From Thuidium tamariscinum (taxonomy: Eukaryota > Streptophyta > Bryopsida > Hypnales > Thuidiaceae), in the NCBI GenBank assembly GCA_947034885.2, contig OX344753.2, forward strand, positions 29,709,689 through 29,773,688: a DNA stretch of 64,000 bases, read 5' to 3'. The stretch's first letter is position 1. Every line of letters begins with the position of its first letter. The translations under genes were made by a program, and so were the position numbers. Of the stretch, positions 1 through 64,000 are shown piece by piece. The notes below the pieces were generated by a model, which saw only the letters and a program-made list of their open reading frames with translations, was not told the DNA's origin and ran no database searches.

Positions 1-185
1 AGGACGCTTCCCTCATATTGGGCAAAGGTGCACTAGCTGACACAGCCATGGGAGCCATTATGATTGATGGGTCCTTGGTTGCATTATACTCAACTTCAAC
101 TAGTGAAGAAGTATATTGTGGCAAGACATATTTTTGATCTTTCCATTTAAAGTCAGTATGGAGCGGAAAGTGGAAAATTTAGCAA
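1..185 (-). other. Open coding-like stretch at window edge, possible exon
   Basis: On the minus strand about 57 codons are open to the window edge, with a mixed residue composition (residues such as DFKWKDQKYVLPQYTSSLVE). It could be a downstream exon of the minus-strand gene that starts at 4046. No acceptor site gives a clean phase-0 join to that exon, so the link is unproven. Not recognised. Confidence 0.2.
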
Positions 186-429
186 CCGGATTTGTTCAGG
201 GAATGGGTAAGATCCAGAAGTAGTACCAGATAATGTTGTAGAGACCGGGGGCAGAATAATTCCGGTTTATTACGACGGAATACCGGAACGGAAAAATTCC
301 GGACCCTACAGAACGGATTCTATCCGGATTCAGTCCCAGAACGGAACGGATGATTTCCGGACTTGGACCGATCGGATGAGAACGGGAACGGATGATCAGG
401 AACGGAAGATCGGATCCATTTCTGGAAAC

Positions 430-437
430 TATATAAG
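430..437 (+). promoter_or_regulatory. TATA box of the 788-2470 gene
   Basis: TATATAAG stands about 350 bases ahead of the ATG at 788. It follows a stretch of repeated CGGAACGGAT-like words (about 270-420). A start of transcription near 460-470 would give a 5' leader of about 320 nt. It is the only strong TATA box in this leader. Confidence 0.5.
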
Positions 438-787
438 GCCTGACATTTTCAGTTGGCCCATTTGCTCTCAGGCGCTTCGTTGTGTGTTTTTCAACCCTCA
501 GCGTTTTCCGCCTTTTCTGTGAGTTGGTTTTCCGCGCGTGTTTGGTGGCGCGACTTTCTGTGGCGCGGCTGTCAGTGGTAGCGCCTGGTACTTGTCAGGG
601 CGGGCGATTGTCAGAGTGCGCGGGTTTCAGACGGTGTGCCCAGGCGCTGGTGTGCGCGGGAGGACTGTGTGTGTTTTTGTGCAGGTGATTATTACGGGCG
701 GTTTAGTTTTGTCTGTCATTGTGAGTGTGTGTGAGGAACGGGACGTGCGGCTAGGAGAGAAGTGAGGTAGTTTTCCGGATAGTTGCC

Positions 788-2470
788 ATGCCGCAGCTAC
801 GCCGGAAGAGAACCGAGTCCACTACACCCCCACCCTCAGGGATAAAACTAAAGAAAGTAGTTCCGCTCATTCCTACTACAGAGCCGGAGAAAGGCAACTT
901 GATGGCGGACTTGACCACCATGGGGTGTCTAGGGTTAGCAGAGATACCCTGGGGTTTCAAGGAGGAGCGGATGGTGAAGGAGCTGAAGGGCAAGGTGTCG
1001 AATCAGTTCGACAACACGGCGCGGGGAATGCCGCACAAATGGACGGAGGCGCACTGGAGGGCCGTATACGGGTTCAAACACCAGGGGCACGGACCGGCCG
1101 GGAGGAAGGTAGACTTCCTCCAAAACAAGTTCAGTGGCACCCCTCACCCGAAGGACGGATACCGGATCATGGACTGCAACGAAGACAGGCATAGGCGCCT
1201 GTTGAAGTTTCTGCTTCCGATCCTTCATCCGGAGAAGCCAACCCGGATCACGATCGGCCTGGCCAACACCATTTTCGGTGCGCTGATCGGAGACCGGAAA
1301 GTGGACTGGGGCCGGATCATACAGGACCTGATCGCCCGGTTACTGAAGAACCTCGGAGGGAGTAGGGCAACTCCGATCTCCCCCTACCTCTTCCACCTCT
1401 ACCACCATCTACAGCTCCTTTCGGATACGGAAGAGAAGACGTGGCACACCCAGAAGATAGTCTTGACGTACGGGGAGACGTCAACGGATGATGAGGAGGG
1501 CTCCGAGTCCGAGACAGAGCGGGAGGACTCGGATAAGGAAGAGGAACCGGAAGTTCCGCTCGTGAAGCGGCAGAAGACCACACCGCCGAACACGAGGGGA
1601 TCTCCTCCGGTCCGACGCAATCCGGGAACGGAAGGCAGAGCGGGACCATCCGAACCGGGTCAGGCCGAACCAGCAGCAGAGGAAACGGATCCCAGTGATC
1701 CATTCGTGCAACTGACGGAAATCCTGTGCAACATCCAAGCGGATTGGGAGGTCAAGCGGATCGTCTTGGAGAACATCGCGGGGATGGTCAATGGCAGACC
1801 GGATCATACTCTCCCGACCGTGGTAGGGAATTGCATCGCCTCGCCCGCGGATCTCGCCAAGATGGAGGAGGAAAACCGGAAACTTCAGGAGGAAGTTGAC
1901 GGTTTGAAGGCGGAGCTCCTTGTTCTCAGGGACAACGAGGCCGCTACCAAGGAGATGGCGGCGGAGACCGTCAAACTGGCGGAGCACGTGAAGGCAACAT
2001 TCGGGGAACCCGGATCGGCTGTCATCCGGGCTCAACTGTTTGACGAAGAGGTGCACAAGGAGAAGAAACTATCCGGAAGCCGGATAGTCCGGATTCTGTC
2101 CGACTTCTCCGAAAAGGTGGAGACGACTTTGGTGAAGGTTCGGGAGGCGGCCGAACGGATGGAAGACTGTAGCCGGAGACTGACGGAAATTCCGGTCAGA
2201 CTCTCCGATCTGTCTCTACCGGATATTTCCGAAGGGTTGCCTCAGAGACCAGGGAAGGACAGGACGCCGCAATCCAAGAAGTCAGGGCGAGCGTCAACGG
2301 GCAACCGGGAGGCGGCAATTCAGTTGTCGGAGTCTCCTGCGAGTCCGGTTACTGGAGCTCCGGTTGCAACAGACGGAGAACGGAATCGGAACCTCACCGA
2401 GGTCTTCGAGCAGATCAGTAGGGCGGAAAGCCCGACTATAGGATCTAGGGTAGCAGAGCCGGATACGTAG
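788..2470 (+). CDS. Gag-like/coiled-coil protein of a mobile-element family (copy E1)
   Basis: An intact intronless 560-residue reading frame. Residues ~1-25 are basic and proline-rich. Residues ~83-190 hold a domain with a WTEAHW segment, QNKF, a RHRRLLKFLLPIL helix and the KVDWGRII motif (171-178). Residues ~235-262 are strongly acidic and serine-rich, ~265-300 are basic and proline-rich, and ~375-420 and ~440-490 look like coiled coil. The same order is seen in the minus-strand copy at 61932-59947. The KVDW region also resembles the three cargo genes at 16.9, 28.1 and 33.9 kb and, weakly, the plant transposon-associated proteins with a conserved VGRII-like motif. There is no zinc knuckle, protease or reverse transcriptase nearby, so it is at best a non-autonomous element gene. 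The start is the first ATG after the TATA leader. Function unknown; an oligomerising or nucleic-acid-packaging role is inference only. Confidence 0.7.
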   Translation: MPQLRRKRTESTTPPPSGIKLKKVVPLIPTTEPEKGNLMADLTTMGCLGLAEIPWGFKEERMVKELKGKVSNQFDNTARGMPHKWTEAHWRAVYGFKHQGHGPAGRKVDFLQNKFSGTPHPKDGYRIMDCNEDRHRRLLKFLLPILHPEKPTRITIGLANTIFGALIGDRKVDWGRIIQDLIARLLKNLGGSRATPISPYLFHLYHHLQLLSDTEEKTWHTQKIVLTYGETSTDDEEGSESETEREDSDKEEEPEVPLVKRQKTTPPNTRGSPPVRRNPGTEGRAGPSEPGQAEPAAEETDPSDPFVQLTEILCNIQADWEVKRIVLENIAGMVNGRPDHTLPTVVGNCIASPADLAKMEEENRKLQEEVDGLKAELLVLRDNEAATKEMAAETVKLAEHVKATFGEPGSAVIRAQLFDEEVHKEKKLSGSRIVRILSDFSEKVETTLVKVREAAERMEDCSRRLTEIPVRLSDLSLPDISEGLPQRPGKDRTPQSKKSGRASTGNREAAIQLSESPASPVTGAPVATDGERNRNLTEVFEQISRAESPTIGSRVAEPDT

Positions 2471-3660
2471 GTATTAGGACTTTCCTGTTTTTGTAGTTTT
2501 TAACTTAGGAACGGATCAGGAGGAAATCCGGTCCGGTTTAGGAACTTGGAGCGGGTTGGAATCCGTTCCGGTTCAGAAGTAGGTAGGAACGGATCCGCCG
2601 AGCGATAATCGCGGCGGACTTGTATGGCACTTTTTGCTTTTTGCCCATTATTTAAGTCAGTCCCCTCACGGTGGACTGGGAGTCTTTTCCTTTGCATTAT
2701 CTTTGTGTATTTTATTCTCTCTTGCTTTGCGTGTGTATCTCCCGAGTTTGGCAGGGCGGCGCGACGCGGAGTTAGGAAGGCGCAAGTGGTTTTGCAGGCG
2801 ACATTCTCCCTTTGGTGCTTATTTTCCGTGTCTGAGTATATGAGAACGGGTAGAGAAGAGTTGGGAGTGTAACTCTAGCGCCTCAGCGCTTCTAGGACTT
2901 AAGATTCCGGGTGAGAAAGCCGTTGTTAGGCTAGACGAGAGGGAAGGATTCCTTAATCGTGCTAGAGCTCCTGGGTGGGAAACCCAGTTGAGTGTCCGAT
3001 CTCCTGTGAGGTCTCACCGTCTTTGTGGCAAACGGAAGAGTTCTGGTTGACGTTGGAACGGACGGATACACTTGTAGCCACCTGGCTCCCCAGGAACGGA
3101 AAGTCGCGTCAAAGTCGTTGTAGTATGAGAAGATCGTACGGGGGATCTCTGTGTGACCTACAGTCCGGATCTTTGTCTGGATTGTTGTGAGGGATCAAAC
3201 CGGATCTGAAGTAATTTTAGAATTAACGGGTAGAAAGTGGGTCTTCAGCCACTATAAGTCACGGAAGGAGCGGTGGGCCTACCGCTCACAAAATCAAGCG
3301 GCGACCCCTTTGATGGTAAAACAGAGGCAAAACCAAACCGGATTGAGGAACGGGTGTGGACGGATCATCCGGAACGGATTGGTCCGAAGAGGAAACCAGG
3401 AGCGGAACTCGTTAGGGAGCGGATCCGTTGCAGTCTGACAGAACGGATAAAATCCGGGAAACCGGAAAAGTGAAGGAACGGATCCGTTCCGGACCAGATT
3501 GCTAGGATATCAGTTTTTGAACGGGATAACGGGTTGTCGTCTCGGGTTGTTTGTGTATTTCCGGTTCTAGATCTAGAACCGGATTATAGAGTTTTGGGAG
3601 CTGTCCTATCTTAATCGCTTAACTAAGCCAGATACTTCACAGAATCTCGCGGGTTCGATC
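2471..3660 (+). other. 3' region of copy E1, rich in CCGGA/ACGGAT words
   Basis: About 1.2 kb without a credible gene. Words such as ACGGATC and CCGGA, which also fill the coding part and the 5' leader, continue to about 3500 and then stop. This marks the likely extent of the inserted unit as roughly 230-3660. No direct long terminal repeats are visible. Confidence 0.4.
3560..3583. repeat. 24-bp perfect palindrome near the 3' edge of copy E1
   Basis: The half-site TCCGGTTCTAGA is followed at once by its reverse complement, with no loop. It lies near the end of the CCGGA-rich unit. A different hairpin (58367-58397) occupies the equivalent 3' position of the second copy. No CTRR Helitron end follows. 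Confidence 0.7.
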
Positions 3661-3722
3661 TTTAGAGTCACTTAGTTATACTCTACAGTGATTTTTGTGA
3701 GTATAACAGGGAATTTACTTAC

Positions 3723-4046
3723 CCTGTGTTGCGACATATATCCTAATGCCAATGCTAGCCAAGCTTCAAAGCGTTCTTCTAGGTCTGGATTCATGGAAAG
3801 AGAACTATTAGGCAGCACATGTGGTTTCATGCAGTGCAAGGGCACTAGTGCGACACATGTATCTTTTCCTTCATCCCCTGATTTCGGACTCTACAGCAAT
3901 GCACTTGGCATCTGGTTTGAACTACAAATCGCCATAGGTTGTACTATGTGAGGTTGATCTACCTGTTCGTCAGAATCTGGGGACAACATTCTATGCCTTT
4001 TACGAGGAAATAGTGTTGTAGCTCTTAGGCGTCTTTGCTTTGGCAT
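3723..4046 (-). CDS. First exon of an unrecognised minus-strand gene, with one in-frame TAG
   Basis: From an ATG at 4046 the frame runs 108 codons to a consensus donor (GTAAGT, 3722-3717) in phase 0. It is interrupted only by a TAG at codon 52 (3893-3891). Residues 5-19 are very basic (RRLR..RKRHR), a possible nuclear localisation signal, followed by an acidic SDEQVD stretch. The C-terminal part (about residues 90-108) is helical (EERFEAWLALALGYM). The E1 unit begins just beyond the donor, so it would lie in the first intron. I do not recognise the protein. The TAG is a CAG-type change, so this copy may be a pseudogene. Confidence 0.35.
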
Positions 4047-4397
4047 TTGGAAATGGAATACTGAGAGATGGTTCTAGGTAGTAGTTTAGGGTTCCCTATA
4101 CATGAAAGAACCGATTCAGCAAGCTCATGGAAATGTAGAATACCTCAATGCAAACAGAAGTGGAGACTTTGAGGACACCTTCTTATTTTTTGAGCATCGT
4201 GTTCGGCTTTCAGCAGAGTGATGGCCAATTTCATTGCAGTGGGTTCGCCGGTTTCTATGTCTGTGCAATCGACAGAGAACAGGTACATTATCTTCAGTCA
4301 AAGCAATGCATTCCAACCTCACGGAAAAGGGGGAAACTAATGCACTAGCAACCGCTTCTGTTGGCCATGTACTGAATACAAATTAATCTAGACTCTT

Positions 4398-4593
4398 CAC
4401 TATAAGAAACCTATGTTTTAGATGACAAATTTTAGGTGACATCCAATAATGCAACCCGTATTTTTATGTCCAATCTAACGTCCACCATAACATCAAGATG
4501 TTATGGCGGATGTTAGTTTGGACATAAAAACATGGGTTGCATCATTGAATGTCACCTAAAATTCGTCATCTAAAACATAAGTTTCTTATAGTG
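4398..4593. mobile_element. CACTA-type MITE, nearly full-length foldback
   Basis: The 196-bp unit starts CACTATAAGAAA and ends TTTCTTATAGTG. The two ~96-bp arms are about 90% complementary around a tiny loop. It is flanked by the 3-bp direct repeat CTT (4395-4397 and 4594-4596). CACTA/EnSpm elements have CACTA termini and 3-bp target duplications, so the class is well supported. It has no coding capacity and would depend on an autonomous CACTA transposase elsewhere. Confidence 0.88.
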
Positions 4594-4932
4594 CTTCCAC
4601 ACGATGAGACGCACGCTTACCTTCTTTTCAATGATAAGGGTCCACTTTCTTAATCAGATACGGAATTCACATTGTCCAAATACGTTGTTCATCTGCAACA
4701 AGAACGGAAAAACACTAAGGTGAATACTTGTGACATGACAAAGCCAAAAGTGCAATGAATACAATGAATCCTACACTTGCCTATGACCGTGTTTGTTACA
4801 TCTGACACAAAGTTCTATCTTCATCTTAGAATGTCAAAGACTAAATGTCCGAAAAAGATTGTGAAACACCAAGAAAGGAGAAAGGGGCATGACTATACTT
4901 CAATGACTGCAATACTCTTTCATATACCACAC

Positions 4933-5080
4933 ATGACTTCAGAGAAGTCATTTTGCAGTAATTCACTTGTCCGAAATGACTTCAGTAAAGTTATTTTCGA
5001 GTCATTTATTCAACAGACGTGACTTGAAAGAAGTCATTCAATAGTCATTTATTAAGGAAGCATGACTTCAAGAAAGTCAT
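4933..5080. repeat. Four 43-bp tandem repeats, each with a 19-bp hairpin
   Basis: Hairpins of the form ATGACTTCA-n-AAGTCAT begin at 4933, 4976, 5019 and 5062, exactly 43 bp apart. The last repeat is cut by the CAGGG terminus at 5089, suggesting the neighbouring transposon inserted into this array. Confidence 0.8.
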
Positions 5081-5088
5081 GTTCCAGT

Positions 5089-5101
5089 CAGGGTTGTTCT
5101 G
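5089..5101 (+). repeat. Left terminal inverted repeat
   Basis: CAGGGTTGTTCTG, exactly matched in inverse at 34626-34638; adjoining bases (GACAT after three variable bases) also match. Confidence 0.7.
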
Positions 5102-5275
5102 TTAGACATATTTTTGGGTTTCGGCGTCGTGTTAGACGTCCGATGTCGCGTGTCGTATAAGACAACCTGTCGCTACCCCGTCCCGTCCCGTCGCGCAAGG
5201 GTAAATTTTTTTACCGCGAAGTAAGAAGTTTTTGCCTACGTGGCAGGCTGTCCACGCTGACGTGGAAAGCGAGGC

Positions 5276-5570
5276 AGGGCGACTACGGGTGGGGTGACCG
5301 CGTCTCTAGTAAGGGCGACCGCGCATCCGATTTTCAGGGCGACAGCGGGTAGGCGACAGCGGGTGCAGAGGCGACCGCAGGTACCGGGCTCAGGCGCGAC
5401 CGCGGGTTAAAAATCCAGCGCGACTGCGTCTCTTTTGCGACCGCGGGTGCAATGGAAGGGCGACTTCGGGTATAGGGTGACCTCGGGTACAAGAGAAGGG
5501 CGACTTCTGGTTAGGGGCGACCTCGGGTGCAGGGCGACCACGCCTCTGTCTTTGATGGCGACCGCGGGTG
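5276..5570 (+). repeat. Left subterminal array of GGGCGACCGCGGGT-like units
   Basis: About 14 degenerate copies, mostly GGCGAC(C/T)(G/A)CGGGT separated by 2-15 bases, all in the same orientation and pointing away from the terminus. No TATA box or reading frame follows it, so this copy is purely terminal. Subterminal repeats are the known binding sites of hAT transposases; that role here is inferred. Confidence 0.75.
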
Positions 5571-7382
5571 TTTTTTACCCCTAAATGCTCAAGGCCTTTG
5601 GGGGAGTTTCTAGGAATTTGTTCTAATTTCTAAAGTGAAGAAAAAAATTACTTCATGATGAGCTTTAAGAAAGAAAATTTAAATGTAACCATTCTAATTC
5701 AAACTAGACATGTCAGAGATCATTTAGGAGAACAAAACATATATCACTTATGGATTGAAAGATTATAATGTTTAATCACTATAGTGTCCAAATTGCCAAA
5801 GAGATTTGAAGTCATTCAACCCTCCGTTTACAAGTCTAATCTAAAAAGTTTATGATTAAAAAAAACGGGATGAAAGGGCTTTACAAGCATAACCCCGGTC
5901 AATTTATCGCTTCTCAAAATGTACTCTACAATCTTTTTCCTATATAATGTACAATTCCAATAGACTTTAATTTTGTTTGAAGCGTATACCGAGCTTGCCT
6001 TATAGAATGGTTTTAAAATATAACTACCATTTTCAAAGTTTATTTATAGCATTGTGACCTTTTAAACTACAATCCTTGATTATTACTACAGGTCTACACT
6101 TCATTGTAGTTTTCATTTTAAATAACAACAATATATTATACATTTTGAATTTTTTTCTTGTAGGGGTGTGAGGGTGTGCCTCTAAAGGACCTTTGTGTTT
6201 GTGGTGTATTGAATTGAATTGACACAATCATTAACCCGTAAAGCCCCGAATTGCATTTCTAGGGATCTCACTACCTATTGAATTTAATTTTCTTTTCTTT
6301 GAAATTTTGACACAACATGTGCCCGCAACTTAGGGGAAAAGGACCAACAATATAATCCCTTTTGACTACACGATCAAAAAGTTAGGACATGACGTGTTGT
6401 TTCCTTTAAAATTGTGCGTAGCCCGGGCACCAAAAAAAAACTTCTTTAGAAATTGTGACATTAAGAAATAAAAATTTGAAATATCTTTATTAGATTTTTA
6501 TCTATGTGTAAACCTTTGAATCATTCCATTTCAATACATGAGTCAAAAGTTATGAGGAATTTTAGTTTGGGGTAGTCAATGGGTACTTATAGAATCTCTA
6601 CTCTACCAAAAAAGTTTGAAATTCTTTATTCCATTCAATTTTTTATATTTTTGAAAAAAAAGTGAAACATTGGATGAAGATTGTTTCTTACAATACTTTA
6701 ACTAAAGTAATTGGCATTTGTCATTTTTATAAATAATTTGTTGACAACTTAGTATTTTCAAGCATTTTCTATTTTTTTGTTGGTTTCTAACTTAATGTTT
6801 TTTCTCCCATATGTTGAACAATTCCAAATGATTACAAATTTGTAGAATGTAGAGCATACATACCACTTTGATTCTAATATGAGTTTAAAGAATAACCATC
6901 AATTTTGAGTGTTTTTTATACTAATGTCACCTTGTCAAGGGCAATTGGCCAATTGCCGGAAAAAAAGGGGTTTTGCTAGTACAAATGTTAATATCTTGCA
7001 ATGTGCATGGTGAAGATTTTCACCACATCTTCTGAAACCATCCCACAAGAATATCTCACCATTTCATATGTGACAACAAAAATTTCAAAAACATTGCACT
7101 TGTATTACAAAACGCAATTTTGGAGCAATTTGGGTAGAAATATACTTAGTTAAAAATCTGTGAGGTTAACCAACTAAACCAAAGGCTAGAAAATAATAAA
7201 ATAACCCCAAAGTTAATATGTCGAAATACGATGAAAATGCCTAGTAAGGTGCTACAACATATCAATATGTAAGGTACTAAACTACTAGGCTATAAACTTC
7301 CGCTAGAAATCTTTTCAAAAAAACATTTTTGGAAGATACAGTGGGACTAATTTACCTTCCAAACAATTGGACTAATATCTAG
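5571..7382. other. Gene-free AT-rich stretch inside the transposon
   Basis: No reading frame, RNA gene or tandem repeat stands out. The only local feature is an 18-bp perfect palindrome built on GGCAATTGG at 6940-6957. The stretch forms the 3' side of the transposase gene. Confidence 0.5.
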
Positions 7383-10300
7383 TTACAAACAAAAATCTGA
7401 ATCGTTCTGCACTTCGTCAGCATCAGGGTCCGTATCTTCGCGCGATGCGTAACCAGCGTCTGTGTCGCTATCGTGGCTTGAGCTGTCATTCTCGTCCTCT
7501 TCTCTTGTTATTGGTTCTGGTCGTATTTCTCTTTCCACCTCCGAGGTCAAATTCCGCACAACTATGTCTTGACCACCAGGAATCGCAGTCTGGACTAGTC
7601 GTTTTGTGGGACGCGTTGCATCAATAATTCCATCAACTACAGATTCAGGACCTGCTTGAACCGCTATTGATTGGCTTGATTGCTGGACCGCTTGCGTGGA
7701 GCACCCTGCCCCAAGCCTACAAGGTTCCACAATTTGATTTGCGCGCTTCGGATGTCTGTGTGTCCTTTCATCTACTCTTCTAATGCGCCTTTTTTTACTT
7801 CTGTCTCTATTGTTGCTGTTGCGTAGTCGTTCTTCCAACGATATTTCTCTTGGCTCAGACACTGGAGTTGGTTGGGTGGCTTGTGGAGCGGACTCGGGGA
7901 CTTCTTCATTGATGCTGGATAGTGGACCTCCATCTAAAGGCGTCCTTGTCGATGAACTAGGGGCCGATCTTCTGACTCTACCTTGGCTTGTATCTTCCCC
8001 TCTGGGCACACGGCCCCTTATAGAAGGAGTTGTGACTGACCTTCTGACTGTAGTCTGCCCTGTATGTCCACCTCGAGTCAAGGAAACGTTCCGACTACGG
8101 TTGAGGATGGTATTCAGTGGCGCATCTGAATCATACTCAGCTGCCTCCGTTGTTTGTATGGTCGGTGAATTCATTGCTACCGAAATAGGAGTTACTTCTT
8201 CTACAACCTCTTCAATGTAATCCACCTCTTCTTCTGCTTCAATTCCCGCATTGATTGGTGCAATGTTTCCAATATTCATTGCTCTGCTTGAAGGAATACG
8301 TGTTGGTACTGGAGATGTTGGTACTGGAGATGTTTCTTGAACATCTGAGGCAGGCATTTGATTATCTGCTTGTTCGTTGTTGTCAGAAGGTGTTCTTGCC
8401 GCAGTTCGTGGTGAAACTGTGCCCCAATTTCCGACCCACGCATCATCAGGGTTCCGCTGTGGAGAATGAAAAAGTTCTTCCTCAGCAACACCTTCCGCAT
8501 CATTGCCACTTGCAAATGTGTTTCCATATCGATATGGCGGTGGACTTGGTGGAGGTGGGACCATATCTGCCCATTCATTGTGATCGCGCAAGAGATCTTC
8601 TTCTTCTCTTCGGACTAAATTATCTTCGATAAAATCAAAATAACCCTCGTCCTCCGATCCTGAAGGCATAGGCTCGTCCCTCTCTTCATCAGTGTCTCCA
8701 TCCACGAGGACCCTTTCATAAAATTGAGCAGCATTGTACCCACGCTTTTGACGTTCCAAGTGGCAGTTAGCATAAATGTACACCAAATCTTGAGCCTTCT
8801 TTGTGGTCAAACGATTTCGCGTTTTACTGTGCACGAATGAATACATGCTCCAGTTTCGTTCACATGAAGATGCTGAACAAGTCAACCCTAGAATTCTCTT
8901 TGCAATCTTCGGAAGAGCATCGCCGCCTACATGATTCCACCATTGATGAGGTTCTAAATTGGTCTCTGTGATGTCGAGAACCTCTTCTCGGGGATCAAAT
9001 GACCCTGTCTTCTCCTCAAATTGGACAAGCTCTTGCATTGCCACGACCACTGAAACTCCTAATGATGGAGCTAGTTTTCGTATGACTCGATTCAAAGCTG
9101 CTTTGGCCGCCCCATCGTTTTGAATTTCTTCTACTCCTGCCAAAAACGGATTCAAGAGTGCTCCTGCATAGTGGAGGTCCGTTCGCATTAACTTCCAACG
9201 AGCTTCAAATTTCTTCTCGTAACGCGTTGCAACCACAGGGTCTAAAAGAAATGGAGGATCCCTGAGAGCATACACGTGTTTCTTCAACTCGAACATTATC
9301 AACCAAGCTTTTGGCATTGCTGGTTTTTTGCCATCAAAGTGTCGTAGAGCAACGAGTACTGGCTCTATCATAAACACGAAATTCTTGCATTTTGACCAAA
9401 ACCTTTCAGAATGAATGTTTAGCCGAACATCCATTGCTTTGCGCCTAATGGTACCTCCATTAGTCCGATTCTGCAAACTGAACTCGAAGGTCATGTAAGC
9501 GTCATCTGCAACCACGGTTTGCAAAGCTTGTTTGCAATCGAGCAGGCGGTCTACCATAAGGAAATTGGTGGCAAACCATGTCAAAGTAGGCAGCCTAAGC
9601 ATTTTGTTTGGAGAATGTTTCTGAAACAAAGCCATAGTGAAATGGTATTTCCTGATATGCTTCACCATTGTCCTACACTCGCTTACCAAATCCTTCATCG
9701 TTTGAGACTTTCCCCAATCTTCCAAAAGCAAATCCAAGATGTGAGCCGCACACCCTTGTTTGTACATGTGGGGATATTTCAGTAACAAACATGACATAGT
9801 TCCAATCATTACTGAAGCATTGTCTGTACACAATTGCACAATATTTGAAGGACCGGCCTTGTCTATGTACTTCGACATTAAAGCTGTCGTGTAGGCAATG
9901 TCCTTCTTCGCTTCCGTACTGTCCTCTGATCCCAAAAACACATCCCCTGCTGGACAAACGAGCATCACATTCATCAACGGCCGCCTATTGGTATCTGACC
10001 ACCCATCTGAACAAATAGTTGCTCCAGATTGCGCAATACAGTTCTTTGTCCGGTCATTGACCATTTTTTGGACAACTTCTTTCTTCACATCAATCATCCT
10101 GGTACGCAACGCGTTGAATGCTGGTGGACGATATAAAATTCCAGCTGCTGCAGTTTCCTTCACTGCATTTATAAATGCAGGGTGTCGCGTGACGTTGAAT
10201 GCAATATTGGCTTCATAAAAAAATGAAGCCCACGTCGCATCCAACTTTTGTCTCAAGCCTATTTGTAATGCTTCATCCATACTTCTTTGACGAGAAACCA

Positions 10301-10781
10301 CAGGGCGGCTTCCTGTTCTGTCAACCGTACTTGGAGTAGAATCCACTGAATTTGGGGTAGGGTTTGTCGGGCCGGTTGGACCCGTTGGATTTGAAGAACC
10401 ACCCACCTCACCACCCTCTACCTCTTGAATGAGGGATTGTGCCGCACCAATGGCCTCATTGCCCACAAATGGTGTTTCAAACAATTCTTCAAAGCTCATG
10501 GCTTTTGGAACGTTTCCGCCGCAAGTCATAAACTTTTCACGTGCACTTCTAGGGATTTTTGGACAACGTTCTGCTGTTGCCGAGCCACCATATCCAAAGT
10601 GACTAAATGCCCTTTTCCGCACAAAGACTTTGCTCCACCCGCAAAACAAGCATTTCCGAGGATAGGGTGAATGATCATTTGGAACGCATGGTATAAGCCA
10701 AGGGTCCCAATATTTTGTAGCCCTACGCGTATCGGGCCGACCTTGACCACCACCTGGGACAACCATGGTGTGAATCCACAA
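7383..10781 (-). CDS. hAT superfamily transposase, DUF659 type, with a long C-terminal tail
   Basis: Intact 1132-residue frame. Residues 44-73 form a BED-like zinc finger (C44, C47, H61, C73). A DUF659/RNase H-like core follows: ATICSDGWSD at 254-263 (candidate catalytic D259), DVFLGSEDST at 280-289, and VQLCTDNAS at 315-323 (candidate D320). Next come CAAHILDLLLED at 344-355, LHYAGALLNP at 536-545, and the C-terminal hAT dimerisation signature with SSCERNWS at 638-645 and TRNRL at 654-658. Such proteins are usually about 600-800 residues. Here a further ~450 residues follow the dimerisation region, acidic and rich in Ser/Pro/Arg with no recognised fold. The transposase would cut and paste the element in the nucleus by binding its terminal and subterminal repeats. 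The ATG at 10781 and the one five codons inside are both possible. All core motifs look intact, so activity is conceivable. A GC-rich array and TATA box lie upstream. Confidence 0.9.
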   Translation of the reverse strand: MWIHTMVVPGGGQGRPDTRRATKYWDPWLIPCVPNDHSPYPRKCLFCGWSKVFVRKRAFSHFGYGGSATAERCPKIPRSAREKFMTCGGNVPKAMSFEELFETPFVGNEAIGAAQSLIQEVEGGEVGGSSNPTGPTGPTNPTPNSVDSTPSTVDRTGSRPVVSRQRSMDEALQIGLRQKLDATWASFFYEANIAFNVTRHPAFINAVKETAAAGILYRPPAFNALRTRMIDVKKEVVQKMVNDRTKNCIAQSGATICSDGWSDTNRRPLMNVMLVCPAGDVFLGSEDSTEAKKDIAYTTALMSKYIDKAGPSNIVQLCTDNASVMIGTMSCLLLKYPHMYKQGCAAHILDLLLEDWGKSQTMKDLVSECRTMVKHIRKYHFTMALFQKHSPNKMLRLPTLTWFATNFLMVDRLLDCKQALQTVVADDAYMTFEFSLQNRTNGGTIRRKAMDVRLNIHSERFWSKCKNFVFMIEPVLVALRHFDGKKPAMPKAWLIMFELKKHVYALRDPPFLLDPVVATRYEKKFEARWKLMRTDLHYAGALLNPFLAGVEEIQNDGAAKAALNRVIRKLAPSLGVSVVVAMQELVQFEEKTGSFDPREEVLDITETNLEPHQWWNHVGGDALPKIAKRILGLTCSASSCERNWSMYSFVHSKTRNRLTTKKAQDLVYIYANCHLERQKRGYNAAQFYERVLVDGDTDEERDEPMPSGSEDEGYFDFIEDNLVRREEEDLLRDHNEWADMVPPPPSPPPYRYGNTFASGNDAEGVAEEELFHSPQRNPDDAWVGNWGTVSPRTAARTPSDNNEQADNQMPASDVQETSPVPTSPVPTRIPSSRAMNIGNIAPINAGIEAEEEVDYIEEVVEEVTPISVAMNSPTIQTTEAAEYDSDAPLNTILNRSRNVSLTRGGHTGQTTVRRSVTTPSIRGRVPRGEDTSQGRVRRSAPSSSTRTPLDGGPLSSINEEVPESAPQATQPTPVSEPREISLEERLRNSNNRDRSKKRRIRRVDERTHRHPKRANQIVEPCRLGAGCSTQAVQQSSQSIAVQAGPESVVDGIIDATRPTKRLVQTAIPGGQDIVVRNLTSEVEREIRPEPITREEDENDSSSHDSDTDAGYASREDTDPDADEVQNDSDFCL

Positions 10782-10992
10782 TGAGTTTCACCCCCAAAAA
10801 ATCGATCCAAGAATCCAGTAACGAGGAAAAAGTTATGACAATGCTACCTACTGTGAGAGGGTTTTTAAACCCCCTCAAAGCAAGGCTCTTGCCCTCCAAT
10901 GAACCAAAACATCCGCAAGAAGCCTCTTTCGAAGGTTCAAGGCTAGAGTCTAATCACTGAAGCAAGGTAATCCCTCAGTGTTTCAGCTGCAG

Positions 10993-10999
10993 CTTTATA
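10993..10999 (-). promoter_or_regulatory. TATA box of the transposase gene
   Basis: TATAAAG on the minus strand, immediately at the gene-proximal edge of the GC-rich array and about 210 bases before the ATG. This is the same arrangement as the cargo genes. The downstream leader does not carry the TGGCTGAATGCATG-like motif shared by the others. Confidence 0.6.
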
Positions 11000-11002
11000 C
11001 TC

Positions 11003-11560
11003 TGTCGCCACAGGGGCGACTGCGGGTACAGGGCGACTTCGGATGAACAGGGCGACCGCGGGTGCAGGGCGACCGCGGGTAATGGGGGCGACGGCGCCTG
11101 CAAGGACGACCGCACGTACGAGGGCGATCGCGTGTGGAAGGGCGACCGCGGGACAGGGTGAGGAACTGCAAAAAATGACCCGCGATCGCCCCAAGCACGG
11201 TCGCACTCCCCGGACGGGCGACCGCGCATGGACGGGCGACCACGCATGGAGGTGGCGGTTTAGGTTCTGGCACCGGAGGTCGCCCCTGACCCGCAGTCGC
11301 CCCAAGCGCGGTCGCACTCCCCGGTCGGGCGACCGCGCATGGACGGGCGACCGCGCTTGGAGGTGTCGGGCGGTAGTTCTGGCACCCGAGGTCGCCCCTG
11401 ACCCGCGGTCGCCCCAAGCGCGGTCGCACTCCCCGGACGGGCGACCGCGCATGGAGGTGGCGGGCGGCAGTTCTGGCACCCGAGGTCGCCCCTGACCCGC
11501 GGTCGCACCTTTGCAGGTTTTCAATTTTTGGAAAGCGCGGTTGTTGTACACGCGGTCGCC
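11003..11560. repeat. GC-rich array upstream of the transposase gene
   Basis: Units of GGCGACCGCGGGT in both orientations. The outer part contains a larger repeat of about 111 bp (starting near 11176, 11288 and 11399, then truncated at 11495) that includes GACCCGCGGTCGCCCC and a GGCACC(C/G)GAGGTCGCC segment. Reading frames over this array are repeat translations, not genes. Confidence 0.75.
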
Positions 11561-12021
11561 TTACAGGACCAGCTGGCCTGAGCAAGGTGGACAGTTATTA
11601 ACCTAGCTGTAACAGGTATTATTTGAGAGATTCGGAGATTCTTCCTAGTTCCACATTATATCCCACTTCATTCTCATTAAAAGCAGCATCTAAATTACTA
11701 TGTAGCAATAGTTACTCCAAAGTGATTTACCATTTCATGCACATAGAAGCTTTTAAAGGTATTTCCAACCCCTTCACCACCAAGCCCTATTGGCTCTTTC
11801 TCCAAGAAATCATGAACCTTCAAACCTCAATAAAAAATATCATACTTTTACTTAGGAATGTTGAGTTCTATGAGAGCTCAATTATGGAGGAGGACAACCC
11901 TCAATTTCATGATATTTCAAATGCTTAATCCCTAAAGGACTAAGAAGATACAATGTGTCATCTTCAAAGTTTTCAATGGCAATTTCTTGTAAGGGTGAAG
12001 CAAATCTCAATATGAAACAAA

Positions 12022-12670
12022 GGGAATGTAATATTTTTGGGATCTCAGTATTAGACTTAGATTAGTGGGAAAAAAAATGGGAAGACAAAATTTTAAAAAA
12101 TGACAGTTATTCAAAAATGTATACTTGAACTTCTACCAAAACATTATGGAGATAGAGTTTCTATTAAAATTCAATGGAACCCCCCCCCCTAGTACTTTAA
12201 AAAAAAAGGAAAAGTAATATTTTTGAGATCTCAATATTAGACTTAGATTATTGGGGAAAAAAATGGGAAGACAAAATTTTAAAAAATGACACTTATTCAA
12301 AAATGTAAACTTGAACTTCTACCAAAACATTATGGAGATAGAGTTTCTATTAAAATTCAATGGATCCCCCCCCCCTAGTACTTTAAAAAAAAAGGAAATG
12401 TAATATTTTTGAGATCTCAAAATTAGACTTCGATCAGTTGAAAAAAAAATGGGAAGACAGAATTTTAAAAAATGATACTTATCCCAAAATGTATACTTGA
12501 ACTACTACCAAAACATTATGGAGATAGAGTTTCTATTAAAATTCAATGGATTACCCCCCCCCCTAGTACTTTAAAAAAAAGAAGGGAATGTAATATTTTT
12601 GAGATTTCAATATTAGACTTAGATTAGTTGAAGAAAAATGGGAAGACAAAATTGAAAAAATATGGCACTT
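12022..12670. repeat. Tandem repeat of ~186 bp, about 3.5 copies
   Basis: Units begin near 12022, 12208, 12394 and 12584 with GTAATATTTTTG. Each has a run of 9-10 C followed by TAGTACTTTAAAAAAAA. Copies are highly similar apart from scattered substitutions. The first three are 186 bp apart and the fourth 190. Confidence 0.85.
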
Positions 12671-13715
12671 ATCCAAGAATGTGGAAATAGAAGGACATTT
12701 ACAAATAAAATATTAGAAATTTAAGTTACCTTTTTAGCTCTAACATGGACCTTAATGACATTGATCTAAGCAATTAGATAGTATCCTAAAGAGGATATCT
12801 TAGCCTCCAAAATTTATGTGGATTTAGTTGCAATAATGGATTATGTTGAATGCATCTTAAGGACAAGTATTTATTGTAAAGATGCTTGCATTGACCAAAT
12901 GATAACAATGTTGTGTACAATTTGAGAAGAACTTTACTCCAAGTCAAATGAGTAGGAGGTTTCCATAAAAATGAATCCAATCTCATGTCATAGTATTTTG
13001 TGTTTAATCCTTATTTGAAGCCTTTGTGTAGGCTTCTCATGATTTAAGGGTTTAGGTAAATGGTTTTTTTTTTGCTATATAACTTCCATTCTAAAGTTGT
13101 AATTGAAATATCAATTATATTTCTAGATAAATAACATTCCAAAGTAGAGGGACAATGGAAGTTTAGGGATAATTAAGGATTTCGGTTTTATTGAATATAA
13201 TACTCCAAGAACATATAATTTAAGATCTAAAAAATGTTCAACAAAAGATCTTTAGGAATAATTAAGGGTGAAGCAAATTTCAATATGGTAATACTAAATT
13301 ATCTTTAGACTCCAAATAAATTTTTCTAAGGGGTTAAAAAATCTATATTCATCTTTTTATAAATTTGTTTCTCCCAAAACTACGTTTGTGGCCCATGATG
13401 TTGATCATCAAGAATTGCTATAATGTAAAGATCTAACCATTGAAATGTTCTACAATTAATTCCATACATGCTAGATATAATAATTTTTACTTTTGTACAG
13501 TTAAAATTTAAAAAAATGATAACACCTATGTGCCCAAAAATATGGAAGGATAGAATTGATTGAAATCCTCCATTGTCAAAACTGTTTTAGTCTTGTAGGG
13601 ATTAAAGGAATGCAATATTACTATTGCATAAAAAATTTGTAGTTAATAGACACTTGAGCACAATGCTACTTCAATGTTGCAAAATTAAAAATTAAAAATT
13701 GAAGTTATACATATA

Positions 13716-15120
13716 TCTTTTAGTAAATGGCAAACACCATTGTATTAGAAATGAACATTTAGACCAAAAACATTTGAGCCAGAAGGGGTGAACAATAAAA
13801 ATAAGTTATACTATAGTGAAACTAATACAAATATTTGAATGCAATTCAATGGACACACTCCAAAAATGAATTTTAAGCCTTTAGGTGATTTGAATCAGGT
13901 AGTTTTGACAATTGCTATTTTTAATTCAAGTAATAGATTTTAGGAAAAAATATGAATTTAGGCACATATAATTGTAAGATCCTATATTACACTAGTTTGA
14001 GAAGATGTGGAGGAAAGTTAACCAATTTTCTACTATGAAAATTGCCAAGATATTAACATTTGAATTGATTGTAATTCTTTTGAGGGCCTTGTGATGTATG
14101 AAAACCTAGGAAGTTGCACTTCATACAATCACATTTGTATAAAATAATTGTCGTAATGGTGTTTCTTTTCTATACCAAATTACCAATGTTCAAAGGCAAT
14201 TCATAAGATGCTTGAAATTTTTTTTAGGCAAACTACAAGTGTATAACATTTTTGGAAAATATATGTCAGTACATAGGAATATAGAATGATTTCAAATAGT
14301 AAGTTGTTAAGAGTTGAATTATATAGAATTGAAAATGCCAATTCCAATGGTAATTATTATCCTGCATCTAATATTTCAATTTTTGTTATAGATTTCGAAT
14401 ATTGAATTAAATGAAGAACTTTACAGAATTTATTGTGCATTTGTTGATTAGAAAACTAGGAAATCCCTAACAACCCTTAATCAAAATACCTCTTAACGAT
14501 CATGACAGATGCTACTATATGAGTCTAAAAATGTGAATCCCCAAGACTATTCACCTATAGTATAGGTGTTTAAATCATAGAAACTTTTTATAATTAGAGA
14601 TTTCTAGTTTGATTATACTATACACACTTATATTATTGGTGCATATGTTATAAACACATTGAAATATTCAATAGTTGTGGGATACCTACTTATATCTATA
14701 ATCAAGGCTTACATACTTGCATTTCTATCTTCTCATGCTAGCATTTTAGTAACAAAATCAAATTAAGAAATTCACATTTTAAATTTATTTTGAAAATTTG
14801 TAGAGCACTTATTTCAAAGCCCAAAACTTATTGGGGTTATGCGTCTCCAATGTATGCATCTCCAATGTTTGTATCTCATTTTTTCGGTGACCAAATTTTT
14901 TAAATTGAACATATGAAAAGAGGATTGTAAGACTGTGCATGTGTTTTGTAAATTTAACACACTCGTGAAGTCGTGATCAAACATTATAATCTGTCATCCA
15001 TAAGTGATAATATTCTATTTTCTTTACCTTCATAACCTCTAATATGCACAGTTTAAATTTGTATGCTTATAATTTAAAGAAAATTGATGAAGCATATGAA
15101 ATATTATCCTATTCCTAAAA
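13716..15120 (+). repeat. Left arm of a long inverted repeat (partner 19300-20405)
   Basis: Sequence from here is found reverse-complemented at 19300-20405 at roughly 80% identity. Clear anchors are AACATTTGAGCCA..., the stretch ending in TGTTATAAACAC, and CATAAGTGATAATATT. The left arm has an extra ~270 bp (about 14720-14990). The arms enclose the 15.5-16.9 kb gene and its array. Confidence 0.7.
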
Positions 15121-15498
15121 ACTAAAAAGGAATATGAAAGTTGCATGTACAAAAATGTATTAATTGAAAGAAACATCTATTTTATGAAATTTAGATATGG
15201 ACACTTTCTTCATAAAAATTTGAAATGTCTACATATTACATATTGAGCATTTTATGGAGATGCTTTTTGAAAGATTGAATGAGCATTTTGGATGTTTAAA
15301 AAAACCCATCAACATGCAAACAAAGGAATATGAATTCTTTTGCATCCATACACATCAATGATAGAAATGAAACACCCCAAGTTTGCAAAATAATACTAAA
15401 AAATAATAGTAGCCTTTTTATATATAGATGTTTACAAAAGTCATAAGTCCTCCAAAAAATGCTAGCATTGCTAGCCCCCCAAAAGATCATACAACATT

Positions 15499-16895
15499 CT
15501 ACTTGCTTTGTTCATCTGTCTTTAGCCTTTTCTTAGCTTCCAAGTCTTTCTTCGCCTCCTTGTAGGCACTATCCAAATTGGATTGAAGAGGAAAATCCCA
15601 CCATTTATTTTTCATGTACTCTTTCTTCAAATTCAGTGCATTGAGCAAATTCATCTTCTTCTTCTCCACTTCCCCGGCCACATCACTTTCCAATGCGAGA
15701 GCATGGGCTAACTTCTTCTTTAGGTCCTCTGCTTCCAACTTCAATGTCTCATGTTGCCTCTCATGATCTTCAGAATCTTGTATATCAACAATACGATCAA
15801 GAGGGGCTTTGTCCTTCATTTTCTGAAGGTCATGTAATTTTGATTGTGCACCTTCAAGAGATCTTTTTTCATTTTCCAAGCAGTCAGCTTCGATGTGACA
15901 ATCTTCCTTGAGTTTAGCCAATCGTTCTTCTACAAATTTGTTAGTTGAAGAACTAGAACCTTCACCCCCTGAAACGGAGAAGTTCAGATAGAGTGCTTCC
16001 AAGTTCAAGATTTGCTCATGTTGCTTGGACAACTGAATTCGTCCCGATTCAATGAGGGCTTGAAGGGTTGGAACATCATCAGAAGTATCAGTCACTGCCC
16101 CTTCCTCCAAAGTCCTTTCTCTTCATTTGCTCTATCCAACTCTTCAAGCACACTCTCCAATTGAACTTTATAAAAGTCGTTCAATGGAATATCGTTGTTG
16201 GCCTCCACACTTGCAGCTTCAACAGATCCTTCAATTCTTGGCATCCCTTCCAATGAAGGCAATGTCAACGTGGGGCCCGCCTCCACTTCCCCCTCCTCCA
16301 AAGGCTCCAAATTAGCCAATGTCTCACCCACATGTGGCAGTCCAACATCCATCAACTCATCTTCACTACTTTCGTGATCCGACCACACGAACTCATTGTT
16401 CGGAACTTCATTCTTGATGAAAATCTTTTTCCCTAAACCTTCACGTGGGTTTTGGGAGGGACCCGCCCTAGGAATGTCCTTGGTTGACGGTTTTTGGACA
16501 AGCTTTGCTCCCTTAATGGTGCTCCAATCCACCCTTCGTCGAAGAATAACTTCCGCGTACACCATCTCACACAGAAACAAGGGAATTTCATTCCGAGGCA
16601 CACTTCGTGTCTTGTACAAGTATCGATATACTTCGATACATCTTTGTACAAATCCATCGTGAGTGCAAGCATGAAGATTTGCCATATTTGACTTCAAGTG
16701 GATTTTGTATCGATGATAGGGGAAAAGCTTATCGATGTGGCACCATTGTACAAATGCCCTACAAGTGGTCGCGGTCCAAAAGCCTTCGATCCTCTCCCAA
16801 CCTCCATGAGCCACGACATTAGAGTCCACAAGGACGTGTCGTTGTCTTTTTTGCATCTTGCCTTTGGCTTTACGGTTCCTCCGGGTGGCGTCCAT
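15499..16895 (-). pseudogene. Cargo family member A (WCH/VDW domain), frameshifted
   Basis: From the ATG at 16895 the frame encodes a basic start (RRNRKAKGK) and the family domain: W51-C52-H53 with DKLFPYHRYK, then a VYAE helix and VDWST at about residue 123. Acidic sequence follows, ending in a stop at 16092. The next ~200 residues (16110 down to 15499) are in another frame that overlaps by 19 bases. They form a long charged coiled coil like the C-terminal halves of the relatives, so a single-base indel near 16100 splits one ORF. A very short intron is a less likely alternative. A TATA box lies at 17092-17085 behind a GC-rich array. Not recognised as a known family; RING finger absent. Confidence 0.65.
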
Positions 16896-17000
16896 TGGAT
16901 TGAAGTAGATGGAGGTATTAAAAAATACCAAAATGCAACAATAGCTGCCCCAATAGATGCACGAACCACACAATCACAGTAAAAAAAACCCAAGTACTGG

Positions 17001-17014
17001 ACACGCAGTCAGCC
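17001..17014 (-). promoter_or_regulatory. Shared leader motif of the cargo promoters (gene A)
   Basis: TGGCTGACTGCGTG on the minus strand, about 75 bases after the TATA box. The same motif occurs at the same distance in genes B, C and (weaker) D. Confidence 0.5.
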
Positions 17015-17059
17015 ACGAGAAGCGGGTGACAGAGCAGTGTGCAGCGCTGGAATTGCAAG

Positions 17060-17345
17060 TGGGCGAATGCGGATGGGGCGACCACTTATAAACCCGATGT
17101 CGCCTGGGGCGCGTGCGTTCCGTGCGAGGGCGACTGCGGGTAGGGCGAGTGCGGGAAGGGCGACCGCGGGTCCTTTGAAGGACCTGTTTTGCGGTCTGGG
17201 CGAGTGCGCGAAGGGCGACCACGGGAAAGGCGACCGCGGGTCCTTCACAACAGTGGCGACCGCGGGTAGGGCGACCGCGGGTCCTTTTACGAGGTCATTT
17301 ATTTCTGAATTTCCCGCCTTCTGACTTGGGCGACCACAGGTTGTT
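17060..17345 (+). repeat. GC-rich array 5' of cargo gene A
   Basis: About 12 units of the GGCGACCGCGGGT type, mostly in the + orientation. The TATA box of gene A sits inside the gene-proximal end. Beyond 17345 the sequence returns abruptly to AT-rich DNA. Confidence 0.75.
17085..17092 (-). promoter_or_regulatory. TATA box of cargo gene A
   Basis: TTTATAAG directly after a GGCGACATCGGG unit, about 190 bases before the ATG at 16895. Confidence 0.55.
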
Positions 17346-18199
17346 CACCAAGGAAATCTGAATTTTGGATTTCGCCCTCTGAAAAATAGTTGTAGAAATG
17401 AAAAGGAAGCCGATGTGAACTAAAAAAAGGATTCATGGGAAGAAATGGTGTGTAAAAGAACAAGGAAATGCCCATTTTTTCAAAAAATAAAAGTTTATAA
17501 AAATAAAAAGGGAAATCATATTAACTAAAGAATGCTCATTTGGAGAAAATTCCATGAGAAAATAAATATAAAAATAACACAATCAATGAAAGGCTTGAAA
17601 GAAAAATGCATTGTAGGAATGAAAAGAAAAATCTCAGTATCAATAAAAAAAATCATGAATTCAACTACAATAGTGCAGTAATGACCTGAAGTATGTCAAA
17701 GCTAAATGCTCAATAATGTAATTGAATGCCTATATAAGTTAAAATGCAATGGTATACATTTCCACCAATATTTGGTGTGTAATTTTTGAGCATAGGAAGC
17801 TGAGATTCATTTTATATAGATTAATAATGATGTCCAAAGTTGTACACCATCTAATTTGGTGGGAAAAATATCTAACTAAAGAAATTGTTGCAAAAGTATT
17901 CTATATAAAAATAACTACCAAGTGGACTACTAAGTATTATTCAACCTTCTTTTTTGGATCCATATTGCTTACATAAAAAAATATAGAAGCATGTCTATTC
18001 TTTATTGTTTTTTTATTTAAGTTGAAGGTGACATTTGAGAGCCATTGTAAATACAAAATCACATCATTTCTTTGTTTTCCTTACGACCCCCAATCAACAT
18101 CCAAGAGCATAATAAAACATGAATTTCTTTTTTGGGTTTTAGAATATGATGATTATGGTGTGAAAGACCCTGAATCCAAAAGCACATTAGCCTTGTTTT

Positions 18200-18640
18200 T
18201 GTGGGAGGTTTCTATTGGGAACCTCATTTAATTCTAAGACATATTTTTTTATTTTTTTAGAAAGTTTCCCATCATAACTTCATTAAATTCAAAAGAGCAT
18301 TTTCTTTTAAGAGGTTCACATCACAAATCTCATTTAATTATAAAACTAATATCTTAATTATTTAGTAAGGGTTTTCATTAGGAACCTTATTTAATTCAAA
18401 AACATATTTATCTTGAACCCCTTTTTTTAAAGGGTTCCCACTGAGAACTTCATTGCACTCAAAAACACATTTTTTTGGATGTGGTTCCCATTGGAAACCT
18501 CATTTATTTCAAAAACACAATTCCCTCTTTTTTTGGCGTGGTTTACATTGCAAACCTCATTTCATAAAAAAAAACAATTTCCCTCTTTTTCAAAAGAGGT
18601 TTGCATTGGGAACCTCATTCAATCCAATAATTTGTTTTAT
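18200..18640 (+). repeat. Diverged ~60-bp tandem repeat, about 8 copies
   Basis: Units share GGTT(C/T)(C/A)CATTGGGAACCTCATT followed by an A/T tract. Copies begin near 18205, 18265, 18310, 18370, 18430, 18482, 18540 and 18600. Confidence 0.7.
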
Positions 18641-19299
18641 TTTATAAAAAATTTGGTTCTTGTTGTGCATAAACTCATATGCATTAAATTCTGTGATGCC
18701 TTATTTGGAATACTCATTCAAAAGATGTTAAGTGATATAACCTCACCTTTGGAATTCTCGGAAAAAAATTAAATTTTTAAGCTATTAGTAGTTGAGGTTA
18801 GGGGTCAACTTTAAATCAACCTCTATTTAAATAACTATTTAGAGAGAACAAAACATTATTTTCTTTAGGGTGAAATCGTAGATCAAATATTGAAAGATTC
18901 CTTAGTTATTGGTCACAGGATTGATGATATCATCATTTGGAACATGAAGGGGGGGGATTTTAGTGCTCAATTTCCTTTTCTATCTAGCCTTTCGGCCCTT
19001 TTCAAGCTTGGCCGCTTTGTATATTGGATTCATCTTAATGCAATAGTTCTTCCATTTTTTCAAATACATATTTAATTTTATTTTTTGCAAATTCATTTCA
19101 AAAATAAAGTATTACAAAATCTAAATTCAAAGTGGAAAAATTTTAGGATCTAAATATTCTAAAACGTAGGTATTGTATATGGTATTATTGTCCAACAATA
19201 TGTTATAATCTTATTAAAATATCAAGGATTATTTTGAGTTTTCTTCTATTCTAATCCTTGCCTTTATCCTTTACAAATTAATATCAATCCTCTTTAGTT

Positions 19300-20405
19300 T
19301 TTTGAGATAGGACAAGTTCTTATACACTTTAACAATTCCTTAAAATTATAAGCGTACAAGTTCTAACTAGGTAAATGCAGAGATTATCAAGGTAAAGAAA
19401 ATATAATATTATCACTTATGGAATTATGGATCAAGAGAGTATAAATAGGTATGCCACAACTATAGAATATTTCAACGTGTTTATAACATATACCCTATAA
19501 TATAAGTGTGTATAACATAAGTGTACTAGAAATCTCTTTTCTATGATCCAGACACGTATATTATAAGTGAATCGTCTTCTAGTCTTAGGGACTCACATTC
19601 TTAGGCTCATATAGTAGCATCCGTCACGAGTTTTAAGAGGGATTTGGGATGCAATAGATCTCCCATTTGTTCAAAAAATAAAAAATAAAAAATTGTACAA
19701 TGGTTTGTAAAGTTCTTCATTTAATTCAATATTCAAAATTTATTACAATAATTAAAATATAATGTGTAGGATAATTCTTTGAAATTTGAACCATTGAAAT
19801 TAGCATTTTCAATTCTAGAATTGAACTACTAACAACTTAGTCTTTGAAATCATTCAATATTCCTATCTACTTGCTATGTTTTCCCAAAATGTTATACACT
19901 TCCAAATGGTTAAAAAGTTCTCAAGTATATTATCAATTGCCTCTAAACATTGGTATAAATAAGCACCACCATTTACGGCAATTGTTTTATATAAATGTGA
20001 TTGTATGAAGGGCAACTTCCAGATTTTCTTACATGTCACGGCCCTCAAAAGAATTTCAACCAATTCAAATGTTAATAGCAAGGTAATTCTCATGGTAGAA
20101 AAATTTGAAATTTCCTCCACCACTTTTCAAACTAGCATAATATAGGATACTACAACTATATGTGCCTCAATTCATTTTTTTCCTCAAAATCTACTACTTG
20201 TATTCAAAAGAGCAATTATGGATAAAACAAAATTCAAATCACTTAGAGGTTTAAAATTCATAGTTGGAGAATGTTCATTGAATTGCATTCAAAGATTTGC
20301 ATTAGTTTGGCAAAGGTATAACCTCTTCTAATTCTTCACTCCATTTGGCTCAAATGCTTTGTTCTATTAAATGTTAGATTTTAGTACAATGAGATTTTCC
20401 ATTTA
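19300..20405 (-). repeat. Right arm of a long inverted repeat (partner 13716-15120)
   Basis: Reverse-complement match to 13716-15120 at roughly 80%. The outer boundary at about 20405 lies just before the next GC-rich array. Confidence 0.7.
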
Positions 20406-20469
20406 CTAAAAAACTAGGATACAATACATTAAACTATTCCCTAATGACAAATTTTTAGTTGTCATGTAA

Positions 20470-21330
20470 AGCGACCGCCTTTAGAGCGACCACACTTCAC
20501 AATTTATTTATTTATTTTGAACCAAAGGGGCAAGCCCTTTGCATGAAGAAGCTTAACAAAATTTGCAAACCCTGAAAGTAAGGCGACCGCGGGTAAGGGG
20601 CGACCGCGCCTCAAGGGCGATCGCCAGTGCCACAAGTTGCGTCAGAACACACTACCATTCCAGGCTCGATCGCCCCTTAAGAGAATATTCTATTTACTAA
20701 ATAGGTTTCATCCAGTGTCCCGCAATGCTCTATCAGCAGGGTTGAAGTTCGAGTTTCAACGAGACATTTCTCGATTTTATCCATCTTTAGAAGTTTTTTG
20801 TTGTAGACATCATAAACTCGATTGAAAACATGATGAGCACTTTTCACTTGCAGCTCCGACGACACGGGATTATCTCGACACTTGGCAGTGCACAGCACAA
20901 TTGCCTTCCCGAGCAAAACTTCCACCACATTCTCATTCTCAACTCCCTTGATACTGCCTTGCGATATAAACACCTCCTTCCCGGCCTTGCGTGGAGGAAG
21001 CTCTTTCTTCAGAGTAAGGGAGCTCCTCAAACGCGGTCGCCCCCCAACCGCGGTCGCCTCCCAACCGCGGTGGCCCCCCAACCGCGGTCGCCTCCCAACC
21101 GCGGTCGCCCCCCAACCGCGGTGGCCCCCCAACCGCGGTCGCCACCCATCCGCGGTCGCCCCCCATCCGCGGTCGCCCCCCAGCCGCGGTCACCCCCAGC
21201 CGCGGTCGCCCTCCAGTCGCGGTCGCCCCCAGTCGTGGTCGCCCTACCCGCGGTCGCCCTACGCACCCGAGGTCGCCTACCCGCGGTCGCGTCTGGATCC
21301 GCACGCGCCTGGGGCGACTTCGGGTACTTA
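20470..21330. repeat. GC-rich arrays 5' of the kinase-like gene
   Basis: Short + oriented runs at 20470-20500 and 20580-20665, then about 15 units at 21030-21330, mostly in the reverse orientation (CCGCGGTCGCC with C-rich spacers, period ~19-20). The last unit flips to GGCGACTTCGGG directly before the TATA-like box at 21325. The two parts are separated by a coding-like segment (20677-21020). Confidence 0.75.
20677..21020 (-). pseudogene. Captured coding fragment between arrays, unrecognised
   Basis: On the minus strand about 115 codons are open and read like a folded protein (for example GKEVFISQGSIKGVENENVV and TAKCRDNPVSSELQVKSA), ending at a TAA near 20677. Upstream the frame runs into the GC array, where translation is only repeat. 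It has no TATA box of its own. It may be a host exon captured by the transposon or the relic of another cargo gene fired from the array in the opposite direction. Function not recognised. Confidence 0.35.
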
Positions 21331-21332
21331 AG
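21325..21332 (+). promoter_or_regulatory. TATA-like box of cargo gene B
   Basis: TACTTAAG follows GGCGACTTCGGG. The same arrangement with the identical box is found at 27744-27751. It lies about 180 bases before the ATG at 21513. Confidence 0.5.
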
Positions 21333-21398
21333 CAGTCTCCGGGACCGCATTCGCCATCTTGCCTCGGCCTTGCGCATTGTCTTTCACCCGCCTTGGAG

Positions 21399-21412
21399 TG
21401 GCTGAATGCATG
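21399..21412 (+). promoter_or_regulatory. Shared leader motif (gene B)
   Basis: TGGCTGAATGCATG, 74 bases after the TATA-like box, preceded by TTTCACCCGC as in genes A and C. Confidence 0.5.
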
Positions 21413-21512
21413 CCCGTGGGCCGGGGTCCTTTATTCGATTTTGGGGGGATTTTTTTGTCATTTTGATCTATAAAATTCCTCAAAGCTACGGTGAAGCTTT
21501 CGATTACACGCA

Positions 21513-23168
21513 ATGTCCAACCCAATAGAAGATGGCGACGTGAGGCACAAAGGTGTTTTGGATACTCATCCAATATTCTCAGAAATGCCTAATCCCACAG
21601 AGGGTACCAGTACCTTGAGGCGAAAATCCCTTTGGGATTTGGATGATCCACAACACTTTCTAGAGCCTATATTTACAAGCGAAACAACAGGGAATGAAGC
21701 TCGATTGAAGAAAAAGAAGTCCAGGTCTGCTCATGATAAGGATCCAACATATCCTCCTTCAAGTTATATGAAGTATGCATACGAGGTGTGCCTTCAATGG
21801 TACGCTGGCAAAAGTGTACAATTTTTGGAGGCAAACTATTTGAGGGATGCTGGAACAGGCACGGAGAAGCTGACGGGGGATTTGGAGGCCCGAATCTTAA
21901 GCAAGTGTTATGAATCAGAGGACTTCAAAGACGTGGACTTAACGTACAATTCCAGATTTTGTGATTGGATGACTGATACTATTCAGGCAGTAACTTTTAA
22001 TACCAAGAAATTGATGATAGAGTTCCGTGCACCAACCACAGGACGAGTGGAAGATGAAGAGGCAAAGGAATTCCGTGCAAAGATGGAGTGGTGGCATACT
22101 GCGGCCAAGAGATTGTCAAAGTTTGGATCGAGGGGTTTCAAGTGGAAAAATGACGCTGTGAAGGCTGCATTTGCAAGAGATGGTGGAGTGAGTATCATAT
22201 GGATTCCACCCACGGCAAAGGTTGAGGCCCTCGGTGGTTTTTCTCGTGAAGGTGGCCACGGAAAGGTGCGAAAGGTTCGAATAACAGGTCTAGATACCAT
22301 TCCACCAAATATTGCTCTTGCGGGGAAAATGCCAAAAACGAAGGACTTGCGTGATCAACAGGTGGAGCGGTCCGTAGAGGCCTTGGCATGCCCTTTAAAT
22401 CATGCAGGCTTAATTAAGTTTTTTGCCTTAAACTCAATTACCATGGAAGCATATACATTGTGGTGGAATGGAGGTCATTTGGGTGACTTACTGAATGTGG
22501 ATAAGCTGGTGTCACGAACTACTGAATGGCACGAAGTACATCGAATCAGAGAACTTCCTGAAGAGAAACAAAAGGAAGTTAGCCTTTTTCGAAGGCATAA
22601 GGCAAAGTTGGCATGGACCTTGGTGTATGTGACTCACCTCATGCACCAATCATCAGTGCTACACAACGATTTATCTCCGAGAAATGTATTGTTGCACTAT
22701 CCTGATTATTCAAATGAAATAATCAACATTGGGATTTGTGATTTCGGAATTACAAGCCGTGTAAACGAAAAAGCCCCATCGCATTATGGATATCCTACCA
22801 AGGAAGAGACACGGAAGCAACAAGAGGGACGATGGTGGGTGGCTCCAGAGTTGTTTTATACATTTGGACCACCTAATTCGGATACAAGCATACCAATTAT
22901 GCAATCGAGGCATAAATATACAAAGCAGTCAGACTCGTATTCTATTGGAAAGCTGGTGGAAGCTATGAAGATTGGGGATATGTATCCTTTTGACAAAGAG
23001 ACATTCACAACGATGGATGCATGTAGGTATTTTGCTATGAAGGTGGGCCAACTCAAAAATGAAGATCTGAAGGAGAGACCAACATGTACAGAGGTGGTGA
23101 ATTTGGTCCTGGGGCCTCCATGGTATATGAAGCCTCCAACATTTGTATTGCGCGATTCCCCCCTGTAG
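21513..23168 (+). CDS. Protein-kinase-like cargo gene B
   Basis: Intact 551-residue intronless frame. Residues 1-235 are unrecognised and charged. A eukaryotic-type kinase fold follows: glycine-rich loop GGFSREGGHGKV at 241-252, candidate ATP lysine K272, catalytic loop HNDLSPRN at 384-391 (HND in place of HRD, with D386 and N391 kept), CDFG at 409-412, APE at 444-446, the helix-F aspartate in SDSYSIGKL around D474, and the late arginine R522. All residues normally needed for phosphotransfer are present, so it could be active; substrate unknown. It lies inside the transposon under the same array, TATA and leader module as the other cargo genes. Kinase domains are not part of hAT transposition machinery, so this is captured cargo or an accessory factor. 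It ends in tandem stops, TAG TGA. Confidence 0.8.
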   Translation: MSNPIEDGDVRHKGVLDTHPIFSEMPNPTEGTSTLRRKSLWDLDDPQHFLEPIFTSETTGNEARLKKKKSRSAHDKDPTYPPSSYMKYAYEVCLQWYAGKSVQFLEANYLRDAGTGTEKLTGDLEARILSKCYESEDFKDVDLTYNSRFCDWMTDTIQAVTFNTKKLMIEFRAPTTGRVEDEEAKEFRAKMEWWHTAAKRLSKFGSRGFKWKNDAVKAAFARDGGVSIIWIPPTAKVEALGGFSREGGHGKVRKVRITGLDTIPPNIALAGKMPKTKDLRDQQVERSVEALACPLNHAGLIKFFALNSITMEAYTLWWNGGHLGDLLNVDKLVSRTTEWHEVHRIRELPEEKQKEVSLFRRHKAKLAWTLVYVTHLMHQSSVLHNDLSPRNVLLHYPDYSNEIINIGICDFGITSRVNEKAPSHYGYPTKEETRKQQEGRWWVAPELFYTFGPPNSDTSIPIMQSRHKYTKQSDSYSIGKLVEAMKIGDMYPFDKETFTTMDACRYFAMKVGQLKNEDLKERPTCTEVVNLVLGPPWYMKPPTFVLRDSPL

Positions 23169-23459
23169 TGATGAATGCATTAGTTGAAGGCAAATTGTTG
23201 AGCTCTTAGAAGAAATTGTTGGCAACAATGTGAGCCTATCATTTTGTATTACTATACACGAATATATAAATTTTTCTTTGGCAAAACAAAGTGTACATAC
23301 CATTGCCTTCCATGCATTGTATTTTAAAAGTTAAAATATAATTTATCTTGGAGTCAAATTTGTCTTCACTGTGAGTTGAAATGTCATATGACATGTTTGT
23401 ATCAAGTCCATAAGATCACCTTTTTGGGGAGTATGGGGAAATAATATATTACGCAGGCT

Positions 23460-24560
23460 TTATGGGTGATTGCATGAAACACTTGTACTGCTGTGTTGCA
23501 TCATGTTTTGTGGTGACTAGTTTTTTAGCCATAACTTATGTTTTTTAGCTCCAAATGATTCAAATTTTAAAAAATGGGTACTCATAACTATTATACATCA
23601 TTTAGAATTTTTGAAGATTTAAAAAAAATATTTTACTATTTTTAAATAGCCCCCAATTTTTTGTCACATATTCCAATTTAGGGGTTTTTAGTACTATTTA
23701 GAACCCCAAAAAAAGAATTTTGAGCTGAAATTTTGAGAGAATGTTTTTTTAGTAGAATTATAGCTTACCTCCAAAGGAATTATAAAAATAGTCATTTTTT
23801 GGATGTATAGAAGTCCACAAAGAGACCTTCTTTCTACTTGCTTTTTGAAACATATTAAACATTTTTTTGGTGATTTTCTTGGTCAAGCCTTATCACCAAA
23901 AAATCTTCTCAAATGGCCAATTTTTATTTTTATTTTCAAAAATGTTTTTTATTTTTTATTAATTAGAACATTGAAGTATGTATTTTCTTCACCGGAATTC
24001 TATGTGTTCTATGTCCAAAATCCTAGTGAAGAAAAATACAACTTCAACATTTTAATTTGTAAAAAATAGAAAAAACAAATTTAATGAAATCTAAAAATTG
24101 GCCATTTGAGAAGACTTTTTGGTGATAAGGCTTGACCAAGAAAATCACCAAAAAAATGTTTAATATGTTTCAAAAAGCAAGTAGAAAGAAGGTCTCTTTG
24201 TGGACTTCTATACATCCAAAAAATGACTATTTTTATAATTCCTTTGGAGATAAGCTACAAGTCTACTAATAAAATATCCACTCAAATATTCAACTCAAAA
24301 TTCGGTTTTCTGGGTTCTAAATAGTACTAAAAACCCCACAATGTCAAAGTGTGACAAATTAACAAAATTGAATTTTAAATATCAAATGTTTTTTTTTAAT
24401 TTGTAAGAAATAAGAATAATAATTTGAGTCAAGATATCGAGGAAGTGTTTTTTTATTTTGGACACTTAGTTTTTTATTCAAAAGTTAGAGCCATCTTAAA
24501 GCGGTCAACCCAAAAAAATGCAACAAATAGTACAAGTGTTTCGTGCATTCACCCTTAATA
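23460..24560. repeat. Foldback (long inverted repeat), arms ~470 bp
   Basis: The left arm (about 23465-23935) is inverted at 24090-24560. The inner ~250 bp (around 23690-23930 and 24095-24340) are nearly identical; the outer parts are more diverged. The outer ends read GGGTGATTGCATGAAACACT on the left and its diverged complement (ending CATTCACCC) on the right. No ORF in the ~155-bp loop. It would fold into a very long RNA hairpin, a natural source of small RNAs. Confidence 0.8.
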
Positions 24561-25910
24561 TGCTCACAAATTTCATGCTCATGCCTCATGGAGTCATGGC
24601 TCTTAGCTCACAAGCTCTTTGTTGCAAGCTCTCATACTAGTGTCGTTGAAAGTGAACGTGTTCAAATTACTTGTTAAATTGTGTTAAAGGATTTTCATTA
24701 TTTTGTCATTTTTTATTTTTATTTTTTTTTAAAATATTTTGTCATATTTTTAAATAGTCACTTGATTGCTTGAAGTCAATGACATTGACATGTTTGTTGG
24801 CCCTTTAGTGTGCAATTTTTTTCCCAATAATAGACAATATTGAGTAAAATTACAATTCCCAAAATGTTATAGGTTTTTTTTGTCCATAGTACTCTATAGT
24901 ATAAGGGATTTTTTTCCTCTAGTAATTTACATCCTTAAAGATTTAAAATAGACTTAAGAGATATGGGACTTCAAACAACAAAGGACCCAAACATTTGAGA
25001 CTTCATTCACTTCAAGAGTTCAAGTTGGTAGTAATTAAATAAAATATGATGAGCCTTTATCCGTATAGTGAAACTAAAAAGTCCTTGATAATTGTATCCT
25101 CCATTTCTTTGCTCCTCAATCCTTACGTGCAAAGATTTTTAGGTGATTTTTTAGATTAGAGATGAATTAGAGATGAATTGACATGATTGACTAGTGCATG
25201 TATTCAGAATTTGAATTTTCTATTAAAAATTTCCAATCATTATGAAATATGAATTTATGAAGAAAGCTTAAAAGAAACTAATATTCAATACTTAATCCTT
25301 GAAGGGCAAAGGGGGACATAATGTACTTACTCGAAATTTTCAATGACAAATTCCCGATAGGGCAAAACTAATTTAAGTCTTCATTCTTAATACACAAAGA
25401 AAACTTTAATTTTATTTTCAAATTTTATTTATTATAAATCTGAAAAATATTACCCTAAACCTAGAGTTCTAGAATTATAGTGTGAATGTATGATAGAAAA
25501 TACCAAATAATTAGAATGATTCCAATTTTCTGGGAAGATGTTTCTATTTATGGAATGATAATAAAAGATTTATAAAATTTGAAAATTTACACATATATAG
25601 TTTTTATAAAAATGTTAAGATCCAATTTGGCCAATTTCCCTATTTTTTACAAATTGAAAAATAAAAGTGCCTATTTCCATGAGCCATTTGTATTTTTCTA
25701 GTTCACCACTTCACCTACTTAGAAACCTTTTCTACACTTTTCCTTCATCGGATATCTTCTTCTAGAAGAAATATACATTCCCTATATTTTTTATATTTTT
25801 TAAAAATTGTTTTTGTATTTTGAAAGTACTCCCGGAAAATCAAGAGTACTATGGCCAAAGTGTACCAAAACCGGTCAACCCTCCTATGAAGATAGGCTGT
25901 TTGTTTGTTT

Positions 25911-26204
25911 GTTACGTTGAGATCTCCCGGACCGTGAGTCCCCCGGGTGCGTGTTTGGTACCATTGGAAAGCCCTCGGCGAGGAGGGGTGCACGGGCTTT
26001 GATTCATGGTGTTCTGACCTACGGCATGAAAGTTATTGAATTTTGAAGTTTCTATATGTTACGTTGAGATCTCCCGGACCGTGAGTCCCTCGGGTGCCTG
26101 TTTGGTACCGTCGGAAAGCCCTCGGTGAGGAGGGGTGCACGGGCTTTGATTCACGGTGTTCCAACCTACGAAATGAAAGTTATTGAATTTTGAAGTTTTT
26201 ATAC
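25911..26204 (+). repeat. 147-bp tandem duplication, two copies
   Basis: Copies begin at 25911 and 26058 with GTTACGTTGAGATCTCCCGG and differ at few positions. They are GC-richer than the surrounding DNA and lie directly ahead of the Helitron-type end. Confidence 0.8.
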
Positions 26205-26237
26205 ATTTATAAAAATATTTTTTTCTTTTCTTTTAGA

Positions 26238-26264
26238 CCGTGGCAACGGCACGGGCCACCCTAG
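26238..26264 (+). mobile_element. Helitron-type 3' terminus
   Basis: A hairpin (CCGTG at 26238-26242, loop GCAACGG, CACGG at 26250-26254) is followed after six bases by CTAG (26261-26264) and then T. This is the classic plant Helitron end: a GC hairpin a few bases before CTRR, inserted before T. The 5' TC end could not be placed, but the 147-bp duplication is probably inside the element. No Rep/helicase gene, so it would be non-autonomous. Confidence 0.65.
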
Positions 26265-27601
26265 TCTTTCTTGAACTTACGATAAATGGTCTACAACATA
26301 AAATTCTTTGAAAGATCTAACATGTTGAATACTTGAATTAGAATTTGAACAATTTTAATTAAAAGAAAGTTGTCGAACTTGTCAAAATGTAGACAATTTT
26401 TTCAATTTACAACAAATTCCAAGAAGCTCAAAATAGGCCTTGGCGCCTTGTCATTAAGGAGTTAATGGCTTTACGTGTGGAGAAGTTTCTTGTGCCATTC
26501 CATGTTTGATAGTTTTGCTATAGATCTTGAATAAAGTACAAGATTTCAATTTAGAAATTTTGAATGGAAACGAAATTTAATTCCAAATATTCGGTTTTGT
26601 TACCTTTTATGAATAGCTAATTGGTTAAGTTTGAATGTCAAAATGAAGTTATAAATTTGTAATGGGAGAAACCAAGAAAATATTGAAAGGCACTATATTT
26701 TTTTATTTTCTTTAATGATTTTAGATTGGCTTACTGACATATTGGATATTTGGATGAGGAAATGGAGTTTGTCATCATGCTTTACAATAATTTGTTTATT
26801 ACATTTTGGAAGAATGGATGTGAATTCATTTATTCATGGTATATTTAACTTCTTTATCTTATATACTATTATAGATTGAATTCCTTTATTTTGTTTTGTT
26901 TGCAATATTTTCAAAGAAGGAAGAAAATGATAGATAGTACTGAACTATGTTGTTTAGAAATCATTTAAACCATAGGGATGGTCAATTATGTTATTCCATC
27001 AACACTTTTTTGCCATTTTGGCATGTACAATAATTTTCTACCTTTGCCTATTTACAATTTATTTCCCTTATCATATATAATTTGAATAGTTTTAAAACCT
27101 TTTAATACAGTATCAAATTTGTTTTTTTCGTAAATATAGAAGAAGACTACTATTTTTTAACTACTTGCAAAACCATTTCTAGATACATGAGAGGTTCCTC
27201 AGAAATAAATTATTGAAAATAGATATCTTTTTTTTGGTGAACTATTATCTTCAAAGATTATAGAAAGTTACAACACAAAGGATTTTTCGATTTCAACCAT
27301 ACAAAATTCTTACAAATTTGGGACTTCACGACTTTAGGGGATGCTAACTTCGTAGAAGTCACTGAACTAATCATTAACCAGTAAATGGCCAGGGCCTATT
27401 TTGAGCTCCTTCGAATTTGCTTTCATTAAAACGGAATGTAAACATTTTCATAAGTTTTTATTATTTCACTCTTGATTAGAAATGACAAACATTATCATCA
27501 AAGGTTGCATAGGAAAAAAAATATATCACTTATAGAGTGAAAGACTATAATATTTGATAATGAAGGTGTTAAAACAACAAAAGAACTAGAAGCCCCAAAC
27601 C

Positions 27602-27770
27602 CGAAGGCGCGGTCGCCCATCCCGCAAACGCGCACCCGTGGTCGCGCACCCGCGGTCGCACCCCACGAACGCGCACCTTCCTGGACTCGCGGTCGCCTTG
27701 AATGCGCAGTCGCCCTTGCGCACGCGCCCTAGGCGACTGCGGGTACTTAAGTAGTCGCCCCGACCCGTAG
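27602..27770 (-). repeat. GC-rich array 5' of cargo gene C
   Basis: Units mostly read CGCGGTCGC on the + strand, with GCGCACCC spacers. The final unit GGCGACTGCGGG is followed by the TATA-like box. Confidence 0.7.
27744..27751 (+). promoter_or_regulatory. TATA-like box of cargo gene C
   Basis: TACTTAAG, identical to that of gene B and in the same position relative to the array. Distance to the ATG at 28086 is about 335 bases, longer than in the relatives; a 5' UTR intron is possible. Confidence 0.45.
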
Positions 27771-27814
27771 TCCACCTCCCTTGCTTTGCGCATTGACCTT
27801 CACCCACTTAGATG

Positions 27815-27828
27815 TGGCTGATTGCGTG
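27815..27828 (+). promoter_or_regulatory. Shared leader motif (gene C)
   Basis: TGGCTGATTGCGTG, 71 bases after the TATA-like box, preceded by TTCACCCACTT. Confidence 0.5.
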
Positions 27829-28085
27829 CCCGTGAGCAAGGGATTCCATACTTCACGTCGGGATTTGCCATTTTTGCGCTCGAGCTCTGCACATGCTTGG
27901 CATACTGTTATGTATGAGTATGTGCCTTTTTTTTTATAAAATTTTTTTTTTGTAAATGCATATAGGTTTGTAAATGTGTAGTTTGCTTGTTCTAGGGATT
28001 TAGGTTTTTAGAAAAGAACATTTTAGTCGTAGAACAATTAGTTAAGTTAACCATAGAGTAGCATAGTACTCAGGTAGCAATAGTT

Positions 28086-29582
28086 ATGGAGGATGAGACT
28101 GGAGCAGCCCAGCCTAGTACAGGTAAACCATTGACTTCACCACAGAAGAGGGCAGCTCGAGACAAGGACCGTAAAAGGAAGGGGAAATGTCACAAGAAGT
28201 GAGTGCCTCTCCTTCAACATCTAAAAATCAAGGCTTTTTTGGGTTGGAGGACTGAACCTGAGCCTTGGACTTACAAAACAGTCAACAAATATGTTGATTG
28301 GTGCCACATCAACAAGTTGTTTCCACATTGGCGCCACAAGATTCATTTGGGGCAAAACAAGGCCAATCTTGCATATTGCAAAGATGAAGACTTCACACTC
28401 AGATGCTTGGAAGTATGGATGAGGTTGTATGGGGAGACCAAGCCATATAGAAACGACAATTTCTGTTTCTTCCTGGTCCAAATGGTGTATGCTGAAAACA
28501 TATTGAAGAAAAAAGTGGACTGGTCAACATTGAAGGAGCTTCTAGTTGGAGACCATGTGGAAGAAGCATTTATTGTGGCAGAAGGTGAAACAATTGATGT
28601 GAAGAAGTCATTGGCACGAGTGAAGCCTGGGAAGTTAGCTGTTTTGGATGAAGACGTAGTATGGTCGCCTAATTCTAGCTCGGATGAACACACCCATGAA
28701 TACGATGGGTATAATTTCCAGAGCGACGATGAGGATGTTGGCATGGGCGACCAAAAAAAGGCCTTGGAGTTGGAACTTGCCAAGAAAGGCAAAAGAAAGG
28801 TGGAGGACCGAGGGACTCCATCAAACATCCCAAAACAAGTCAGGGAGGGTCATGAGCATATGGAAGTAGGCCAAAAAATTGTTGAAGGCCTCCAAGATGG
28901 GAGAGTAGGTGATGGAGAAGAGAGTGTGGACATTATCCAAGCTCAATTAGATTCAGCAATTGAGGCCTTGGATTTGGTGAAAAGACATGTGTTAGAATTG
29001 CGCCAAATAAGAGCATTGGAACTTAGTGCTGGCACAACTGCACACACCATCCCTATGTTGAAGGAAGAGATGAAGGCCATACATAGGGCCATCTCTGAAA
29101 ATGACGAGCGCCTAGCTTCTATGAAAAAAAATAGAGATCTTTATTACAAGAAGAAACAAGAGAAGCGTGGACACCCAATGGACGTGTATGCCATACTTCA
29201 ACAAAAATTGAGAATTCTTGAACGCGAACGTTGGCGGGTGCACAATGACGTAAGAGTCCTCAATCGGCAAATAGATGAGGAAGAAAAGACCAACTACGTT
29301 GCTGCTCTACAATGTGCCTCAGAGCTAGATTTTCTTGCTATGGCTCCTCAATACGGTACCACAGAAGAAGAAGTATCAGTATTGCAGAAACTTGTAAAGC
29401 TACATGAGAAGAAATTTGTGGAATCAGTGAAAGAGGTGGGACAATTGGATTCACAAATTAAATTTGAGCACGCTTGGATGAAGTGGAAAGTGCGTACTAC
29501 AGCTCGAGGTGTTACTCGTAAAGACCTTGAAGAGATAGGTCCAGAACCCAAAGAAGAAGATTTTTGTAATACCACACGTTGA
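28086..29582 (+). pseudogene. Cargo family member C, one nonsense codon
   Basis: From the ATG at 28086 the frame is 498 residues with a single TGA at codon 39 (28200-28202). The flanks align without gaps to gene D, where the matching residue is arginine in THRKRLHVL, so CGA changed to TGA is the simplest explanation. The bases around the stop also match a splice donor (GTGAGT), but an intron there would break the alignment. Domain: V70-DWCH with NKLFPHW and NKANL, ending in KVDWST at about 143-148. An acidic linker follows and then long coiled coil (about residues 280-420), with no RING finger. If the stop is not bypassed, only a 38-residue peptide or a product from an inner start would be made. 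Stop codon of the frame: TGA. Confidence 0.65.
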
Positions 29583-31470
29583 AGTGAAGTATTATAGGGT
29601 TGTGCTTTGATTTTGCGTTTTGGACAAATGTGTCTAATTTTAGGATGTAATTTTTTGGTAATTAATGTAAAAAGCAATTTTCGGAAAAAATGTGCAAGTC
29701 GTGAGGATATTTTATTGAAGATGTGAAATAGTATTATGATAGTTTAGGACATAACCACTTGAATAATTGTTCCACCAATTGAAAACCCTACCCAAATCAA
29801 TATAAAATCAATTATTTTCTGTTGTTTAGGAGTTAGGACATTGTAATGACAAATGTTTATCTATAAAAAAGAACCAATAATGATTAACTTCTAAAGGAAG
29901 AATGTCAAATTTTTCGAAAAATTACTTTGTGGTGCCATTCCTGTTGCATTCATCCAAAAGAAGACTTTTTTTTCCATAATATCCAACCGTAGGATCTTGT
30001 ACTTTGCTTGCCTAAGATCATGTGGTGAAATGTTTAGGAAGTTTGACCGGACAGATTGAAAGATATGGCCATCGAAAGTTCGAAATAAAGTTTTCCGAGA
30101 TGCAATGCCTATAAATGGAGAATACAAAATACTAATTACATTCATTTGCTAGAAGAAATACTTCATGTTTTTATGGTGGAATGAAAGTGGAGTTTTAAGA
30201 AAAATAGATTAGGTACATTTCCAATTTCCAGTTGTGGTAATAATAAAAAAATTATGATATTTTTTAGCAAACTTTGATAATCTTTTTGGCATAGTAAATT
30301 AACAGTCATTGATAAAAAGAGAACTTTCTAAAAAAAATTGTGTGACAAAGTTCACTTATTTTTTCCAAAGATCCGTTTGAGAATTGAGATTTCAAGCTTC
30401 TGATCAAAAGTAATGTGCAAAAATCATAGAAGGCTTCAAAGGCCAAAAAATTACCAAAAACTTCAACATTATTTCTCCTTTTTATCCATAAATTTTGAAA
30501 TAAAGATCCAAATGTCAAATCAATTCTTGGACATTTAATTGAACTTCAATTCAACCCTTTTTTTGGTTTAGAAATTTCCTTCAAAAATTCATTTATTATA
30601 CCTAATGGATGTCCGAAGTGTGTTGATTTGGTTTCAAATTATATGATTTCTAATTATAACATGGATTCTAGACTTTGTAGAGAATTCAAATAATACGTGA
30701 TTTTTTGAAAAATGAATCTATATTTGTACAATCCTAGGTTTACAAATACATTTGCCTATGGTTTTCAAAGAACATAAAATTAGGAAAATAAATTTTCCTC
30801 TAATATGTCAATGAACAATGAATTATGGAAAAACAAAATTCATGAGACATATTTTGTCTATATTATTCCATAAAAGTATGTATGTAAAAAAAAAATTTGA
30901 ACCTTCAACTTCTCTCATTGTTCATTTTTTGATATTTATCATATAAATTATTAGAATAAAAAAATGCGGTCTTCTTGTATGGGATTTAATGATCAAAGTA
31001 CCTTTCTTTCATTCAAAAATAAAACCGACGTAGGCTACTTCTTTCCATGATCCAACATGAAAGAGTACTTTGTTATAAAACAAGAATAAAAAACAAATCA
31101 ATTTCCTTAATACAAAGATTCAATTCGTATTTATAGAAATGAAGCCATTCACTATTTAGACAAGTGCAAACAATAGAATTTCTATACAGTAAGGTAAAGC
31201 CGAAAAAAAAGTATATATTAAAAAGAGATAAACACAAAATTGTTATGAAATAACAATTAATGAAGAAAACCTACTAGAATCCATCAAATAAAACTATAAC
31301 AATAACACATAGGCTAATACTTCACAATGCAAATAGTGATGAAGTTCCATCGTATTATCGTATAAGAAGACTCTAAGAGCCTTCTTTTATATATATAGTA
31401 TGACGAAAAGTCACAAGTGACCTAGATGATTACGAGGCTAGCTATAGAACCATAGTTAGCATCTTAAACC
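29583..31470. other. Gene-free AT-rich stretch between genes C and D
   Basis: Common 3' side of the convergent genes C and D. No ORF of note. Contains one copy of a dispersed repeat (29960-30080). Confidence 0.5.
29960..30080 (+). repeat. Dispersed repeat (partner 57740-57850, inverted)
   Basis: AACCGTAGGATCTTGTACTT and the following ~90 bases recur reverse-complemented at 57740-57850 with roughly 80% identity. Class unknown. Confidence 0.6.
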
Positions 31471-33945
31471 CTAAACATTTGGGTCTTCATGTGCATTGCT
31501 TGATTCACCACGCTCGTGGTTGGATGATTCTCCAACCACAAGTTTGCGCTTGGCGCGAGTGCGTGAAGCTGGTCCATTCGCATTTAGAATGGATTCTAAG
31601 ACGTTGGAATCCTTCAAGGCTTGGAGGGTCCTCATGGTCTGTGGAGAGTGTTTCTCCAACAAATAGTCAACAGTTTGACTCGTGTAGTAGGGCCCATATG
31701 TAGAGTCCAGCAATGCCATACTAGTAAGATCTTCTTCAGAGGCATTTGCAGTCTGGTCGCACACTCTTTTTCCTTCAAAATCCCAACAGTGACATTCCGA
31801 ATGACGTCCCCACATGAAGCTTTGTGATTGTTTATCGAAAAATCCACCAAGGCATTGGAAAAAAAATGCCCTTCGTCCCTCGTTCTGTGGACCGTTTCCC
31901 ATGAGCTTGGATGCAACTTGCACGATCTCTTCTGGGTCAGTTTCCCAATTCAATTGAGAACTATCTGTGCCCTTTTCTTGATCATGTTGGCCTTGTCGCC
32001 AACTCCAAATCAGGTCTCGGCCCCATAATCTGGTCTCCGGAGTTGTGTCACCTGTGTGTTCCCAAGAGGGCGGCATATATGTCATCAAGTTGAACAAGGC
32101 GTATAAACGATCATGGAATGGGGCTGAACAAATAACACAACGTCTCCGTATGAGGCATTGTGTAATTAGACATTGAGGATGGTATACGTGCACGCATGAT
32201 CCAAGTGCCCATCCTCCTTCAGGGCCGAAGGATTCTTGACATATAGGACATTTTGTATGGTCCAAAACAAAAGTTGCTGGCTTTGGCCACAAAAGTTGTC
32301 GTTGTTTCTCATCTACGTGGCACGACATCTGGTTTTTGTGGTCCCAACCAAGCTGTGTCCAATTGATTCCTTCATTTCCAGGGGTGTTCAACATAGGCAT
32401 ATTCTCAGGAAACATGTCCTCCATAAATGCCCACGATGTGAGTCCATTCTCACGTTTAGGGGCATTTGCGACAAAGTTCTTTGAAATTTTGTCCAACTCC
32501 TTTGCAACTTGCTGTGATCTGTCCACGGAGAGAATGCACGCAACCTTCCAGTGATAGTATGTTGCTGCCAACTCATTCAATCGTGCACGAAGCATCTTGT
32601 TTTCCTCTCGAAGGCCTAGTTTCTTCGGAGATGGTACCGGTACTGGGAGTGAAAGTGATGGAAATGAAAGTGAATCTTGAGTCTCGTGAACACCATCTGC
32701 CCCCATGATAGCATCTTCCGTGACGGTAGGCAAAATCGTAGCTGGCAATACTGAAGAACGTTTGACACGCTTGCCAGGAGGAGTACACTCAATGAGACCG
32801 CTAGTGAGGTCTTCCACGACCCTCTCCAAATGATGAGGATCATGTTCAATGAAACCTTCGTCCATATCTGACAAAGTAATCGTCTCATGTTGTTTTTGTC
32901 GAAGGCGTTGAAGTTCTTTGGCTTGTTCTAAAATGAGAGCATTCTTCTGGTCCAAATTTGATTGCAATTTCTTCACATCAGATTGGAGTGAAGCAATTGT
33001 CGTGTCTTTGGTCTTCAAGAGGTCAAGAGCCTTATTGAGAGCCGTGGTTGAATCCCCTTGAGCTAAAAGAACAGGAATGCTCGCATCCACAGGCGTTTCA
33101 TCATTTGGTTCGAAGTCGAAGACATCGGTCGCATTTTGCAGTGGTAATGATGGACTGCGAACTGTTGCTGAGGTCGATCCAAGTCCGATTTGATTCGGCG
33201 AGCGTGGAACCTTAGAGGGGCGTCTAGGTTTCCGTCTTCGTGATGATGAAGCTCCTCTGACAGCTGGATCTTGAATTACTGGTACAGGGGCAATTTGTGG
33301 AGCAATCCGTATTGGCCTTGGAGCATGTGTGCCATCGGAATCGCTATCTTCTTCAGATTCCGATGTGATAACTTCAATGACACTCTTATCGAAAGGATCT
33401 TTTCGAATTGGTCCAAGTCCACCCTCCGGAAACTTCAAGACTCCTCTTGGTATTGATCCAATTTCTGGAGGTGAAACATACATACTTTCCTTGATGGTGG
33501 ACCAATCCACTTCTTTTTTTAGAACCACCTCAGCATACGCTCCTCGAGCAATGGAAAGCGTGACTTCATTCCTTTCTACAAAAGGAGTGTTGTAGAGGAC
33601 TTGCCAAATTTCGATGCACCTTTGAACAAAAGCTGGATTTTCACAATATTTCAAGTTCGCCTTGTTTGTGTGCCGATTGTGATGATGGCGCCATGCCGGA
33701 AACAATTTCCCAATGTGACACCATTCAATGTAGTCTTCGCACATTTGAATTGACCAAGGCTCCTCCTCCTCACTCCAGCCTTTAAATGCGGGGTGATCAG
33801 GATTGTTCAGCACGTGTAATCGCTTGCGATGAGTATTGCCTCTGCACTTCCGATTTTTGTCTAGTATAGACTTCCTCGCAGCATAAGTGATTCGTGTATT
33901 GCGTGGAACAACGGGGGGCACCTCCGGGGTCTGCTCTGTAGCCAT
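31471..33945 (-). CDS. Cargo family member D: WCH/VDW domain plus RING-H2 finger
   Basis: Intact 824-residue frame and the full-length reference for the family. Residues 24-45 are basic. The family domain spans about 55-155 (W75-C76-H77, KLFPAWRH, TNKANL at 93-98, AYAEVVLKKEVDWST at 137-150). Acidic and basic linkers follow, then a coiled coil at about 310-350. A canonical C3H2C3 RING-H2 finger follows: C566, C569, C584, H586, H589, C592, C603, C606. A ~220-residue tail lies beyond. RING-H2 proteins are usually E3 ubiquitin ligases; that activity is inferred from the metal ligands only. The paralogues A and C lack the finger, so D may be the ancestral or functional form. It reads inward from the right end of the transposon; TATA box 34109-34102. 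Confidence 0.8.
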   Translation of the reverse strand: MATEQTPEVPPVVPRNTRITYAARKSILDKNRKCRGNTHRKRLHVLNNPDHPAFKGWSEEEEPWSIQMCEDYIEWCHIGKLFPAWRHHHNRHTNKANLKYCENPAFVQRCIEIWQVLYNTPFVERNEVTLSIARGAYAEVVLKKEVDWSTIKESMYVSPPEIGSIPRGVLKFPEGGLGPIRKDPFDKSVIEVITSESEEDSDSDGTHAPRPIRIAPQIAPVPVIQDPAVRGASSSRRRKPRRPSKVPRSPNQIGLGSTSATVRSPSLPLQNATDVFDFEPNDETPVDASIPVLLAQGDSTTALNKALDLLKTKDTTIASLQSDVKKLQSNLDQKNALILEQAKELQRLRQKQHETITLSDMDEGFIEHDPHHLERVVEDLTSGLIECTPPGKRVKRSSVLPATILPTVTEDAIMGADGVHETQDSLSFPSLSLPVPVPSPKKLGLREENKMLRARLNELAATYYHWKVACILSVDRSQQVAKELDKISKNFVANAPKRENGLTSWAFMEDMFPENMPMLNTPGNEGINWTQLGWDHKNQMSCHVDEKQRQLLWPKPATFVLDHTKCPICQESFGPEGGWALGSCVHVYHPQCLITQCLIRRRCVICSAPFHDRLYALFNLMTYMPPSWEHTGDTTPETRLWGRDLIWSWRQGQHDQEKGTDSSQLNWETDPEEIVQVASKLMGNGPQNEGRRAFFFQCLGGFFDKQSQSFMWGRHSECHCWDFEGKRVCDQTANASEEDLTSMALLDSTYGPYYTSQTVDYLLEKHSPQTMRTLQALKDSNVLESILNANGPASRTRAKRKLVVGESSNHERGESSNAHEDPNV

Positions 33946-34020
33946 GAGATAAGTTGGTGTTCAAAACACCAATAAGGAAACGTGGATGGATGAAGAAAGA
34001 AGTAATTATTCAACCCGAAG

Positions 34021-34037
34021 TTAATGCATGCAGCCAA
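34021..34037 (-). promoter_or_regulatory. Shared leader motif (gene D, weaker)
   Basis: TTGGCTGCATGCATT on the minus strand, about 75 bases after the TATA box, resembling the TGGCTGAATGCATG motif of genes A-C. Confidence 0.4.
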
Positions 34038-34101
34038 TGAAGGATGCAAGACGAAGAGCCTCGATGGAGAATTAAGGTACCAATGCCTTGTGCGAGCACG
34101 G

Positions 34102-34109
34102 CTTTATAG
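34102..34109 (-). promoter_or_regulatory. TATA box of cargo gene D
   Basis: CTATAAAG on the minus strand, at the gene-proximal edge of the array and about 160 bases before the ATG. Confidence 0.6.
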
Positions 34110-34125
34110 GCGCGAGTACGGGTAA

Positions 34126-34480
34126 AATCCAGGGCGCGTGCGAATCAGAGGCGACCACGGGTGGCGCCAGGGCGACTGCGGCTAGAGGCGACTGTGGCTT
34201 AGGGCGACCGCGTATTGGAAGGGGGCGACCGCGGGTCCGAGTAGGGCGACCTCGGGTGCGGATGGGGCGACCGCGGATGTGGGGGGGGCGACCACGGGTC
34301 CTTGAAGGGCGACCGCGGCTGCGCATGGGGCGACTTCGGGTGAGCCGCGGTCGCCTAATCCTACAGTCGCCCCTAGCGCGGTCGCCCCCACACTAAACCG
34401 CTACCCGTGGTCGCCCTAGCCGCAGTCGCCCCGACCCGCGTTCGCCCTATCCGCAGTCGCCCTACCCGCATGCGCCCTAA
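34126..34480. repeat. Right subterminal array and promoter array of gene D
   Basis: The inner part (to about 34340) has units in the + orientation, facing away from gene D. The outer part (34345-34480) has units in the reverse orientation, so that, read from the right terminus, they point inward as at the left end. The change of direction suggests a promoter array joined to a terminal array. Confidence 0.75.
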
Positions 34481-34625
34481 TTTTTGCTACGCGGGCATCC
34501 AGGTGGCATTATTTTCCACGTGGTAATTTTTAAAAAGTCAAAGGTAAATTTGACTTTTATGGACGTCGCGGAGGGTCTACTGGACGTTTCGTGACGTCGC
34601 AATGTCGCGATGTCGCAATGTCCGG

Positions 34626-34638
34626 CAGAACAACCCTG
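34626..34638 (-). repeat. Right terminal inverted repeat
   Basis: CAGAACAACCCTG, exact complement of the left end. A GACGT/GTCGC-rich segment (34560-34620) and an ACGTGG word lie just inside. Confidence 0.7.
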
Positions 34639-36439
34639 CATAGAACAAACAAGTTTCGTATTCATAGTTATTCACATGTATTCCTGTCAAATACTATCTC
34701 ATTCAAACTACAAAATAAGCAACCCTTCCATTTTTTAGAAAACAATTAGAAAGCATCAAATGCTTTCAATTTATTCTATATACAGGAAGGCCCCAAAAAG
34801 CAATGACTGTTGGAACTGTACTGAACATTATTGTTTTATGTTCAAAACTATTTTCATCCTCTATAATTGCCCACTTCCTAGTTTAAACTAAAAATTAAAG
34901 AACTCTACATTTTTTAAGAAAAAAAGTGGAAAACATCAACTGTATTCTATTCCACATCCAAAATAGGTACACAAAAAATATAAGTTACTTCGAATGTCAT
35001 AGTACATGTTCGCTTCATGCCCACATATGCAACTTACTCTTGAATTACATGCAATGGACATTGACATTAAAACGGCTTAATCCATGGCTTTTCTTAAAAG
35101 TATATCAAATTCAGAAGACCAAAAAGGTAGTTGAAGGTCAAATTAAAAAAAAATTATATGCAAAATTGATTGCACTATATAAAGGGTACTAAGAAACCTA
35201 CAACATCTAAGTATGATGAATCGAAACATTCATAATTATACAGTTCTTCAAAATCTATACGAAAAGTTCTCTCCAATTAAAATTAAAATCTTATTTGAAA
35301 GCATTGAAAGTTGGAAACCTTAGCCTATGATACATGTTTTTAACAATTTTACATAATTAGGATTTCAATGCTTTTATTGTTCTCAAAGAATATTTATTTC
35401 ATATACATAGTTACATTTTGGAATTTGTTGTTCTACCTAAAAGCACATTAAATACTTTCAGAGTACATTAACATCCATTAAAAGTGATTATAATGAAGAC
35501 CATGTACCATGGGAGTCATGTATGCGAGTTTCTTTGTTCAAATTTATTTTCATGCTAAAATTGTGGCAAAGTTGTAATGTAAAGTAGAAAAAGAAGAACC
35601 TGCCATTTTTTTGAAAAGGAGTTCAAGGGCTCAAATGTCCTCAATTTCACGTACAAAATAGCGTGAAAAAATGAGTGTAAGTTAAAATGCCCTAGAAACA
35701 TGGAGTTTCATTTCCAAAATGAATTTCATGCTTACTAATTGGCAAATTTGTAATGAACACCACAGAAATAGAAAATTCAATCACTATTGGGAAAAGAGGA
35801 CCAACGCCTCAAATGTCTTCAATTTCACATTCGAAATAGCAAAAAAAGTAGGTGTAAGTTGCAATGCTATAGAATATGAATGTAGTACATCCAAATTTAT
35901 TTTCATGCTAAAGAGATGGCACATTGGTAATGAAAAAACAAGCAGAGAATGTTGCCATTTTTTAGAGACGGAGTCGAAAGCCTCAAATGTTCTCAATTTC
36001 ACGTACTGAAAAGCGTGGAAAAATGAGTGCAAGTTGGAATGCCTTAGAATAATGGAAATTCATGTTTAAAATGAATTTCATGCTTACCAATTGGCAAATT
36101 TGTACCCTAAAGTCTTAAACCGAAAAATACAAAATCTTGCCATTTTCTAGAAAAGAGGACCAATGCATCAAATATCTTTACTTTCACATTTAAAATAACA
36201 AGAAAAATTAGGTGTAAGTTGCAATGCTATAGAATATGAAAATTGTACATCCAAATTTCTTTTCATGCTACAATTGTGCCAATTTTGTAATGTACAGCAA
36301 AAAACAGAAAGTCATGCCATTTTTTAGAGAAGGAGTCCAAAGCCAAAAAGAATATCTTCACTTTTGCGTACAAAGTAGCGGGGAAAAATGATTGCAAGTT
36401 GGAATGCTCTAGGATAATGAAGTTCCATTTTAAAAATGG

Positions 36440-36715
36440 GTTCAGGGTTAACATAGAAGTTGCGATTTTGTTGGTCATTTCAGATTCTTGGAAAAGTTTT
36501 ACAAAAGACATCCTTAGCTTTAAATTTCATGTAGATTGCTAAAATATTTTAACAAATGTGGCATTGAATAAGAAAAAAATCAAACCATAAAAGTGCTAAC
36601 ATTTATTAGTGGAAGTATAGAAAACAACATAGAAGAAAGAAATACTTGAAATTGAAATTTTGTATGAGATCATGAATCTAAAATCTTCCAGTGCTTTGCA
36701 ATTTAGGGGTTACAG
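36440..36715 (+). repeat. Direct repeat flanking the central satellite block (copy 1)
   Basis: About 275 bp starting GTTCAGGG..AGTTGCGAT and ending AATCTAAAATCTTCCA recur at 41800-42065 in the same direction at roughly 80%. They bracket 5 kb of satellite, either as LTR-like ends or as recurring higher-order segments. Confidence 0.6.
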
Positions 36716-39700
36716 TTTAGGATTTGAGTTATAGAGTTTAAGTGTTTAAAGAGTTTAAGATTTGTCCTCGTTACGTAGGAATTTTCGATTCAATTCCACA
36801 AAATATAGCAAGTATATTTTAAGAACTCCATGGCTAAATGAACCATAAAAAAATGAAAATTCATGGACTAAAATCATCAATTTGAATTCCCAAGAATTAA
36901 GACAACTTGGGTGCATCATAATCATACACATTCACATAGCCAATGCATAGGAATTTTCAATTGAATCCCACAAAATACAAGAACGTATTTTTAGTAGTCT
37001 ATGCCCAACTTCACGCAATACAAATCTAAATTCACAACCAAAAGCCATGAATTTCTAATCACAAATATTAAGGAAAAACCACGTCTTTGGTATGTTAAAT
37101 TTCTGGATTTAATCCCATAAAATACAATACCTTTATTTTTAAAAACTCCACAGCCAAATTAATTGTAAAAAAATCAAAATGCACAAACATAAAGCATCAA
37201 CTTCAAGTCCTAAGAAATTAGACAACTTGGGTGGATCATAATCATACAGATTCATGTATCGAATGCATAGGAATTTTGAATTGCATCCCACACAATACAA
37301 CAATGGTGTTTAACATTCCATGGTTGTTTTTCCACAATACAAATTAAAATTCACGAGCAAAAATCATGAATTAAAAGTCCCCAAAAATAGGATAGCTTGA
37401 GTGAGCCAAAATCTTACACATTCAATTACCCCATGCATGAGAATTTTGAATTGAAACCCATTAAATGCAGTAATTATATTTTTTAACATTCCATGGCCAA
37501 TTCCACGCAATACAAATCTAAATTCAAAAGCAAAGTCATGAACTGAAGTCCCAAAAAATTTGAGAATATCAATGAGCCAAAAAATTGCATAATCACATAT
37601 GTGTTATGTAAACATTTTGGATTAAATCCCATGAAATACAACAATTGCATTTTCGAGAACTCCATGGCCAAATTAACCTTCACAAAAAGCAACATTCAAA
37701 AGAACAATTAATGAGTCGAAAGTCTTAAGAACATGGACAACTTGCGTGCATGAAAACTATACACATTCAAGTGCTCAATACGTTAGAAGTTAGAGTTGAA
37801 TCCCACACAATACAATAACGTAATTTTCACATGATTTCCTAACCCTTAAACCGAATACAAATTAAAATTCATGAGCGAAACTCATGAATTTGAAGTCCTT
37901 AAAAATTGGACAACTTGAGTGAGCCAAAATCTTACTCATTCATGTACCCTATGCGTGGAAATTTTAGATTGAACCACATAAAGTACAGCAACTGTATTTT
38001 TAACGGGTCCATGACCAATCTCTCCAAATACAAATCAAAATTTATAAGCAAAAGTCATGAATTTCAATTTCCAAAAAATTAAGGATCTTGAATGAGCCTA
38101 AATCTTGCTCAGTTATTTCTCCGGTACATTGGAATTCTAAATTGAACCCCACGAAATACAAGAACTGTATTTTGAATAATTCAATGGTCAAAATCATCAT
38201 AAAAAATCAAGATTCACAAATGAATTTCATGAACTTCAAGTCTCAAAAAAATAGACAACTTGGGTGAATCAAAATCATGCACATTCGCGTACCCAATATA
38301 TAGGAAATTTAGATTGAAATCCACAAAGTACAGCAACTGTACTTCCCTAAATCCCAATGCCCAATTACTCTTGAAAAAATAAAATTCAAGAGGATAAATC
38401 ATGAATCCGAAGCCTCAAAAAATTAGACAACTTGAAGTACTAAAATTTTGTTCAATCACATACTAAAATCATGAGAATTTTGCGTTGAATCCCACAAAGT
38501 ACAGCAACTGCATTTTGAACATTCCATTATTGGCCGGTTCAAAACATTGCAAAGTACAAATCATGATAAAAAGTCATGAATATCAAGTCCAAGAAATTTA
38601 GACAACTTAGGTGGGTTAAAACGTTGCACATTTACGTACTTCATGCAAGGAACTCTAGGATTAAACTTAACAGAATACATCAATAGCATTTCTAAAGAAT
38701 CCATGGCCAAATGAATGTTAAAAAAATTTTGAACATTCCATAGCTTCGTAAATCCAATACAAAGAAAAATCATTAGAAAAGAATTGAACCCCAAAAGAGG
38801 CCTTGAGTTTCTTATCAATTTTAGCACTAATTGGATGTAATTGCATGTAATTGCATGAGTATGACAGCAATCATATGTGGCATTACACCCACCACTTGGC
38901 ATGTACACCATCCGTCATGAAGAAACCATCATGAGACAACCAGCACTTGGCATGTATTCCATCCTTCATGACGAAATCATCATGAGATTTATGATATCTT
39001 GAAGTTGTATTGGGTAATGATGGTGAATTTTTGAATTCATAGTGCAATTCTTGGCCAATTAGTGAATTTAGAAGGCTCTTCCCACCCACTAATTCATGAG
39101 ATCATGAAGATGAATTGAGTAATAATGACTAATTTTTGAATTCATCATAGAATTCTTGGCCTAATTAGTAAGTTGTGAAGGCTCTTTCCACTCAAATTTT
39201 TGCATTACAAAGTGGCCTCTTTTGGGGTTCAAGTATTTTCTAATGTTATGAAAGGAATTCATAAACTCCAAATCCCAAGAAATTGAACAACCAAATGAGT
39301 CAAAATCTTCCATAATCATGTACAAGATCCCTAGAAACTTTGGATTATATTCCATAAAATACAGCAACTGTATTTTTTGAAACTCCAGTATAAAATTAAT
39401 CTTCATAAGAGCAAAACTCATGAGAACAATTAATGAATTTGAAGTCTTCAAAAATTGAACCACTTTGGTGCGTCAAAAACATACACATTCATGTACCTTG
39501 TATGTAGGAATTCGGGATTGACCTCCACAAAATACAGCAACAAATTTTTAACATTCTGTGTTCAATTTCTTCAAAACAAATTAAATTTCATAAGCAAAAC
39601 TCATAATTTCGAAGTTCCGAAGAGTTGGACAACTTGAATGACCTAAAATCTTGCACAATCACGTATTCAGTACATGGGAATTTTAAACTTTAAACCACAA

Positions 39701-41799
39701 TACAGAGCAACTTTATTTTTAGAAACTCCATGGCCAAATTCACCTTCAAAAAATCATAATTCATGAGCAAAACTCAAGAATTGCAAATCCCAGAAAATAA
39801 GACAACTTAGATGTATTAAATCAACTTCTTTCCTAAACACATATAAAAATCATGGGAATTTTGCATAAAATCCCACAAAAATATAGTGCTCAATTGCATT
39901 CTGAATATTGCAGAACCGACTTCGAACAATGCAAAGTAAAATTCATAACATAACTCATAAAATTTGAAGTTATATGATTTATATTTAACACGCATGATAT
40001 AATTGAATTAAGATTCATTATATATAACAAATATATATAATTAAATTTATGAAGGCCTTTTTAAACATCAAAACACTTGTGCATATTGACAATTGACTAT
40101 GGTTTCGGTTTGTGGTAACATTCCCAAGTTCAGGGTTGATCTTCTCTTATTATTCCATTCAAAATGCATGAGATATTTGAAATAAGGCCTACTTAAATAT
40201 TTTGAATTTATTGAATTATAATTTTTAAGTGCCCCATTAAATACCGAAGTACTTCCATCATTAAAAAGATGGACAATGATTTGCATTGTTCAAATATTCC
40301 CAAGTTGTGGGTTGGTTTCGTTCTTAGATTTGGTACATAATGCATGAGATATTTGCATGAAGGCCTATTAAATACAGCGATTAATTGAATTAAAATTTCA
40401 AGGGCCCCATTGAATATCCAAATTCTTTCATAATTCAAAAGGAACAAGTATTTGATTTTCTTAAAACATTCCCAAGTTGTGGGTTGGTTTCGTTCTTAGA
40501 TTTGGTACATAATGCATGAGATATTTGCATGAAGGCCTATTAAATACAGCGATTAATTGAATTAAAATCTCAAGGGCCCCATTGAATATCCAAATTCTTT
40601 CATAATTCAAGAGGAACAAGTATTTGATTTTCTTAAAACATTCCCAAGTTGTGGGTTGGTTTCGTTCTTAGATTTGGTACATAATACATGAGATATTTGC
40701 ATGAAGACCTATTAAATACAGCGATTAATTGAATTAAAATTTCAAGGGCCCCATTAAATATCTTAAATCTTCCATCATTAAAAAAGGGCAACGATTTGAT
40801 TTTGTTAAAACGTTTAGGGTTTAGGAGTGTCATTTAATTTTTGGTACAAATAACCTAAGTGCTTAAAAATACGATGAAATGCTCTTAAGTACAGCAGTTT
40901 TTTTATTTAAAATTCCATAGACTGAATTAGTACTCTAACATGTAAAATAGTGTATGAAAAATTAACATGGGTTCAAAAAAAACAATAGAACTTGCGGGTT
41001 TCATTTAATTTTTGATTAAAATAGCCAAAGTGTTTAAAATTACAATCAAATGCTTTTAATTATAGCGCTTAATTTCTTTGAAATTCAATGGACTTGATTA
41101 GTACTCTAATACGTACAACAATGCATGAAAAAATTAATGTATGTGTGGATAAAAATAATAGAACTTTCATGTGTGATTCATTTATGGATTGAAAATCCAA
41201 AACATCTAGAAGTTTGAGTTAAGGCTCTTAAATACAGTTGAGAATTTGATGAAAATTCCATGAGATTGATTAATATTCAAACGCGTGTAAAAGTGTATAA
41301 AAAAATTGACGTGGATTTAAAAAAAATCGTAGACCTTGTGGGGGTCATCTAATTTTCCATAATAATAGCCAAAGTGGTAAAAAGTAAAATAAAATGCTTT
41401 TAAGTACAACAGTTATTTCTAGTAAAAATTTCATGGACTTTACTAGTACTCTAACACGTAAAAAAATGTATAGAAAAATTGATGTGAGTTTGAAAAAAAT
41501 AATAGAACTTGCATGTTTGATTTATTTGTGGGTTGAGAAATCCCACATGTCTAAAAGTTTGATTTGGGGTTTTTAAGTACAGCGAACAATTAGATGAAAA
41601 TTCTATAATATCTAAAAATATTCAAACATGTGTAAAACTGTATGAAAAAATTAACGTGGACTATAGGAAAAGAATAGAACTTGTGGGTGTCATTTAAATT
41701 TTAATACAAATAGTCAAAGTGTTTTAATTAAAGTACGATTGAATGCTCTTAAGTAAAACGGTTTGTTTTTTTGGGTTCAGGGTTTTAGGGTTCAGGGTT

Positions 41800-42065
41800 T
41801 ACGTTGTATAAAGAAGCTACTAAATTGAACATTGAAGTTGCGATCTTGTGGGTCATTTGAAATTCTTTGAAATTTATTACATAAGACATTGTTAGCTTTA
41901 AATTTAATGTAGACTACTAAAATTTTTAAACAAATGGGACATTGAATAAGTAAAAAGTCAACCCAAATAAGTGCTAACATTTTTTAGTGGAAATAAAGAA
42001 AACAACAAAGAATAAATAATTAGCTGAAATTGAAAATTTGCATGAAATCGTGAATCTAAAATCTT
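41800..42065 (+). repeat. Direct repeat flanking the central satellite block (copy 2)
   Basis: Second copy of the segment at 36440-36715; ends with the same AATCTAAAATCTTCCA. Confidence 0.6.
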
Positions 42066-42800
42066 CCAAATTTGTATACTACTTTTATTGCCATGTACAA
42101 ATCTCAATTTATCAATGGTTAGGTTAATATAAAATAGAATAATTGCTTGTTTATTTAAATTTTTATAGAGATGCTAATAGAAAATTAAATAGTGGCCAAT
42201 TTTTGATTCTCCTATGACTCTTTAATATTTGAAAGTGTTGCAACCTCAATGTTTGAGTATTAGCCATGCCTTCTTGTTGAACAAGTATTGACTACATTCT
42301 CACCAATAATTTGTATAATGAAACCATATATAGTTGTAAAGAGATGCTTTAACTACTATGACTTTTTTTTGTTTAGAAAGGATTAAAATCGAATAAGATG
42401 AAGTAAGTCATGAATCCTATATTCGAACCTATTTTTGAACTTCTACATTCTCTTTTTCACGGCACATGGTGCACAATTCCATTACGTTTGAAAAAATAAC
42501 ACTTCCATACAACAACAAGTCTTTTTTTCTTCACCAATTTTCAAAAGGGAAGAAAGTGAAATAAAATGAATGAAGACATTAATACTTCATTTGTGAACTT
42601 CTTTGAATTTTTTGGATGATTTGTCACAGCTTATGTATTCTACGTCCATGACATTTGGAAACTTAACCAATAAGTACAGCAAAAAGTTTTTTAATTTTCC
42701 ACCTATTATTAAGAGGGACCAAAGTTAAATCAAATGATTGAAGTCATTAATACCTCATTTGTAAACTTCTTTGAACTTCATTGTTTCATTTCTCTTCGCT

Positions 42801-44260
42801 AATGTATCCTGAAATCATGACTCTTGAAATAGGATTCTATAATTGTGTACAATTGTTTGAATATACTTTTAAATAATCATAGAATTCTATGACATAAAAA
42901 AATGTTTTTTAGTAATAAAATTGAACTATGACATTAGAATTTTTAGAGTCTCTAAATCTATCTCAATTTATTTTTTAGAAGTTGTAGTTTTCAATTAAAC
43001 AAAATGAAGTTTAATACTCAATATTTAAAGCTTTTTCTAAAATTTTAAGGTTTAGGGTCTAAAATTTGTTACTGATTTTTGTTTTTCAATTTTCATCCAA
43101 ATATTTTGAATTTTTTACAATGAAGGCATACTTAGTACATTATCCATTTAAATTTTTTGGTATGACATTTTGATTTGAAGAGTACATAAACATTTTTCTT
43201 TTCAAAAAATGTTTTGAAATCAGGGTCACATGTTATTTATTGCAATAGAAATGGCTATATCTATAAGTGATTTCAAGTTTCAAATACAAATGACAATTGT
43301 GAGTAATCGAACTTCTTATAATGTATAACTCATTGAAAATTTCAATAATATAAAAGGTAGTTGTGATTTTTATTGAAGTTCCTATAATGTATAATCGATT
43401 TAAATCTATACTTGAATTAAAGTTTCATAAATAGCTAAGGTAGTTGTCAATAATTCAAAATCCTATTAGGTAATTAATATAGCACTTTTTAAGAGCTTTA
43501 ATCTTTGTGGAGAACTTACGTTTAATAACTACTATTTTTTTTAATCTAAAGATGTTACAAGATTTAATTAAAATGTAAGTGCAACTTTATAATCCTTGTT
43601 ATTTTTATTGTGTAATAAATGGCAATTATACTAAATAGGTTTACGGTCCCACATATGACCTTCACAAGAAAACTATAAAAAATAAAGCATTATACAATGT
43701 CCTCTGAAATTGAATACTAGAGCTTCAAAGTTATGGAGACTAAACTATTTTTTTTTTAAGAAATGGAAGACGTTTTGCACGTATGAAAAGGTTGGGTGCA
43801 TTTTACTATGTTTACAGGAAAATAATATGGGTTCTAAAACATGCTTACTAACAATTAACACATGCATGTAGTCTTCACTACATCTAGCATAGTATTACTT
43901 AAATATTTTACCACGTAAAGAGAAATAAACGGATGATGCTCAAGGGCAATTACCCAAGTATTAGGTAGGTATGGCATGGGTATCGAAGAGTAGACGGGTA
44001 CAGGGTGTTTTTTTTGGGCATTTTGGTGCCAATTTGCACCCGAAAAAAAGATATGGCTAAAGAACACCTCAAAAAATGCTGAAAAATTTGGAAGAAATCG
44101 CTAGACAACTTTGAAATAAAGAAAAATAGTAGATGATTTCGCCTAATTTTGGATGAAAACCTAACTATACATTCAAAAAATGGATGAATGTTGCAATTTC
44201 GAGCATCCCCATAACATTTTATGTCGCCATTGTAATTATTACCTACAAATGAAAAAAAAG
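42801..44260. other. Gene-free AT-rich stretch
   Basis: No ORF or RNA gene supported. Towards the end (43930-44010) GGTA-rich words start to appear. Confidence 0.4.
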
Positions 44261-44263
44261 CCC

Positions 44264-44375
44264 TGCCCGGGCATGGAAGAATGGCCGGGTATAGAGAATG
44301 TACGGGTATGGAGAATGGCCGGGTATCAGCTACCCGGGCTGCTGGGTAGGATATCAGCCGGGTATGGCAGGAGGA
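44264..44375 (+). repeat. Cluster of (C)CGGGTA words upstream of the ParB-like gene
   Basis: CGGGTAT or CCGGGTA recurs about six times, including an inverted pair around GGTATCAGCTACCCGGG. It resembles a small subterminal or promoter array, with a different unit from that of the hAT-like element. No terminus was identified. Confidence 0.4.
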
Positions 44376-45109
44376 GTCGCGATGCACCTAGGGTTTGGCG
44401 CTCCGTCATTCACTTCGTTTTTGTTTTTTCTGCTTTCTGCTTTCTGCTTTGCGCGACATTGCCGGGGTTTTGGTGATTCCTTGCGGTCCGACCTTCCGGA
44501 GATTGTGGGCTGGCTCATTCGAAGCGAGGTCGCATGAGGAGTGCACGCGCGTCTGTTCAGGATAGTCCTTTCTTGAGATCTGGGAGTTAGGTTTGTCCGA
44601 TTGTGTGAGTTGTTTGCTGCTGCCTTGTTTGCGTTACCGTTTGCGCAAATCATTCTTCGTTCTGTAGTGCACACGTCGGGGTTTTTTTTGTTCCGGTTTT
44701 TGTGAGGATAAGGGTATATTGAGGTTGGTAATAACTTCACGTTTAGTTTTAGGGAGGATTTTCAGGGTGTCTTGGTTCCTCCTTCAGCTTCAACTGCGGA
44801 CAGTGCTCCGTTTTTTAATGTTGTGAGTGTCGGGCATCGGTGATCGCGGTCACAGACGTCGCTCTCCGTGTGTGCAATGATCACTCGTTTTCTTTGTCGC
44901 TCTCCCTGCGTGCTTTGATCACTGTTTTCTCTGTTAAAGAGTGAGTTTGTGAGCATTCTCAGACGTTGTGGAGCAGCGTGGAGCGACCGGATATTCCTCG
45001 CAACGGATTGAGGAGGCAGTTCAAGTTTTCTATACCGTATTTGTGGAAGCGTGATTGGGGAGCTTCCGTGATCGCGGCGTCTTCTTAGCCTAAACCGTAG
45101 GCATCTCTG

Positions 45110-46639
45110 GTAAGTCCATATTCATTCCCCTCTTTCATTTCTCCCCTTCTAGTGAAGCAGTCTTGTTTCTGAAGAGCAGATCTGAGTGGATGGAGTTCTT
45201 CAATTGTGGTGAAGTTGTAATCCTCAAGTTTTGCTTTCAATGTTGGCTGCATCAATTTCTGTCATGGTTGTTAATATGAGAAGCATTCGGTTGTTTGAAT
45301 AGAGCTTTCAGATGATGTTGGTCCTCTGTTTTCAAAGGTTTGGGGCAATCTTGTATAATTGCAGGGTTCAATGAATGTGATGGCAGTTCAGTGTTTGTCC
45401 TTGAGAATTCTTAGGATTTTCTTTTGTCATTGGACTTTGCTGTAGTTGTTGGCATGAAATACTTGGGGTTTAGGGACAATTCAGAGCTTCCAAGGATCAT
45501 GCATTGTTCTGGTTTGGATTGAATTCATTGTGCTGAGTCGTTCTTAATGCTGGTTTGTGTTTGGTTCATGTTTGGTTTGTGTTTAGGTGCTTAGCGAATG
45601 ATGAAGGTTGTTTTTGTGAAATGCAATTACAATTGAGTGTTTTAGTACAGGTGTTGAAGGCTGAACCCAAACACTGGGGAAGTCAAAGGATTCAGGGTTG
45701 AGGGTATTAGTGATAGTACATTGAAAACAACATCTTGAAGTGCGTGAACCAATCCATGCTTTACAAGCGTTTACAGGTGTTTGTGTGTGTTTGGGGATCT
45801 TGTTCTGCCTTGACTGTTATCATATTTCACTCTTTGTTCTGCTATCACTAAACCCTAAACCCTAATTTGATTTGTTGTGCGCATGTGTCCAGATTGGGAA
45901 AACTGTGTGCACTTCTTATTAAATAGAAGCCGACTTCATTGAAATCAGAGGTACGGAACCCTACCCCTGAAATTTCAGTTTAACGATTCATGTCCTTAGT
46001 CCCCACATCCTCGGTGTCCATAGTGCAGTTTAGCTCGAGTCGAGCTGAACTGCTGGATGTAGTACGAGCAGGAAAAGGCAGAATAGGTAAAAGGAAATAC
46101 CAGAATAGACAATTCGAAAATCAAAATAAAACAAAAGAAAATACGAACAAAACAATAAACGTAGCTGGTGTCATGTCCTTTTAGCTCGAGTCGAGCTAAA
46201 AGCTCAACATGCCCGTAAATCAAAATATTACAGGAGAAAATACAAACAAAACAATAAACGTAGCTGGCGTCATGTCCTTTTAGCTCGAGTCGAGCTAAAA
46301 GCTCAACATGCCCATAAAATAAAATATTACATAAGAAAATACGAACAAAAAATAAAATTAGCTGGCGTTATGTCTTTTTTAACTCGAGTCGAGCTAAGAG
46401 CTCACCCTTCTCCCGATAACAAAGCAATAGATAATGCCCTTCATCAAACACCCTTCTCAGATTTGTGCGTACCTTTAAAATCAATGAACACTAATATGTT
46501 AAATCAATACCAATAACATGTCTCTCTGTAATATATTCCTGAACACATTCAGAAACAGTCCGCAAACAACTTGATTCGTTTTGATTGCTCTTTCAGCTCG
46601 ACTCGAGCTAAAAGACAACTAACATATATCATTTTGCAG
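45110..46639 (+). other. Probable 5' UTR intron of the ParB-like gene
   Basis: Strong donor CTG|GTAAGT at 45110 and acceptor ATTTTGCAG at 46639, seven bases before the ATG. The 1.5-kb interval has no coding frame and carries five of the gene's palindromes. Confidence 0.5.
46025..46614. repeat. Five copies of the TTTAGCTCGA palindrome upstream of the start codon
   Basis: Copies at 46025-46053 (14-bp arms, one mismatch), 46178-46202 and 46277-46301 (perfect 12-bp arms around one base), 46379-46397 and 46590-46614. Arms read TTTAGCTCGA and its complement around a single G or C. Copies 2-4 sit in a 99-bp tandem repeat (centres 46190, 46289, 46388). Confidence 0.85.
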
Positions 46640-46646
46640 ATTCAAA

Positions 46647-49600
46647 ATGGAAGAAATGATCGCCAGCCTGGAAATGTACTTCAAAAAATGTGAAGTTCAG
46701 AGTCCTGATGAGAACAATGACGGCGACATGATGCTCTCAGAGGGAGAGTTCTGGGAATTCAAGGACCCAGAGCAAGTAGAGGCGTGGAGCTTGAAGATGA
46801 TCCCGTATGCGAACGAGAGTGCCTTCTCGTATAAATTTAAGAATTCTCCCGTCTTTATTGAATTGTCCTTCGAAGAGAAAGTAAAGGACGTTGAAGCTGA
46901 TGCTCATCCAGCTATCAAGATCAAGTGCATGACGCTTGATAAAGACATTCCAATGAATGATCAGTACCACTTCACGATCTGCTTGGACTCAACACTCATT
47001 CCATTCACCATGACACCGTTTCTTAAAAGCCTAGAATCCTCCATTTTTGTCGACGAAGTAAAGGAGCTCGAAAAGAAAATGGACAATAAGGAGTGGCAAG
47101 ATGGGAATGGAGCTCCGCTAAGCGGCAGGCGTCTGTGCGTGAAACTCCGCTTCATGTTCAGCGATCTGAGCACCCTTAAGGGCAAACTGAAGTTGAAACA
47201 AGAGTTGCAGAACCCTCGCTCCGTTTCCATGAGCGCACCAGCCGCCGGTGGCAGTGATATTTCCAAGCGAAATTCTGTGGTGGAATCGGCTACTGCGAAG
47301 GAGAGAAGAAGCAGTCAGAGGCAACCAAAATTGCCTAGGCAGAGCCAGACAAAGAAAAGCAGTGCCTCTCCCTCCACTGCAAAAAAGGCCTCAAAGTCCT
47401 CAGAGCAATCAGAGATCGCATCAGGTAGCTATGTTGAGGAGATGCAAAATGTCCCTCACTCTCGTGCGACACAGAAGAAGCCTGATTACAACACAGTCAG
47501 TGATGTGTACCAGAAATTCTGGTCGACTTGTGAGGATGCCTACATTCTGCCAATCGGAGAGAAGAAAGAGATCGACATCTCAAAGATGATCTCTACACCG
47601 CTGACATTCAACATTCGTTCAAAGGAAGACCGAATCGTTGTGGACATGGTGAACTAGCTACTCAACATTCCAGATAAGAGTGGCAGACAAACTTTGTGCG
47701 TCATGCCGGTCGGTTTCACAGAGAAGCCTACAAAGTGGGAACAGGTTGAGAAGAGCCAGTTCTACATTATAAATGGCCAACACAGCGTTGCAGCGAGCAA
47801 GTGGATGATGGAGGACAGCAATGGGATCGCTGAGGACGTTAGAAAGGACTTCCGTAAATGGAATTGCTTCCTTGTTTGGTCCGACGATGAGGAAAAGCTT
47901 CGATGCATTTCTGCATATTATAATCGAACCAACCATTTCATTGCGACTCAACCCTCATGGGCGACAAATATTCTTGGTGCCCGTGTAGTGTGGGAGGCCA
48001 TGGACAGACCAAAGAATCCAAAGGAAGCAGTATCTGTTGGAACCCTCAGTGCCCTTAGAAGAACAGTCGAGAACCTGAAGAACAAGGACAAATTCAGTGT
48101 AAGCAATTGAGCTCGACTCGAGCTGAATGGCACTATTGAATTTACTTCTCATCATTTTCATAGATTTATAGTATTCGTATTCTGAATTTCTCATGCAGAT
48201 GCAATCAGAAATCCAAGTCCTAAAATTTCTCCATGTGTTGTTGTCAGGAATTTGAGAAGGCTGTTTACGTACGATTCTCTATGATCGACGTGAACAAGAA
48301 TTTGAAATTATCCAAGACGAAGGACAAGGAAGAAAAGCTGAAGCTGACGAATGAGTTAAAACTCATCACAGCACCCGACGATGTATATAAGCTCTGGAGT
48401 GAGGTGGTCTCTGCCGCTACTCATGGAGAGCTGTTGAACCAGGATACAGAGAAAAAGTTTAACGCTAAGACTGATTGGAACCCGGATAACTGTATGCTTT
48501 CGCGTGAATTTTTCAAGTTCTTGGGCAATCTCAGCTACGATGAGCTGGGAAAGCTTGCCAAGCACATTTTGAACCAGTCGGGCGACAAGCGCAAGCACAG
48601 TTATCCGAATGTGACAATAAAAGCTATATCATTAGTTCTTGAAAGCTGTTACACGACAAAAGAGTGGATTGAGCGTCGGAAGAGGAAGCATTTGGTGAAA
48701 AAAGAATTGCACCAAATTAATCCTGAGCTCGGGTTGATGAACGCAAAGAACGAGATCATCGTCGAGAACTGGAAGGCGTTCAAGAAGGAGCGCATGTTTT
48801 CCAGGGCTACAATGGACGTCCTCCTGGACAGGCCAGGGGAGAGGTACTTCGCGGAGGCCAAGCTTGTGAGGTCAAAGAACAAGACATGCGCAGAGCTGTC
48901 GCAAGACGCGTATGATTTCTTCAAGCTGTTCTTGGAGCGGAAGGCGAAATTCGTGAAGCCTACGGCGAAGGGGCACTACAGAACATACGATGAAAACAGA
49001 AACGTTCATTCTGCATGGCCCCCGCGTGCCTGGACGGTAGATACACCGAAGCGGATGTCATTGGGAGTAGTTGACTTCCGATGGTTGCCTGGGCTTGGGA
49101 AGAAGGACAAGTCGACAGTCGACAACCCTTACTTCTTTGAAGTAATCAATACCATGTTCAAGAAGGAGCCCAAAGTTGAGGAAATCCCATCTTGGCTTTA
49201 TATCTGCGCCGATGAGAAAGAGTAGGCACAGGTACTAAGATTTGTGGAGATGAATGACGTGCTCAGTACCTAGAACATTGAGTATGCTGACTACTACGCC
49301 GGGAAGAATGACCGGCTCGGCAATGTGTCCGCTGCAAGAACACCGAAGAAGGTGCTTCTTATGTTTGTGCAGAATCCAAAGAATGCACATCAAGTTAAAA
49401 TTCCAGAGGAGTTTCAGTGTCCTGACACTACAAGGTACATGAAAGCCCGTGCCTACAGTGAGCTGGAGTACCGCATGCATAATCTGGAATTGCGAATGGA
49501 GTTTTACTTGTGGCTTGTGAGGAAGTTCTGTACTCCGGGGATGAGTGTCTTCTCCGGCTTTACTGGAGGAAAATTTACTTGCGCTACAATGGTAAGCTAC

Positions 49601-52318
49601 AGGGCTTCCCTTTAGCTCGAGTTGAGCTAAAGTGCATCGTCTCTCCTAAATATCGTAGTTTCTTTTCTCCGTTTTTCATTTGTTTCTCAATCTAGAATCT
49701 CTCCTATTCAGCTTGAATCGAGCTGAATCTTACTTCTCCTTTCTGTTTGTACAGATGAATTGTGTTAATGTCTATGCTTCTGGCTTAGACATCGAAAGTG
49801 CGTGGTGGGCAGAGATCTGCGAGAACGTAATGACCTTAGACAAGAATGACTTCTTGCCTAGCGGGTACTCTATTTCTCGGGCAGATGCTATGCATGGGTC
49901 GCAGTCTGAACCTTCCTCTTCGAAGCGGAAGTTGAGATCCAGTCAGGATTCGCCAAGCACTTTACAGAAGAAGAGGTCTGCTCCTGCCATTGAGGATCTG
50001 GATGACTCTTCAACGGAAGAGTCTGATGAAGAAGATGAGGACTTCGGCGGAGAGGGTGGTTTAGACGATATGCCGACCTCTACAAGCCGTCCAGCTTTAG
50101 ACGTCCCAGGGTCTACCGCGTCCTCCATGCTTCCGCCTGTTGCTCAGACTCCCCGGACTCCCACACTTGCCAGTGTGCCCGAGAAGAAACGAAAACGAGA
50201 GTCCATGAAGGAGTACATGAAGCAAATGGCAGAATATCAGAAGATTCAAGTGGAGAGCACCCAAGCGAATCAACGGAAGACGGACTTGGCAATGGAGCAG
50301 CTTCGGGAGGAGCGGGAGAGGGACCGCGCGGAGCAGGCAAAGATTAACGAAAGAAATTGGCTACATCAAGAGCAGCAGAGCCAATGGATGCGGCAACAAG
50401 CAGAGGACAGGAGAGAAGAGAGCAGGAGAAATGGAGAAATCCTCGCCTTGTTAATGGACAAGGCGGGGATCAAGCCTCTTGCTTCTATTTCTCCCGCTAC
50501 CACCCCTCAGCAGCTTCAGATTGAGGGTAATCCGTCGGGATCAAACAACAGCAACGCTGCGAGCCCTCCGGCGATCGTCAATGTTGCGCCTCCTCTGCCG
50601 GCGGAGTCTCCAATGCGTACGCCTCTGCCGCCACCTCTCGACGATACCCTGCCCGCGGAGTCTCCGATTGGCACGCCTCTGCAACCACATGAGGAGGAGC
50701 CTCTTTCAACAGAGTCTCCCATCGGCAGGCCTGCAGTGGTGCCGATCGACGAGTTTTCGGAGACCTCCTTCGACAAGAAACTCAACGTCATTCATGACCA
50801 GCGCAAGCGTGGAGAGCAGGAGGCGACGTCCAAGGAGGCAGCAGATGTCGAGGTTGGGCACAACCTGGCCATGGATGCTTCCGGTACGGAAGCCGGAAGT
50901 GGTGCACAACCAACGGAAGATCCACCTGCAGGTTGTGCCCAATGATAACTCGATTTCGCTTTTCTGTAGTTTTAGCTCGACTCGAGCTAATTGTATAGGG
51001 CAGACTCATGTGCCGAGTTTTTGATTGTAGATATGAATCGATTTTTGGCGGGACTTTACCAATGGTGAAGATTAGATGCACAAGAGTTTTCCAACGTTGT
51101 TTTGATATTTTGTATTATCACTCAGTTTCTGAGCATGTAATATATTATTTCTCACGGAGAGTTTTTCGCTCAATTCTGTCCCGTAGGTCTTGTTGTTGTT
51201 GAGCAATTGCTTGATTGTGTGATACCTTCCTCCGAGCCCTATCTTATAGTCACACCTGAAGCCAATCCGCTAGTAGAAGACAGAGTAGAGAGCGAAGCCG
51301 TTGCACGGGAAGAGAGCACCTTTGCCGTTGGTCGGTCGCTATCGATCGAGGATGTGCTTGAGCCCTCCAAATCGACACAGATGGAGGTGAGAACATATTT
51401 TTCCTTTGACTCTGGATGTATGCGTGTCGTATGGCTATTGTGATTCGGTTTTGCATATTCTCCGCTCTGTGCCAGTTCGACGATTCGTAACTGGCTGTGA
51501 TGTACTCCGTTTTCTAACAGGAATCCGACCCTCTAGTAGCTGGTGGGGGGGCAACAGAAGACGTCCATCGGCCATTGAGGTCCGGGGTGGCAGTGAAGTG
51601 GCTAAACGTCGTCCTGGATCTCAATGGCATATTATGTGTCGCGGAGGACTGGAAGTCGAAGGGGTCAATAAAACAATTCAACAACCAGTCAGAACCACAC
51701 TCTGCCACCATGGCTGTGGTTGTGGGACCGAAGGCTGTGTACGTAAGGCCTAACTGCTCTATATTCCTTGGAGAACTAGGAAAGATAGCATCCGTGTCAG
51801 TCTGGAGTTCCATGAAAAGAACAACCACTGACCAAATCTGCGAATATCTTTTCCGAGATGGCCAGAGGCCTCTCCTGGTTCTCGGGCAGGACGCCTGCAA
51901 GACCCTGAAGTGCCGATACAAATTTGGGAGGCTCACCTCCTTTAAAGAACCCGGTACTGATAAAGACTTATTCCTGAAGAACTTAGACGTGCTTTTCGGG
52001 CACCCGCGCGGGGGATTTAATTCTGAAAATACCGTAATAGTGGACGACAACCCACGGAAACACATTATGAACAAGTCCGAGAACGTAGTGCTCGCGGAAT
52101 CCTGGAGCCACCGAGGAAACGGCGACAAAGACAATTTCCTACTCGGAACTCTGCTTCCATGGTTTCAGCAACTACACGTCCATCGCGACGTGGGGCTGAA
52201 GTTGTTTCGTGATGCCAAAAAAGGAAGAATTGGACGACGAATGCTTTGCAACGAAAGAGGTCGCAAGGAGTATGACAAGCTCATGGAGGTCGTTCGAGGA
52301 TCACCGGTCATTAGTTAG
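46647..52318 (+). CDS. Mosaic gene: ParB/DGQHR-like, methyltransferase-like, coiled coil, FCP1/HAD-like (three in-frame TAGs)
   Basis: Five exons chain in phase: 46647-48098, 48248-49591, 49755-50931, 51187-51386, 51521-52318, about 1,650 residues. Exon 1 carries YIINGQHSVAASKW (G377-Q378-H379), like the ParB/DGQHR GxHR box, with a preceding PxCVMPVG strand. Exon 2 has VDFRWLPG and VDNPYFF segments where a beta-class methylase keeps DPPY, then TPKKVLLMFVQNPKN. It ends with FSGFTGGKFTCATM, which runs across the intron into exon 3 NVYASGLDIESAWW, matching methylase motif I (FxGxG...G.D.....). The catalytic motifs are degenerate, so activity is doubtful. Exon 3 then has a coiled coil (about 50190-50470) and three ESP(I/M) repeats. 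Exon 5 is an FCP1/SCP-type domain with LDLNGIL (the second Asp of DxDx replaced by Asn) and VIVDDNP. TAG codons interrupt at 47655, 49223 and 49271. ParB-methylase fusions are known in bacteria and phages; this eukaryotic form looks domesticated or decaying. Confidence 0.6.
48099..48247 (+). other. Intron 2 of the ParB-like gene with one palindrome
   Basis: Donor AGT|GTAAGC, acceptor TTGTTGTCAG, 149 bp, phase 0; frames join as KDKFS-EFEKAVY. The palindrome (48106-48128, centre C at 48117) lies just inside the donor. Confidence 0.7.
49592..49754 (+). other. Intron 3 of the ParB-like gene with two palindromes
   Basis: Donor ATG|GTAAGC, acceptor TTTGTACAG, 163 bp, phase 0. It interrupts the methylase motif-I region (CATM-MNCVNVYASG). 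Palindromes at 49610-49632 and 49706-49728. Confidence 0.75.
50932..51186 (+). other. Intron 4 of the ParB-like gene with one palindrome
   Basis: Donor CTGCAG|GTTGTG, acceptor CCCGTAG, 255 bp, phase 1; the join restores a Gly codon and removes the TGA TAA at 50943. Palindrome with perfect 9-bp arms at 50972-50990. Confidence 0.55.
51387..51520 (+). other. Intron 5 of the ParB-like gene, no palindrome
   Basis: Donor GAG|GTGAGA, acceptor TTTTCTAACAG, 134 bp, phase 0, joining to the FCP1-like exon. The only intron without a palindrome. Confidence 0.65.
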
Positions 52319-52340
52319 TAGAACATGTCGAGGTATGCGG

Positions 52341-52428
52341 TTCAGCTCGTGTCGAGCTGAAATCTGGCGAGTGGACACTCTTTACTAGTTTGTGGGACTT
52401 AGCACTTAAGCTCGAATCGAGCTAAAGT
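52341..52428. repeat. Two palindromes between the FCP1-like exon and the last exon
   Basis: Copies at 52341-52361 (arm TTCAGCTCG) and 52404-52428 (arm ACTTAAGCTCGA, one mismatch). They lie between the double TAG at 52316-52321 and an acceptor at 52521. Confidence 0.8.
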
Positions 52429-52521
52429 ATTTGTCGGAATAAATATTGTTCACGTTTGTTATTGTGAATCAACTAAGTGTTCCATATTACTTGGTTCTGA
52501 TCCCTTTCTCTTGCGTTGCAG

Positions 52522-53142
52522 ATGATCAGCGCTTCCACTTACCGGGAGCCAAGTGGGGATCTACGTTGCCGCGCGTCCGAGGACTCCATCCTGGACTACG
52601 GGCAATACGTCATCTTCAGCACTGGGAACTTCCTTGGATCGGCACCTACTCTGAATTCCTCCATGGACTTCTCTAGAAAGCCCATCGATGATGGGGTCAT
52701 GGACAGCCCTCCTGATTGGAAGACCAGACTGCCTTTCTCGGCATCACCTTCGCCACTATGTTCCAGGGAACCTTCAGTAGACCCGCCAGCCTCAAAGAAG
52801 GGGATCCAGAGGAAGCTCTATGGAGATGCAAACTACCCTATCGCGGCAACGGATACTCTTTCCCCGAGCTCGGAACTCAATCAGAAAGTAGTTCTTTCCC
52901 ACGCAAAACCGCCCACGCTACCCCGACAGAGAACATCCTCTCAGCGTCAGAAGGGAAAGAGGAAGCATGATGGCCCCTCATGTAGCCAGAACTCCGCGCC
53001 GTCGTGGGATTCGTGGGAACAACGATCCCTCAAGGCGCAGCGGATGGAAGAGATCCGAGTGGCTGGGAAGATTGCCGCAGGATATAGTCGGGGACCTGAG
53101 ATCATGAAGGCCATGGAGAAGTTGAAGGGTGCATCGCATTAG
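52522..53142 (+). CDS. Probable last exon of the ParB-like gene or an adjoining gene
   Basis: Acceptor TTGCGTTGCAG at 52521 opens a 207-residue frame from ATGATC. The protein is basic, Ser/Pro-rich and ends in a helix (WDSWEQRSLKAQRMEEIR...), then TAG. Joining it to the previous exon needs a phase-0 donor before 52316, and the candidates there (GAG|GTCGTT, CCG|GTCATT) are weak. The better donor GTATGC (52333) lies after two TAGs and in the wrong phase. It could therefore be a separate gene. No domain recognised. Confidence 0.4.
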   Translation: MISASTYREPSGDLRCRASEDSILDYGQYVIFSTGNFLGSAPTLNSSMDFSRKPIDDGVMDSPPDWKTRLPFSASPSPLCSREPSVDPPASKKGIQRKLYGDANYPIAATDTLSPSSELNQKVVLSHAKPPTLPRQRTSSQRQKGKRKHDGPSCSQNSAPSWDSWEQRSLKAQRMEEIRVAGKIAAGYSRGPEIMKAMEKLKGASH

Positions 53143-53363
53143 GAATACATATTTTTTGGTAGTCTCTATGGTATAGAATACGAGCAGTCAATTGTTTATT
53201 GACTAGCCCTTAGTTTTTGAGACAATTACTATTGTATAGCCGGGAGTTATAAGTACAGTGTAGATGATATAGTTAGCTACAATGAACTCATAGAAAAAAA
53301 CAGTATATAGTAAAATTGTATTGAAGCCTTTCGATGCAGACCGAAAAAAATATTTACAAACTA

Positions 53364-53739
53364 GGTAGTTAAAGTATCTCATCTTCCTCGACTGGGATGG
53401 CCTTGTCAGTAGAAGTTTTAGAAGATGGGTCATTGTTAGGAAGGGAGAAAATTGGAAGATGGGCTTCAACGTAGATCTTTGCACAGAAATTGTAGAAACA
53501 AAAACATCCAGATGCCACTCTAAGCAGTTCCATGAGTGGCAATTTGAACCTCTGTGTTTGATATTGCCATTTAGGGAACTGCGGAGTGGCACCTAGATGT
53601 TATTGAGTCTACTGTTTCTTTGCGAAGAATTGCATTGAAGCTTTTCCTCCAATTTCTTCTTTTCTAACAATGGCTAGTCTTTTGAAACTTCTACTGACAA
53701 GCCCAACACAGTCGGGTGAGATGAGATGCTTCGACTATC
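53364..53739. repeat. Inverted duplication of a small coding exon (hairpin, ~165-nt arms)
   Basis: Left arm 53364-53531 and right arm 53575-53739 are complementary at roughly 75-80%, joined by a 43-base loop that is itself partly palindromic. Both arms include CTAACAATG and encode related peptides, MASLLKLLLTSPTQS on the + strand and MTHLLKLLLTRPSQS on the - strand. The right copy ends at a consensus donor (GTGAGC at 53752). The transcript would fold into a long imperfect hairpin. Confidence 0.7.
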
Positions 53740-53759
53740 AAGAATGTGACGGTGAGCAT

Positions 53760-56700
53760 CAATTGTACATAGTAATGCACTTTTCATGTATCTAAATCTA
53801 GAATCATTTTCCACTCGATCTTAGATGTTTAACTTCGTAGGCTACAAAGTTAAAAACAATGTTTGAGGTACAGGAAAATTAGGGTTCATGGTATTTTGTA
53901 TATTGGAGGCAAAAGATGTATACATCCAAAGCATATGCACATTGTGCTTGTACATTTCATCATTACAATGTCAAAAGGCTACTACTTTCTATAAAATGTT
54001 TGTGTAATATTGTTCATATTTGAGACTTCATTGTCTTTTTTATATGGTCTTCTATGGTTTACTAGTAGTAATTACTAGTAGATTAGTTTATGATTGTAAT
54101 TTGTAAGTTGTCCCAATGTCTCATTTCATCGGAAAACTCTCATTTTAATGAATATAATGTTTAAGCAAAATTTACCTCCCACACATATGTATTTATAATG
54201 CCAAATTGGAATTCACGCCACATACCTTACATCAATAGTTGCACATCAATATTTATGGAAGTATGTAAGGGTTTAGGATTTTGGGTTTAAACATTTTTGA
54301 TTTGGGAAATGAGTTTCTTTAATTATTTGGTTTAGGGTGTTGTCTAGTCTGACTACTTAATAAGCCTATTCAATATAGTAAAGAAGACAACGCTATTTTC
54401 TCTCAAAATTGCAATCTCATTCTTTTTAGTTGAATTCTAGAGAAAGTACTTCATCTTTGTTAGGTATGTGCTTGTTGAATTAATAAAACGTAAGTAGAGT
54501 AATCAAACTCCTATCAACATTATATTTCTTTTTGCGATTTCTAAAGCAGTGTCTTTTAAAAATACCGTAGCCAAACTTATTTGTAGTGGAGGTTGAACCT
54601 ATAAAGAACCAATGAAGGCCTTTTTGGTGCCCAATAAAATATTCAAAATGCCAATTCTATGACAAACAAAAAACTTATCATTGTGTTTGAAGATACAATT
54701 ATATGACTTTCAACCTTTTTAACTTGAATTTATAAAAGTTTAAAGTTTAAAGCTTTAAAATTGTATCAAAAACAAATTGTACTCTAGAGACTTTTTCTAA
54801 AAAGTTTTAAGAACTTTAACTTTAACTCTAAGAGGAATTTCTTTAAATAAGTGCATTTAAGATAGCACAAAAATTATTAACATCTATAGGTTAGAAAACA
54901 ATGGAATATTTACATTGAATTCTTCTTTCTACTTAGAAAGAATAGTACATTTGGAGGAGTAATTTGTTAAGAACAAATTGGAAGGAATATATTGAAGAAA
55001 AAAAATGTAGGTTAATGTTTGACTATTGAATGCCTAAGGTTTTAAAATTGTTTTTTATTTATGGAAATAAAACATTTGGGTTTAGTCATTTCGAATTAAA
55101 GAAATTAATTCTTGTCCAAAAATAATAGTTTGTAGATGTTGAAAGAGTTTCTTTTCTAATACTCACTTAGATATTGTACAGTTTAGGTTTAGGGGTGTTG
55201 TGAGATTATAATAGGAGAAAGGTACATTCCCTATTTGTATTGTGCTACCTACTATCACCGTGATTCTCAATTTTGCATATAATTTTGGGTCCATAGTGGG
55301 ATGTCACGTGTATCTTTACAAACAATGATAGTACATTGAAATGTAGATTAAAAATTTACACTTCATGTCATGTAAAAAGCTAGTTAAGCTATTCCAACCT
55401 AACTCTTGCAATTGTTAAAAGGCAATAAATTTTTTAGTACAACGATATTGCAAATATGTTGAACTTGTCAAGAATTGCATGTTTGAATTTTCAAAGGTGA
55501 AAAACTTCAATATGTACTTTTGTTTCCATTGACACCATTTTCAAATTTTAGGTATATATATATATTTTGGTACACTTTCATCTTTGCTTAAGATATTAGG
55601 GTGTTGTTAAAGACCTCTCAATAATTCATTAGAAGTATTTTTTTTTCATTGAAATATGATATTTCTGTATAGTGAACTCTTAAAGTTTCTTTAGAATGAA
55701 TTTAGGAAGGTCAAAGGAATTCGATTGTCCACATGCAAGTAGGCCTAAATTTCTAGGTTCTCTATTATGTATGGTCATCTAAGTAGTGAAGGGTTAAAAT
55801 AGAATGCATCATATTCATTTTTGGATGAACACAAATGCAATGCGCAAGGATGTTCTTAAGGAACTCTATTAAATTTCTTGAGAAAATATAATTCTATTAT
55901 TTTTTCATTTTTTTTATAGAAGCAAATCCTTCTTGTATGTGAGAATTGTATATAACTTCAAATAGTTAATGAGTACATTAGAAACTTCAAGGCATGTGAA
56001 ATTGTGAATATAGGGTCATGATGGTGCATTAGAACAGATTGAAGTTCATCCGTGCTAACCTCCATACTACCTGTACTAGTATAGATGAAATGACACTATC
56101 ATGACCTATACTATGAATAATTAGGCCTTAAGTGTGAAAATAACACCAAAACAATCTAAACACATTTTTCTATAGTAATGATATTTTATACAGTTTTGTA
56201 ATTTTTTTAGAACTGCAATTATAGGCACATATTGTATGAATGATTGATTTTCATTTGTACTGTTCAGATTGAAGCTTGAAATTCAACAGTAATATGAATG
56301 TAAATATGTCTAATCCTAAAAATGGATTTAAAGAAATAAACTAACTATACAACATTGCAAGTGTGTCTAAGAAACAATTGTTTGAAAACCAAAAATGTAT
56401 GTACCTGTTAGGAGAAGAGTCAAAAGTTCAAAAAAGGTGAAATAAAAAGTTCAATGTGTAGTGTTTCATTTGAAAATGAGGGTTTGAGCCAATAAAGATA
56501 TTCTTAACAATTGTAGTGGGTTTACTCCTAAAAATATACCTTCTTTAACATTTGACTACCTCAAAGAATGACAACTGTGCAAGTACTAACTTGTCCCTAA
56601 TGATTGCTCACGTACTAGCGTTCTAATAATAATGGTGCCGAAATTGTATCCCAAGTTTGGAAACCCTGTCCTACTCATTAATCATGATTACTACTTCATT

Positions 56701-58366
56701 TACAAAGGAATACAATCATTCCAAGAGGTATTTGAAGGACATTAGTTCCTGTACTAGCTAGTTCTACCCTTAAGCGTCATGAACATTGTGTTTGGCATTT
56801 TCTTCACCTATACATCGGAATTTCGGACTTCATTGATATCATGGTTTCTTTTCTTGGCACCAAGGGCAACTGTAGCAATACAACATGTAAGAATGGAGGG
56901 TGGTCGCTCCAAATTTGAAGGAATGTAACTGTGCCTCAATACTATGACTGTTGCACCTTGATGCCAGAAGAAAGAACCCTGACTGATATGCATGCCTAGC
57001 TATGACAATGACAATGACAAAACAATGTTCTATACAACTTCATTCCTAAATTAGCTATCATTTAGAAATTCTGAGATAATAGTTGAAAAATTATTATAGC
57101 ATATGAAATTCAAATACATAGTGCCAACACTGCAAATATTTATATGGTAGAATTAGCCAACAAAATGTATTAATAATGTAGACATGTGGAAGTTCATAGT
57201 CTTCAAACAAAGTAAGGATATACGTGTATACAATGGGGTTTTTTGAAGGGGGAATTCTTTTGGTCAATCAATTACTAAATAATTCATCATTACGTAATTT
57301 TTTTAATTTGAATTACTATAGAGAGGTCATTTATTACTTTAATTTTCCTAAATCCTAAATATACCATATACTTTTTGGTATAAAATTATAATTCTACAAC
57401 ATTTTTGGTTTGCATTCCAGATATTTACGAGTTACTTTACACTTTCCATTTGAATTGCATTAGTGTTCATTACTCTTCTAATTCCTATACAACTTCCATT
57501 GTTTTTCATTTACTATTGTTCTTTACACTCACATTCTAGAGGCACTACCTATTTTCTCCCAATTCTATTGTTTTTTATTCCGTATTTCTTTTTTCAATGA
57601 CAAATTGTTAAAGTATGTACTTAAAATAACCAGATGGGTATTCCGGTTACTATTCTTATGGTGTGTAGAGCAAAAGAAACCACAAATCGCCATCAAAGTG
57701 ACCTGAAATTGCAAGCCAAAGATGAAAAAAACTTTTTTTTTCAACTTCAAATGCTAAAATCTTCCAATCCGTACGGTCAAACTTCATGAAATTATTACCT
57801 TATGATTTGAGACAAGTAAAGTACAAGATCCTACGGTTAGATTCTAAGAAAAAAGTTTTATTAGGGTTTTTGAGTGATTGCAGCAGAAATCGCAGTTTTC
57901 AATGGTTTTCTAGCCAAAGAATGCGTTGGTAACTTAGGGGTTAAGACAGATCAAACCATATGATCCTATAGTAAGCTACTTTGAGAATATATAGAATTTT
58001 TTTTCTTAAATTCCCACCTTCTAGATTGGAAGACAAAAGATTTTAAATTGTGAAGAACCCATACCTTATCCCTCCAAAGAAGCAGATACCTTGGCACCGG
58101 CAGCTCGCTTTTATACGGAAAGAAGTCCAAAATGGATGTGAATATATTTTACTCATTTATTTTGGGAAGTTCACTACATGCCTAAACATTTGAAATCATT
58201 TGGAGTTGTACAAAGTATAGCCTAAACTAGTAAGTAGAAAGATGTAGAAAATGATTTAAAATAGTGAAATAGTAATAATTGATTACTGAAATAGAAAATT
58301 CTCAATTCCAATGTTAGTCATGCTGTAATTGACAATCTTCACGTAATTAATGTTCTGATGATTTCT
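53760..58366. other. Gene-free AT-rich stretch
   Basis: 4.6 kb without a credible ORF, tandem repeat or RNA gene. The only feature seen is the inverted copy of a dispersed repeat at 57740-57850. Confidence 0.5.
57740..57850 (-). repeat. Dispersed repeat (partner 29960-30080)
   Basis: Reverse-complement match to 29960-30080, roughly 80% identity; core CCTACGGTTAGATTCTAAG-like. Confidence 0.6.
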
Positions 58367-58397
58367 ATGAGTCCCCGATTCGTCACCGGGGACTCAT
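58367..58397. repeat. Hairpin at the 3' edge of copy E2
   Basis: Perfect 11-bp arms (ATGAGTCCCCG and complement) around a 9-base loop. It marks the change from AT-rich DNA to the GC-richer CCGG-containing unit that carries the gene at 61932-59947, and is placed like the palindrome at 3560-3583 in copy E1. Confidence 0.7.
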
Positions 58398-59946
58398 GGG
58401 TTCTTTTTTCGAATTTATACATAAACTAAGGCGTATTTAGGCTCATAACATCCACAAAAGGGCATTAAACCTATATTGGCATTACACATACCAATGTGCC
58501 ATTTGGTCATTAGGTGGGATTTAGGATAGTTTACATCCAAAACGGGCCCGGTCTTAGCTAAATAGACGCCAAATTGATGGAGATGTGCAGAATTAGGGTA
58601 AGAAGCCTAAGAAGGCCCTGTCTACGCTAGGAAGTCCTCATAGGGGGATCTAGGAGGAATCCCCCACTCCCCATAGCATCGAAGAGAATACGGATAAAAT
58701 ACTGTCGTAGCACAGGAAAGCACAATTCCTTCTCTAAGGCGTTAGAATGTACTAAGTTAGCCTTAAAGTGACTCGTGTATCGTTCCCAAAGGATTTGGTC
58801 GAAAGTTAACGAAAGACCGGAACACGTTAGTGATTACCACAACAACACCCAAGCAAAAGACTAATCCGGTCCGATCTCAATGGTTTCTAAGATTTCCTTA
58901 TACCTGATTACCAGATCAATCCTTTATCTTTCCAGACTTGTATATCTATTATACCCGTATGTTTTATTCGCCTTTATACTTATCCTTACTAGATATGGGG
59001 CTAAAGACCGGATACTAGTAGTTGGTCCAGTCCCTAGTGTAGTAACCAAATGTAAGTTTTACCTCGATACAAGAGGGATCTGCTTATTTGGGCGTTTAGG
59101 AAGGAAGCCTACTCCTACCCTTCAAGTTTTAAAGTGTCAGAAGTTCCACTTGTAAGTAAAAAGAAACTACTACTACAACTAGACCGGAATACCTCACAAC
59201 TGGACCAGGACTAATCCAGCCCAACAGGTTACACAAGTACTCCTGCCTAATCCTAACAAAGACTACAACGACGGATTACCCAGTTAGTCTAAGTCTTGGT
59301 AGAATAAGGGCGGTAGCTTATGCAAGAGAGCTGAATTTCCTCACTTAATCCTTCTTTCTTCTACAGGGACCGGATCACCATTCAGTTGGCATTTGGCCGG
59401 ACGCTCCCGATCTCAAACCCAGACTTTATAAGTGTCTATCCCTATCGAATATTCCCTAGACCTGTTCCAGAAAACACTATGAGATCCTGCACAAATTCTC
59501 TATCAAACCGAATTCACTTTAAGTCCAGAGACTGGATAAACTGAACATCCGGGCACACACTTATCCACACAAGGCTGCAATCCTAACCATCACCATAAGA
59601 CTTTGACAAGGTCCCATGCACACAGTCCACTCCAGAGTGAATCAGAAAGGTTCTGACTTGTATTTGCAACACAAAAACTTGCGAAAATAAGATAACATAA
59701 TGCGCGCCCGGATTCAATTACGAACCGGGTTTAAATACTAAACTACAAGGAAACCTAAAAGCGCAAATGGAATCAATACTAGCCGCCTAGAATGCCACGT
59801 AACATTCCTCTACAACTTGGGCGGGTTGACTTCCACAAAACTACAAAAATACCAACAAAATAGGATCCCAGATCCTACATATCTGGATCCGGTCTAAGTT
59901 CAAAAGTTCCTAATCTAAATATATCCTGTTTTAGCCGCCTTCCTAT
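58398..59946 (-). other. 3' region of copy E2
   Basis: About 1.55 kb downstream of the E2 frame, with scattered CCGGA/CCGGTC words and no credible gene. Longer than the equivalent E1 region; the two are not clearly alignable by eye. Confidence 0.4.
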
Positions 59947-61932
59947 CTACCTGCAAGTCTGCTTGGTCTCCGCCAGTGCTTGATCTGCGTCTGAGTACTG
60001 GTCCGACTCATCACCGGAGTCGGTCTCCTCCTCCGAGTCCTCATCTTCCTCTTCTGAATCCTCCTCCTCTTCAACCCGGGCCTTTCGCTTCGCCGTGGGC
60101 GTCTTCGTGGTCTTCTTCTTGAACCCAGTGATGGGCGGATGGTGCACTGCCTTGCTCTGCGGGGTCTGCTCCCCCACTCTCTCGACAATCCGGACCTGTC
60201 CCTTGCTTGGTGAGCCAGATCCAGATCCGGTCTTCAGTATGGTGCGGATGGGCACCGTTGCCTTAGATTCCCCTCTGATCTTTGGTTGCGTGATGACCGT
60301 GGGTGATGACTTCCCGGGAGAATCGTCCAGCAAGTTGATGAACTTGGTCTTCTCCCGCGATGGTGTTGTTCCCCGGATAATCTCCCGCAACACGCTTGGC
60401 TCGGGTTCCGGCTCCTTGGTCTTCTCGGGTTGAGAAACCCTGGGCTCTTCAATCTGGGTCTGTGTGATAGGTACCTCCATCACGGCTTCAAACCTGATTT
60501 CTTCTTTTGCTGGCTCGGACGCACCGGCCTCCATCTCAACAGCCGCTGGTGGTGGTTGTTCCTTCGGGTGTTCCACCTCCATCTTTTGTCCCTCCGGTCT
60601 TGGGACCGGAATAGGGCTAGTCTAGACCTCCGCGACGACCGCTCGCCACTTCTCCAGGACTGCCTCCATCTTCTTGTTGTAGGCCACCAGAGCAATGAGC
60701 ATCTGTGGGCCTACCATCTTGCCTGCCTCCAACACCTTCTTGTCGAATAGCATGGCCTTGTTGACGACCTCACCTGGATGAGTGATGAACTCTCGGATTT
60801 CTCCGAGAGTGGTCCGGGCCTTCGTGGTGAGGCGTCTCTCTTCGTCCAGCTCCTCCTGGGTGTGATGGAGCTCCCTCTTCAGGGCTGAGACCTGGTTCGT
60901 CAGCCGGAGTACTTCTTCCCTGTCTCGGCTCTCATGGGCTTCCCGAATCAACTCTCCCAATACCTCCATGATTTTGGAGGGTGGGATAGAGCCTAGGGCG
61001 CGGCTGATGTCATGCAGCAACCCTCTCTCCTCTAGGTGGTGCTTCCTAAAGTCATCCAGGTCCCGGATGATCCTCATCAAGGGGTCCTGTCCCCAGACTG
61101 GATCCACTCCTTGGGTCTCTCTTGCTAACACAGAGGCTTCTATCGGCACACTACCTTCTCCTACCTCTGGTTCTTCCTTCCTCTCCTACAGCTCTTCTTG
61201 CTGCTCATCCTGACCTTCTTCCTCCGAGACCTCATCCTCCGGGTCCTTGTCGGCCTCCGGATCCTCTATCTCGTATTCTATCATTGCGGCTCTCACCTCG
61301 TAAGCCTTTCTCTCTCGCTCCCTTAGGAGGTCTAACGAGTGATACAAGTGAAATAAGAATGGTGAAATGGGGGAGGGTTTTGATTTCCCAATTCCATTCA
61401 CCATTTTAACCATCTTCTCCCGCATGACTAAACCCCAATCTATCTTCCTATCTCCCGACAGCGCACCAAAAATGGTGTTGGCTACGGTGACCGTAATTCT
61501 CCTAGGTCTGTCCGGGTTCAAGATTGCCATCATGAACCGCAGCAGCCTCTTGTGTCTAGCAGACACGCACTCTGCTACTGTGAAACCATCCTTCGGGTTG
61601 GTGGGCCTGCGGAACTTACCCTAGTGGAACTTGTTCGTCCGGGTGCCGGTCGCGTCTCCGCCTTGCTCAAAGGCGTACACCTTGCGCCACATAGCCGCAT
61701 TCCACTCCCTTGGCAGCGCCCGGACCGTCCCCTTCCATTTGTTGGTCTGGCCTTCCACCAATTCCTCCACCATCGCCTCGTCTTTCAAGTTCCAGAGGCG
61801 CGCCATAAACCCCTCGCAGCCCATCTGCCTGAGGTCTTCCTCCAACTCCAGCTTCTCTTGTGCGTCAGTTGGCACGACCGGATTGACATTCCGGAAGGCT
61901 AGAATCATCCCCTCCTGTACCTCACTTGCCAT
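59947..61932 (-). pseudogene. Copy E2: gag-like/coiled-coil protein with three in-frame TAGs
   Basis: One frame of 661 residues from the ATG at 61932, broken only by TAG at 61623-61621, 61188-61186 and 60624-60622, with no frameshift. It matches E1 along its whole length: MGCEGFMARLWNLKDE, NKF, RHKRLLRFMMAILNP, ANTIFGALSGDRKIDWG, SPFLFHLYHSL, the acidic stretch, and the coiled coil ending in a MLFDKKVLEAGKM region equivalent to E1's QLFDEEVHKEKKL. After the third TAG it has a proline-rich and then a strongly acidic tail (EEEEDSEEEDEDSEEETDSGDE) that E1 lacks. The conservation of frame suggests either recent decay by C-to-T changes or readthrough. TATA box at 62167-62162. Confidence 0.7.
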
Positions 61933-62161
61933 TGCTCTCTTTACGATTACACCGTCTAGGCGCGGTCCAACTTGACTAAACTCTCAACGCTCAAGAACCT
62001 CTTAACCCGCTTAGTGCTAATCGCTCAATTATAAGCCAGACCGGATTGACAACTTCCTATCCCTTCTCTCTGTCTGTAGACCGAATACTCTCTCTCTGGC
62101 CGGAAACCCTTTCTCGAATTGTGTGCAAGAAAGTGGCAGGACCTGGCCCTGCTTCCTTGGT

Positions 62162-62167
62162 CTTATA
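62162..62167 (-). promoter_or_regulatory. TATA box of copy E2
   Basis: TATAAG on the minus strand (context AAAAGTATAAGACC), about 230 bases before the ATG at 61932. Confidence 0.45.
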
Positions 62168-62399
62168 CTTTTCCCCCCGGCATTAATTACTGACCGTTAG
62201 GTTTAAACCAATCTGGTCACATGGGAGAGTTCCCGACAATCTCTAGACTCGGTAGCCACTCATTGCCTATCCGATCTTGGTAGCTAGGTGGGCGGAATCC
62301 GGGTCTTCTTACGCTGTCCCTTAACGTAGTTTCTGGTTTACGGTCTGGGGTTTTCCGGTTTCCGGTCTTGGTCCTAATTGTGCGTAAAAAACTAAGAAA

Positions 62400-64000
62400 A
62401 CAACAAAAAAAATGGGGATTGAATAGATCCCTCTTCCCGTATTTTGTGTAAGAATCTGCTTAGGGGAATTCTAGGTTGCCACAAATACTAACCTTGAAAT
62501 GCAGGTACCGGGCGATTTCCTAATTCTAGGAGCACGCAGTGGGGATGCAGATTTGCATCCAAGTGGGGGGATCCCATGGGTGGTCCCCTCTAAAGTTTGG
62601 GAATTTTTCGACATTGTTTGGATATTTTCCCAGATGGTCAACCGCGGTGGACTTTGGGTGGGAATTCGAAAGAATATCCCAAAGTGCGGTAAAATCCCAC
62701 TAAAAATCCGGCAAGGCGGTCTCACACCAACGGAGCGCCTCCCCAAGTTTCAAGACAAAACGATAGTCAGAAGATCCCGAATCGGCAACATTCCTCCCCA
62801 ACTGACAAATTAAATGGCAAAAGCGGCGGTTGACCGGCGTACCGGGGCCATACGACATCGGAACGGAGCCTATCTTGGGTCTATTCCTACCCCCTTCCAC
62901 CTACTTGGAAGACTGGCGAAGGTTTGGGGTCCAAAATTGCTAAACTCCAAAAATTGGGAATTTATCCCAACTTGGATCCCAACTTGGATCCCAACTTACG
63001 CTAAGATTCCTCGAGAATTTGGACATAGTGTAAGGGGTAAGGAATTCCCTTTAGGCTAATTATGGCCTTCCGGAGCCAATGGCGCAATCCGTTTGCCATT
63101 TGGAGCTAAACTCCAAAAGTTAGCCTTTGGGGGATAGCACATGGAGAAGAAATGGGGGTTTTAGGCCCCCCAATGCATTTTTGGGGAGTTTGGGCCCCAT
63201 TAGCCGTGGGGAACGCGTAGGGAACGTGTGGGGAACTTCGGGCACATGTGGGAGCAAGTACCACCTCAAAAAGTTAGTGGAGGTGGCTCATGTGCTTTGG
63301 TGTAAGTAATTTCAAATTAAATAGGTGGGAACACATGGGAACTTCTCCCATGTGAGAACTTGTAGATTTGGGGAAGGTAAATTTGACGGTTTTGCAAGTT
63401 CTTGTGAGGTTAGGTAAGATTTGAATTTCCCAATTCAAATTGTGTAGATTTTAGGTGGATAATTAGATTTGGGAGGGGTAAACATGTACGGACCTCCTAA
63501 TTTCCCTCATCTAGTTATTCTTAGTAGATTAAGGGGGGGGTGTTGCTCCCTTTTGGGCATAAAAGGGGCGGCATTCTCCTCTCATTCTCTCTCTTTTCTC
63601 ACTCCTACCCATTTAAGGGAGGAGGACTATTGAGTCCGGGTTATGCCGGATTTCCTTTGGCCTTTGATGCCAAGGGAGCCTTTGATGGTCTTTTGGGGTT
63701 TTTACACCCTTTGGTAAGTGTGATTTCTTTACTTGGGGACTTGAAACCCCCCCAAGTGGTGGAACTTGTTGCAATCTAAACTTAATTATTCATTGTGTTG
63801 TGTACCATTGAGGGTTGTTGGGGGAGAGTATTGTGAGGAACCGAGGGGTAACTTGGGAGGTGACTTCGAACGTATGCTTGCACTTTGTAAACATTCTCTT
63901 CTCCCTCTTCTCTTAGTCACGGGGTTAATTTAGTCCCATAGGGGACGGCGAAGCTTTGAACTATAGAATAGATAAGTTGTGTAACCATTCTCTTCTCCCT
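62400..64000 (+). other. Possible LTR or promoter region at the window edge
   Basis: GC-richer, G-run-containing DNA without a convincing gene. A TATA-like CATAAAAG (63558-63565) is followed by a pyrimidine-rich leader and a consensus splice donor (GGTAAGTG at 63713). CATTCTCTTCTCCCT recurs 93 bp apart (63893 and 63986). This fits the start of an LTR or of a gene continuing beyond the window; no primer-binding site is visible. Confidence 0.3.

Follow-up and report, generated by a model that had tools for sequence, protein, structure and literature searches.

The window, a 64-kb stretch of DNA at C5:29709689-29773688 of a 363.2-Mb, 19-contig assembly, holds one copy of a giant hAT element of about 29.5 kb at positions 5089 to 34638. 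Between its inverted ends lie a transposase gene, a protein-kinase-like gene and three related genes, g2, g4 and g5, and arrays of the motif GGCGACCGCGGGT are found both near the ends and upstream of the genes (Table 1). Contig C19 of the assembly, about 115 kb long and probably the plastid, has an rbcL frame whose sequence suggests a green plant as the host.

Table 1. Features of the element copy, in window coordinates (site counts are given as + / − strand)
Feature	Position	Strand	Remarks
Left terminal inverted repeat, CAGGGTTGTTCTG	5089..5101	+	40 scored genome matches of the 152-bp end, 99-100%
Left subterminal GGCGACCGCGGGT-like array	5278..5573	+	Inward, 13 / 0
hAT transposase, 1134-aa open frame	7383..10787	-	Cys/His-rich segment at the N-terminus; DUF659 and hAT C-terminal dimerisation region (both Pfam)
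Array upstream of transposase gene	10994..11560	.	13 / 11; TATAAA box at gene-proximal end
g2, paralogue of g4 and g5, shared domain	15499..16973	-	Frameshifted in window copy; 471-aa single frame in family B
Array upstream of g2	17062..17344	+	10 / 1; TTATAAG box
Array upstream of kinase gene	20582..21328	-	Main block 21026-21328, 1 / 16; two + sites at 20582-20614
Ser/Thr protein-kinase-like gene, 557 aa	21495..23168	+	HNDLSPRN and DFG motifs; Pkinase E = 4e-12
Array upstream of g4	27602..27747	-	1 / 5; CTTAAG box in block common with kinase gene
g4, shared domain	28203..29582	+	In-frame stop precedes this stretch in window copy
g5, 829 aa, shared N-terminal domain and RING-H2-like finger	31471..33960	-	55 scored genome matches, 89-100%
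Promoter-side array upstream of g5	34150..34342	+	Points away from g5; TATAAA box at gene-proximal end
Right subterminal array	34346..34461	-	Points inward
Right terminal inverted repeat	34626..34638	-	41 genome matches of the 152-bp end, 95-100%

A first-pass annotation of the window had proposed a DUF659 hAT transposase, a kinase-like gene and three related genes, and all of these were borne out. Both Pfam matches of the transposase, DUF659 (E = 2.3e-32) and Dimer_Tnp_hAT (E = 2.6e-07), exceed the cut-offs, the kinase-like protein matches Pkinase, and the N-terminal Cys/His-rich segment of the transposase is conserved. The kinase motif HNDLSPRN is found both in the family of the window copy (family A) and in a sister family described below (family B), with DFG in A and DWG in B. 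The products of g2, g4 and g5 are 38-43% identical to one another over 141-177 aa (E = 2e-28 to 9e-37) and have a domain of about 150 aa in common. In g5, the finger follows the pattern CxxC-x14-CxHxxHxxC-x10-CxxC, and family B keeps the eight-ligand pattern. The finger scores below the Pfam RING cut-off (20.6 versus 27.3 bits, E = 0.00055) and matches RNF24 in the PDB (E = 5.8e-05).

The domain shared by g2, g4 and g5 is without a recognised relative in the libraries searched (Pfam, PHROGs and PDB). Neither g4 nor the longer piece of g2 had a match in Pfam or PHROGs. An AlphaFold model built from the three window sequences reached a pLDDT of 71 and a pTM of 0.69, with two of five models near that level; this moderate-confidence model had no Foldseek match in the PDB at E ≤ 0.001, and a profile search of PDB sequences gave one match only (E = 3.9). 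Kinship between the shared domain and genes flanking the element was considered and is not claimed (BLAST E ≥ 0.09; hhalign probability 6.5%, E = 0.0056). Some decay is evident in the window copy, with a frameshift in g2 and, in g4, an in-frame stop that removes the start and leaves an open frame of 459 aa, compared to 506 aa in the C6 copy. In that C6 copy, g2 is interrupted by a stop, not by a frameshift.

The perfect 13-bp inverted termini described in the first-pass annotation were confirmed: across the whole 64 kb, CAGGGTTGTTCTG has two exact occurrences, 5089-5101 and 34626-34638, which are inverted relative to each other and form the sole exact pair of that 13-mer. However, 64 kb of uniform sequence should contain about 30 exact inverted 13-mer pairs by chance, and the case for an element therefore rests on copies elsewhere in the genome. 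The window copy is also without a target duplication, its left flank (GTTCCAGT) differing from its right flank (CATAGAAC), a weak point that the annotation had acknowledged. Flank rearrangement or aberrant transposition is a possible cause. Reciprocal exchange was considered as another cause, and a pattern for both reciprocal junctions returned 0 matches. A missing duplication and an inverted match of a length expected by chance are what one would see if two ends and unrelated repeats had become nested together as a chance composite.

Copies elsewhere in the assembly speak to this directly. We scored the 40 best of 389 candidates for the 152-bp left end and 41 matches of 359 candidates for the 152-bp right end; because only the best candidates were scored, all genome copy counts given here are lower bounds. 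Searching with the ends as a pair, the check suggested in the first-pass annotation, recovered among the scored matches at least 18 left/right pairs in the correct order and orientation, 29.1 to 37.2 kb apart. For these pairs, in which both ends were among the scored matches and duplications could be read, identical 8-bp flanks were found in 17 of 18. The 17 duplications are mutually different, and the sole exception is the window copy, whose missing duplication is thereby offset. As a control, we compared the flanks of non-partner ends, none of which were equal (0 of 306 comparisons). A second family-A copy, read whole, measures 29,612 bp, is 99.3% identical over its length and is bounded by the duplication CATTATGC.

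The genes travel with these ends. Transposase, kinase and RING genes are located between paired ends. Using both ends, the transposase, the kinase and g5 as landmarks and considering scored places only, we found at least 99 projected loci, of which 60 carry at least two landmarks, 30 at least four and 12 all five, whereas random placement pairs a mean of 0.3 (maximum 3) of the 40 left ends (with the lengths of contigs C10 and C11 assumed). The 39 loci with a single landmark kind include truncated copies, parts that ranked below the scored best, and elements of the type C described below. The transposase has 41 scored genome copies (95-100%), and the kinase has 78 scored matches, 72 of them at 90-100% (family A) and six in family B, with stops in many copies. 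Colinear copies with equal spacing and exact duplications, the 99.3% identical second copy and the empty site of the sister family (see below) leave the chance composite a negligible probability, and we reject it on the strength of the paired copies with their duplications. That a unit of about 29.5 kb exists in multiple copies, with fixed ends, 8-bp duplications and the same conserved genes, is near certain. Paired ends, duplications and the genes in between thus support the first-pass reading of a single giant multi-gene hAT.

That reading had been said to fail if the ends occurred separately in many short elements. Among the scored matches, 30 of 40 left ends and 37 of 41 right ends cluster colinearly with further parts of the element. 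Five of the ten unclustered left ends were read, for 4 kb each. The exact right 13-mer was absent within 3.9 kb of these five. One turned out to be a copy of family A whose array is partly repeated. The other four belong to a different type, type C, which has about 255 terminal bp (~94%) in common with family A and whose members are about 97-99% alike over their longest alignments. No transposase similarity was detected in the first 3.9 kb of type C. One type C element carries a 9-kb motif array with 206 matches to a looser pattern, together with two short stretches resembling the kinase (37-43% over 48 and 28 aa). About 18.5 kb from the type C element at C9:1004759 there is an A-like right end, which terminates in CCCTA and is without a matching duplication.

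Type C elements may be trans-mobilised relatives, since a shared end without transposase similarity implies that such ends may be used in trans. By the same token, the window element itself could be non-autonomous, its own transposase gene a bystander, and be moved in trans by another hAT with matching ends. Stops in 22 of the 41 scored transposase copies would fit such an arrangement. However, the other 19 copies are stop-free, and the transposase has a dN/dS of 0.24 between families A and B; we regard such an arrangement as improbable.

The six kinase matches at 72% identity led to the sister family. One family-B element, C2:123396-160149, was read whole. It spans 36,754 bp between the ends CAGGGTTTTCTC and CAGGGTTTTCTT, with the terminal inverted repeat CAGGGTTTTCT(C/T) and an exact 8-bp duplication, GTAATGAA. 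Its g5-side end has 344 candidates in the genome, of which the best 40 were scored (93-100%). The gene order (g5, g4, kinase, g2, transposase) is that of family A, with the kinase inverted, and protein identities between the families are 70% for g5, 56% for g4, 72% for the kinase, 62% for the transposase, and 57% and 44% for the two pieces of g2. The element interrupts another repeat, whose open reading frames we take to resemble a CACTA transposase. When the flanks were joined with one copy of the 8-bp target and used as a query, 38 of 40 scored matches crossed the junction (69-89% identical), the other two being the halves at the B locus itself. Because the junction is crossed in other copies of the host repeat, the 36.8-kb unit is one insertion. 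The empty site envisaged in the first-pass annotation was thus recovered for the sister family in paralogous copies of the host repeat, but not as a polymorphism between individuals. Near-identical dispersed copies and this empty site are indirect indications of cut-and-paste movement.

Members of the hAT superfamily have short inverted termini starting with CA(G)GG. The termini are CAGGGTTGTTCTG in family A and CAGGGTTTTCT(C/T) in family B, 8-bp target duplications flank both the 17 family-A pairs and the family-B element that was read, and subterminal repeat arrays are present. We therefore file the element as a variant of hAT.

The first-pass annotation had called this transposon cargo-carrying. 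The extra genes are real, but the word understates their status, as they are conserved genes of the element. Comparing the window copy with family B by the Nei-Gojobori method gave dN/dS values of 0.24 (transposase), 0.14 (kinase), 0.27 (g4) and 0.22 (g5), all of which are rough given a synonymous divergence of about 0.9-1.3. Because g2 is frameshifted in the window copy, its two pieces were taken separately (0.25 and 0.54), and the C-terminal half is weakly constrained (0.54). The presence of all five genes in both families with dN/dS of 0.14 to 0.54 indicates a maintained module and not passengers. Pack-type capture, in which a hAT picked up host genes of no use to it, would agree with a kinase of an ordinary kinase family and with stops in many copies. 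Nevertheless, the full set recurs in the sister family at 44-72% protein identity under these dN/dS values, and promoter blocks are common to otherwise unrelated genes (see below), so that we consider passenger capture improbable.

To describe the arrays, we built a position weight matrix (PWM) for GGCGACCGCGGGT from the window's own 85 core instances. The PWM finds 89 sites in the window, 0 of which lie outside 5089-34638, in agreement with the earlier statement that the arrays are absent outside the element. In family A, 75 of the 89 sites are at most 900 bp upstream of a gene, 29 are at most 600 bp from an end (the two classes overlap at g5), and one is neither. Since the PWM was built from the window, family B provides an independent test: 61 of 92 sites are upstream of genes, 28 are near ends, and 21 are neither, with only 2 of the 94 sites at the B locus falling outside the element. 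Of those 21, 19 form one orphan array (143672-144265) with no recognised gene beside it, and an array therefore need not mean a gene. Arrays lie upstream of five of five genes in each family, whereas five randomly placed windows each contained at least two sites in only 4 of 20,000 trials, per family. The first-pass annotation had described inward-pointing subterminal arrays bracketing the element. Their inward orientation holds at both ends, but the arrays are also linked to promoters, with most sites near genes, an aspect absent from that description.

Upstream arrays mostly face away from their genes. Minus-strand sites predominate where the gene is on the plus strand, as for the family-A kinase and g4 (Table 1) and the family-B kinase (0 plus and 9 minus sites), g2 (1 and 13) and transposase (1 and 8), and plus-strand sites predominate where the gene is on the minus strand, as for g2 in A (Table 1) and g4 in B (10 and 1). 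The exception is the mixed array of the family-A transposase. The promoter array of g5 directly adjoins the terminal array, the two forming blocks of opposite orientation in both families. With positions counted from the open-frame start, a TATAAA, TTATAAG or CTTAAG box sits at the gene-proximal array end in five of five family-A genes. In family B, the box is clear for three of five (g5, kinase and transposase) and unmatched for g2; for g4 it falls within the motif range. Among the promoter/leader blocks of the kinase, g4 and g2 from both families, 11 of 12 between-gene pairs match at 67-84% over 43-123 bp (best E = 4.9e-19). The blocks contain the array motif, which accounts for part of this similarity. 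At the protein level, the kinase is not related to g4 or g2. On these matches, it looks as if a promoter cassette has been copied to several genes.

Taken together, these results suggest that (i) positions 5089-34638 very probably represent a single copy of a giant cut-and-paste hAT of autonomous type that carries an accessory module; (ii) this module is best read as a kinase, a RING-like protein and three paralogues, the RING-like protein, g5, being one of the three; and (iii) one motif may serve both the ends and the co-regulation of the five genes, the regulatory half of the proposal, which we consider rather more likely than not. In this model, the DUF659-type transposase would bind the terminal repeats and the inward motif arrays, pair the ends, excise the element and insert it by an 8-bp staggered cut. 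The protein that recognises the motif would most simply be the transposase, through its N-terminal Cys/His-rich segment, or possibly one of the three paralogues. By also occupying the arrays before the genes, it could switch all five together, and the set would be repressible when array sites fill or become CpG-methylated. The kinase and RING-like protein might act on the transposase or on host repair or silencing factors, which is a guess. More tentatively, the element may run a circuit of its own, in which a DNA-binding protein encoded by the transposon would recognise a single CpG-rich motif at the ends and at the duplicated promoters of the five scattered genes. The kinase, a RING-type ubiquitin ligase and the paralogues would then be co-expressed for efficient excision of some 30 kb and against silencing by the host.

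Giant, many-gene mobile elements of eukaryotes include Starships, with a tyrosine recombinase captain (DUF3435), Polintons/Mavericks, with DNA polymerase B, integrase and capsid genes, and Teratorn, a piggyBac joined with a herpesvirus. The element described here is likewise giant and many-gened, but the enzymes differ: in the five open reading frames scanned (for g2, the longer piece only), Pfam matched neither a Starship captain, nor the DNA polymerase B, integrase or capsid genes of Polintons/Mavericks, nor piggyBac. Its size and multi-gene content could also suggest a hAT end pair around an integrated block of viral genes, as in Teratorn, and kinase and RING genes are also found in large DNA viruses. 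Against a viral origin, Pfam detected no capsid, polymerase or packaging family in the frames scanned, the PHROGs matches were confined to the kinase gene and were to kinase or unknown-function families, and peptide patterns for the kinase, the one protein tried, found no close relative in viral contigs. No herpesvirus-type gene block was seen in the five frames. On the frames scanned and the one protein compared with viral contigs, we judge a viral origin highly improbable. Should the proposed circuit be correct, an ordinary cut-and-paste transposon would have reached a virus-like organisation without virion genes.

To our knowledge, hAT elements carry a transposase alone or captured passengers. 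Ac/Ds, Tam3 and Tol2 have short inverted ends, 8-bp duplications, subterminal motif arrays and a C-terminal dimerisation region, and are about 4-5 kb long. The present element resembles them in its hAT transposase with C-terminal dimerisation, its short inverted ends, its 8-bp duplications and its subterminal arrays. In contrast to their single transposase gene, it spans 29.5-37 kb and has four further conserved genes, with an array at each gene. For the maize Spm/En protein TnpA, a single motif doubles as the subterminal transposase-binding site and a promoter-proximal regulatory site. That system has one promoter, close to one end, whereas the present element has five promoters over 29 kb. 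An array before each gene would, if the model is true, be a clear case of one motif serving end recognition and coordinate transcription. We found no report of a multi-gene giant plant hAT in the open-access literature searched, which is weak evidence of novelty.

Published elements place this size and gene content in perspective. Tol1 and Tol2 measure 4.4 and 4.7 kb (PMC10175614). The fungal ToxhAT is 14.3 kb long and has a hAT-like transposase, eight ORFs including ToxA, and 74-bp terminal inverted repeats; none of the sequenced isolates shows a target duplication that can be identified, and the element has been described as a composite (PMC6737239). Both it and our element are large and hAT-like with several ORFs, but ours is present in many copies, with exact 8-bp duplications, and its gene set is conserved across two families. 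In rust fungi, TET+ hAT7 elements have 7-bp duplications and an added TET/JBP gene, and IS3EU elements carry TET and alpha-kinase accessory genes in conserved order (PMC12730594). These too are cut-and-paste elements with accessory genes, but a five-gene module, a RING gene and promoter arrays are not described in the available part of that report. The enlarged En/Spm elements of Chondrus crispus (16-20 kb, 4-5 ORFs; PMC6431247) are likewise multi-gene enlargements of an ordinary transposon superfamily, though a different and shorter one. The closest known elements are the classical hATs for enzyme and duplications, and ToxhAT, TET+ hAT7, IS3EU and the Chondrus En/Spm elements for multi-gene content. 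Above about 6 kb of cargo, cut-and-paste transposition has been reported to be less efficient (PMC6431247). The hAT lineage described here, at 29.5-37 kb, has recently expanded to dozens of near-identical copies, with an accessory set under selection in two diverged families. It provides a way to test how DNA transposons of this size remain mobile and what accessory proteins they require, and it offers a natural large-capacity DNA mover.

Comparison of two family-A copies gives a view of the element after insertion. Few changes separate their kinase, g4 and g5 genes, and the dN/dS values of 0.41, 1.16 and 0.79, respectively, are in line with little constraint at this stage. The transposase shows 0 synonymous and about 18 non-synonymous changes between the two copies, for which we have no explanation. 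Across the 196 differences between the copies, 156 are transitions (80%) and 77 fall in CpG (39%), as would be expected if the copies were methylated and decaying.

The two genes that flank the element share 37 to 42% identity with each other, and the domain common to three of the element's own genes (g2, g4, and g5) bears weak likeness to them. These flanking genes look like pieces of a different repeat family. To the right of the element, an "INGQHS" stretch that we take to be reminiscent of ParB/DGQHR-type proteins occurs in split open frames; no Pfam match was obtained for the two ORFs scanned there.

Features outside the element (window coordinates)
Feature	Position	Strand	Remark
Flanking gene 1	755-2470	+	outside element, one side
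Flanking gene 2	61186-61983	-	outside element, other side
Split open frames with "INGQHS" stretch	46623-49225	+	no Pfam match in the two ORFs scanned

Contig C11 has nine scored kinase matches of family A, all at ≤97% identity and seven of them with stops. This kinase set looks old, as on a poorly recombining chromosome. When the transposase frame of the window element (7383-10787) is compared with that of the C6 copy, about 18 residues are different, yet the count of synonymous changes is zero. We also infer an imperfect palindrome of roughly 690 bp (about 87%) 3′ of the kinase gene (23681-24358), because the window copy matches the same place in the C6 copy in inverted orientation.

Motif arrays were also observed outside the window. 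An orphan array of 19 sites lies in the family B element (C2:143672-144265; stretch L064), with no adjoining gene recognized. On C9, a type-C element that has its left end in common with the window element contains an array 9 kb long (1010179-1019108; stretches L087-L088), in which the motif is matched 206 times.
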